From the NCBI GenBank assembly GCA_017591395.1, contig WEDG01001062.1, forward strand, positions 1-64,000: a DNA stretch of 64,000 nucleotides. The letters run 5' to 3'. The notes under the pieces were generated by a model, which saw nothing but the letters and a program-made list of their open reading frames with translations, was not told the DNA's origin and searched no databases. A program made the translations under genes and the position numbers. This document shows, in pieces, positions 1 to 64,000 of this stretch (positions are counted from its first letter, which is position 1; each line of letters starts with the position of its first letter). The stretch comes from Schistocephalus solidus. Taxonomy: Eukaryota > Platyhelminthes > Cestoda > Diphyllobothriidea > Diphyllobothriidae.

Positions 1-17
1 CACTTGGGATTGGGTAT

Positions 18-62
18 GACTGGCTGATGACGGCTAATAAGCCAGAAATGGCCATTCCGGTC
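18..62 (+). ncRNA. Hammerhead-ribozyme-like fold, type I (first of 133 copies)
   Basis: Read as RNA, the segment gives stem I GACTGG (18-23) with CCGGTC (57-62), six pairs with one G-U. The core CTGATGA follows at 24-30. Stem II is GGCT (32-35) with AGCC (40-43) and loop AATA. GAAA is at 45-48. A two-pair stem III AT/AT encloses the palindromic loop GGCC (50-53), and cleavage is predicted after T56 in the triplet ATT. Stem I continues past an internal loop with GGG (12-14) to CCC (64-66). The order and spacing are those of type I hammerheads with a tiny stem III, as in newt, schistosome and retrozyme repeats. One odd point is that the pair at the base of stem II (31 and 44), normally G-C, is C and A. 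The fold is seen in the sequence; self-cleavage is not shown and may be impaired. Confidence 0.7.
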
Positions 63-231
63 TCCCTTGTCTTTGTCGGTTCCATTTCATCATATGCTAC
101 ACGTCGCTATGCGACCGCCTGCGAGGGCTCTAGTCTGAGCTCCAGGGCACAACGGATCATACATGTTCCTTAAGCAGATCGGTGAGCCCCACACTATCAT
201 CATATTCCCGATCACAACCGACAAAAACAAC

Positions 232-303
232 GAGCCCGTGGCTCATTGGTAGAGCGTTCGACTCAAATACCAAAGGTCGCGGGTTCGAATCCCAGGTGTG
301 CCA
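232..303 (+). tRNA. tRNA-like segment with Pol III A and B boxes (first of 132 copies; not a functional tRNA)
   Basis: This 72-nt segment recurs once per unit, starting 49-50 bp after each GTGAGCCCC. The A box is TGGCTCAATGG (consensus; this first copy reads TGGCTCATTGG) and the B box is GGTTCGAATCC. They are about 31 nt apart, as in real tRNA genes. The D stem GCTC/GAGC pairs perfectly. The anticodon loop would be CTCAAAT (CAA, leucine), but two of five anticodon-stem pairs fail. The T stem keeps three of five pairs, and the acceptor arms GAGCCCG and GTGTGCC do not pair. No 3' CCA is in the right place. This is the state expected of a tRNA-derived SINE head: the internal Pol III promoter is kept and tRNA structure is lost. 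Pol III promoter function is inferred from the boxes alone. Confidence 0.85.
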
Positions 304-456
304 CACTTGGGATTGGGTATGACTGGCTGATGACGGCTAATAAGCCAGAAATGGCCATTCCGGTCTCCCTTGTCTTTGTCGGTTCCATTTCATCATATGC
401 TACACGTCGCTATGCGACCGCCTGCGAGGGCTCTAGTCTGAGCTCCAGGGCACAAC

Positions 457-472
457 GGAACATACATGTTCC
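457..472 (+). repeat. 16-bp near-palindrome in the unit tail (representative)
   Basis: GGAACATACATGTTCC has 7-bp arms around a central AC. It is present once per unit. Two copies (about 34653-34668 and 39496-39511) read GGAACATGCATGTTCC and are perfect palindromes, while copies near 153 and 2583 read GGATCAT and lose a pair. It could form a hairpin in a transcript or a protein site in DNA. No function is claimed. Confidence 0.6.
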
Positions 473-533
473 TTAAGCAGATCGGTGAGCCCCACACTAT
501 CATCATATTCCCGATCACAACCGACAAAACAAC

Positions 534-604
534 GAGCCCCGTGGCTCAATGGTAGAGCGTTCGACTCAAATACCAAAGGTCGCGGTTTCGAATCTCAGGT
601 GTGC
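534..604 (+). tRNA. Divergent tRNA-like copy 2 with damaged B box
   Basis: The second copy differs from consensus at several points. It reads GAGCCCCG at the 5' end, the B box region reads GGTTTCGAATCTC, and one C is missing from the GTGCCACAC end. The A box is intact. It is likely a weak or dead promoter. The next copies return to consensus, so this is a local mutation and not a boundary. Confidence 0.7.
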
Positions 605-2256
605 ACACTTGGGATTGGGTATGACTGGCTGATGACGGCTAATAAGCCAGAAATGGCCATTCCGGTCTCCCCTTGTCTTTGTCGGTTCCATTTCATCATA
701 TGCTACACGTCGCTATGCGACCGCCTGCGAGGGCTCTAGTCTGAGCTCCAGGGCACAACGGAACATACATGTTCCTTAAGCAGATCGGTGAGCCCCACAC
801 TATCATCATATTCCCGATCACAACCGACAAAAACAACGAGCCCGTGGCTCAATGGTAGAGCGTTCGACTCAAATACCAAAGGTCGCGGGTTCGAATCCCA
901 GGTGTGCCACACTTGGGATTGGGTATGACTGGCTGATGACGGCTAATAAGCCAGAAATGGCCATTCCGGTCTCCCCTTGTCTTTGTCGGTTCCATTTCAT
1001 CATATGCTACACGTCGCTATGCGACCGCCTGCGAGGGCTCTAGTCTGAGCTCCAGGGCACAACGGAACATACATGTTCCTTAAGCAGATCGGTGAGCCCC
1101 ACACTATCATCATATTCCCGATCACAACCGACAAAACAACGAGCCCGTGGCTCAATGGTAGAGCGTTCGACTCAAATACCAAAGGTCGCGGGTTCGAATC
1201 CCAGGTGTGCCACACTTGGGATTGGGTATGACTGGCTGATGACGGCTAATAAGCCAGAAATGGCCATTCCGGTCTCCCCTTTGTCTTTGTCGGTTCCATT
1301 TCATCATATGCTACACGTCGCTATGCGACCGCCTGCGAGGGCTCTAGTCTGAGCTCCAGGGCACAACGGAACATACATGTTCCTTAAGCAGATCGGTGAG
1401 CCCCACACTATCATCATATTCCCGATCACAACCGACAAAACAACGAGCCCGTGGCTCAATGGTAGAGCGTTCGACTCAAATACCAAAGGTCGCGGGTTCG
1501 AATCCCAGGTGTGCCACACTTGGGATTGGGTATGACTGGCTGATGACGGCTAATAAGCCAGAAATGGCCATTCCGGTCTCCCCTTGTCTTTGTCGGTTCC
1601 ATTTCATCATATGCTACACGTCGCTATGCGACCGCCTGCGAGGGCTCTAGTCTGAGCTCCAGGGCACAACGGAACATACATGTTCCTTAAGCAGATCGGT
1701 GAGCCCCACACTATCATCATATTCCCGATCACAACCGACAAAAACAACGAGCCCGTGGCTCAATGGTAGAGCGTTCGACTCAAATACCAAAGGTCGCGGG
1801 TTCGAATCCCAGGTGTGCCACACTTGGGATTGGGTATGACTGGCTGATGACGGCTAATAAGCCAGAAATGGCCATTCCGGTCTCCCCTTGTCTTTGTCGG
1901 TTCCATTTCATCATATGCTACACGTCGCTATGCGACCGCCTGCGAGGGCTCTAGTCTGAGCTCCAGGGCACAACGGAACATACATGTTCCTTAAGCAGAT
2001 CGGTGAGCCCCACACTATCATCATATTCCCGATCACAACCGACAAAACAACGAGCCCGTGGCTCAATGGTAGAGCGTTCGACTCAAATACCAAAGGTCGC
2101 GGGTTCGAATCCCAGGTGTGCCACACTTGGGATTGGGTATGACTGGCTGATGACGGCTAATAAGCCAGAAATGGCCATTCCGGTCTCCCCTTGTCTTTGT
2201 CGGTTCCATTTCATCATATGCTACACGTCGCTATGCGACCGCCTGCGAGGGCTCTA

Positions 2257-2419
2257 CTCTGAGCTCCAGGGAACAACGGAACATACATGTTCCTTAAGAA
2301 AATCGGTGAGCCCCACACTATAATCATATTCCCGATCACAACCGACAAACTAACGAGCCCGTGGCTCAATGGTAGAGCGTTCGACTCAAATACCAAAGGT
2401 CGCGGGTTCGAATCCCAGT
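2257..2419 (+). repeat. Diverged stretch inside the array (unit near 2003-2430)
   Basis: A cluster of substitutions interrupts near-identical units. Changes include TAGTCTG to TACTCTG, GGGCAC to GGGAAC, AGCAGA to AGAAAA, ATCATC to ATAATC, and AGGTGTG to AGTTGTG. Most turn C or G into A or T. Both Pol III boxes survive. It may be a less-homogenised unit or a patch of low-quality consensus. Confidence 0.6.
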
Positions 2420-2658
2420 TGTGCCACACTTGGGATTGGGTATGACTGGCTGATGACGGCTAATAAGCCAGAAATGGCCATTCCGGTCTCCCCTTTGTCT
2501 TTGTCGGTTCCATTTCATCATATGCTACACGTCGCTATGCGACCGCCTGCGAGGGCTCTAGTCTGAGCTCCAGGGCACAACGGATCATACATGTTCCTTA
2601 AGCAGATCGGTGAGCCCCACACTATCATCATATTCCCGATCACAACCGACAAAACAAC

Positions 2659-2730
2659 GAGCCCGTGGCTCAATGGTAGAGCGTTCGACTCAAATACCAA
2701 AGGTCGCGGGTTCGAATCCCAGGTGTGCCA
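2659..2730 (+). promoter_or_regulatory. Consensus Pol III internal promoter (representative copy)
   Basis: This is a consensus copy of the tRNA-like segment, given for reference. The A box is at 2666-2676 and the B box GGTTCGAATCC at 2709-2719. Almost all units match it exactly. The 5' end is GAGCC-CGT-GGCTC, a perfect 5-bp hairpin that overlaps the A box and would compete with the cloverleaf. Transcription from this type-2 promoter would start slightly upstream and run into the hammerhead-like segment next to it. Confidence 0.8.
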
Positions 2731-5700
2731 CACTTGGGATTGGGTATGACTGGCTGATGACGGCTAATAAGCCAGAAATGGCCATTCCGGTCTCCCCTTG
2801 TCTTTGTCGGTTCCATTTCATCATATGCTACACGTCGCTATGCGACCGCCTGCGAGGGCTCTAGTCTGAGCTCCAGGGCACAACGGAACATACATGTTCC
2901 TTAAGCAGATCGGTGAGCCCCACACTATCATCATATTCCCGATCACAACCGACAAAACAACGAGCCCGTGGCTCAATGGTAGAGCGTTCGACTCAAATAC
3001 CAAAGGTCGCGGGTTCGAATCCCAGGTGTGCCACACTTGGGATTGGGTATGACTGGCTGATGACGGCTAATAAGCCAGAAATGGCCATTCCGGTCTCCCC
3101 TTGTCTTTGTCGGTTCCATTTCATCATATGCTACACGTCGCTATGCGACCGCCTGCGAGGGCTCTAGTCTGAGCTCCAGGGCACAACGGAACATACATGT
3201 TCCTTAAGCAGATCGGTGAGCCCCACACTATCATCATATTCCCGATCACAACCGACAAAAACAACGAGCCCGTGGCTCAATGGTAGAGCGTTCGACTCAA
3301 ATACCAAAGGTCGCGGGTTCGAATCCCAGGTGTGCCACACTTGGGATTGGGTATGACTGGCTGATGACGGCTAATAAGCCAGAAATGGCCATTCCGGTCT
3401 CCCTTGTCTTTGTCGGTTCCATTTCATCATATGCTACACGTCGCTATGCGACCGCCTGCGAGGGCTCTAGTCTGAGCTCCAGGGCACAACGGAACATACA
3501 TGTTCCTTAAGCAGATCGGTGAGCCCCACACTATCATCATATTCCCGATCACAACCGACAAAACAACGAGCCCGTGGCTCAATGGTAGAGCGTTCGACTC
3601 AAATACCAAAGGTCGCGGGTTCGAATCCCAGGTGTGCCACACTTGGGATTGGGTATGACTGGCTGATGACGGCTAATAAGCCAGAAATGGCCATTCCGGT
3701 CTCCCCTTGTCTTTGTCGGTTCCATTTCATCATATGCTACACGTCGCTATGCGACCGCCTGCGAGGGCTCTAGTCTGAGCTCCAGGGCACAACGGAACAT
3801 ACATGTTCCTTAAGCAGATCGGTGAGCCCCACACTATCATCATATTCCCGATCACAACCGACAAAACAACGAGCCCGTGGCTCAATGGTAGAGCGTTCGA
3901 CTCAAATACCAAAGGTCGCGGGTTCGAATCCCAGGTGTGCCACACTTGGGATTGGGTATGACTGGCTGATGACGGCTAATAAGCCAGAAATGGCCATTCC
4001 GGTCTCCCCTTGTCTTTGTCGGTTCCATTTCATCATATGCTACACGTCGCTATGCGACCGCCTGCGAGGGCTCTAGTCTGAGCTCCAGGGCACAACGGAA
4101 CATACATGTTCCTTAAGCAGATCGGTGAGCCCCACACTATCATCATATTCCCGATCACAACCGACAAAACAACGAGCCCGTGGCTCAATGGTAGAGCGTT
4201 CGACTCAAATACCAAAGGTCGCGGGTTCGAATCCCAGGTGTGCCACACTTGGGATTGGGTATGACTGGCTGATGACGGCTAATAAGCCAGAAATGGCCAT
4301 TCCGGTCTCCCCTTGTCTTTGTCGGTTCCATTTCATCATATGCTACACGTCGCTATGCGACCGCCTGCGAGGGCTCTAGTCTGAGCTCCAGGGCACAACG
4401 GAACATACATGTTCCTTAAGCAGATCGGTGAGCCCCACACTATCATCATATTCCCGATCACAACCGACAAAACAACGAGCCCGTGGCTCAATGGTAGAGC
4501 GTTCGACTCAAATACCAAAGGTCGCGGGTTCGAATCCCAGGTGTGCCACACTTGGGATTGGGTATGACTGGCTGATGACGGCTAATAAGCCAGAAATGGC
4601 CATTCCGGTCTCCCCTTGTCTTTGTCGGTTCCATTTCATCATATGCTACACGTCGCTATGCGACCGCCTGCGAGGGCTCTAGTCTGAGCTCCAGGGCACA
4701 ACGGAACATACATGTTCCTTAAGCAGATCGGTGAGCCCCACACTATCATCATATTCCCGATCACAACCGACAAAACAACGAGCCCGTGGCTCAATGGTAG
4801 AGCGTTCGACTCAAATACCAAAGGTCGCGGGTTCGAATCCCAGGTGTGCCACACTTGGGATTGGGTATGACTGGCTGATGACGGCTAATAAGCCAGAAAT
4901 GGCCATTCCGGTCTCCCCTTGTCTTTGTCGGTTCCATTTCATCATATGCTACACGTCGCTATGCGACCGCCTGCGAGGGCTCTAGTCTGAGCTCCAGGGC
5001 ACAACGGAACATACATGTTCCTTAAGCAGATCGGTGAGCCCCACACTATCATCATATTCCCGATCACAACCGACAAAAACAACGAGCCCGTGGCTCAATG
5101 GTAGAGCGTTCGACTCAAATACCAAAGGTCGCGGGTTCGAATCCCAGGTGTGCCACACTTGGGATTGGGTATGACTGGCTGATGACGGCTAATAAGCCAG
5201 AAATGGCCATTCCGGTCTCCCTTGTCTTTGTCGGTTCCATTTCATCATATGCTACACGTCGCTATGCGACCGCCTGCGAGGGCTCTAGTCTGAGCTCCAG
5301 GGCACAACGGAACATACATGTTCCTTAAGCAGATCGGTGAGCCCCACACTATCATCATATTCCCGATCACAACCGACAAAACAACGAGCCCGTGGCTCAA
5401 TGGTAGAGCGTTCGACTCAAATACCAAAGGTCGCGGGTTCGAATCCCAGGTGTGCCACACTTGGGATTGGGTATGACTGGCTGATGACGGCTAATAAGCC
5501 AGAAATGGCCATTCCGGTCTCCCCTTGTCTTTGTCGGTTCCATTTCATCATATGCTACACGTCGCTATGCGACCGCCTGCGAGGGCTCTAGTCTGAGCTC
5601 CAGGGCACAACGGAACATACATGTTCCTTAAGCAGATCGGTGAGCCCCACACTATCATCATATTCCCGATCACAACCGACAAAACAACGAGCCCGTGGCT

Positions 5701-8700
5701 CAATGGTAGAGCGTTCGACTCAAATACCAAAGGTCGCGGGTTCGAATCCCAGGTGTGCCACACTTGGGATTGGGTATGACTGGCTGATGACGGCTAATAA
5801 GCCAGAAATGGCCATTCCGGTCTCCCCTTGTCTTTGTCGGTTCCATTTCATCATATGCTACACGTCGCTATGCGACCGCCTGCGAGGGCTCTAGTCTGAG
5901 CTCCAGGGCACAACGGAACATACATGTTCCTTAAGCAGATCGGTGAGCCCCACACTATCATCATATTCCCGATCACAACCGACAAAACAACGAGCCCGTG
6001 GCTCAATGGTAGAGCGTTCGACTCAAATACCAAAGGTCGCGGGTTCGAATCCCAGGTGTGCCACACTTGGGATTGGGTATGACTGGCTGATGACGGCTAA
6101 TAAGCCAGAAATGGCCATTCCGGTCTCCCTTGTCTTTGTCGGTTCCATTTCATCATATGCTACACGTCGCTATGCGACCGCCTGCGAGGGCTCTAGTCTG
6201 AGCTCCAGGGCACAACGGAACATACATGTTCCTTAAGCAGATCGGTGAGCCCCACACTATCATCATATTCCCGATCACAACCGACAAAACAACGAGCCCG
6301 TGGCTCAATGGTAGAGCGTTCGACTCAAATACCAAAGGTCGCGGGTTCGAATCCCAGGTGTGCCACACTTGGGATTGGGTATGACTGGCTGATGACGGCT
6401 AATAAGCCAGAAATGGCCATTCCGGTCTCCCCTTGTCTTTGTCGGTTCCATTTCATCATATGCTACACGTCGCTATGCGACCGCCTGCGAGGGCTCTAGT
6501 CTGAGCTCCAGGGCACAACGGAACATACATGTTCCTTAAGCAGATCGGTGAGCCCCACACTATCATCATATTCCCGATCACAACCGACAAAACAACGAGC
6601 CCGTGGCTCAATGGTAGAGCGTTCGACTCAAATACCAAAGGTCGCGGGTTCGAATCCCAGGTGTGCCACACTTGGGATTGGGTATGACTGGCTGATGACG
6701 GCTAATAAGCCAGAAATGGCCATTCCGGTCTCCCCTTGTCTTTGTCGGTTCCATTTCATCATATGCTACACGTCGCTATGCGACCGCCTGCGAGGGCTCT
6801 AGTCTGAGCTCCAGGGCACAACGGAACATACATGTTCCTTAAGCAGATCGGTGAGCCCCACACTATCATCATATTCCCGATCACAACCGACAAAACAACG
6901 AGCCCGTGGCTCAATGGTAGAGCGTTCGACTCAAATACCAAAGGTCGCGGGTTCGAATCCCAGGTGTGCCACACTTGGGATTGGGTATGACTGGCTGATG
7001 ACGGCTAATAAGCCAGAAATGGCCATTCCGGTCTCCCTTGTCTTTGTCGGTTCCATTTCATCATATGCTACACGTCGCTATGCGACCGCCTGCGAGGGCT
7101 CTAGTCTGAGCTCCAGGGCACAACGGAACATACATGTTCCTTAAGCAGATCGGTGAGCCCCACACTATCATCATATTCCCGATCACAACCGACAAAACAA
7201 CGAGCCCGTGGCTCAATGGTAGAGCGTTCGACTCAAATACCAAAGGTCGCGGGTTCGAATCCCAGGTGTGCCACACTTGGGATTGGGTATGACTGGCTGA
7301 TGACGGCTAATAAGCCAGAAATGGCCATTCCGGTCTCCCCTTGTCTTTGTCGGTTCCATTTCATCATATGCTACACGTCGCTATGCGACCGCCTGCGAGG
7401 GCTCTAGTCTGAGCTCCAGGGCACAACGGAACATACATGTTCCTTAAGCAGATCGGTGAGCCCCACACTATCATCATATTCCCGATCACAACCGACAAAA
7501 CAACGAGCCCGTGGCTCAATGGTAGAGCGTTCGACTCAAATACCAAAGGTCGCGGGTTCGAATCCCAGGTGTGCCACACTTGGGATTGGGTATGACTGGC
7601 TGATGACGGCTAATAAGCCAGAAATGGCCATTCCGGTCTCCCTTGTCTTTGTCGGTTCCATTTCATCATATGCTACACGTCGCTATGCGACCGCCTGCGA
7701 GGGCTCTAGTCTGAGCTCCAGGGCACAACGGAACATACATGTTCCTTAAGCAGATCGGTGAGCCCCACACTATCATCATATTCCCGATCACAACCGACAA
7801 AACAACGAGCCCGTGGCTCAATGGTAGAGCGTTCGACTCAAATACCAAAGGTCGCGGGTTCGAATCCCAGGTGTGCCACACTTGGGATTGGGTATGACTG
7901 GCTGATGACGGCTAATAAGCCAGAAATGGCCATTCCGGTCTCCCCTTGTCTTTGTCGGTTCCATTTCATCATATGCTACACGTCGCTATGCGACCGCCTG
8001 CGAGGGCTCTAGTCTGAGCTCCAGGGCACAACGGAACATACATGTTCCTTAAGCAGATCGGTGAGCCCCACACTATCATCATATTCCCGATCACAACCGA
8101 CAAAACAACGAGCCCGTGGCTCAATGGTAGAGCGTTCGACTCAAATACCAAAGGTCGCGGGTTCGAATCCCAGGTGTGCCACACTTGGGATTGGGTATGA
8201 CTGGCTGATGACGGCTAATAAGCCAGAAATGGCCATTCCGGTCTCCCTTGTCTTTGTCGGTTCCATTTCATCATATGCTACACGTCGCTATGCGACCGCC
8301 TGCGAGGGCTCTAGTCTGAGCTCCAGGGCACAACGGAACATACATGTTCCTTAAGCAGATCGGTGAGCCCCACACTATCATCATATTCCCGATCACAACC
8401 GACAAAACAACGAGCCCGTGGCTCAATGGTAGAGCGTTCGACTCAAATACCAAAGGTCGCGGGTTCGAATCCCAGGTGTGCCACACTTGGGATTGGGTAT
8501 GACTGGCTGATGACGGCTAATAAGCCAGAAATGGCCATTCCGGTCTCCCCTTGTCTTTGTCGGTTCCATTTCATCATATGCTACACGTCGCTATGCGACC
8601 GCCTGCGAGGGCTCTAGTCTGAGCTCCAGGGCACAACGGAACATACATGTTCCTTAAGCAGATCGGTGAGCCCCACACTATCATCATATTCCCGATCACA

Positions 8701-11700
8701 ACCGACAAAACAACGAGCCCGTGGCTCAATGGTAGAGCGTTCGACTCAAATACCAAAGGTCGCGGGTTCGAATCCCAGGTGTGCCACACTTGGGATTGGG
8801 TATGACTGGCTGATGACGGCTAATAAGCCAGAAATGGCCATTCCGGTCTCCCCTTGTCTTTGTCGGTTCCATTTCATCATATGCTACACGTCGCTATGCG
8901 ACCGCCTGCGAGGGCTCTAGTCTGAGCTCCAGGGCACAACGGAACATACATGTTCCTTAAGCAGATCGGTGAGCCCCACACTATCATCATATTCCCGATC
9001 ACAACCGACAAAACAACGAGCCCGTGGCTCAATGGTAGAGCGTTCGACTCAAATACCAAAGGTCGCGGGTTCGAATCCCAGGTGTGCCACACTTGGGATT
9101 GGGTATGACTGGCTGATGACGGCTAATAAGCCAGAAATGGCCATTCCGGTCTCCCCTTGTCTTTGTCGGTTCCATTTCATCATATGCTACACGTCGCTAT
9201 GCGACCGCCTGCGAGGGCTCTAGTCTGAGCTCCAGGGCACAACGGAACATACATGTTCCTTAAGCAGATCGGTGAGCCCCACACTATCATCATATTCCCG
9301 ATCACAACCGACAAAACAACGAGCCCGTGGCTCAATGGTAGAGCGTTCGACTCAAATACCAAAGGTCGCGGGTTCGAATCCCAGGTGTGCCACACTTGGG
9401 ATTGGGTATGACTGGCTGATGACGGCTAATAAGCCAGAAATGGCCATTCCGGTCTCCCCTTGTCTTTGTCGGTTCCATTTCATCATATGCTACACGTCGC
9501 TATGCGACCGCCTGCGAGGGCTCTAGTCTGAGCTCCAGGGCACAACGGAACATACATGTTCCTTAAGCAGATCGGTGAGCCCCACACTATCATCATATTC
9601 CCGATCACAACCGACAAAACAACGAGCCCGTGGCTCAATGGTAGAGCGTTCGACTCAAATACCAAAGGTCGCGGGTTCGAATCCCAGGTGTGCCACACTT
9701 GGGATTGGGTATGACTGGCTGATGACGGCTAATAAGCCAGAAATGGCCATTCCGGTCTCCCCTTGTCTTTGTCGGTTCCATTTCATCATATGCTACACGT
9801 CGCTATGCGACCGCCTGCGAGGGCTCTAGTCTGAGCTCCAGGGCACAACGGAACATACATGTTCCTTAAGCAGATCGGTGAGCCCCACACTATCATCATA
9901 TTCCCGATCACAACCGACAAAACAACGAGCCCGTGGCTCAATGGTAGAGCGTTCGACTCAAATACCAAAGGTCGCGGGTTCGAATCCCAGGTGTGCCACA
10001 CTTGGGATTGGGTATGACTGGCTGATGACGGCTAATAAGCCAGAAATGGCCATTCCGGTCTCCCCTTGTCTTTGTCGGTTCCATTTCATCATATGCTACA
10101 CGTCGCTATGCGACCGCCTGCGAGGGCTCTAGTCTGAGCTCCAGGGCACAACGGAACATACATGTTCCTTAAGCAGATCGGTGAGCCCCACACTATCATC
10201 ATATTCCCGATCACAACCGACAAAAACAACGAGCCCGTGGCTCAATGGTAGAGCGTTCGACTCAAATACCAAAGGTCGCGGGTTCGAATCCCAGGTGTGC
10301 CACACTTGGGATTGGGTATGACTGGCTGATGACGGCTAATAAGCCAGAAATGGCCATTCCGGTCTCCCCTTGTCTTTGTCGGTTCCATTTCATCATATGC
10401 TACACGTCGCTATGCGACCGCCTGCGAGGGCTCTAGTCTGAGCTCCAGGGCACAACGGAACATACATGTTCCTTAAGCAGATCGGTGAGCCCCACACTAT
10501 CATCATATTCCCGATCACAACCGACAAAACAACGAGCCCGTGGCTCAATGGTAGAGCGTTCGACTCAAATACCAAAGGTCGCGGGTTCGAATCCCAGGTG
10601 TGCCACACTTGGGATTGGGTATGACTGGCTGATGACGGCTAATAAGCCAGAAATGGCCATTCCGGTCTCCCTTGTCTTTGTCGGTTCCATTTCATCATAT
10701 GCTACACGTCGCTATGCGACCGCCTGCGAGGGCTCTAGTCTGAGCTCCAGGGCACAACGGAACATACATGTTCCTTAAGCAGATCGGTGAGCCCCACACT
10801 ATCATCATATTCCCGATCACAACCGACAAAACAACGAGCCCGTGGCTCAATGGTAGAGCGTTCGACTCAAATACCAAAGGTCGCGGGTTCGAATCCCAGG
10901 TGTGCCACACTTGGGATTGGGTATGACTGGCTGATGACGGCTAATAAGCCAGAAATGGCCATTCCGGTCTCCCCTTGTCTTTGTCGGTTCCATTTCATCA
11001 TATGCTACACGTCGCTATGCGACCGCCTGCGAGGGCTCTAGTCTGAGCTCCAGGGCACAACGGAACATACATGTTCCTTAAGCAGATCGGTGAGCCCCAC
11101 ACTATCATCATATTCCCGATCACAACCGACAAAACAACGAGCCCGTGGCTCAATGGTAGAGCGTTCGACTCAAATACCAAAGGTCGCGGGTTCGAATCCC
11201 AGGTGTGCCACACTTGGGATTGGGTATGACTGGCTGATGACGGCTAATAAGCCAGAAATGGCCATTCCGGTCTCCCCTTGTCTTTGTCGGTTCCATTTCA
11301 TCATATGCTACACGTCGCTATGCGACCGCCTGCGAGGGCTCTAGTCTGAGCTCCAGGGCACAACGGAACATACATGTTCCTTAAGCAGATCGGTGAGCCC
11401 CACACTATCATCATATTCCCGATCACAACCGACAAAACAACGAGCCCGTGGCTCAATGGTAGAGCGTTCGACTCAAATACCAAAGGTCGCGGGTTCGAAT
11501 CCCAGGTGTGCCACACTTGGGATTGGGTATGACTGGCTGATGACGGCTAATAAGCCAGAAATGGCCATTCCGGTCTCCCCTTGTCTTTGTCGGTTCCATT
11601 TCATCATATGCTACACGTCGCTATGCGACCGCCTGCGAGGGCTCTAGTCTGAGCTCCAGGGCACAACGGAACATACATGTTCCTTAAGCAGATCGGTGAG

Positions 11701-14700
11701 CCCCACACTATCATCATATTCCCGATCACAACCGACAAAACAACGAGCCCGTGGCTCAATGGTAGAGCGTTCGACTCAAATACCAAAGGTCGCGGGTTCG
11801 AATCCCAGGTGTGCCACACTTGGGATTGGGTATGACTGGCTGATGACGGCTAATAAGCCAGAAATGGCCATTCCGGTCTCCCTTGTCTTTGTCGGTTCCA
11901 TTTCATCATATGCTACACGTCGCTATGCGACCGCCTGCGAGGGCTCTAGTCTGAGCTCCAGGGCACAACGGAACATACATGTTCCTTAAGCAGATCGGTG
12001 AGCCCCACACTATCATCATATTCCCGATCACAACCGACAAAACAACGAGCCCGTGGCTCAATGGTAGAGCGTTCGACTCAAATACCAAAGGTCGCGGGTT
12101 CGAATCCCAGGTGTGCCACACTTGGGATTGGGTATGACTGGCTGATGACGGCTAATAAGCCAGAAATGGCCATTCCGGTCTCCCCTTGTCTTTGTCGGTT
12201 CCATTTCATCATATGCTACACGTCGCTATGCGACCGCCTGCGAGGGCTCTAGTCTGAGCTCCAGGGCACAACGGAACATACATGTTCCTTAAGCAGATCG
12301 GTGAGCCCCACACTATCATCATATTCCCGATCACAACCGACAAAACAACGAGCCCGTGGCTCAATGGTAGAGCGTTCGACTCAAATACCAAAGGTCGCGG
12401 GTTCGAATCCCAGGTGTGCCACACTTGGGATTGGGTATGACTGGCTGATGACGGCTAATAAGCCAGAAATGGCCATTCCGGTCTCCCCTTGTCTTTGTCG
12501 GTTCCATTTCATCATATGCTACACGTCGCTATGCGACCGCCTGCGAGGGCTCTAGTCTGAGCTCCAGGGCACAACGGAACATACATGTTCCTTAAGCAGA
12601 TCGGTGAGCCCCACACTATCATCATATTCCCGATCACAACCGACAAAACAACGAGCCCGTGGCTCAATGGTAGAGCGTTCGACTCAAATACCAAAGGTCG
12701 CGGGTTCGAATCCCAGGTGTGCCACACTTGGGATTGGGTATGACTGGCTGATGACGGCTAATAAGCCAGAAATGGCCATTCCGGTCTCCCTTGTCTTTGT
12801 CGGTTCCATTTCATCATATGCTACACGTCGCTATGCGACCGCCTGCGAGGGCTCTAGTCTGAGCTCCAGGGCACAACGGAACATACATGTTCCTTAAGCA
12901 GATCGGTGAGCCCCACACTATCATCATATTCCCGATCACAACCGACAAAACAACGAGCCCGTGGCTCAATGGTAGAGCGTTCGACTCAAATACCAAAGGT
13001 CGCGGGTTCGAATCCCAGGTGTGCCACACTTGGGATTGGGTATGACTGGCTGATGACGGCTAATAAGCCAGAAATGGCCATTCCGGTCTCCCCTTGTCTT
13101 TGTCGGTTCCATTTCATCATATGCTACACGTCGCTATGCGACCGCCTGCGAGGGCTCTAGTCTGAGCTCCAGGGCACAACGGAACATACATGTTCCTTAA
13201 GCAGATCGGTGAGCCCCACACTATCATCATATTCCCGATCACAACCGACAAAACAACGAGCCCGTGGCTCAATGGTAGAGCGTTCGACTCAAATACCAAA
13301 GGTCGCGGGTTCGAATCCCAGGTGTGCCACACTTGGGATTGGGTATGACTGGCTGATGACGGCTAATAAGCCAGAAATGGCCATTCCGGTCTCCCCTTGT
13401 CTTTGTCGGTTCCATTTCATCATATGCTACACGTCGCTATGCGACCGCCTGCGAGGGCTCTAGTCTGAGCTCCAGGGCACAACGGAACATACATGTTCCT
13501 TAAGCAGATCGGTGAGCCCCACACTATCATCATATTCCCGATCACAACCGACAAAAACAACGAGCCCGTGGCTCAATGGTAGAGCGTTCGACTCAAATAC
13601 CAAAGGTCGCGGGTTCGAATCCCAGGTGTGCCACACTTGGGATTGGGTATGACTGGCTGATGACGGCTAATAAGCCAGAAATGGCCATTCCGGTCTCCCC
13701 TTGTCTTTGTCGGTTCCATTTCATCATATGCTACACGTCGCTATGCGACCGCCTGCGAGGGCTCTAGTCTGAGCTCCAGGGCACAACGGAACATACATGT
13801 TCCTTAAGCAGATCGGTGAGCCCCACACTATCATCATATTCCCGATCACAACCGACAAAAACAACGAGCCCGTGGCTCAATGGTAGAGCGTTCGACTCAA
13901 ATACCAAAGGTCGCGGGTTCGAATCCCAGGTGTGCCACACTTGGGATTGGGTATGACTGGCTGATGACGGCTAATAAGCCAGAAATGGCCATTCCGGTCT
14001 CCCCTTGTCTTTGTCGGTTCCATTTCATCATATGCTACACGTCGCTATGCGACCGCCTGCGAGGGCTCTAGTCTGAGCTCCAGGGCACAACGGAACATAC
14101 ATGTTCCTTAAGCAGATCGGTGAGCCCCACACTATCATCATATTCCCGATCACAACCGACAAAACAACGAGCCCGTGGCTCAATGGTAGAGCGTTCGACT
14201 CAAATACCAAAGGTCGCGGGTTCGAATCCCAGGTGTGCCACACTTGGGATTGGGTATGACTGGCTGATGACGGCTAATAAGCCAGAAATGGCCATTCCGG
14301 TCTCCCTTGTCTTTGTCGGTTCCATTTCATCATATGCTACACGTCGCTATGCGACCGCCTGCGAGGGCTCTAGTCTGAGCTCCAGGGCACAACGGAACAT
14401 ACATGTTCCTTAAGCAGATCGGTGAGCCCCACACTATCATCATATTCCCGATCACAACCGACAAAACAACGAGCCCGTGGCTCAATGGTAGAGCGTTCGA
14501 CTCAAATACCAAAGGTCGCGGGTTCGAATCCCAGGTGTGCCACACTTGGGATTGGGTATGACTGGCTGATGACGGCTAATAAGCCAGAAATGGCCATTCC
14601 GGTCTCCCCTTGTCTTTGTCGGTTCCATTTCATCATATGCTACACGTCGCTATGCGACCGCCTGCGAGGGCTCTAGTCTGAGCTCCAGGGCACAACGGAA

Positions 14701-17059
14701 CATACATGTTCCTTAAGCAGATCGGTGAGCCCCACACTATCATCATATTCCCGATCACAACCGACAAAACAACGAGCCCGTGGCTCAATGGTAGAGCGTT
14801 CGACTCAAATACCAAAGGTCGCGGGTTCGAATCCCAGGTGTGCCACACTTGGGATTGGGTATGACTGGCTGATGACGGCTAATAAGCCAGAAATGGCCAT
14901 TCCGGTCTCCCCTTGTCTTTGTCGGTTCCATTCCATCATATGCTACACGTCGCTATGCGACCGCCTGCGAGGGCTCTAGTCTGAGCTCCAGGGCACAACG
15001 GAACATACATGTTCCTTAAGCAGATCGGTGAGCCCCACACTATCATCATATTCCCGATCACAACCGACAAAACAACGAGCCCGTGGCTCAATGGTAGAGC
15101 GTTCGACTCAAATACCAAAGGTCGCGGGTTCGAATCCCAGGTGTGCCACACTTGGGATTGGGTATGACTGGCTGATGACGGCTAATAAGCCAGAAATGGC
15201 CATTCCGGTCTCCCTTGTCTTTGTCGGTTCCATTTCATCATATGCTACACGTCGCTATGCGACCGCCTGCGAGGGCTCTAGTCTGAGCTCCAGGGCACAA
15301 CGGAACATACATGTTCCTTAAGCAGATCGGTGAGCCCCACACTATCATCATATTCCCGATCACAACCGACAAAACAACGAGCCCGTGGCTCAATGGTAGA
15401 GCGTTCGACTCAAATACCAAAGGTCGCGGGTTCGAATCCCAGGTGTGCCACACTTGGGATTGGGTATGACTGGCTGATGACGGCTAATAAGCCAGAAATG
15501 GCCATTCCGGTCTCCCTTGTCTTTGTCGGTTCCATTTCATCATATGCTACACGTCGCTATGCGACCGCCTGCGAGGGCTCTAGTCTGAGCTCCAGGGCAC
15601 AACGGAACATACATGTTCCTTAAGCAGATCGGTGAGCCCCACACTATCATCATATTCCCGATCACAACCGACAAAACAACGAGCCCGTGGCTCAATGGTA
15701 GAGCGTTCGACTCAAATACCAAAGGTCGCGGGTTCGAATCCCAGGTGTGCCACACTTGGGATTGGGTATGACTGGCTGATGACGGCTAATAAGCCAGAAA
15801 TGGCCATTCCGGTCTCCCTTGTCTTTGTCGGTTCCATTCCATCATATGCTACACGTCGCTATGCGACCGCCTGCGAGGGCTCTAGTCTGAGCTCCAGGGC
15901 ACAACGGAACATACATGTTCCTTAAGCAGATCGGTGAGCCCCACACTATCATCATATTCCCGATCACAACCGACAAAACAACGAGCCCGTGGCTCAATGG
16001 TAGAGCGTTCGACTCAAATACCAAAGGTCGCGGGTTCGAATCCCAGGTGTGCCACACTTGGGATTGGGTATGACTGGCTGATGACGGCTAATAAGCCAGA
16101 AATGGCCATTCCGGTCTCCCCTTGTCTTTGTCGGTTCCATTTCATCATATGCTACACGTCGCTATGCGACCGCCTGCGAGGGCTCTAGTCTGAGCTCCAG
16201 GGCACAACGGAACATACATGTTCCTTAAGCAGATCGGTGAGCCCCACACTATCATCATATTCCCGATCACAACCGACAAAACAACGAGCCCGTGGCTCAA
16301 TGGTAGAGCGTTCGACTCAAATACCAAAGGTCGCGGGTTCGAATCCCAGGTGTGCCACACTTGGGATTGGGTATGACTGGCTGATGACGGCTAATAAGCC
16401 AGAAATGGCCATTCCGGTCTCCCTTGTCTTTGTCGGTTCCATTCCATCATATGCTACACGTCGCTATGCGACCGCCTGCGAGGGCTCTAGTCTGAGCTCC
16501 AGGGCACAACGGAACATACATGTTCCTTAAGCAGATCGGTGAGCCCCACACTATCATCATATTCCCGATCACAACCGACAAAACAACGAGCCCGTGGCTC
16601 AATGGTAGAGCGTTCGACTCAAATACCAAAGGTCGCGGGTTCGAATCCCAGGTGTGCCACACTTGGGATTGGGTATGACTGGCTGATGACGGCTAATAAG
16701 CCAGAAATGGCCATTCCGGTCTCCCTTGTCTTTGTCGGTTCCATTCCATCATATGCTACACGTCGCTATGCGACCGCCTGCGAGGGCTCTAGTCTGAGCT
16801 CCAGGGCACAACGGAACATACATGTTCCTTAAGCAGATCGGTGAGCCCCACACTATCATCATATTCCCGATCACAACCGACAAAACAACGAGCCCGTGGC
16901 TCAATGGTAGAGCGTTCGACTCAAATACCAAAGGTCGCGGGTTCGAATCCCAGGTGTGCCACACTTGGGATTGGGTATGACTGGCTGATGACGGCTAATA
17001 AGCCAGAAATGGCCATTCCGGTCTCCCTTGTCTTTGTCGGTTCCATTTCATCATATGCT

Positions 17060-17247
17060 TCACGTCGCCATGCGACCGCCTGCGAGGGCTCTAGTCTGAG
17101 CTCCAGGGCACAACGGAACATACATGTTCCTTAAGCAGATCGGTGAGCCCCAACACCTTCATCATGTTCCCAGTCACAACCGAAAAAACAACGAGCTCGT
17201 GGCTCAATGGTAGAGCGTTCAACTCAAATACCAAAGGTCACAGGTAC
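17060..17247 (+). repeat. Diverged satellite stretch with broken B box
   Basis: This is the most divergent unit junction in the array. The tail reads CTTCACGTCGCCATG, then CCAACACCTTCATCATGTTCCC in place of the usual segment. The tRNA-like part begins GAGCTCG, and the B box is GGTACGAATCC with the invariant second T changed to A. It also carries AAAAAA before the tRNA-like segment. The A box is intact. It probably escaped homogenisation or was seeded from another array. Confidence 0.7.
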
Positions 17248-20200
17248 GAATCCCAGGTGTGCCACACTTGGGATTGGGTATGACTGGCTGATGACGGCTA
17301 ATAAGCCAGAAATGGCCATTCCGGTCTCCCTTGTCTTTGTCGGTTCCATTTCATCATATGCTACACGTCGCTATGCGACCGCCTGCGAGGGCTCTAGTCT
17401 GAGCTCCAGGGCACAACGGAACATACATGTTCCTTAAGCAGATCGGTGAGCCCCACACTATCATCATATTCCCGATCACAACCGACAAAACAACGAGCCC
17501 GTGGCTCAATGGTAGAGCGTTCGACTCAAATACCAAAGGTCGCGGGTTCGAATCCCAGGTGTGCCACACTTGGGATTGGGTATGACTGGCTGATGACGGC
17601 TAATAAGCCAGAAATGGCCATTCCGGTCTCCCTTGTCTTTGTCGGTTCCATTTCATCATATGCTACACGTCGCTATGCGACCGCCTGCGAGGGCTCTAGT
17701 CTGAGCTCCAGGGCACAACGGAACATACATGTTCCTTAAGCAGATCGGTGAGCCCCACACTATCATCATATTCCCGATCACAACCGACAAAACAACGAGC
17801 CCGTGGCTCAATGGTAGAGCGTTCGACTCAAATACCAAAGGTCGCGGGTTCGAATCCCAGGTGTGCCACACTTGGGATTGGGTATGACTGGCTGATGACG
17901 GCTAATAAGCCAGAAATGGCCATTCCGGTCTCCCCTTGTCTTTGTCGGTTCCATTTCATCATATGCTACACGTCGCTATGCGACCGCCTGCGAGGGCTCT
18001 AGTCTGAGCTCCAGGGCACAACGGAACATACATGTTCCTTAAGCAGATCGGTGAGCCCCACACTATCATCATATTCCCGATCACAACCGACAAAACAACG
18101 AGCCCGTGGCTCAATGGTAGAGCGTTCGACTCAAATACCAAAGGTCGCGGGTTCGAATCCCAGGTGTGCCACACTTGGGATTGGGTATGACTGGCTGATG
18201 ACGGCTAATAAGCCAGAAATGGCCATTCCGGTCTCCCTTGTCTTTGTCGGTTCCATTTCATCATATGCTACACGTCGCTATGCGACGGCCTGCGAGTGCT
18301 CTAGTCTGAGCTCCAGGGCACAACGGAACATACATGTTCCTTAAGCAGATCGGTGAGCCCCACACTATCATCATATTCCCGATCACAACCGACAAAACAA
18401 CGAGCCCGTGGCTCAATGGTAGAGCGTTCGACTCAAATACCAAAGGTCGCGGGTTCGAATCCCAGGTGTGCCACACTTGGGATTGGGTATGACTGGCTGA
18501 TGACGGCTAATAAGCCAGAAATGGCCATTCCGGTCTCCCTTGTCTTTGTCGGTTCCATTTCATCATATGCTACACGTCGCTATGCGACCGCCTGCGAGGG
18601 CTCTAGTCTGAGCTCCAGGGCACAACGGAACATACATGTTCCTTAAGCAGATCGGTGAGCCCCACACTATCATCATATTCCCGATCACAACCGACAAAAC
18701 AACGAGCCCGTGGCTCAATGGTAGAGCGTTCGACTCAAATACCAAAGGTCGCGGGTTCGAATCCCAGGTGTGCCACACTTGGGATTGGGTATGACTGGCT
18801 GATGACGGCTAATAAGCCAGAAATGGCCATTCCGGTCTCCCCTTGTCTTTGTCGGTTCCATTTCATCATATGCTACACGTCGCTATGCGACCGCCTGCGA
18901 GGGCTCTATTCTGAGCTCCAGGGCACAACGGAACATACATGTTCCTTAAGCAGATCGGTGAGCCCCACACTATCATCATATTCCCGATCACAACCGACAA
19001 AACAACGAGCCCGTGGCTCAATGGTAGAGCGTTCGACTCAAATACCAAAGGTCGCGGGTTCGAATCCCAGGTGTGCCACACTTGGGATTGGGTATGACTG
19101 GCTGATGACGGCTAATAAGCCAGAAATGGCCATTCCGGTCTCCCTTGTCTTTGTCGGTTCCATTTCATCATATGCTACACGTCGCTATGCGACCGCCTGC
19201 GAGGGCTCTAGTCTGAGCTCCAGGGCACAACGGAACATACATGTTCCTTAAGCAGATCGGTGAGCCCCACACTATCATCATATTCCCGATCACAACCGAC
19301 AAAACAACGAGCCCGTGGCTCAATGGTAGAGCGTTCGACTCAAATACCAAAGGTCGCGGGTTCGAATCCCAGGTGTGCCACACTTGGGATTGGGTATGAC
19401 TGGCTGATGACGGCTAATAAGCCAGAAATGGCCATTCCGGTCTCCCCTTGTCTTTGTCGGTTCCATTCCATCATATGCTACACGTCGCTATGCGACCGCC
19501 TGCGAGGGCTCTAGTCTGAGCTCCAGGGCACAACGGAACATACATGTTCCTTAAGCAGATCGGTGAGCCCCACACTATCATCATATTCCCGATCACAACC
19601 GACAAAACAACGAGCCCGTGGCTCAATGGTAGAGCGTTCGACTCAAATACCAAAGGTCGCGGGTTCGAATCCCAGGTGTGCCACACTTGGGATTGGGTAT
19701 GACTGGCTGATGACGGCTAATAAGCCAGAAATGGCCATTCCGGTCTCCCTTGTCTTTGTCGGTTCCATTCATCATATGCTACACGTCGCTATGCGACCGC
19801 CTGCGAGGGCTCTAGTCTGAGCTCCAGGGCACAACGGAACATACATGTTCCTTAAGCAGATCGGTGAGCCCCACACTATCATCATATTCCCGATCACAAC
19901 CGACAAAACAACGAGCCCGTGGCTCAATGGTAGAGCGTTCGACTCAAATACCAAAGGTCGCGGGTTCGAATCCCAGGTGTGCCACACTTGGGATTGGGTA
20001 TGACTGGCTGATGACGGCTAATAAGCCAGAAATGGCCATTCCGGTCTCCCCTTGTCTTTGTCGGTTCCATTTCATCATATGCTACACGTCGCTATGCGAC
20101 CGCCTGCGAGGGCTCTAGTCTGAGCTCCAGGGCACAACGGAACATACATGTTCCTTAAGCAGATCGGTGAGCCCCACACTATCATCATATTCCCGATCAC

Positions 20201-23200
20201 AACCGACAAAACAACGAGCCCGTGGCTCAATGGTAGAGCGTTCGACTCAAATACCAAAGGTCGCGGGTTCGAATCCCAGGTGTGCCACACTTGGGATTGG
20301 GTATGACTGGCTGATGACGGCTAATAAGCCAGAAATGGCCATTCCGGTCTCCCTTGTCTTTGTCGGTTCCATTTCATCATATGCTACACGTCGCTATGCG
20401 ACCGCCTGCGAGGGCTCTAGTCTGAGCTCCAGGGCACAACGGAACATACATGTTCCTTAAGCAGATCGGTGAGCCCCACACTATCATCATATTCCCGATC
20501 ACAACCGACAAAACAACGAGCCCGTGGCTCAATGGTAGAGCGTTCGACTCAAATACCAAAGGTCGCGGGTTCGAATCCCAGGTGTGCCACACTTGGGATT
20601 GGGTATGACTGGCTGATGACGGCTAATAAGCCAGAAATGGCCATTCCGGTCTCCCTTGTCTTTGTCGGTTCCATTTCATCATATGCTACACGTCGCTATG
20701 CGACCGCCTGCGAGGGCTCTAGTCTGAGCTCCAGGGCACAACGGAACATACATGTTCCTTAAGCAGATCGGTGAGCCCCACACTATCATCATATTCCCGA
20801 TCACAACCGACAAAACAACGAGCCCGTGGCTCAATGGTAGAGCGTTCGACTCAAATACCAAAGGTCGCGGGTTCGAATCCCAGGTGTGCCACACTTGGGA
20901 TTGGGTATGACTGGCTGATGACGGCTAATAAGCCAGAAATGGCCATTCCGGTCTCCCTTGTCTTTGTCGGTTCCATTTCATCATATGCTACACGTCGCTA
21001 TGCGACCGCCTGCGAGGGCTCTAGTCTGAGCTCCAGGGCACAACGGAACATACATGTTCCTTAAGCAGATCGGTGAGCCCCACACTATCATCATATTCCC
21101 GATCACAACCGACAAAACAACGAGCCCGTGGCTCAATGGTAGAGCGTTCGACTCAAATACCAAAGGTCGCGGGTTCGAATCCCAGGTGTGCCACACTTGG
21201 GATTGGGTATGACTGGCTGATGACGGCTAATAAGCCAGAAATGGCCATTCCGGTCTCCCCTTGTCTTTGTCGGTTCCATTTCATCATATGCTACACGTCG
21301 CTATGCGACCGCCTGCGAGGGCTCTAGTCTGAGCTCCAGGGCACAACGGAACATACATGTTCCTTAAGCAGATCGGTGAGCCCCACACTATCATCATATT
21401 CCCGATCACAACCGACAAAACAACGAGCCCGTGGCTCAATGGTAGAGCGTTCGACTCAAATACCAAAGGTCGCGGGTTCGAATCCCAGGTGTGCCACACT
21501 TGGGATTGGGTATGACTGGCTGATGACGGCTAATAAGCCAGAAATGGCCATTCCGGTCTCCCTTGTCTTTGTCGGTTCCATTTCATCATATGCTACACGT
21601 CGCTATGCGACCGCCTGCGAGGGCTCTAGTCTGAGCTCCAGGGCACAACGGAACATACATGTTCCTTAAGCAGATCGGTGAGCCCCACACTATCATCATA
21701 TTCCCGATCACAACCGACAAAAACAACGAGCCCGTGGCTCAATGGTAGAGCGTTCGACTCAAATACCAAAGGTCGCGGGTTCGAATCCCAGGTGTGCCAC
21801 ACTTGGGATTGGGTATGACTGGCTGATGACGGCTAATAAGCCAGAAATGGCCATTCCGGTCTCCCTTGTCTTTGTCGGTTCCATTTCATCATATGCTACA
21901 CGTCGCTATGCGACCGCCTGCGAGGGCTCTAGTCTGAGCTCCAGGGCACAACGGAACATACATGTTCCTTAAGCAGATCGGTGAGCCCCACACTATCATC
22001 ATATTCCCGATCACAACCGACAAAACAACGAGCCCGTGGCTCAATGGTAGAGCGTTCGACTCAAATACCAAAGGTCGCGGGTTCGAATCCCAGGTGTGCC
22101 ACACTTGGGATTGGGTATGACTGGCTGATGACGGCTAATAAGCCAGAAATGGCCATTCCGGTCTCCCTTGTCTTTGTCGGTTCCATTTCATCATATGCTA
22201 CACGTCGCTATGCGACCGCCTGCGAGGGCTCTAGTCTGAGCTCCAGGGCACAACGGAACATACATGTTCCTTAAGCAGATCGGTGAGCCCCACACTATCA
22301 TCATATTCCCGATCACAACCGACAAAACAACGAGCCCGTGGCTCAATGGTAGAGCGTTCGACTCAAATACCAAAGGTCGCGGGTTCGAATCCCAGGTGTG
22401 CCACACTTGGGATTGGGTATGACTGGCTGATGACGGCTAATAAGCCAGAAATGGCCATTCCGGTCTCCCTTGTCTTTGTCGGTTCCATTCATCATATGCT
22501 ACACGTCGCTATGCGACCGCCTGCGAGGGCTCTAGTCTGAGCTCCAGGGCACAACGGAACATACATGTTCCTTAAGCAGATCGGTGAGCCCCACACTATC
22601 ATCATATTCCCGATCACAACCGACAAAACAACGAGCCCGTGGCTCAATGGTAGAGCGTTCGACTCAAATACCAAAGGTCGCGGGTTCGAATCCCAGGTGT
22701 GCCACACTTGGGATTGGGTATGACTGGCTGATGACGGCTAATAAGCCAGAAATGGCCATTCCGGTCTCCCTTGTCTTTGTCGGTTCCATTCCATCATATG
22801 CTACACGTCGCTATGCGACCGCCTGCGAGGGCTCTAGTCTGAGCTCCAGGGCACAACGGAACATACATGTTCCTTAAGCAGATCGGTGAGCCCCACACTA
22901 TCATCATATTCCCGATCACAACCGACAAAACAACGAGCCCGTGGCTCAATGGTAGAGCGTTCGACTCAAATACCAAAGGTCGCGGGTTCGAATCCCAGGT
23001 GTGCCACACTTGGGATTGGGTATGACTGGCTGATGACGGCTAATAAGCCAGAAATGGCCATTCCGGTCTCCCTTGTCTTTGTCGGTTCCATTTCATCATA
23101 TGCTACACGTCGCTATGCGACCGCCTGCGAGGGCTCTAGTCTGAGCTCCAGGGCACAACGGAACATACATGTTCCTTAAGCAGATCGGTGAGCCCCACAC

Positions 23201-23682
23201 TATCATCATATTCCCGATCACAACCGACAAAACAACGAGCCCGTGGCTCAATGGTAGAGCGTTCGACTCAAATACCAAAGGTCGCGGGTTCGAATCCCAG
23301 GTGTGCCACACTTGGGATTGGGTATGACTGGCTGATGACGGCTAATAAGCCAGAAATGGCCATTCCGGTCTCCCCTTGTCTTTGTCGGTTCCATTTCATC
23401 ATATGCTACACGTCGCTATGCGACCGCCTGCGAGGGCTCTAGTCTGAGCTCCAGGGCACAACGGAACATACATGTTCCTTAAGCAGATCGGTGAGCCCCA
23501 CACTATCATCATATTCCCGATCACAACCGACAAAACAACGAGCCCGTGGCTCAATGGTAGAGCGTTCGACTCAAATACCAAAGGTCGCGGGTTCGAATCC
23601 CAGGTGTGCCACACTTGGGATTGGGTATGACTGGCTGATGACGGCTAATAAGCCAGAAATGGCCATTCCGGTCTCCCTTGTC

Positions 23683-23686
23683 TTTT
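23683..23686 (+). terminator. Rare TTTT in a satellite unit
   Basis: The consensus unit has no run of four T on the + strand, so it lacks a Pol III terminator. This unit reads GTCTTTTGTCGG. Only one other internal unit (35779-35782) has TTTT. A one-base homopolymer read error could explain it. Confidence 0.4.
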
Positions 23687-26600
23687 GTCGGTTCCATTCC
23701 ATCATATGCTACACGTCGCTATGCGACCGCCTGCGAGGGCTCTAGTCTGAGCTCCAGGGCACAACGGAACATACATGTTCCTTAAGCAGATCGGTGAGCC
23801 CCACACTATCATCATATTCCCGATCACAACCGACAAAACAACGAGCCCGTGGCTCAATGGTAGAGCGTTCGACTCAAATACCAAAGGTCGCGGGTTCGAA
23901 TCCCAGGTGTGCCACACTTGGGATTGGGTATGACTGGCTGATGACGGCTAATAAGCCAGAAATGGCCATTCCGGTCTCCCTTGTCTTTGTCGGTTCCATT
24001 TCATCATATGCTACACGTCGCTATGCGACCGCCTGCGAGGGCTCTAGTCTGAGCTCCAGGGCACAACGGAACATACATGTTCCTTAAGCAGATCGGTGAG
24101 CCCCACACTATCATCATATTCCCGATCACAACCGACAAAACAACGAGCCCGTGGCTCAATGGTAGAGCGTTCGACTCAAATACCAAAGGTCGCGGGTTCG
24201 AATCCCAGGTGTGCCACACTTGGGATTGGGTATGACTGGCTGATGACGGCTAATAAGCCAGAAATGGCCATTCCGGTCTCCCCTTGTCTTTGTCGGTTCC
24301 ATTTCATCATATGCTACACGTCGCTATGCGACCGCCTGCGAGGGCTCTAGTCTGAGCTCCAGGGCACAACGGAACATACATGTTCCTTAAGCAGATCGGT
24401 GAGCCCCACACTATCATCATATTCCCGATCACAACCGACAAAACAACGAGCCCGTGGCTCAATGGTAGAGCGTTCGACTCAAATACCAAAGGTCGCGGGT
24501 TCGAATCCCAGGTGTGCCACACTTGGGATTGGGTATGACTGGCTGATGACGGCTAATAAGCCAGAAATGGCCATTCCGGTCTCCCCTTGTCTTTGTCGGT
24601 TCCATTCCATCATATGCTACACGTCGCTATGCGACCGCCTGCGAGGGCTCTAGTCTGAGCTCCAGGGCACAACGGAACATACATGTTCCTTAAGCAGATC
24701 GGTGAGCCCCACACTATCATCATATTCCCGATCACAACCGACAAAACAACGAGCCCGTGGCTCAATGGTAGAGCGTTCGACTCAAATACCAAAGGTCGCG
24801 GGTTCGAATCCCAGGTGTGCCACACTTGGGATTGGGTATGACTGGCTGATGACGGCTAATAAGCCAGAAATGGCCATTCCGGTCTCCCCTTGTCTTTGTC
24901 GGTTCCATTTCATCATATGCTACACGTCGCTATGCGACCGCCTGCGAGGGCTCTAGTCTGAGCTCCAGGGCACAACGGAACATACATGTTCCTTAAGCAG
25001 ATCGGTGAGCCCCACACTATCATCATATTCCCGATCACAACCGACAAAACAACGAGCCCGTGGCTCAATGGTAGAGCGTTCGACTCAAATACCAAAGGTC
25101 GCGGGTTCGAATCCCAGGTGTGCCACACTTGGGATTGGGTATGACTGGCTGATGACGGCTAATAAGCCAGAAATGGCCATTCCGGTCTCCCTTGTCTTTG
25201 TCGGTTCCATTTCATCATATGCTACACGTCGCTATGCGACCGCCTGCGAGGGCTCTAGTCTGAGCTCCAGGGCACAACGGAACATACATGTTCCTTAAGC
25301 AGATCGGTGAGCCCCACACTATCATCATATTCCCGATCACAACCGACAAAACAACGAGCCCGTGGCTCAATGGTAGAGCGTTCGACTCAAATACCAAAGG
25401 TCGCGGGTTCGAATCCCAGGTGTGCCACACTTGGGATTGGGTATGACTGGCTGATGACGGCTAATAAGCCAGAAATGGCCATTCCGGTCTCCCTTGTCTT
25501 TGTCGGTTCCATTTCATCATATGCTACACGTCGCTATGCGACCGCCTGCGAGGGCTCTAGTCTGAGCTCCAGGGCACAACGGAACATACATGTTCCTTAA
25601 GCAGATCGGTGAGCCCCACACTATCATCATATTCCCGATCACAACCGACAAAACAACGAGCCCGTGGCTCAATGGTAGAGCGTTCGACTCAAATACCAAA
25701 GGTCGCGGGTTCGAATCCCAGGTGTGCCACACTTGGGATTGGGTATGACTGGCTGATGACGGCTAATAAGCCAGAAATGGCCATTCCGGTCTCCCTTGTC
25801 TTTGTCGGTTCCATTTCATCATATGCTACACGTCGCTATGCGACCGCCTGCGAGGGCTCTAGTCTGAGCTCCAGGGCACAACGGAACATACATGTTCCTT
25901 AAGCAGATCGGTGAGCCCCACACTATCATCATATTCCCGATCACAACCGACAAAACAACGAGCCCGTGGCTCAATGGTAGAGCGTTCGACTCAAATACCA
26001 AAGGTCGCGGGTTCGAATCCCAGGTGTGCCACACTTGGGATTGGGTATGACTGGCTGATGACGGCTAATAAGCCAGAAATGGCCATTCCGGTCTCCCTTG
26101 TCTTTGTCGGTTCCATTTCATCATATGCTACACGTCGCTATGCGACCGCCTGCGAGGGCTCTAGTCTGAGCTCCAGGGCACAACGGAACATACATGTTCC
26201 TTAAGCAGATCGGTGAGCCCCACACTATCATCATATTCCCGATCACAACCGACAAAACAACGAGCCCGTGGCTCAATGGTAGAGCGTTCGACTCAAATAC
26301 CAAAGGTCGCGGGTTCGAATCCCAGGTGTGCCACACTTGGGATTGGGTATGACTGGCTGATGACGGCTAATAAGCCAGAAATGGCCATTCCGGTCTCCCC
26401 TTGTCTTTGTCGGTTCCATTCCATCATATGCTACACGTCGCTATGCGACCGCCTGCGAGGGCTCTAGTCTGAGCTCCAGGGCACAACGGAACATACATGT
26501 TCCTTAAGCAGATCGGTGAGCCCCACACTATCATCATATTCCCGATCACAACCGACAAAACAACGAGCCCGTGGCTCAATGGTAGAGCGTTCGACTCAAA

Positions 26601-29600
26601 TACCAAAGGTCGCGGGTTCGAATCCCAGGTGTGCCACACTTGGGATTGGGTATGACTGGCTGATGACGGCTAATAAGCCAGAAATGGCCATTCCGGTCTC
26701 CCCTTGTCTTTGTCGGTTCCATTTCATCATATGCTACACGTCGCTATGCGACCGCCTGCGAGGGCTCTAGTCTGAGCTCCAGGGCACAACGGAACATACA
26801 TGTTCCTTAAGCAGATCGGTGAGCCCCACACTATCATCATATTCCCGATCACAACCGACAAAACAACGAGCCCGTGGCTCAATGGTAGAGCGTTCGACTC
26901 AAATACCAAAGGTCGCGGGTTCGAATCCCAGGTGTGCCACACTTGGGATTGGGTATGACTGGCTGATGACGGCTAATAAGCCAGAAATGGCCATTCCGGT
27001 CTCCCCTTGTCTTTGTCGGTTCCATTTCATCATATGCTACACGTCGCTATGCGACCGCCTGCGAGGGCTCTAGTCTGAGCTCCAGGGCACAACGGAACAT
27101 ACATGTTCCTTAAGCAGATCGGTGAGCCCCACACTATCATCATATTCCCGATCACAACCGACAAAAACAACGAGCCCGTGGCTCAATGGTAGAGCGTTCG
27201 ACTCAAATACCAAAGGTCGCGGGTTCGAATCCCAGGTGTGCCACACTTGGGATTGGGTATGACTGGCTGATGACGGCTAATAAGCCAGAAATGGCCATTC
27301 CGGTCTCCCTTGTCTTTGTCGGTTCCATTCCATCATATGCTACACGTCGCTATGCGACCGCCTGCGAGGGCTCTAGTCTGAGCTCCAGGGCACAACGGAA
27401 CATACATGTTCCTTAAGCAGATCGGTGAGCCCCACACTATCATCATATTCCCGATCACAACCGACAAAACAACGAGCCCGTGGCTCAATGGTAGAGCGTT
27501 CGACTCAAATACCAAAGGTCGCGGGTTCGAATCCCAGGTGTGCCACACTTGGGATTGGGTATGACTGGCTGATGACGGCTAATAAGCCAGAAATGGCCAT
27601 TCCGGTCTCCCTTGTCTTTGTCGGTTCCATTCATCATATGCTACACGTCGCTATGCGACCGCCTGCGAGGGCTCTAGTCTGAGCTCCAGGGCACAACGGA
27701 ACATACATGTTCCTTAAGCAGATCGGTGAGCCCCACACTATCATCATATTCCCGATCACAACCGACAAAACAACGAGCCCGTGGCTCAATGGTAGAGCGT
27801 TCGACTCAAATACCAAAGGTCGCGGGTTCGAATCCCAGGTGTGCCACACTTGGGATTGGGTATGACTGGCTGATGACGGCTAATAAGCCAGAAATGGCCA
27901 TTCCGGTCTCCCTTGTCTTTGTCGGTTCCATCTCATCATATGCTACACGTCGCTATGCGACCGCCTGCGAGGGCTCTAGTCTGAGCTCCAGGGCACAACG
28001 GAACATACATGTTCCTTAAGCAGATCGGTGAGCCCCACACTATCATCATATTCCCGATCACAACCGACAAAACAACGAGCCCGTGGCTCAATGGTAGAGC
28101 GTTCGACTCAAATACCAAAGGTCGCGGGTTCGAATCCCAGGTGTGCCACACTTGGGATTGGGTATGACTGGCTGATGACGGCTAATAAGCCAGAAATGGC
28201 CATTCCGGTCTCCCTTGTCTTTGTCGGTTCCATTCCATCATATGCTACACGTCGCTATGCGACCGCCTGCGAGGGCTCTAGTCTGAGCTCCAGGGCACAA
28301 CGGAACATACATGTTCCTTAAGCAGATCGGTGAGCCCCACACTATCATCATATTCCCGATCACAACCGACAAAACAACGAGCCCGTGGCTCAATGGTAGA
28401 GCGTTCGACTCAAATACCAAAGGTCGCGGGTTCGAATCCCAGGTGTGCCACACTTGGGATTGGGTATGACTGGCTGATGACGGCTAATAAGCCAGAAATG
28501 GCCATTCCGGTCTCCCTTGTCTTTGTCGGTTCCATTTCATCATATGCTACACGTCGCTATGCGACCGCCTGCGAGGGCTCTAGTCTGAGCTCCAGGGCAC
28601 AACGGAACATACATGTTCCTTAAGCAGATCGGTGAGCCCCACACTATCATCATATTCCCGATCACAACCGACAAAACAACGAGCCCGTGGCTCAATGGTA
28701 GAGCGTTCGACTCAAATACCAAAGGTCGCGGGTTCGAATCCCAGGTGTGCCACACTTGGGATTGGGTATGACTGGCTGATGACGGCTAATAAGCCAGAAA
28801 TGGCCATTCCGGTCTCCCTTGTCTTTGTCGGTTCCATTCATCATATGCTACACGTCGCTATGCGACCGCCTGCGAGGGCTCTAGTCTGAGCTCCAGGGCA
28901 CAACGGAACATACATGTTCCTTAAGCAGATCGGTGAGCCCCACACTATCATCATATTCCCGATCACAACCGACAAAACAACGAGCCCGTGGCTCAATGGT
29001 AGAGCGTTCGACTCAAATACCAAAGGTCGCGGGTTCGAATCCCAGGTGTGCCACACTTGGGATTGGGTATGACTGGCTGATGACGGCTAATAAGCCAGAA
29101 ATGGCCATTCCGGTCTCCCCTTGTCTTTGTCGGTTCCATTCCATCATATGCTACACGTCGCTATGCGACCGCCTGCGAGGGCTCTAGTCTGAGCTCCAGG
29201 GCACAACGGAACATACATGTTCCTTAAGCAGATCGGTGAGCCCCACACTATCATCATATTCCCGATCACAACCGACAAAAACAACGAGCCCGTGGCTCAA
29301 TGGTAGAGCGTTCGACTCAAATACCAAAGGTCGCGGGTTCGAATCCCAGGTGTGCCACACTTGGGATTGGGTATGACTGGCTGATGACGGCTAATAAGCC
29401 AGAAATGGCCATTCCGGTCTCCCTTGTCTTTGTCGGTTCCATTCCATCATATGCTACACGTCGCTATGCGACCGCCTGCGAGGGCTCTAGTCTGAGCTCC
29501 AGGGCACAACGGAACATACATGTTCCTTAAGCAGATCGGTGAGCCCCACACTATCATCATATTCCCGATCACAACCGACAAAAACAACGAGCCCGTGGCT

Positions 29601-32600
29601 CAATGGTAGAGCGTTCGACTCAAATACCAAAGGTCGCGGGTTCGAATCCCAGGTGTGCCACACTTGGGATTGGGTATGACTGGCTGATGACGGCTAATAA
29701 GCCAGAAATGGCCATTCCGGTCTCCCTTGTCTTTGTCGGTTCCATTCCATCATATGCTACACGTCGCTATGCGACCGCCTGCGAGGGCTCTAGTCTGAGC
29801 TCCAGGGCACAACGGAACATACATGTTCCTTAAGCAGATCGGTGAGCCCCACACTATCATCATATTCCCGATCACAACCGACAAAACAACGAGCCCGTGG
29901 CTCAATGGTAGAGCGTTCGACTCAAATACCAAAGGTCGCGGGTTCGAATCCCAGGTGTGCCACACTTGGGATTGGGTATGACTGGCTGATGACGGCTAAT
30001 AAGCCAGAAATGGCCATTCCGGTCTCCCCTTGTCTTTGTCGGTTCCATTCCATCATATGCTACACGTCGCTATGCGACCGCCTGCGAGGGCTCTAGTCTG
30101 AGCTCCAGGGCACAACGGAACATACATGTTCCTTAAGCAGATCGGTGAGCCCCACACTATCATCATATTCCCGATCACAACCGACAAAACAACGAGCCCG
30201 TGGCTCAATGGTAGAGCGTTCGACTCAAATACCAAAGGTCGCGGGTTCGAATCCCAGGTGTGCCACACTTGGGATTGGGTATGACTGGCTGATGACGGCT
30301 AATAAGCCAGAAATGGCCATTCCGGTCTCCCCTTGTCTTTGTCGGTTCCATTTCATCATATGCTACACGTCGCTATGCGACCGCCTGCGAGGGCTCTAGT
30401 CTGAGCTCCAGGGCACAACGGAACATACATGTTCCTTAAGCAGATCGGTGAGCCCCACACTATCATCATATTCCCGATCACAACCGACAAAACAACGAGC
30501 CCGTGGCTCAATGGTAGAGCGTTCGACTCAAATACCAAAGGTCGCGGGTTCGAATCCCAGGTGTGCCACACTTGGGATTGGGTATGACTGGCTGATGACG
30601 GCTAATAAGCCAGAAATGGCCATTCCGGTCTCCCTTGTCTTTGTCGGTTCCATTCATCATATGCTACACGTCGCTATGCGACCGCCTGCGAGGGCTCTAG
30701 TCTGAGCTCCAGGGCACAACGGAACATACATGTTCCTTAAGCAGATCGGTGAGCCCCACACTATCATCATATTCCCGATCACAACCGACAAAACAACGAG
30801 CCCGTGGCTCAATGGTAGAGCGTTCGACTCAAATACCAAAGGTCGCGGGTTCGAATCCCAGGTGTGCCACACTTGGGATTGGGTATGACTGGCTGATGAC
30901 GGCTAATAAGCCAGAAATGGCCATTCCGGTCTCCCTTGTCTTTGTCGGTTCCATTTCATCATATGCTACACGTCGCTATGCGACCGCCTGCGAGGGCTCT
31001 AGTCTGAGCTCCAGGGCACAACGGAACATACATGTTCCTTAAGCAGATCGGTGAGCCCCACACTATCATCATATTCCCGATCACAACCGACAAAACAACG
31101 AGCCCGTGGCTCAATGGTAGAGCGTTCGACTCAAATACCAAAGGTCGCGGGTTCGAATCCCAGGTGTGCCACACTTGGGATTGGGTATGACTGGCTGATG
31201 ACGGCTAATAAGCCAGAAATGGCCATTCCGGTCTCCCTTGTCTTTGTCGGTTCCATTTCATCATATGCTACACGTCGCTATGCGACCGCCTGCGAGGGCT
31301 CTAGTCTGAGCTCCAGGGCACAACGGAACATACATGTTCCTTAAGCAGATCGGTGAGCCCCACACTATCATCATATTCCCGATCACAACCGACAAAACAA
31401 CGAGCCCGTGGCTCAATGGTAGAGCGTTCGACTCAAATACCAAAGGTCGCGGGTTCGAATCCCAGGTGTGCCACACTTGGGATTGGGTATGACTGGCTGA
31501 TGACGGCTAATAAGCCAGAAATGGCCATTCCGGTCTCCCTTGTCTTTGTCGGTTCCATTTCATCATATGCTACACGTCGCTATGCGACCGCCTGCGAGGG
31601 CTCTAGTCTGAGCTCCAGGGCACAACGGAACATACATGTTCCTTAAGCAGATCGGTGAGCCCCACACTATCATCATATTCCCGATCACAACCGACAAAAC
31701 AACGAGCCCGTGGCTCAATGGTAGAGCGTTCGACTCAAATACCAAAGGTCGCGGGTTCGAATCCCAGGTGTGCCACACTTGGGATTGGGTATGACTGGCT
31801 GATGACGGCTAATAAGCCAGAAATGGCCATTCCGGTCTCCCTTGTCTTTGTCGGTTCCATTTCATCATATGCTACACGTCGCTATGCGACCGCCTGCGAG
31901 GGCTCTAGTCTGAGCTCCAGGGCACAACGGAACATACATGTTCCTTAAGCAGATCGGTGAGCCCCACACTATCATCATATTCCCGATCACAACCGACAAA
32001 ACAACGAGCCCGTGGCTCAATGGTAGAGCGTTCGACTCAAATACCAAAGGTCGCGGGTTCGAATCCCAGGTGTGCCACACTTGGGATTGGGTATGACTGG
32101 CTGATGACGGCTAATAAGCCAGAAATGGCCATTCCGGTCTCCCTTGTCTTTGTCGGTTCCATTTCATCATATGCTACACGTCGCTATGCGACCGCCTGCG
32201 AGGGCTCTAGTCTGAGCTCCAGGGCACAACGGAACATACATGTTCCTTAAGCAGATCGGTGAGCCCCACACTATCATCATATTCCCGATCACAACCGACA
32301 AAACAACGAGCCCGTGGCTCAATGGTAGAGCGTTCGACTCAAATACCAAAGGTCGCGGGTTCGAATCCCAGGTGTGCCACACTTGGGATTGGGTATGACT
32401 GGCTGATGACGGCTAATAAGCCAGAAATGGCCATTCCGGTCTCCCTTGTCTTTGTCGGTTCCATTTCATCATATGCTACACGTCGCTATGCGACCGCCTG
32501 CGAGGGCTCTAGTCTGAGCTCCAGGGCACAACGGAACATACATGTTCCTTAAGCAGATCGGTGAGCCCCACACTATCATCATATTCCCGATCACAACCGA

Positions 32601-35600
32601 CAAAACAACGAGCCCGTGGCTCAATGGTAGAGCGTTCGACTCAAATACCAAAGGTCGCGGGTTCGAATCCCAGGTGTGCCACACTTGGGATTGGGTATGA
32701 CTGGCTGATGACGGCTAATAAGCCAGAAATGGCCATTCCGGTCTCCCCTTGTCTTTGTCGGTTCCATTCCATCATATGCTACACGTCGCTATGCGACCGC
32801 CTGCGAGGGCTCTAGTCTGAGCTCCAGGGCACAACGGAACATACATGTTCCTTAAGCAGATCGGTGAGCCCCACACTATCATCATATTCCCGATCACAAC
32901 CGACAAAAACAACGAGCCCGTGGCTCAATGGTAGAGCGTTCGACTCAAATACCAAAGGTCGCGGGTTCGAATCCCAGGTGTGCCACACTTGGGATTGGGT
33001 ATGACTGGCTGATGACGGCTAATAAGCCAGAAATGGCCATTCCGGTCTCCCTTGTCTTTGTCGGTTCCATTTCATCATATGCTACACGTCGCTATGCGAC
33101 CGCCTGCGAGGGCTCTAGTCTGAGCTCCAGGGCACAACGGAACATACATGTTCCTTAAGCAGATCGGTGAGCCCCACACTATCATCATATTCCCGATCAC
33201 AACCGACAAAACAACGAGCCCGTGGCTCAATGGTAGAGCGTTCGACTCAAATACCAAAGGTCGCGGGTTCGAATCCCAGGTGTGCCACACTTGGGATTGG
33301 GTATGACTGGCTGATGACGGCTAATAAGCCAGAAATGGCCATTCCGGTCTCCCTTGTCTTTGTCGGTTCCATTCCATCATATGCTACACGTCGCTATGCG
33401 ACCGCCTGCGAGGGCTCTAGTCTGAGCTCCAGGGCACAACGGAACATACATGTTCCTTAAGCAGATCGGTGAGCCCCACACTATCATCATATTCCCGATC
33501 ACAACCGACAAAACAACGAGCCCGTGGCTCAATGGTAGAGCGTTCGACTCAAATACCAAAGGTCGCGGGTTCGAATCCCAGGTGTGCCACACTTGGGATT
33601 GGGTATGACTGGCTGATGACGGCTAATAAGCCAGAAATGGCCATTCCGGTCTCCCTTGTCTTTGTCGGTTCCATTTCATCATATGCTACACGTCGCTATG
33701 CGACCGCCTGCGAGGGCTCTAGTCTGAGCTCCAGGGCACAACGGAACATACATGTTCCTTAAGCAGATCGGTGAGCCCCACACTATCATCATATTCCCGA
33801 TCACAACCGACAAAACAACGAGCCCGTGGCTCAATGGTAGAGCGTTCGACTCAAATACCAAAGGTCGCGGGTTCGAATCCCAGGTGTGCCACACTTGGGA
33901 TTGGGTATGACTGGCTGATGACGGCTAATAAGCCAGAAATGGCCATTCCGGTCTCCCCTTGTCTTTGTCGGTTCCATTTCATCATATGCTACACGTCGCT
34001 ATGCGACCGCCTGCGAGGGCTCTAGTCTGAGCTCCAGGGCACAACGGAACATACATGTTCCTTAAGCAGATCGGTGAGCCCCACACTATCATCATATTCC
34101 CGATCACAACCGACAAAACAACGAGCCCGTGGCTCAATGGTAGAGCGTTCGACTCAAATACCAAAGGTCGCGGGTTCGAATCCCAGGTGTGCCACACTTG
34201 GGATTGGGTATGACTGGCTGATGACGGCTAATAAGCCAGAAATGGCCATTCCGGTCTCCCCTTGTCTTTGTCGGTTCCATTTCATCATATGCTACACGTC
34301 GCTATGCGACCGCCTGCGAGGGCTCTAGTCTGAGCTCCAGGGCACAACGGAACATACATGTTCCTTAAGCAGATCGGTGAGCCCCACACTATCATCATAT
34401 TCCCGATCACAACCGACAAAACAACGAGCCCGTGGCTCAATGGTAGAGCGTTCGACTCAAATACCAAAGGTCGCGGGTTCGAATCCCAGGTGTGCCACAC
34501 TTGGGATTGGGTATGACTGGCTGATGACGGCTAATAAGCCAGAAATGGCCATTCCGGTCTCCCTTGTCTTTGTCGGTTCCATTTCATCATATGCTACACG
34601 TCGCTATGCGACCGCCTGCGAGGGCTCTAGTCTGAGCTCCAGGGCACAACGGAACATGCATGTTCCTTAAGCAGATCGGTGAGCCCCACACTATCATCAT
34701 ATTCCCGATCACAACCGACAAAACAACGAGCCCGTGGCTCAATGGTAGAGCGTTCGACTCAAATACCAAAGGTCGCGGGTTCGAATCCCAGGTGTGCCAC
34801 ACTTGGGATTGGGTATGACTGGCTGATGACGGCTAATAAGCCAGAAATGGCCATTCCGGTCTCCCTTGTCTTTGTCGGTTCCATTTCATCATATGCTACA
34901 CGTCGCTATGCGACCGCCTGCGAGGGCTCTAGTCTGAGCTCCAGGGCACAACGGAACATACATGTTCCTTAAGCAGATCGGTGAGCCCCACACTATCATC
35001 ATATTCCCGATCACAACCGACAAAACAACGAGCCCGTGGCTCAATGGTAGAGCGTTCGACTCAAATACCAAAGGTCGCGGGTTCGAATCCCAGGTGTGCC
35101 ACACTTGGGATTGGGTATGACTGGCTGATGACGGCTAATAAGCCAGAAATGGCCATTCCGGTCTCCCTTGTCTTTGTCGGTTCCATTTCATCATATGCTA
35201 CACGTCGCTATGCGACCGCCTGCGAGGGCTCTAGTCTGAGCTCCAGGGCACAACGGAACATACATGTTCCTTAAGCAGATCGGTGAGCCCCACACTATCA
35301 TCATATTCCCGATCACAACCGACAAAACAACGAGCCCGTGGCTCAATGGTAGAGCGTTCGACTCAAATACCAAAGGTCGCGGGTTCGAATCCCAGGTGTG
35401 CCACACTTGGGATTGGGTATGACTGGCTGATGACGGCTAATAAGCCAGAAATGGCCATTCCGGTCTCCCTTGTCTTTGTCGGTTCCATTTCATCATATGC
35501 TACACGTCGCTATGCGACCGCCTGCGAGGGCTCTAGTCTGAGCTCCAGGGCACAACGGAACATACATGTTCCTTAAGCAGATCGGTGAGCCCCACACTAT

Positions 35601-35778
35601 CATCATATTCCCGATCACAACCGACAAAAACAACGAGCCCGTGGCTCAATGGTAGAGCGTTCGACTCAAATACCAAAGGTCGCGGGTTCGAATCCCAGGT
35701 GTGCCACACTTGGGATTGGGTATGACTGGCTGATGACGGCTAATAAGCCAGAAATGGCCATTCCGGTCTCCCCTTGTC

Positions 35779-35782
35779 TTTT
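35779..35782 (+). terminator. Second rare TTTT in a satellite unit
   Basis: GTCTTTTGTCGG again replaces GTCTTTGTCGG. The same unit carries CCCC and the CATTCATC deletion variant, so it is a distinct unit type and not just a single miscalled base. Confidence 0.4.
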
Positions 35783-38700
35783 GTCGGTTCCATTCATCAT
35801 ATGCTACACGTCGCTATGCGACCGCCTGCGAGGGCTCTAGTCTGAGCTCCAGGGCACAACGGAACATACATGTTCCTTAAGCAGATCGGTGAGCCCCACA
35901 CTATCATCATATTCCCGATCACAACCGACAAAACAACGAGCCCGTGGCTCAATGGTAGAGCGTTCGACTCAAATACCAAAGGTCGCGGGTTCGAATCCCA
36001 GGTGTGCCACACTTGGGATTGGGTATGACTGGCTGATGACGGCTAATAAGCCAGAAATGGCCATTCCGGTCTCCCTTGTCTTTGTCGGTTCCATTTCATC
36101 ATATGCTACACGTCGCTATGCGACCGCCTGCGAGGGCTCTAGTCTGAGCTCCAGGGCACAACGGAACATACATGTTCCTTAAGCAGATCGGTGAGCCCCA
36201 CACTATCATCATATTCCCGATCACAACCGACAAAACAACGAGCCCGTGGCTCAATGGTAGAGCGTTCGACTCAAATACCAAAGGTCGCGGGTTCGAATCC
36301 CAGGTGTGCCACACTTGGGATTGGGTATGACTGGCTGATGACGGCTAATAAGCCAGAAATGGCCATTCCGGTCTCCCTTGTCTTTGTCGGTTCCATTTCA
36401 TCATATGCTACACGTCGCTATGCGACCGCCTGCGAGGGCTCTAGTCTGAGCTCCAGGGCACAACGGAACATACATGTTCCTTAAGCAGATCGGTGAGCCC
36501 CACACTATCATCATATTCCCGATCACAACCGACAAAACAACGAGCCCGTGGCTCAATGGTAGAGCGTTCGACTCAAATACCAAAGGTCGCGGGTTCGAAT
36601 CCCAGGTGTGCCACACTTGGGATTGGGTATGACTGGCTGATGACGGCTAATAAGCCAGAAATGGCCATTCCGGTCTCCCTTGTCTTTGTCGGTTCCATTT
36701 CATCATATGCTACACGTCGCTATGCGACCGCCTGCGAGGGCTCTAGTCTGAGCTCCAGGGCACAACGGAACATACATGTTCCTTAAGCAGATCGGTGAGC
36801 CCCACACTATCATCATATTCCCGATCACAACCGACAAAACAACGAGCCCGTGGCTCAATGGTAGAGCGTTCGACTCAAATACCAAAGGTCGCGGGTTCGA
36901 ATCCCAGGTGTGCCACACTTGGGATTGGGTATGACTGGCTGATGACGGCTAATAAGCCAGAAATGGCCATTCCGGTCTCCCCTTGTCTTTGTCGGTTCCA
37001 TTTCATCATATGCTACACGTCGCTATGCGACCGCCTGCGAGGGCTCTAGTCTGAGCTCCAGGGCACAACGGAACATACATGTTCCTTAAGCAGATCGGTG
37101 AGCCCCACACTATCATCATATTCCCGATCACAACCGACAAAAACAACGAGCCCGTGGCTCAATGGTAGAGCGTTCGACTCAAATACCAAAGGTCGCGGGT
37201 TCGAATCCCAGGTGTGCCACACTTGGGATTGGGTATGACTGGCTGATGACGGCTAATAAGCCAGAAATGGCCATTCCGGTCTCCCCTTGTCTTTGTCGGT
37301 TCCATTTCATCATATGCTACACGTCGCTATGCGACCGCCTGCGAGGGCTCTAGTCTGAGCTCCAGGGCACAACGGAACATACATGTTCCTTAAGCAGATC
37401 GGTGAGCCCCACACTATCATCATATTCCCGATCACAACCGACAAAACAACGAGCCCGTGGCTCAATGGTAGAGCGTTCGACTCAAATACCAAAGGTCGCG
37501 GGTTCGAATCCCAGGTGTGCCACACTTGGGATTGGGTATGACTGGCTGATGACGGCTAATAAGCCAGAAATGGCCATTCCGGTCTCCCCTTGTCTTTGTC
37601 GGTTCCATTTCATCATATGCTACACGTCGCTATGCGACCGCCTGCGAGGGCTCTAGTCTGAGCTCCAGGGCACAACGGAACATACATGTTCCTTAAGCAG
37701 ATCGGTGAGCCCCACACTATCATCATATTCCCGATCACAACCGACAAAACAACGAGCCCGTGGCTCAATGGTAGAGCGTTCGACTCAAATACCAAAGGTC
37801 GCGGGTTCGAATCCCAGGTGTGCCACACTTGGGATTGGGTATGACTGGCTGATGACGGCTAATAAGCCAGAAATGGCCATTCCGGTCTCCCCTTGTCTTT
37901 GTCGGTTCCATTTCATCATATGCTACACGTCGCTATGCGACCGCCTGCGAGGGCTCTAGTCTGAGCTCCAGGGCACAACGGAACATACATGTTCCTTAAG
38001 CAGATCGGTGAGCCCCACACTATCATCATATTCCCGATCACAACCGACAAAACAACGAGCCCGTGGCTCAATGGTAGAGCGTTCGACTCAAATACCAAAA
38101 GGTCGCGGGTTCGAATCCCAGGTGTGCCACACTTGGGATTGGGTATGACTGGCTGATGACGGCTAATAAGCCAGAAATGGCCATTCCGGTCTCCCTTGTC
38201 TTTGTCGGTTCCATTCCATCATATGCTACACGTCGCTATGCGACCGCCTGCGAGGGCTCTAGTCTGAGCTCCAGGGCACAACGGAACATACATGTTCCTT
38301 AAGCAGATCGGTGAGCCCCACACTATCATCATATTCCCGATCACAACCGACAAAAACAACGAGCCCGTGGCTCAATGGTAGAGCGTTCGACTCAAATACC
38401 AAAGGTCGCGGGTTCGAATCCCAGGTGTGCCACACTTGGGATTGGGTATGACTGGCTGATGACGGCTAATAAGCCAGAAATGGCCATTCCGGTCTCCCCT
38501 TGTCTTTGTCGGTTCCATTTCATCATATGCTACACGTCGCTATGCGACCGCCTGCGAGGGCTCTAGTCTGAGCTCCAGGGCACAACGGAACATACATGTT
38601 CCTTAAGCAGATCGGTGAGCCCCACACTATCATCATATTCCCGATCACAACCGACAAAACAACGAGCCCGTGGCTCAATGGTAGAGCGTTCGACTCAAAT

Positions 38701-39872
38701 ACCAAAAGGTCGCGGGTTCGAATCCCAGGTGTGCCACACTTGGGATTGGGTATGACTGGCTGATGACGGCTAATAAGCCAGAAATGGCCATTCCGGTCTC
38801 CCTTGTCTTTGTCGGTTCCATTTCATCATATGCTACACGTCGCTATGCGACCGCCTGCGAGGGCTCTAGTCTGAGCTCCAGGGCACAACGGAACATACAT
38901 GTTCCTTAAGCAGATCGGTGAGCCCCACACTATCATCATATTCCCGATCACAACCGACAAAACAACGAGCCCGTGGCTCAATGGTAGAGCGTTCGACTCA
39001 AATACCAAAGGTCGCGGGTTCGAATCCCAGGTGTGCCACACTTGGGATTGGGTATGACTGGCTGATGACGGCTAATAAGCCAGAAATGGCCATTCCGGTC
39101 TCCCTTGTCTTTGTCGGTTCCATTTCATCATATGCTACACGTCGCTATGCGACCGCCTGCGAGGGCTCTAGTCTGAGCTCCAGGGCACAACGGAACATAC
39201 ATGTTCCTTAAGCAGATCGGTGAGCCCCACACTATCATCATATTCCCGATCACAACCGACAAAACAACGAGCCCGTGGCTCAATGGTAGAGCGTTCGACT
39301 CAAATACCAAAGGTCGCGGGTTCGAATCCCAGGTGTGCCACACTTGGGATTGGGTATGACTGGCTGATGACGGCTAATAAGCCAGAAATGGCCATTCCGG
39401 TCTCCCTTGTCTTTGTCGGTTCCATTTCATCATATGCTACACGTCGCTATGCGACCGCCTGCGAGGGCTCTAGTCTGAGCTCCAGGGCACAACGGAACAT
39501 GCATGTTCCTTAAGCAGATCGGTGAGCCCCACACTATCATCATATTCCCGATCACAACCGACAAAACAACGAGCCCGTGGCTCAATGGTAGAGCGTTCGA
39601 CTCAAATACCAAAGGTCGCGGGTTCGAATCCCAGGTGTGCCACACTTGGGATTGGGTATGACTGGCTGATGACGGCTAATAAGCCAGAAATGGCCATTCC
39701 GGTCTCCCTTGTCTTTGTCGGTTCCATTTCATCATATGCTACACGTCGCTATGCGACCGCCTGCGAGGGCTCTAGTCTGAGCTCCAGGGCACAACGGAAC
39801 ATACATGTTCCTTAAGCAGATCGGTGAGCCCCACACTATCATCATATTCCCGATCACAACCGACAAAACAAC

Positions 39873-39945
39873 GAGCCCGTGGCTCAATGGTAGAGCGTTC
39901 GACTCAAATACCAAAGGTCGCGGGTTTCGAATCCCAGGTGTGCCA
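39873..39945 (+). tRNA. Last tRNA-like copy, B box interrupted by one T
   Basis: The last copy is 73 nt because the B box reads GGTTTCGAATCC, with one added T. The A box is consensus. It is followed by an intact hammerhead-like segment. The same added T is seen in copy 2. Confidence 0.7.
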
Positions 39946-39962
39946 CACTTGGGATTGGGTAT

Positions 39963-40007
39963 GACTGGCTGATGACGGCTAATAAGCCAGAAATGGCCAT
40001 TCCGGTC
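39963..40007 (+). ncRNA. Last hammerhead-like copy of the array
   Basis: The final copy keeps every element: GACTGG 39963-39968, CTGATGA 39969-39975, CCGGTC 40002-40007. It lies in the truncated last unit, directly before the array border. The translated strings crossing this segment are identical in every intact unit, so the 45 nt appear invariant across the array. Confidence 0.65.
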
Positions 40008-40016
40008 TCCCTTGTC

Positions 40017-40021
40017 TTTTT
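40017..40021 (+). terminator. TTTTT in the final truncated unit, possible Pol III stop
   Basis: The last unit reads GTCTTTTTGCGG where others read GTCTTTGTCGG. It gives the only run of five T on the + strand in the array and lies downstream of the last hammerhead-like copy. A second T run (TTTTTTT, about 40051-40057) follows. Transcripts reading through the array would stop here. This role is inferred. Confidence 0.4.
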
Positions 40022-40059
40022 GCGGTTCCATTTCGTATATACATATTATATATTTTTTT

Positions 40060-41252
40060 ATAAGGAAAGATGAAATTCTTTGAGAAAATAGAAACGTGAA
40101 TGCGTATATTTTTGAGAATGTTCCCTTTGCTCGTTGTTAGACTACGGGTTGTGTAGAGGAACAGTAAATTAATTCACCATATTAAACAAAGGATTCTACA
40201 CTCGGTTGAACTTCAAACCAATGCGCGTAGAGTGCATTTTGTCATCCTGTTTTAATTTGATTCTGCGCGTTTGAATTTGTCCTTAATGATTTTGTATGTT
40301 GAATCCAAATCGATGTATCGGTTGATGCATGCCTCATTTTAGTTAATTGCTCCCACGAATTTCGGCCTTTTCTGGTTAGCAGATGCCAACAATTCAATTT
40401 TTCTCGTATGCAAATGTATGCCCTGTTTTCAGTGTATGCATAGCCACTTGGGATAAATGGTTATGTCTTCTAACTGCTAACTTATGTTTGTTTTGGTGGG
40501 TTTGAGACAGATTTCCTAGGTTGCCCACAATAAACGGCATAACAACTGGAACACGTAATTTTGTAGACAACACCTTTTAATCAAGGTAGCTTACCCTGTC
40601 CTTAGGGTGTACAAGCCGTGAGCGTATAGCATATGTAGTTTGGTGTGCTACTTTATCTGGTGTTTTCTCAGCTGTCTTTCGACAAGCTCTGATACATTTC
40701 TCACGTATGAGAGAGTTCGCCAGGTCATTGTTTTGGGTGCCTGGTGGCTCTGTCGTTAACAATATCTTTCTCTTTGGAATATTGCACTTCAGGCATCGAT
40801 GTATGAAGGCACGCGGGTATCCATTTTTGGAGAATAACTTAAAGAGGTATTCATTTCTGCTCGATAACTTTCTTCATCAGAGCAGTGTGTTTTGGCTCGA
40901 TTTAGGAGACTGTAGACAGAACTCCTGTTGTGAGAGATAGGATGATTACTCTCAAAGTGTATGATGACCTCAGAATATGCTTCTTTGCGGTAAACTGAGG
41001 TGTTGAGTGATCCATTAGTTTTCCGATGTACGAGGACATCCAGAAATGGGAGTTGTCCACCAGTTTCTGTTTCAAACGTGAATTTAATTCCTGGAAATAA
41101 GGATTTCAGAGTTTTTGTGATGATGAAAAAAATGTATCATCTAAGTATTGCAGCCAGAATGTTTGTTAAACAAAAGGGAGAGCTATCGATTCTTATTTCT
41201 GCAGTACAGCTTCGGCCAGGAAGCCGGATATTGGCGACCCCTTGGGTCCCAT
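40060..41252 (-). pseudogene. Penelope-like element remnant: RT C-terminal half, GIY-YIG region and 3' end
   Basis: Minus-strand reading shows PLE reverse-transcriptase motifs in order. GSPISGFLAEAVLQ lies just after an ATG at 41252-41250. WLQYLDDTF follows, with the catalytic YLDD at 41136-41147. LPFLDVLVHRK and SVYRKE.Y lie near 41000-41060, HFESNHPISHNRS near 40925-40960, and NGYPRAFIH near 40797-40830. Next come LVHPKDRVSYLD (about 40579-40614), GVVYKITCSSC (about 40540-40575, GIY-YIG/zinc region), HLSQVAMHTLKTGHTF (about 40408-40455) and NRYIDLDSTYK. The frame changes several times (at least near 41120, 40840 and 40575) and stops occur in between, so it is dead. In PLEs the RT copies RNA and the GIY-YIG domain nicks DNA. 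The N-terminal half is missing. Confidence 0.85.
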
Positions 41253-41530
41253 AGGCCGTGAATTCCTGAAAGCAATGCACTCAGATAAGGCATGCAAAAA
41301 CCAGCATATCGATTTGGAGGCCACATACAAAAATCGTTAACTACAAAATGCAAACGTGCAGAACCGATCACGACAGGATGACGAAATGCACTCAACGTGT
41401 TTTTAGTTCAAAGTTCGCCCAACCGAGGAATCCTTTGTTGTACACACCCCGTTTTGTGACAACACGCTGAGGGGTCAGTCTCGAAAATTTACGCATTTTA
41501 GTATCATTTTCCGAAAGAATTTCTTCTTTT
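41253..41530 (+). pseudogene. Inverted second copy of the PLE 3' end
   Basis: The plus strand reads REFLKAMHSDKACKNQHIDL then EATYKNR, the C-terminal end of a PLE GIY-YIG protein. It is followed by DNA resembling the 3' end of the neighbouring minus copy (shared TTCAAAGTTC/TTGAAGTTC, GAATCCTTTGTT, TACGCATT, AAAGAATTTC). The matching minus-strand part is about 40060-40375, so the two form an imperfect inverted repeat around the RT fragment. Head-to-head 5'-truncated copies are typical of PLE insertions. Confidence 0.75.
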
Positions 41531-44500
41531 TTTATTGAATATCTTGGGATGCCTATATTTCCAATATTTATAATATTTGTATAATATAAAGCAAAAAACT
41601 AAAATGGAACATTTGGGTTTGCAGATAGTTAGCTTGACATAGAAGTTCTCTGCACGAGCACTGTTAAGCAGGTAACGCACGAGCAGAATTTGCTAAGCTT
41701 TTCTACGTATATGTGAGTCAACAGAGAAAAATTTGCATTTCAAACTTGTTTATTCCCATTTTTACTAACAAAAATGGTTCGTCCGTGCTTTTTGTATTGC
41801 AAATTAGATAAAATTCGTAATCGGAACTTCTTGACATCAGATACCATATCCTATGTAAAGCCACTGTCGTCGAAGCAATTGAACCAGACCTTATTTTATA
41901 GAAAAATGATTAAAGAACCGACGAACAGCAAATTATTTTTCAATATTTCCACAAATGCCTGAGAGTAATCTTCATTCACAAAGAGTCCAGTTCGGTTCAT
42001 GCACATACTTTTTCTTTTTAAAAATGTTCACGTTAGCAAAGATCAATTTCCTTTAATGTGTGCGCTGATTATGTATCAGAAGAGGTGTATTTATCCAAAT
42101 AGCTCAGTTGCTCAAAAATAAATATATAAGTTTGACTATCTAGACGTTTTGCTCCTTCCTTACCACAAACTTTAGCAATTCTGCAAAGGCAATAATATAT
42201 GAGTGAACACTATAGTAACCCTAAGACAATGGGTATTCTTGATGCTTATTTTCGTATTCTGTTCTCTTTTAAATTTATAGATTCCTCCCCTGATTTTTAA
42301 CACAGGTATTCCCTGGAATGCTTTAATTTGACTGAAAGGTTTATCGCAGTAGTTTGTTCTGCCTATGTAAAGTTTAATTTGCGCTGATTGTCAAATGAGC
42401 GGAATCTAACATGAGTAAGCAGCAGAGAATCATAAATTACTTCAATAATGTCAGACAAAGAGAACGCGGTGTTTTGAAGTGCGTAAAATACCTGCAAGCA
42501 TGTTAGCAGAAGATTCGTTATATAAATGTCCGAGAAACAGAATGCAACAGAACGAATTTTATATAATCGTCAACACTGGATTAACCGGTCACTTTATTTT
42601 AGACTCGAATATACAATTTAACAGAAAATTACAATACATGGCGTTCCCAACTAAAAGGCTAAGAGATGTTAGTTTTTATTTAGGCACACGTTCACAAGTT
42701 CGTGACATGAGGCACCGTTGAGTACGGGTGCAGCAGTTCTGTGTTTGTCATCAACATTTATTACTTTTTATCATTGATTCCTGCCATTCTTACGATATTT
42801 TTGTCTGTCGAAGCGATTAATTGGCAAGATCTTAGGCCCTTACATTGAGAGAGTTTCAGTATTCAGTTAAGATGGGATACATTTTTTGCGACATTTTATG
42901 TGATCATAGTATTTTAGCATTGACCACGGTTAACTCTCTATAGATGTGATCACGTTGGAGAAAATTTAGTTGTGCCGCACGTTCCGTGACAAAAACTATA
43001 TTTTAATCAACTTATGCAGGCTTATTAAACAGGGGACTATAGAGAAAGTTTTTGAATAAATTAAGAACTGCCTTGCAATTAATTGCTAAATATATTTTGC
43101 TATAAGAAAACTGGAAAAGTTCCAAAACGTCAGACTTACTCCATTCTGGTGCATGAAAACGTATCTTTTTGTTAATCTTCTGTTGGTAATAATTATCACG
43201 ATTTTTCAAAATATTAATTGCTATATATCTAAAAACACCAGTTCCAAATGAACACAAACGCTAGATTGCTGCTGAATAAACTCATCATTACCACCGTCTC
43301 CAGATGTATTTCAAGTTCAACTTGAAATAACTAGAAATTACTAGCAGAACAGTGAACTGCAAAACGTTCGTACCCTATCACATATGTCAATACACTTGTC
43401 TTCGCTAGGCAGAAAGACTGCTCGATTGATTTACAATACTGTCGTCTATTTAGATTCCACTTGGAGGATACATTAATACTACCTAACATTGAACGTCTCC
43501 TAAATAACATTCTCTGTTCTGATACTTAGTAAATATGTCATAACAAATAAGCTTGTATACTACCCTTCAAAAATTTTGTTCTTGTAACACCTAATATCCA
43601 ACTAAGAGTTGTGATCAAGATTAAACTTTCTGTCTTAACAAAACCTTAAACGTACTATAAGTCGACCGCTTAGTTGTGAAAAGGTAAGCTCCTCCTGTCA
43701 ACTAGACATGACTTATTTTAAACTCATAGTTCTGCCTCTATACTGATCTTAAAAAATTGCATAAAAATCCTTCGGTAGAAACTAATATTTTGGAGATAAC
43801 TGTGCAGGAAATAGTGGAGGGGCCCTATGAAGCCTCCATATTTTTTCGCGTGTATCCAAATATATAATATATATCGATATATGCATTTTGGTATTCACTC
43901 TCAGATATTGAAAATAAAATTATGAATATAAAATAAGATAACAGTTTCTTCAGTTAATGAGAGTAAAGACACATTGGTCGATTTCAAGAGCCTAACAAAG
44001 AATTTAACGGGTTTACATAACGAAATATATTTTGCTCACATTACTCAATGCAAGGCATGGTAGTAAAATCATTACCCAAATGAGAATTCGGTTATTTGAT
44101 TCCATCCGTAAATATTAAATAACTTTTAATCATGGTGTATTTTCTTTAAAAGGACTAAATAGAATTATAAAACAATTAACAAATTAGCAGCCATTTTAGA
44201 AAACGCCTCGGGAATACTGCTCGTTATAAATGGCATTGTTTTTAAATTTAGTTTATTAAAACATAAGACAATATTCAAATTATGGACATGTTTTCTATGT
44301 AGTTTGTTTAACTTATCTCAGAAATGAAAATTTAGTGAGATCTACACCCCCTATGCTGTGCTGAAGATGCCACCCTATACATGCCAGCTACCTAAATATT
44401 TTTAGTGGAAGAACAGTTTTCACTTTTCTATTACATGTATTCACAATAAACATCCAGATAGGCAGAAAATAATATCACTTATATAATCTTTTTCTATCTA

Positions 44501-46494
44501 GGCATTTTCTATCATTTAAGTTCAACATTTAATTAGTATAGGCGCAATTGCTAGAACCTAAGAAAGTTATTTTAAAGAAAATGCCGTTTGTTTGAGATTC
44601 CCTATAAAGTTTACCGACAAGGCTTTTTCCTAGTATAATAACAGGAAAATAAGTGATAAGCCGTCTCATAAAACATATTGAACAATTAGTTGTGACTCTC
44701 TACAGATCAACAAAATTACGAATTGTATGTTATACGTAAACGTTTCAGTGCCATGGTCAATAGCAACCCAATTGTATTATGCTAATATTTTTCAAGCAGA
44801 TCTATCTTGTAAAAACGCAAAATTACAACAAATATTTTATTACAAGCGTGTCATAACCAGCTTATTTAATATAAAGTGTTTCCAAATCATGGATATATAT
44901 ATATATATATATATGCGCGTTTATGACACTCGACAAAAACCCTTGGATTTCTCCTCATTCCTATCTGTTTTACAATGAATAGTGCTTTTTCCGCATTTTA
45001 TTCCGTTTGACGTGCGGCAGACTTGTCTTTATAAGACGTCCTTACTGGAACAATATTTCCGAAGTTTTTGTAGAAAAATTTAAATCAATATATGGATCAA
45101 TGCGTTGTTAGTGGATTTTTTACAATTCCTGACAGCATCATTTTCAAACTCCAAAATTGATTGTTCCTTATAACGTTTTATTTTTTTCATTTCATTTTCT
45201 GTCTTCCAAAGCTTGACAATGATGAGACTTGCCAAAGTCCAGTTTGCGAAACATCAATGGATAGATAAACATTATGACACTGGCCTTCCTCTACAAATTT
45301 TATCCAGAAAATAATAATAGCATACAATTACCAAATTAAAATTCTGATATCTTGATTTAAAAATTGGGCATATTTATAAGACTTCAGAGCATAAAGGACG
45401 TAATTGCGGCGTTTGTTGCTATGTTTACTAGTCATAATCATCCGAGAAATTTTAGGAGGTATAGAATAATTCTTGTTATCTTGCAATTAGAAATAGAACA
45501 TTCGGATTATATAATCGAAGCTCTACTCCTCAGATTAGTGTTTTCTAATAAAAAGTGAACATGTATACTTGAATTTCACTTACAACAATGCTTTTTGTAG
45601 TAAATCGAAACTTTAACATACATTAAGGCAAACTATTTAAGCAGAAGCCTTTAAAATATAAACATACATACTGAAGAGCTAGTGGATCCATTTTTAATAA
45701 CATGTCCCGTTTTCTAATAAGGTAACTATACGCCAAAATTGTGTCGAGGAATTAGCTTGTGTACATTCGTTGTTTACTGAAAAGCAATCTCAGTACAAGA
45801 TGGATAAGTTCATGCGTGAAAACATCTATAAGTTTTTTTGTGACCGATCTTTGGAAAAAAAAAATGTGTCAACAAATAGCTTAGACAACAAAGGGATAAC
45901 GTAGAGGGTTGAGAACGCTTAGCATTCGGTGAGTCGAAGTATTCAGTTGCTTCCTAAATGTTAGCCTTTTCTCCTAAATGTCGATTAACCAAACCTAGGC
46001 AAAAAGACTTGTGTTATTAATACTACGGCATTCTATTCTTTGCCTGATCTATATCCTGCAAGCCTGAATTTTAATGAAAAGTGGTGGTAAAAGCATTTGC
46101 AATTTAAAATATTTCTGCCACAGATATTGAGGATTCTATGTCTTAGATACCAGTTAGACATGCTAACCTTTAAGCCAGGTACATTAAGTTGTTGCTTTAT
46201 TTGGGCCCCGAAATAGCGTTAATCTCTGAGTTTTTCGCAAAATGTTTAGCTTTTAAATGTCCGCTTTATTTTAATACGCCAAGGAAAATCTAACCTAGAC
46301 CAGATATAGAAATTTTACCCTAAATTTGCATGTGAAGAGGACGCCGTATGCACTCGGTATTACCAAGATCCAAGACACAAACCTAGCCACAGGGTATAAG
46401 ATTCCAAAAACTCTTAACACTTTTTGCGTTTCAGTGCATTTCTTTTGGTAGGTATTAAATGAATAAGAATAGTAACTTAGAAATATTCAGACAA
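41531..46494. other. AT-rich non-coding DNA between PLE remnant and HCN exon 2
   Basis: No gene is supported here. I looked on the minus strand for the next HCN exons (S3 motif WF.VDF, arginine-rich S4, pore GYG, cyclic-nucleotide domain) and did not find them. A chance YIGYG string at 41843-41857 is followed at once by a stop. A simple (AT)11 tract lies at 44893-44914. Open frames such as those at 42479-42721 and 43012-43257 have no recognisable motif. If the channel gene is intact, this is part of its second intron. Confidence 0.6.
44893..44914. repeat. (AT)11 microsatellite
   Basis: This is a perfect dinucleotide tract of 22 bp in AT-rich flank. A shorter AT-rich cluster (ATATATAATATATATCGATATATG) lies near 43860-43883. 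Confidence 0.9.
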
Positions 46495-46500
46495 TCTTAC
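46495..46500 (-). other. Splice donor after HCN exon 2
   Basis: GTAAGA follows the exon end ACT-G on the minus strand, a strong donor. It predicts a third exon further left in phase 1. No such exon was seen before the satellite array. Confidence 0.8.
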
Positions 46501-46664
46501 CAGTACGAAAGTTTACAACAATATCCAGAAGAAAAAGGATGTCTGATGTGCAGCTGTAGCACAGCCAGAGTAAATTTCTGTAGCTTAGGTTAAACGCAAT
46601 GGCGATTGGGAGACTGATGAGGTTTGCTACCAGGAGGATGAGCATCGTGAAGTTCCAGTATATT
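46501..46664 (-). CDS. HCN: HCN-type channel, second coding exon (S1-S2)
   Basis: This 164-nt exon encodes the first two membrane segments of a hyperpolarization-activated cyclic nucleotide-gated cation channel, a plasma-membrane pacemaker channel. The translation begins K-IYWNFTML (S1, hydrophobic to about PIAIAF), then a short loop, then S2 ending SDILFLLDIVVNFRTG. HCN proteins have YWDFTML, SDTFFLIDLVLNFRTG and similar at these places, including the S2 acidic residues. The acceptor is a T-rich tract ending TAG at 46667-46665, and the donor is GTAAGA from 46500. The phase matches exon 1 exactly: AA from exon 1 plus A here makes lysine. The exon ends after the first base of the glycine codon in NFRTG. 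CNG or KCNH channels fit less well. Confidence 0.9.
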
Positions 46665-49600
46665 CTAAAAAAATAAAAATAAGGAAAATGGCTTTAGCGT
46701 ATTTTTCATCAATTGCAAGAGATAATAAATTCTTGAACAAAAGAACATTTTTTTATCTCAAAACGTTCATCATAAGCTCAAGTACACAATTGAATTATGA
46801 TGGTGTTTACGTGCCTCACAGACAGAATTTGTGTAATGTTGGATGTTTAATTACAAAAATCGATCACTGTTTACGATTTGCAAACGTTGGCAAAAATGGA
46901 GATGATGCTTACACACTCCAGCCACAACACTTTTGGGTTTTAACTGTAGGTAGCACAAACTTATCAGCTAAAACAACAGTCACCTAAAATATATTCAACT
47001 TTACTAGTGACCTTTTAGAATATGCACGCTAGATGCCTATTTCAACACTGCAGAATAGATGGCAAAACCTCTTAATTATAAACCTTTTCAATCAGATTCA
47101 AGGTAGGATTTTCATGATTCATATGCTCTCATCATTAGCATACGCAGTAATGGATAATATCCTACATTTTACTTTCAAGGATTATCTGATCATGTTAATG
47201 AGAAAAAAAATCTACGCGCTGTTGAAAATAGTTTTTCCCTGGAAACGCATAAATACGAAATTTTTTTTAACAAAAAGGCATGAATTGTTTTTTAGGGTCA
47301 CACACAATGTAAGTATATCATATAAACACTTTTGTTGGAATTAAAAGGACGACATTAAACCATTTTCTGAATCTAAATAAACAAAAAAATATGAAGAATC
47401 TTTTGAAACATTTACCTATTAAAATAACCTATTAGTTTCACTTTTGGGAGATAGGATTGACATTCCTCCTCATGAGTAAGTTGCTAAGACAATTCTAGCA
47501 AAATAACCTGCTTATTGTCTTCGAATATACATTTCAGGATCATCGACCGCAATTTATCTCGGCTTTAGGCTACACATAATCTCTGTATCAAAGTGTATTG
47601 TAAAATGTGTATGCTAATTCTTCCAAGGACCTCAGAAAGTTCGAACCTCTATAAATGCCGGTCTATTTAAAAACAAAAGTTTTCTTTTTATCACTTGCCA
47701 TATCTATATTATATCAAAGAAATCTTTAAAATAGAGCCGATTGTGCTTAGTGCATCTGAGAGCAAAGCATACAGTTAAATTATAAAGCTCCTGCTATCCA
47801 TTCCTTTTAAACTGATGTTAATTTGGTGAATGCACATCAAAAACAAGAATTTGTTGTCCAACATTATATTTAAGAATTAAGTGGAGACTGTTTGGTTAAT
47901 GCAGTCTACAGCCCAAATGTACTTCAATAGTCTTGGGAAGTAACCTTGCTCGCTACTGTCTCTCAAGGAAATATTTTTTAATTTGAGTAATAGATCTGCC
48001 GGCTATCTCCCTGAATGCAGAAAACATAGACCCGATCATTTCTGGGCAGTTCTCCACCATATGCCCTATCCTAAAACACCCTTTAATTTCAAATGCAGAT
48101 ACGTGATTTAAGATACACAGCTAGACGGGGAAAGCCTTTTTGACCTAACCACATTCCGGAAGCGTACAGATTGAATAAAAAAAAAACTTCAAAGCGATAC
48201 GTTTGAAATATTTTCATCATAAACTGGGTCGTTTGGACAAGGCCCCCATAAACCCTTTCGACAACGTGAAGCCTGAAGGCCATCCAGTCTCTTCAAAAAT
48301 GCAATAACTGCGTTATGAGAGGGACACATGTACCCAGAACAAGTAACCGCACATCCCTTATACACATTCAGACTGCCTTATCGGACTTAAATGCGCATCA
48401 GGAAAATTCCATATAGGCCGAGCATTTGACAACAACGTAGGATCTGGGTAAGCTACATGCAGACTCATGACCTCATAATGTTTTCACGACTTCCATCAGC
48501 GACTTAAATGCAACAGCTATCAAACAGTTTACATCGTCTTAATTGCAGCTGAAGCAACTCATCTTATTTTCGTGTTTTGTTTTGCGAAGTCTGTGTGCAC
48601 TAAGCCTCAGATGGGCAAAACGACCTTGGCCTGGATATCCAAAAATGTCTTCTGGTTCTGCGGAGCAAGAAGTGTGAGTTTGATTAGAAGCAGGCGGTAT
48701 TCAGGGGAAATACGAACGCCAAAAATAAACCCGACGCATAAGTGGCAAAAGTTGAAGACTAATCAGAACGCTGCCAAAAGGAATGGCCTGTTATGTATAC
48801 TTGGTAACACACGAACTCGTAACCGAAGTCGGCTGGTTAGAGCTTTGAGCCATTTTCGCTTCGATGACGCAACACATTTTTCCAGTATCATCTCATTTTA
48901 AAGGCAGGTTAATATATTTAAGAGTAATCGAAGTGTAACTTTAATATCCTTTGCATGCAAGCAGTTTCCCCTGATCCAAATAATCCTTCTATACAAACGC
49001 ACTACCATTTTATTGTGAAAGATGAAGTAAAGCTGTCTATACATAACTGCCGTTTCATTGTATCATTGTTTATATTTGGCGATGCTAGATGGGCATGCAT
49101 AGGAAATTAAAGTGGAGCCATTTCACATAGATTGTCTAAAATTTGACAAATAATTTTTACACAGGAATAACAATGTTAATATTAATTAATATGGTTATTC
49201 TAATAAATATACTGTTTTAAAATTGCTAGTTGTTCACAATGCCAACCATCCAAACAGAAATTTGACAATGGTTACAGGGAGCGCTTCATATGCAGTTTGG
49301 AAGCATAATTGTGATATATTTCTTTCGAGTGTAAAATACAGCAGAAATCTGTTAATTATGCTGATAACAAAATAGATATATGATATTAATAATTGCACTT
49401 ATTTATGTCTGTAGAAACAGAACACTGATAACTTTCAAAGGATTTTGCGCGCGTGCAAAAAAAAGGTACGGTCCTCAGTCAGTACGGAAGTATTTTTTAC
49501 TTTCTCATGAATCTAGGGGAGTTGCAAATACGCTTATAGTCCTGTTTTTAATGTTTATCCATGAATAATTTGCACATTTTTAGCATAAGGTTGCTGCGCC

Positions 49601-52600
49601 GTTTAAAAACAATTTTGCAGCAACGGAAAAATGCTAGCAGACGTTTGTTTTTAGACGCATTTGCTAATTGATATGATAGGAGCTGAACCGACGGCATTTT
49701 TGATATTGCATGCAAATGCGCAAACGTATGTCTAAACTATGGGCTCATATTTTTTGTTAAAGTTAAGGCTATAAAATACTAATAAATTAAGTATGTTTTA
49801 TGGTAACCGTAACATCTACAGGAAATCAGCTTTTAACTGATAAACAATATTAATACAAATAATAGGCCAGATACAGAAGATTGTCAGCATCAAACTTTGC
49901 GACAGTAGAATCGCACAAAACCTATGGCATTTTTGTTCGTTTGATTTAAATGATGAGCAGAAAGCTGTTCATTAATGAGAAGTTCACTTTAGATCTGTTT
50001 AAGGGAAAACTGGATGATTTTTCCTATTCAGTACTTTAAGTACACTTTTGAAAGCTCTGGAGCAATATATTTTGTTTCAATGTGGACATTACAATAAGAC
50101 GGAAAGGTTTCAATATCTCTTTTGAGAGAACAAAATAATTGGTTTTGCTTTCAGGAATATCAGGTAAATGCATTTATGAGAAATTACATTATTCCCAGGA
50201 AATCAAGGACAGATTAAATTCAAACAAAATTTAATTTTTACAAAATGTTGAAGTTATATACCAAACCAATAAGTAATAAACTAGTGTGACTGTAATTTGT
50301 TTTACCACACTGAAAATGAGGAGTTTAAATACGCATAAACATGAAAAAGCCGTGATATGAAGTCAATGTTCTTATCACAGTGTACGCGAACGATGTCCTG
50401 AATATTACTATTTGCTGTTGAGTATGAACAAAAATGGAAATTAAAAACGGTATGGGCAGAAGATTGAGATTTATTTGTGAAATTTCAGTAAATATTCGAA
50501 AGATCGTTTGCGTAATTCTAATCTTAGAAGAAAGCGAATACAGCAAAAATGCACCTATCGAAAGAAATAAGTCATGTATTTCGTTTTCAGAAGACATTGT
50601 ATCCCTTATTATAAACGAAGTTGCAAAAACCTGTCAAACGTCCCCATTTTTCCCTTGACTTTATCTTCAAAAAGGGCTTAAGACGCTGGTATTCACAAAA
50701 GATCTGATTGAATTCTTTGTTTAAGAAATTAATTATTATAAGAGTTTTTTAATCGATGTTAGGCATATTACTTGCCAAATGCTGTTGTGGGCGAGTATGT
50801 TTCTTGTCAACGAGTTTTCTTCTTTGACTGAAACGGCCACCAGCATAAGAACGAATGTCTCAAAACTTCCTATTTCGTTAAATGCATTTAGGAACTCTTA
50901 TTTTGAAGGTTTTGATAAGCACATTCAAAAGAATCTACATTTATGGATAATAGACAGAAAAGACAAGAAAAAGGTTAAGTATTTACATACATATCAAAGA
51001 CGATCTAAAACCCATCCTAATTCAGCACCCAAAATAATTATGAAGAAATTGCAAAAAAGGAAATTTCGAATAATACGCATAAAATGGAACTTTCACGATT
51101 TCACCTGACAATTCTTTTTAAATTTATTAGACACTCGCCGACCTGTCAGCATGTCAGCCTATCAAATACGTTATTCCTCTGACTTCTGCGCCATCGCATT
51201 AAAACGAAAATTGGTTTGATTAAGTTAAACGCCTCTTAGGCCATGTATATACGGAAGAAGAAACCGCTATTTCTCGTAAAACCGTGTTGGAATACATAAT
51301 CAAAATTAAAGCTGTTTGCTAACGGCCGTACTTTCCATTGCCGTTAATCTGGAAGACAACTTCTGTGGAATATACACTAAAATGCTATTTTTAAAGTAAT
51401 TGTACTTGTGGTGTTTTGTTTACTCGTTAATATTCACGGACAAGCATGTTTTCAGCATTTGCCGCGTATTAAAATAAAAATATTTCTAAGCAACGTATTT
51501 TTAGTTTTTAAACAACAATTTGTCTTCGTTTAAAGAACAGTCGGTGTTTGGGCTAATTTCTCAAAATGTGCCTTTTTTCATGACAGCCCTAAGATTTCAT
51601 GAGATAGGGTAGTTAGTGTATAAAATTAAACTAAACCTCAAGTGTATTAAAATGCATGCTCTTATACTTGGTTCAGTTTGAATATCATCTTTTGTTTAAA
51701 CTGACCTTGCATAACACATTGATTATCAGTACATTATTTTATTTTCCTTTTCTGTACCTGATAGTTTTATCAACCGTAAAATTTCTAAAACCATATTGAT
51801 CATGAAGAGTATATTCGCACATATATTCATTTATCTAGTTTAACCAAAGCTTAATAATAGATGAAGGGTTCAAAGAAAAATTAAATATTTCAACAATTCT
51901 GAATCATTGGTCAAACGTAGATGCGATTGTGGACATCAAAAAATATATCTGCCGGACGTTTGGTATTCTTGCTTGAACCCATCATCAAAGACACCATGGG
52001 ATACGGGTACTTCATCCACAGGGATTTGTAGTATTTATAAGATCCAATCGCAATGCTACAACATATCTATGACAGTAAGTGGCTATCCTGCATCGAGCTT
52101 GTTTGAAAACCCCTTTATACAAACTATCCTTATTAAATGCTGATTGTGATCGCGTTTCAGGGTAAATCCGCTAATGCAGTCACATGGATTGACATTCAAA
52201 ATGCATTTTGCAAATGTGATACACTTTGTTCACTAGGAATGTTTTATACATAGCCAATTTCTATATGATGTTACGAAAAGACGTAGCCAATATGTTCCAT
52301 AGTTTTATGTTAAATATTTATGTCGAAAAAGTTTTTATTATCCAATTTTTGGATGACTTTCAAAGTCAAGCAAACATAGTCGTTTCCTAAGATTACAAAT
52401 ATTATGCAGCTGGTTGATTTGGGAGGATGGGAAAATTAAATCTGCATGTACTTTTCCGATTGTGGTATATTATGCTTAAAAAACCTAATTTCCTCCAAAA
52501 TGGGTTCCTTATTTATTAAAGTCAATGCATCATTAACATCTGTCAGTTTATTTGGTTGCTATCAACTAAGAGGTTCATTACGCTTTCCATTGAATGCAAT

Positions 52601-54601
52601 GACAATGCCAAGCATTAATGTTTAATTCAATAACATTTGATAGAGTAACTTGAAATAAAAGTATACTTTTCTTGATCTTCAAGCTATTCTCGACCATTTA
52701 TTTTCCTGATAGTTGCTGAGAAAATAGGTTCTAATTGTTTTTTAACACCAATCGAGGCATAAGTGCAGTCCTTATAGGCTGCAGAAATTACAATGAGTTT
52801 GAAATGGCATTTGTTCGAAACAAATCGTTGAATCATATTGCTAATGAAGTGGATAGGAGCATGTAAACAAAGGAAATTTCATAGGGACTCACTGTAATAT
52901 CAAAACGCTATGTGAAACGATGATAATTGTGTCAGGCAAATGGGTTTTCTGTCACAATCTACATATTTAAAAATTATATTATGGCCAGTCACATTTTATA
53001 CGGTTCTCAGCTTCTGTACATACCTTTTTCCAGGCAAATATAATCTCACCATTCATATAGGAAACAGTTAAAATTGGGTTAATATTCCAGACAAATGTTT
53101 AAGGAGCGTCGTATTCAAATGTAAGTCAACTAACATAATGTTTTTTAAATAAGCATTAAAAGCACATGAATTTCATCAATTTTAATCAAATAGAGCTTAT
53201 ACTGAGTGTATTTGGATAGAGAAAATGGACAAATTAGAATAACAGATAATGTTTATTTTTATGAATTGATAATAATGACATATGGAATTGTAGACGATAT
53301 CGTTAAAACTTATCAACCATTAATACCTCTGGCTACTGAATTTGTAAAGATGGGTACATTTTTCGGTAAGGTTTTGTAACACAGCTCTTTTAAATAGCCA
53401 AGGGATCTATTGACTTATCGACAGCACTAACAACGTTATAATAAAACAATCACTATTTGAGGCTTGGCAAGATTTTAGTTGAAATAAGATACAATCTTAC
53501 AGAGATTACATGTATTCATTAAATTGGACAATATTTAATCTTACAAGGTCTGAGTTATGGAAAATGATAGCAGTTAAGATATGATGTGTAACATTTATTA
53601 TATTTTACTAAATATAATCAAACACAAAGGAAAACAAGAGTTTAAGAATACGATAATTTGCCATATAGCAAATTATTCTTTAGTTTTTCCAACTTCAAAG
53701 GCTAAGCCAATAAAGCAACGTCCATTGTGTCATTTTTAAGTAAATGTGAACAGAAAATTAAAATAAAAGATCAACGTTATTAACATTTATTGAAGTTAGA
53801 CGAACATTGGTCGTTTTTTTAAAAAAAATAAAACTTCAAATCATTTGGTTGAAAGCTGTTCATGCTCATCATGTGATTAATTTAATATATTTAGTTTACA
53901 AATTTCACTTAAGTATGCGATTAGTCAAGTTCTCCAAATAATAGGTATATTAAGTTATCTTATCTTACTCTGAAAAGCTTGTTTGAGATTCCTTGAAAAA
54001 GTGGACAAACATTTGAGTGAGTCGGTCTAACTTTACTGATTTCTTTCAGTTTTAAAACATAATTTTGATTTAAAGAACCTTGTTGAAGAGATTAACTCTC
54101 CTCAAAAATTGAACAAAGGTGTTGCTAACTTTCTGTCTGCTTACTTTTAGAAAAGCATGCTCCTACGCCTGTTCGGTAATATTTTGCGCTTACAAATGAG
54201 ATTAAGAGACTTCCCAATTACGTTCACGTTTAACAATTCTGCCTGTCTTTTTTTCAACGTTCCGAGTGAAAAAGCGAAGGATGTTTTTTCGTTGAAACTG
54301 CAAAAACAGCAGTGAACGGGTTTCAAGGAGAAAATTCCAGGTTCAACGTAGTTTTGACAGCGCTATGTGTCATTACCAACGTAAAGACAGTTCAACTCTG
54401 GACGTTTTTTCCTAGTCCCTGATGACCACGTCTAGGCCCTTTTGGCATTGTAATCGACAACTTACGTGATCATTTGTCAACTATTTCAGCATCTTGCTCC
54501 GAAAGCCATCTTAACTACACAGATCAGTGAATAAGTTACTCCGCTTTTGCAAAAAAATAAAATTGCAGTGAATGTCTGGCCAAGATGTCATTATCTACTT
54601 C

Positions 54602-54660
54602 GGTGTCGCAGCACCTGAGGTTGGGTATGACTGGCTACCAGTCTCTCTTGACGTTGTCGA
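54602..54660 (+). repeat. Solitary diverged relic of the satellite/SINE family, ribozyme core deleted
   Basis: The segment aligns to the array unit from GGTGT (end of the tRNA-like part) onward. CACCTGAGGTTGGG matches CACTTGGGATTGGG, TATGACTGGCT is identical, and TCTCTCTTGACGTTGTCG matches TCTCCCTTGTCTTTGTCGG. Relative to the unit, 30 nt are missing between the two arms of stem I, leaving GACTGG-CTA-CCAGTC. The encoded frame still reads GYDWL-PVSL. It shows the family exists outside the array. A separate CCAGGTGTGCC at 54739-54749 may belong to the same old copy, but out of order. Confidence 0.65.
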
Positions 54661-56461
54661 AAAAGACGTTTTATTCGTTAAATTTGTTGATGCAATAATA
54701 GTTAGTTGGCCAAAAAGGCAAGAAAAATGGCTCGCAGCCAGGTGTGCCCTGATTTTCGTCATAAAGTCAAACGCAAAAGTGTTATTTGCCAGTGTCTTAA
54801 ATATTTCAGGTAAAAACCTTTTAATTTTTTTCAATATGTGTTCTTTGACTGCACAGATGGTAGCGTCATGTAGGATTGCATCAGGATCAATAAAACTGTC
54901 AAGATATGCGCTTTAGCAGTTGGATCTGTTCAAGACGGTTGTTATGGTTTGAAGCACGCAGACAGGAGAAATGTTTGCAAAACGCATCACTGGACTGCCT
55001 AGCTGGCTGTTTAGAGTCATCTTCAGTAAAATCCTGTTTTCCATAAAAAAGTTCAATTCATCTGGTAGGGCGCTAAATGCAATTGCTGAAGTCTGTAGCC
55101 TTGTTTAATAAAAATTCATTGGAATCAAAAGTGACTGAAAGAAAAGTAAAACGTCCTTGAAACAGAAGATGCCCTTTTGGCACATAATTCTTAGTATTTT
55201 ATGAAGTATAGTTTTTCCTGCAGTCGCCATCATTGTCCAGAAACCGGCACCAAAGGATTTTCTTCATTTTAAAGAATAAGCTCTTATTGCGAAATTAACT
55301 CTTTACGTTTTTTAATTCCTTTTGATTTGAATTCCAGGCTAGGTTTTGATAGTATTTTTCAGAAGACAATTACAAGGATAAAAATGACAACTGAATTGTC
55401 AAATTTAATCTCAGTTTTTCCACCTGAAACGACTAAGCTAAGGACAAATTGAAATTCTAAATCGGTGTGTATGTGGCTCCTAACATATCAAACCATTTTT
55501 TTTGATTTTATGCGACTTTTAACCGTGAGCGGCTTACTGACTTTGCTACAATTTTTTCACATGCAATGACAAGATGTGGGCGATTGTGGAGCTATGAATT
55601 AATTAATATCTTTGGAATTTTCTTCTGCTTTTACAGCTTCTATTATCATATAAAATTTCAAGATGCTACCCGACATCCACAGGGTCACCGAAGAAATATT
55701 TTGGCATCTACTTGGCACTTCGTAATAATTTTTATAAAGTTGATTGTTCAGTTTGCATAGTGTTTCCGTTTTACCTGTTTAAGGCACCAGACATTTTGGG
55801 GTGCATAATGGTTTTTACATGAATTGAAAATTACATCAGTACCTAAAGTCCAACCAAACTTTTTCTCAGATAAAAGGGAATTTGCTTACCAAAAAGAAAT
55901 CAATTTATGAGATTAAACACTGGGTTTTTATCTACTATCTGGGTACTTTTGGCAACAACTGGACACAAGCGTGGAATAAAAATGATAATAAGCGTTGGAG
56001 ATTAGCAACGTGATAAAAACACATTCTTTAAATTACTAGGTAACTCTGTTTTTTCATTATGAAGGACTGAAGCCAAACATTTTCAGACTTGACAATTGAA
56101 AGATATTTTCGTTCGTTTAGACTTTGTGGATTCGTAATGATTGATCAGATCAAAACGTAAGTACCATTCTAATAAAACAAAAAACCTGGTAAATATTGAG
56201 CAATATTTTAGCTTTATGCTAACCACAAAACCTGTCAAGTAACTGTATAAAAAGTAATTGCCCATAATGAATTTACAGACTTATTGATTAAGAATGCCTT
56301 TACTATTTGATTTTTTGGTCTGTCATGATCCTAAGAAGCAATGTCATATTACAAAAGCCATTAAAATAATGATCTGCGCAATGGCATGTCTTCCTATGTT
56401 ATCGCAAGACAATTTTTTGCAAATGCATTATATGAATCTGTATTAAGCAACTTACTGATTT

Positions 56462-56507
56462 CTGCTTAGAGAACCTGTCGTGAACAAAACGGCAGGGCCT
56501 TAAGCAG
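56462..56507. repeat. Nested inverted repeat (hairpin) in the intron
   Basis: Outer arms CTGCTTA (56462-56468) and TAAGCAG (56501-56507) are perfect. Inner arms CCTGTCGT (56474-56481) and ACGGCAGG (56489-56496) pair with one G-U around a 7-nt loop. No known RNA family was recognised. Confidence 0.5.
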
Positions 56508-57335
56508 CTTAGGAGTGGTGCCGATAAGATTTACATTTTTCCATCGTAACAGATATATTGAACGGAAACTTCTTTATCAATGATAAACATTTAACTTCCA
56601 ATGTTTAATCCTCACGTGTTAAGGAGTCATTGATTTACATTTTTGTTAGAAAATTCAATTGGCAACCAAGAAACTTTCATAAGCATCAATGAAAGTAATT
56701 TTGAAAAATAATAAAACCGGAGCATTCACTGGCTGATTTGAACTAAATTACTCTTTTAATCCGCATTCAATGAATATCAAGAAAACTGAAAGAATAACGT
56801 GAAAATATGCAAACCGCAAAACATAATCAAGTAAATAGAGGTTGCAAGAGAAAATAGGAATAGATGACTCTAAGCTCAAGTCTCTAAAATCATTTTTCAC
56901 AAGCATGCACTAAACGCTTTTATAAAGTAACTGCATACGAAATCTCTTAATAAGTTTGCTTAAGCGAAAAACGCAGCTTATGGTATTTGACAATTTTAAT
57001 TTTGGTAAATAAACGTTTATTGCCCCTACATCAGAGGTTAGCAGTAATCCTTAGACGTTTGCGAGAAGACTAATATGTCGGCGGAGGGTAACGCCATCTA
57101 TGCTTCTTTTATTTCCTGGCTGAAATATTCCACTTTTTAACAATCGCAGCAATGCATTCTTGTTCCTTGAAATGGAATACAGTAAATCGTTGACTCAAGC
57201 TTCCTACCAAACGAGCTTCAGCAGAAAAATAACTATAATAAGGCTAAATACCCTTCAAAAGACATGGCTTCTGTACTTTTGTTATCTTACATTAATTATT
57301 TGCATTGCAAAAAATATATTACTTTATTATCTTAC

Positions 57336-57811
57336 TTAAAGCAACTGTAGGGATGAATAATCCATGAATGCATTTCTACTAGTCGTTTCTTCTCCAAGTG
57401 AACAGCCTGTTTTGTTCCAAAGAACTTTACGCAGGCCTTGTTGTCATCGGGGGCGATAATAGTAAGAAAATGCTCCTTTATGCTGTTCCTACTTTCCAGC
57501 CGGTGCCCATGAGTCGGTCCTTCGCAGTTTTGTGCCTGTACATTGTCCTGAGAATTGTATTTCTGAGCAGGCATTCGATAGAGGCTGGCAGCTCCACTGT
57601 AGCTGTGACGCTTATCGAGCGCACCCCGTGGGCGCAGAAGTCGACTCAGTTTCGGTCGGTTTCCAATCACGCGCTCTTCCCAAATACGTGAGGCACGCTT
57701 GAAACCTCGGTGGGCCTCGTCAAGCCACTTTTCTGGCGTAACGCTACATGGAGTTACGACCTCCGAATTAATTTCCTCCATTTCCGGTTTTTGAGCTTGA
57801 TTTGTGATCAT
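57336..57811 (-). CDS. HCN: HCN-type channel, first coding exon (cytoplasmic N-terminus and HCN domain)
   Basis: This exon encodes about 158 residues of the cytoplasmic N-terminus of an HCN channel. The last 30 residues carry the family signature, FFGTKQAVHLEKKRL then SWIIHPYSCF, matching the HCN-domain pattern MFGS.KAVE.E..R...WIIHPYS.FR just before S1. The rest is low-conservation leader, basic around residues 30-60. An in-frame TAG at 57868-57866 lies upstream, so coding starts within this exon. The first ATG is 57811; a second at 57781 (residue 11) has the better start context (GAAATGG) and may be the real start. The exon ends at 57336 with donor GTAAGA, phase 2. Reading on gives a stop at once. 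Splicing to 46664 restores the conserved IHPYS...YW.FTML junction. Confidence 0.88.
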
Positions 57812-57868
57812 CAAACTTGCGTGCCAACAGGAACATGAGGAAAACACAATTCTTTCCTTTATGATCTA

Positions 57869-60800
57869 CTGCATGGGAAATTAGTGCTTAGACCAAGACA
57901 TCGAGAATAACCCTGGCAACTTTTTGAAGTGTTGCCAGTGATTAACATAACTGCTTAAATTCTCATTGGTTGGCGACTGGAACAAATTGATTGGCTAAGC
58001 ATGCAACCGGCACTCAGTGGACTTTTGTATATGCAGTACACTTGCGTGCAGAAATTTTTCACTTGTATTCCTTTGCTATGACACATCAATTCCTTTCCCT
58101 TTCTTGGCTCACTAAGCTTGATTACCATTTATTGTTTGTGAAAGCGAAATTGCGATGCTATATGTGTTGCAACATGTTGTACAGACAATTCCGCAGTTTT
58201 TTACACCTCAAATGAAACTAGAGGACCTTTTTTGAATTTGTAGCATCCCCGTATGTTTGCATTGCTTACGGATGTGCAAAGTTCATAAGTCAGGGAAAGA
58301 AAAACATAAATGAAAGACATTGAAAACTGTAATTCAAGAATTATCAGTATAACTCAAAATTTACAACAGAAAAATGGAGTCAATTGTTCAAATGCAAATT
58401 CGAGATAAAAATGAGTCATTAATTTGGTCACGTCTCCGTTTCACTGAGTGCAGGACAAAATTAAGTCCCAACGTGATATATCATTCACTGCTAAATGCAA
58501 CTACTTTTACTTATCTCAGCATACCCTAACCTACTTTTTTGGCAAAAAATGCACTTGTTTGCTAGTGGGAGGATTTGAGTAATAAGCAAGTAGTTACATA
58601 AAAATGTCAAAATATTCAAAAAGTGCTCTCACCCGACCCGGTTGTATGCTGGGTGTCCTTTGGCGCCTGAGCCTTTCGAGTTTGTTTCAAATAAAGTCAG
58701 ATATTTAAATACATATTAACAAGAAATTGCTTACTTTACTATACGGGGGAAGGGAAGATAGGTGTGCAAATTAAGTTTAAAGACATGCCATTTAATATAA
58801 AGTAAACCTGTTGTTTGTTAATCTGTCTGAGATGGTTGATTATGATTTGAAATGGGGAAAGTTAACTAACTTTGATTGTCTTGTTTCGAAGTACTTTTCA
58901 GAATTAAATTGAATAAAACCAGCTGGTTATTTCACTTTTTGTTCCTTTTTTGCGTTGTAACTAAGAAAATCTTCCTTGTCCTAAAGGAAGCGGGTGACCG
59001 AACAAGCTTGAACAGCTCCTTGGTCATATGTTTTAAGTCGTTTTTGTAATGCAAGCAGACCGACTCTTGCTCTCACAGGTTTACTTGATTTACACCGGCC
59101 AATTTTAACGCATAAGGACTTGCCAGTTATTATGTACAGTCCGCAATATAAACCGTCCATAAATATATTTTAGACTAAAACATTTAGTTCAGGAGATTTG
59201 AAAATTTTCTTTTATTTATATTCGGTACACAGCATAGATTTATTTATTCTTAATTTCATAAACTGCTACATGCCAACTGACATTGTAAACATAAGTTCGC
59301 AATAGACGCAACGCTGATGAAGTGTTCCACTTCCTCTCATAAACGTATTTCGAGAAAAAATATCTGAACGAATCACAATAACCTTGCATTTAATCGTATG
59401 CCCCAGGCATGCTACCGGTCATAAATGAGTCCGAAAAGTCTCTTTGTAGCGCAAAAAACATGCATGTTGGTGCCAGTATTATCGTGCCAGATGTTTAAAA
59501 AATCTGCTTGGTGGCTTATTTTGATAAAAATTTTAATAGTCAAAACAATACACGATGCTTGCAACTGCTGCTTAACCGTCTCGTTTGACCAGGATTGGAG
59601 GATTAAATGGCGATTTTGCTGTGCCGGCCTGATACAAAGAACTTCGTAAAGCAAAAGAGCTAGCTCTCAGTTTAGTATAATCTGTGTTCGGCTGCAGATT
59701 TGGTCGTACACAATGGCAAACATGTCTGATGTGAGAATGACCTAAGCACAGTTAATGTCATACTGAACTGTCAGCAAAGTACCCGCATGGGCACATATAA
59801 CTTTTGCGCACTAACCTGACAGTATAAATTTATTGAGAGCCCTCCATTGCGATATAAGCGTAAATCTTTCCATATTTTAACTAACAAATTGCTCTGTAGT
59901 AATCCCTCCCGAAAAACTGCTGTAATATCAATAGAAAACAATAAATTAAATAGTTCCAACGCTTGCATTTTCCTCTACCGAATTACTGTTATATCATTGT
60001 TATGGTAAGCAAGCTTTCTCAGACATAAATTGTCCGATAAATGTAAAGTGCGTGCGACGATGACCCAATCGAATTACCCAGAACTCAATACAGTCACTGA
60101 GCACAGGAATGCATAGTTTCTAAGTTCTATCTGTGGACACATCAGCAAATAATGTGGAAGAAAAAATAGTTACTTTTATCTTACAGATGACACTTTTGCT
60201 ACAATATTGGGCGATTAAGGTTATTTTAAGGATTAATGTTAGGAGCAAGTTAATTATGATTTTTGAGGACGCAAAATAACTACCAACTTCTTGAATATTG
60301 CAAAAGGCTAGCTGGCATAGGGGAATTAACTATTACTTTGTCCAACTTTTAAGCATGACATGATTTCTTATGTAAAATGAATTTTTCTATTGATCTTATA
60401 TAACCTAATAAATTAAAATATTTTTTTCGATGGGCAACGTAAATATTTGTGTACTTATTTGGTAGTAAACAACGTCTTTTAAAATTTGATACTTAAAAAA
60501 GCTATTTCTTTCTTTTTTAATTTTGTTTTTTCAATTTTTAAGATGAACCAATTTTACAACTGCGTTGGGGATTTCCATACCAGGAGCAATCTTTTTCCAT
60601 GTAGAAGACATTCATATATTTTAAACGAAATAAACAAGTCGTCATATAGGTCAAGGACGCTTTTAAAATTGATATGAACCATGTGTTATACTACACAAGC
60701 AGCATTGATAAATATACAAATAAGTTAATGTTTGAATGCCCATTTTAACGTATTAACATTTCATAATACGAAAGAGATTCTATTCTTGAATTGCACGGTT

Positions 60801-63800
60801 TTCAAGTTAATATTATGAAGAAGACGTTATTTGATACCAATAAAATTTAGAAACGGTATTTTGCAGGTTTCAAATAAAAGAGATTTTACTATTTATGGCG
60901 TTGAATATGAAAGGAAATGCTAAACAACTAAAGCAGTAATTTTTACATATTTTAGTGTATAATGACCGCAAAAAACCTCTTCAAATAGCCAATCGCCTGA
61001 CGTGACTGCAATATCTGGCAGGATATTTAGTAATAAAATTATAATTGAAGCTTATTTTCTAATCGACAATACCATTTAGCATTTTGTGTGAGCCAATCGA
61101 TTGTACCTTTGCGAGCAGTTAGAATCGATGTTATTAGCAACTCCCGTCTCTATTAGCATAACGGCATTGCAGATAACAAAACATTTCGTAACAGTCCTGT
61201 CTAAAGAAAATAAATTTGGCTATATAAAAAAAATTGACAAAATGTTAGCAGACAGTTGTGAATCACCGGTGACCAACAGGAGATAAGCTAAATTCATGAG
61301 CATCACATCTCTAGATCTCCCGATTAACTCAAACGGTGCTCTGTGTCCCCCCACTCCTCCAGATGGCCCAGAGAAATTTGCTCTTTATTACACTTGTTAG
61401 TAGGCATCGAAAACGTATCGTACAACAGTGCTGAGTTATGGCCTTATTAACGGTCGCTTTTTTTCCGGTAATTTGATTTTACTCTCTGAAAGTACGGGTC
61501 TGGAATTTTTCAGTGCCAGTAAATATGCGTACCTCCACTGAAGACTGTTTGGTATTTCGCGACGAACCCGCAGCGGCAGCTGTTGCACGCCATTTTAGCT
61601 GCGACATTGCTGTGCTGGCCTGAGGGTGAACTCCACTTCATCGCTTATCAAGATCCAATAGGTGACAATCAGTTGCGTGCAGGTGGCAAAAGACCAAGTC
61701 GATGTCCTTAAAAACGCCTGAAAATAGCGCGTTTAAGTTAACCGCGTGCAGTAAGACATTCGGTGTCAGACCAAATAAATCTCGAAATGAATAGAATGTA
61801 AAAGGCTGATATATACCTCGGCGTGGCAACAAAATAACTTTTTTTTGAAGGAAGGGAAGGGTGTGTTTTGTTCATTGGTTGTTACAATTTTGTGCTGAAG
61901 TTTATACCATACATTAACAACTGAAGTCTATCAAACACAAAATGGACTTTTGCAATTAAATGCTTACTTGCGACTGTCATTGATTATTATTTAGTAATAA
62001 TACTAGTAATTTCTTGCCAAAAAACCTTTAAATAATACATGTACATAAGTTCGGGGACGAGAAGGTGGAGACCATAAAAAAACAGGAGGGCTTGCGGAAA
62101 ATTGTAAAGCTGGTTATTTCGAAGGTGAAGACTAGGGTGGCATTTATGATACAAGTTATTTAAATACATTCACCTTAACGGACAGGTGCCTGTATTTCCT
62201 GAGCTTCCATATACTCGGGTTTTGATGGGACCGCATGAAGGAGCGTGAGCTTATTGTACTCCGCATACCTCCAGTGAAAAGCTGTAAAAGTCCGTTTAAG
62301 GAAAATTTAATTACCGCTCCCATTCACAGTATTCATACCAGTAGTCTTACAGGTCACATGCTCTTATGGTAGATTTCCCATTGGAGGAAATGTCAATCAG
62401 AATTCTGAAATGGGTTTCCAATTAAGAAAAAAACTGCTTAAGTGTAACTGTATCATTTAATATCGTGCACCCTAATCCCAAGATATTTCATTCACATCGG
62501 GATGTTGGCTTTTGATCAGACTTTTCTTCCAACCGCCTGAAACCCGCAATCTGTAAAACGAATACTTTAAAAGTATTCATTTTTTCCAGTGATATGTGAT
62601 GAACTTATAAGTTTGAATATATTTCATAGAAAACAATTATAAAACCATCATTACTTTACGCATTTCGTACACAAAGAAATATGTGTATCTTGTGGCTAAA
62701 AATGTCTAATCTTGAACCATGTGAAACCCCGAAATGTCAATTCCTAAGCCATTTTACCTTTTAATTTATAAATTCTGCTTAAAACCTCTTCAACATGTTC
62801 ACGATCCAATGCCGAATGTTAAAAGTCAATGTAAGATCTTTGTCAGGCATGATATTATTTAAAGAAAGTGTATGCAAAATGATGTTAAGAAACCATATGT
62901 ACATATGTAACGATAGTTCAGGGTCGACATTATTCAGGAAATTTAAACACTTGTTAAAACCATGAGATACATGTTCATCAACTATTAAATTTGAAGAAGA
63001 AATAATTTTGTTCCAAATGAGTGTAAGAAAGAATTTGTTTGTACATGTTTTCCGTAAAATATATTTGCGTTAATTGATGAGAAACATTTATCTTTATCTT
63101 TTTTTAAAATAACAATTGCTACAGAAACCAAAAAGAGGTTTGTTTGAACATTGGAATCCTGATCTGAACTAAGTATCCTAGAAGTATTTTGCACGTTATA
63201 ACTATACTAACTATAATTCAGTAATCTGTTTTGAATCGAAAACACATTTGAAGATTTCAGGTAGCCTTGCTTGACATAGAAAACCTACTCTGCAAATTTA
63301 TTATATTCAACTCCCTTGCGTTTGGGCTCATTCCCAATATTTTTGAATAACAAAAGGTCTGTTTTGCAGACTATGACATGCAAGTGTTAATGGACTGAAA
63401 AAAAAGCCACTGAAAGGGGCAAATAGGAAAGTTGATATAATGACAAAGAAATCGATTTCTGGCTTAATCAAACTACTCATGTATGAATATTTTATGGTGC
63501 TTGGATTATATCTTTGAGTTACGGTGTATGCAAAGGAGCCATAAAAATGCACTGGCGTGCACGCAGATTCTGACCTTACTGTGTAAAATCTGGTAGCGGC
63601 TCTTCCATGTTTCTTCACTGGAAACGTTTACTCTCCGCATCTGGTTTTCAAATTTAATATTTTCCTGCAAGATGAGCTCTAAAACGAAGGTGAACAAAAA
63701 CGAGAACTATTTGTTTGCTTTTATATTTTTGTTAACATCCTCAAAGCATTACTCCATTAAGTGGAATGTCTTTTTCCAGCTGGTTTTCTTGGCGTTCGAA

Positions 63801-64000
63801 TTATTTTTAAATATTATTCTGAACCAATACTGTTACATGTATCCAGTACCTTTTAACTTCTACGTTTCGAAAACTTTTTCCCTGTAGGATATTCTATATT
63901 TGTAAACGTATGAGGAATTCATGAGGGCTTAGTTCAGGAGGGTAGGAGGGGATGGGGTGAAAGCCCATTTTCACGAAATTTTTTCCAAAACACTGTTTGA
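57869..64000. other. AT-rich DNA upstream of the HCN gene, no supported gene
   Basis: This should hold the 5' leader, promoter and upstream intergenic DNA of the channel gene. Open frames here (for example 58 to 60 kb and 63328-63618) show no domain, and antisense pairs are open at once (59412-59654 and 59425-59649), as expected by chance. A 21-nt string occurs twice with three mismatches (59612-59632 and 61603-61623). The stretch 61500-61840 is less AT-rich than its surroundings but unrecognised. No promoter could be fixed. Confidence 0.5.

Follow-up and report, generated by a model that had tools for sequence, protein, structure and literature searches.

A tandem array in the tapeworm Schistocephalus solidus, probably a locus of a non-autonomous retrozyme with a type I hammerhead-like block

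Results

Organization of the array and its units

The window, a stretch of 64,000 nt from contig WEDG01001062.1 of Schistocephalus solidus, contains a tandem array of a 302/303-bp unit that we designate family A (Table 1); as the window begins at base 1 of the contig, the array is cut off on its left. TRF gave a period of 303 with 132.3 copies (positions 1-40034), and the spacing between successive hammerhead-like blocks (n = 132) was of 303 bp in 56 cases, 302 in 56, 304 in 15 and 301 in 5. The unit has a GC content of 52.3% and, in window positions 1-1300, its only open reading frames of at least 60 aa starting from ATG are of 63 and 65 aa. Further along the window there is a decayed relative of family A, which retains both strands of helix I and lacks the ribozyme centre that should separate them.

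Every unit carries on the plus strand an identical 45-nt block (GACTGG-CTGATGA-C-GGCT-AATA-AGCC-A-GAA-AT-GGCC-AT-T-CCGGTC; 133 of 133), with its parts in the order of a type I hammerhead and with an intact CUGANGA...GAAA core; no block was found on the opposite strand of the window, allowing up to six errors. None of 20,000 Markov-1 resamplings of two units matched a descriptor of the core plus stems, which also had no match on either strand of window positions 40101-64000. A preliminary description of this DNA, which reported the block in every unit, the very short helix III and the cleavage point predicted after unit position 56, was accurate on these three counts. At the closing pair of helix II (10.1/11.1), it overlooked a C.A mismatch in the place of G-C. 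The mismatch is present in 44 of 61 distinct blocks, and blocks with C.A are common to arrays and dispersed insertions; the best mismatch according to the literature is U.U, not C.A (PMC3088659). The copies closed by G-C (nine exact places) might look ancestral, but we draw no conclusion as to which state came first, since double changes of this kind can arise by chance among 35,416 copies and the distinct blocks are mostly C.A.

Table 1. Position of the features in the window
Feature	Position	Strand	Remarks
Family A tandem array, 302/303-bp unit	1..40035	+	Ends on the right at unit position 88
Helix I, outer pairs GGG (12-14)/CCC (64-66); UAU/U internal loop	12..66	+	From sequence
Type I hammerhead-like block, first unit	18..62	+	Last of the 133 copies at 39963-40007
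Helix I, first block	18-23/57-62	+
Core, first block	24-30	+
C.A mismatch, first block	31/44	+
Helix II, first block	32-35/40-43	+
Loop, first block	36-39	+
GAA, first block	45-47	+
Helix III, first block	48-49/54-55	+
Palindromic loop, first block	50-53	+
Predicted cut, first block	After 56	+
Loop of the unit RNA, predicted as unpaired	82..94	+	Cluster of insertion 3' ends, unit 77-98
Second predicted unpaired loop, AC-rich	187..204	+	Cluster of insertion 3' ends, unit 195-208
tRNA-like part, first unit	232..300	+	RF00005; A box 239-249, B box 282-292
T5 run at the right array edge	40017..40021	+
Fragment related to Penelope-like reverse transcriptase	40789..41136	-	About 0.75 kb from the array
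Decayed family A relative	54602..54750	+	14.0 bits, E 0.32

The array is not uniform: 132 of its units comprise 23 distinct sequences, with 31 distinct substitutions that all lie at unit positions 86-295 and none at positions 1-65, and its commonest indel affects the run of C at unit positions 64-66. The preliminary description had considered the block apparently unchanged across about 133 copies, and this is true of all 133; however, with events counted as tract-clustered, the lack of substitutions in positions 1-65 has a P of only about 0.05 and therefore constitutes weak evidence of constraint. Lower divergence around the ribozyme was likewise rejected as a signal, the loci having been found by the ribozyme. 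The 40 kb length of the array may well be explained by DNA amplification.

The A and B boxes of the tRNA-like part, which we take to be a consensus Pol III internal promoter, are present in the consensus unit, with one change in the A box of the first unit. RF00005 scored 24.3-27.3 bits in three searched units, below the cut-off of 29, and 30.4 bits at positions 2355-2426, the only gathering match in the window; ARAGORN reported no tRNA. On the plus strand of the array, runs of four or more T occur only at positions 23683, 35779 and 40017.

Predicted folding, covariation and Rfam comparisons

In the 45-nt monomer the hammerhead has a predicted energy of -6.5 kcal/mol, versus -12.5 kcal/mol for the minimum free energy (MFE) fold, which is not a hammerhead. 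Conversely, two copies could form a double hammerhead of -33.7 kcal/mol, versus a dimer MFE of -35.5 kcal/mol, and this MFE structure is the double hammerhead plus one A14-U17 pair at each end. Helix III and its loop are self-complementary (AUGGCCAU) and can pair between two copies. Since the predicted monomer fold is not a hammerhead and the dimer is nearly a double hammerhead, these models suggest that the hammerhead is more likely to work mainly as a dimer than as one working ribozyme per unit. The hammerheads of newt satellite 2 and those associated with Penelope-like elements (PLEs) reportedly cut as dimers, in work attributed to Forster (1988) and Lunse (2017). They share with family A the very short helix III and the self-complementary loop, a combination that therefore allows two copies to share one long helix III; family A differs in its C.A closing mismatch.

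In a fold of positions 12-68 the outer pairs of helix I form, with a centre that is not a hammerhead and an ordinary stability (z -1.20). For the circular unit RNA (MFE -111.7, z -2.97), the largest unpaired runs are predicted at 187-204 and 82-94; both loops also stay unpaired when the RNA is folded as a linear molecule and, therefore, are no argument for a circle.

No Rfam hammerhead reached the gathering level in the window, and none was found on 920 nt at E up to 10. With 81 nt the sole match was a hammerhead family, RF02275, although at 17.2 bits (E 0.029) it lies below the gathering cut-off of 52; a copy closed by G-C scored 21.3 bits with an Rfam hammerhead. A genome scan with RF00163 was discarded: of 91,055 candidates 73 were scored, which yielded four places below threshold, none with a family A match, and the threshold was unspecific, with matches also in 11 of 14 control genomes. 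Covariation within family A was not clearly above shuffles, with hammerhead pairing of 84.5% versus 83.9% shuffled (36/500), 168/500 for the score and 15/500 for the two-sided cells.

Genome-wide distribution and insertion ends

Family A was found at 35,416 places in the tapeworm assembly, those of the window included, and at none in the reversed control; the COX1 of this assembly is 95% identical to that of Dibothriocephalus dendriticus. The window array is one piece of a mobile family, whose dispersed copies are partial, single or of a few units. We scored 71 3' ends and 37 5' ends in a sample of 47 stretches, dropping matches under 80% identity or shorter than 21 nt (14 of 210); most of the sampled loci were found via the ribozyme, which biases the sample against single copies that end before unit position 62. 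Insertion 3' ends were concentrated at two internal sites (54 of 71; 31 at unit positions 77-98 and 23 at 195-208) that together span 36 of the 302 unit positions, with the other 17 outside both classes, while 5' ends were scattered, only 4 of 37 falling inside these classes. Runs of (AT)4 adjoin 37 of the 71 3' ends versus 3 of the 37 5' ends and 316 of 9,400 random positions. Among runs that exceeded one unit in length, 25 of 35 3' ends were in the two classes and one was near the cleavage site. The orientations of 48 copy pairs were 19 --, 15 ++, 13 -+ and 1 +-, head-to-head pairs amounting to 13/48; an apparent excess of head-to-head copies with one end in each loop (seven of the nine whose two ends both fall within the classes) was too small to be retained.

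Penelope-like elements

The fragment to the right of the array had no meaningful Pfam match; among 12,217 candidates we scored 150 relatives of it, and an open frame of one of these matched RVT_1. PLEs therefore co-exist with family A in this genome, and reverse transcriptase is found only in the separate PLE copies, the family A unit lacking such a frame. No hammerhead was found inside the PLE copies of 12 scanned loci. At loci L071 and L073 a PLE-like copy and a family A copy adjoin one AT-rich tract; this abutment (2 of 9 loci) was set aside as anecdotal, given the high density of family A copies in the genome.

The enzyme of PAc, a PLE from the anole (Anolis), starts internally at two positions within an AC-rich loop, has an AT-rich target, and cuts and extends both DNA strands (PMC11167929). 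The insertion ends of family A resemble this published reverse transcription (PMC11167929) in the two internal sites, the AC-rich loop, the AT-rich target, the apparent extension of both strands and the hammerhead near the start sites; PAc differs in that it encodes its own protein, whereas the family A unit has no ATG frame over 65 codons (window 1-1300).

A second hammerhead-bearing family

A second, unrelated family of 232 bp (family B; GC 45%) occurs at 2,237 places, ends at (AT)n and includes inverted copies. Its hammerhead has the same core and spacing as that of family A, with different stems and a U.U at 10.1/11.1; a model built from family A alone matches it with 19.4 bits (E 0.0088), and the Rfam hammerhead families gave no match to it. 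Helix III and its loop are also self-complementary, with the palindrome ACAGCUGU, and the dimer MFE (-25.0) corresponds to a fold different from the double hammerhead (-24.1). No A or B box was found in family B. The preliminary description overlooked this family, as well as the PLEs, the tRNA-like part, the 35,416 places and the clustered ends at (AT)n.

Discussion

The likeness to repeats of newts and to metazoan retrozymes that was noted initially is supported, as are the hammerhead anatomy and the short helix III. The non-LTR retrozymes of animals (Acropora, Mytilus, Ambystoma; Cervera & de la Pena 2020, PMC7229834), a non-autonomous class defined as having no LTR, PBS, PPT or ORF, resemble family A in their type I hammerhead and tandem repeats of about 300 bp, in the apparent lack of a long open reading frame in the unit, in copies that go from a few units to long arrays and in their co-existence with PLEs. 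With 133 copies of 301-304 bp, family A is within their repeat size of 150-450 bp, with copy numbers that span dimers to large multimers; its GC content (52%) exceeds their values of under 45-50%, which are a descriptive trend and not a mechanism. It also differs in having C.A, versus G-C or U.U, and a tRNA-like internal promoter; neither a clustering of insertion ends by (AT)n nor head-to-head copies are described for animal retrozymes in the available text (PMC7229834). Of the axolotl retrozymes, Amex1 likewise has a palindromic tetraloop, and in Amex2 the base of helix II carries a U.U mismatch (PMC7229834). Compared by description, the SMalpha/W-elements of Schistosoma mansoni are, like family A, satellite-like and SINE-like flatworm repeats with a type I hammerhead of very short stem III; the ribozymes of the W-elements are active in vitro, and a word search of the available text found no mention of Pol III or tRNA (PMC8490949). 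In a search confined to open-licence papers, none of those retrieved describes a tapeworm ribozyme in its title or in the opening of its abstract.

We consider that the array is probably one locus, in a diphyllobothriid tapeworm, of an animal non-LTR retrozyme that is non-autonomous, carries a tRNA-like promoter, acts through a mainly dimeric hammerhead and is primed by a PLE enzyme. Its anatomy and copy number, the 3' ends clustered by (AT)n, the variable 5' ends and the frequent head-to-head copies are observed; cleavage, circles and the role of the polymerase are inferred. RNA polymerase III would start at the tRNA-like part and read through many units, and neighbouring hammerheads would pair via their palindromic AUGGCCAU, forming a double hammerhead that cuts after unit position 56. 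A host RNA ligase could close the resulting RNAs of about 303 nt into circles, which on their own would be poor self-cutters. A Penelope-like enzyme would then nick both (AT)n strands and use the two open loops to prime cDNA; tandem and head-to-head insertions would result, and these could later grow into arrays.

An active ribozyme might nevertheless be dispensable for movement, with the PLE protein priming unprocessed multimers internally and cleavage trimming them afterwards, an alternative that we regard as possible, if rather doubtful. Hammerhead mutants of the anole PLE inserted normally and its ribozyme cleaved only with the protein present (PMC11167929), so cleavage or circles may be unnecessary; likewise, 3' ends at 77-98 and 195-208 require no circle, and the linear fold leaves both loops unpaired too. 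Against this, a precise ribozyme is found in every unit of two unrelated families, and published animal retrozymes yield abundant circles (PMC7229834).

It is unlikely that the array is an ordinary satellite, derived from an old retrozyme with a ribozyme killed by C.A and amplified as DNA by unequal exchange. The mismatch, the lack of a gathering match in Rfam and of clear covariation, and the reduction of 132 units to 23 near-identical types, as DNA homogenisation predicts, are consistent with it; however, arrays and dispersed insertions alike retain the C.A block, and family B has a U.U at the matching pair and similar signs of movement. The tRNA-like part with A and B boxes would also suit a tRNA-derived SINE moved by a LINE, with an incidental hammerhead, which is highly improbable given that family B lacks both boxes and yet ends at (AT)n with inverted copies, and that family A ends at two internal sites with frequent head-to-head copies. 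Least probable is that the selected structure is the hairpin CUGGCU/AGCCAG, with the hammerhead secondary or the hairpin as its off-state: it has 86.9% of cells paired, a covariation score above all 500 shuffles and a kept A11.1 that it pairs, but only five two-sided cells, part of which come from old copies that align poorly, and it leaves GAAA, the helix III palindrome and family B unexplained.

Returning to the PLE-primed retrozyme, we propose tentatively that, in both families, a dimer-only hammerhead, with a mispaired helix II and a palindromic helix III, keeps the circles closed and that the two loops are primed by the PLE enzyme. If so, multimeric transcripts would be cut while the single circle stays closed, two unrelated families of one tapeworm would share this solution, and retrozymes would be linked to the PLE machinery. 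The enzyme that moves retrozymes and the stability of their circles are held to be open questions, with PLEs as a strong candidate and an unknown block of the ribozyme supposed (PMC7229834). With its 35,416 places, the genome preserves naturally the start sites, the target and the orientation of past insertions, and the 47 stretches sampled from it resemble the behaviour of a PLE enzyme in vitro (PMC11167929); both questions, the mover enzyme and circle stability, are now testable with one RNA and one protein.

An Invariant Hammerhead-Like Block in the Family A Array

The tandem array of family A, with a unit of 302/303 bp, has a GC content of 52–53% per 2-kb step, vs. 31–38% in the other 24 kb of the window; its left end is unseen because the window starts at base 1 of contig C889. 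As the preliminary description had it, every unit carries one stretch in the order of a type I hammerhead, and this 45-nt block is identical in all 133 copies of the array. Array units 7 and 56 (numbered from 0) contain 8 and 13 substitutions, every one outside unit positions 1–65, and look like tracts imported from a diverged copy. The sequence match of an open frame in the flank suggests that the array is neighbored by a piece of an ion-channel gene.

Features of the window and examples of related copies in sampled loci (L) and in contigs (C) of the assembly (G000)
Feature	Location	Strand	Remarks
Family A tandem array	window 1–40035		302/303-bp unit
PLE-like RT fragment	window 40789–41136	-	150 scored relatives of 12,217 candidates
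Old family A relative	window 54602–54750		Helix I strands GACTGG/CCAGTC now near-adjacent; ribozyme centre lost
Open frame	window 57332–57865	-	Matches Ion_trans_N (PF08412), 49 bits
Family B examples	L070:2854–3330, L084, L089; G000 C69, C85, C191
Rare G-C-closed copies	L055:1495–1539, L056–L060, L062, L063		Non-palindromic helix III loops

Read as a type I hammerhead, the block has a helix I of GACUGG/CCGGUC (six pairs including one U.G), lengthened by an outer GGG/CCC across an internal loop UAU/U; the core CUGAUGA, a helix II GGCU/AGCC with loop AAUA, and GAA; and a helix III AU/AU capped by the tetraloop GGCC, followed by U17 and the predicted cut before CCGGUC. The core and stems originally proposed stand, but not the base of helix II, where pair 10.1/11.1 is a C.A that had been passed over. 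According to PMC3088659, this is the most conserved pair besides 15.1-16.1, a natural U.U is known there, and U.U gives more cleavage than any other mispair. Also new is that AUGGCCAU in the block is a palindrome; PMC3088659 and PMC6155905 describe palindromic helices III as a mark of repeat-type hammerheads, possibly acting as dimers.

In fold energies that leave out tertiary contacts, the hammerhead of the isolated 45-mer (-6.5 kcal/mol) is not the minimum-energy fold (MFE, -12.5), while two copies fold almost into the double hammerhead (-33.7), from which their MFE (-35.5) differs by an extra A14-U17 pair on either end of helix III; for dimers of the G-C-closed, non-palindromic L055 copy (-33.9 vs. 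-36.3) and of family B (-24.1 vs. -25.0) the MFE is a different fold.

Strength of the Hammerhead Match

In the Rfam scan that had been suggested as a check, the only match at the gathering cut-off was a tRNA, with no hammerhead, and 920 nt of the array at E up to 10 returned three tRNA matches and again no hammerhead. On 81 nt the sole match was Hammerhead_HH9 (17.2 bits, E 0.029, cut-off 52), and the L055 copy reached 21.3 bits (E 0.0014) with a hammerhead model. A 57-nt sequence enclosing the block has ordinary stability (z -1.20), and its MFE differs from the hammerhead. A hammerhead descriptor matched none of 20,000 Markov-1 resamplings of two units.

For covariation we used 240 unit matches outside the array, left after dropping 13 overlapping loci; removal of 77 lacking full coverage of the block and another 14 with gaps gave 149 sequences, representing 61 distinct blocks. 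Over these, pairs formed in 90.7% of cases in helix I, 72.8% in helix II (lowered by the C.A) and 95.1% in helix III. Paired cells (84.5% vs. 83.9% in shuffles, 36/500 as high) and the covariation score (168/500 as high) were not clearly above shuffles, and two-sided cells numbered 9 vs. 4.8 (15/500). A competing hairpin, CUGGCU/AGCCAG, was 86.9% formed, above its own shuffles, on five two-sided cells. Covariation within family A is therefore no proof of the fold.

A Second Hammerhead Family

The hammerhead reading is helped more by a second family than by covariation within the first. With up to three mismatches, CTGATGATCGGTAATGACCGTGAAACAGCTGTC from family B occurs at 2,237 places (1125 + 1112; reversed control 0), and the matches listed, about the first hundred, are mostly in arrays with a spacing of ~232 bp. 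The two families share the core and its spacings; their stems differ, and those of family B still pair (GAUGUA/UGCGUC, CGGU/ACCG, AC/GU), with U.U at 10.1/11.1 and a helix III palindrome, ACAGCUGU, unlike that of family A. Elsewhere in the unit the two have no real similarity, and the A and B boxes of a tRNA-like promoter are absent from family B. This pairing is not independent evidence, because the family was first met through a descriptor demanding it; the independent support lies in its repetition and in its match to a model built from family A blocks alone (19.4 bits, E 0.0088, the E-values being rough and the loci picked for containing family B). No Rfam hammerhead model matched family B.

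Among the G-C-closed copies, L056, L060 and L063 have little likeness to family A beyond a ribozyme module of ~80 nt, which may be shared between elements.

Copy Number, Promoter-Like Features and Insertion Ends

COX1, from other contigs of the 603.7-Mb assembly (8019 contigs), is 95% identical over 445 residues to that of Dibothriocephalus dendriticus, which places the host among the diphyllobothriid tapeworms. In this assembly, the family A core occurs with up to three mismatches at 35,416 places including the window (17,822 + 17,594; reversed control 0), and a GGCTGG-stem variant at 3,439 + 3,356. A tRNA-like part of the consensus unit contains an A box (TGGCTCAATGG) as well as a B box (GGTTCGAATCC), both varying in single units; on its + strand the array has hardly any T4 runs (three over 40 kb), and its right edge carries a T5. 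These motifs suggest that family A may use Pol III.

The tabulation of insertion ends covered 46 loci and the edge of the array, 47 stretches in all. Among the 71 3′ ends, 31 fall in unit positions 77–98, 23 in 195–208 and 17 elsewhere, compared with 4/37 5′ ends in the two classes together; the array itself ends at position 88, within the first class, against AT-rich DNA. Within 30 bases, 37/71 3′ ends have an (AT)4 run, as do 3/37 5′ ends and 316/9,400 random positions from the same stretches. Single copies ending before position 62 are under-sampled, since most loci were found through the ribozyme core; in runs of more than one unit, which suffer less from this bias, 25/35 3′ ends belong to the two classes and one lies in 50–62, near the predicted cleavage site. 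By orientation, the bounded insertions (n = 48) comprise 19 --, 15 ++, 13 -+ and one +-, of which two -+ and the only +- come from L090–L094, loci chosen for opposite-strand neighbors.

The predicted circular fold of the unit (-111.7 kcal/mol, z -2.97), chosen without using insertion ends, has its two longest unpaired runs at positions 187–204 (CCCCACACUAUCAUCAUA) and 82–94 (CCAUUUCAUCAUA), overlapping both 3′-end classes. The linear unit has the same two loops, so that they alone do not point to a circle.

Family B 3′ ends, from six stretches of which L081 and L084 overlap, lie at 203–206 in L070, L078, L081/L084 and L088, at 197 in L089, at 169 in L078 and at 81 in L084. All adjoin AT tracts but the one in L089, which has a family A end as its neighbor; inverted copies occur in L078, L084 and L089.

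Kinship and a Candidate Enzyme

By analogy with the elements of PMC7229834, family A appears to work like an animal non-LTR retrozyme: it shares their core, unit size and tandem arrangement and, like them, coexists with PLEs, but does not have their low GC, and differs from them as described there in its C.A closure, tRNA-like promoter and insertion record. SMalpha of schistosomes, which according to PMC8490949 is likewise SINE-like and carries a type I hammerhead, may be its nearest relative.

An open frame of one relative of the PLE-like RT fragment matches RVT_1. A GIY-YIG-like motif can be seen by eye but is not among the Pfam matches. Two of nine PLE loci fetched by RT match, L071 and L073, each have one AT-rich tract with the 3′ end of a PLE on one side and, facing it, that of a family A copy on the other. 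Elsewhere, PLEs form head-to-tail tandems of ~2.57 kb (L074, L075 and L076, in contigs C404, C1163 and C2311), inside which the hammerhead descriptor found no match.

In PMC11167929, a purified PLE initiates reverse transcription internally, at two positions within an AC-rich stem loop, cuts and extends both DNA strands and has AT-rich targets; its hammerhead cuts only with the protein present, and ribozyme mutants still insert. The internal start sites, two-strand extension and AT-rich target resemble the insertion record of family A. By this analogy, a PLE is likely the enzyme that moves family A; the insertion of PLE ribozyme mutants is the best argument that neither cleavage nor circles are needed for it.
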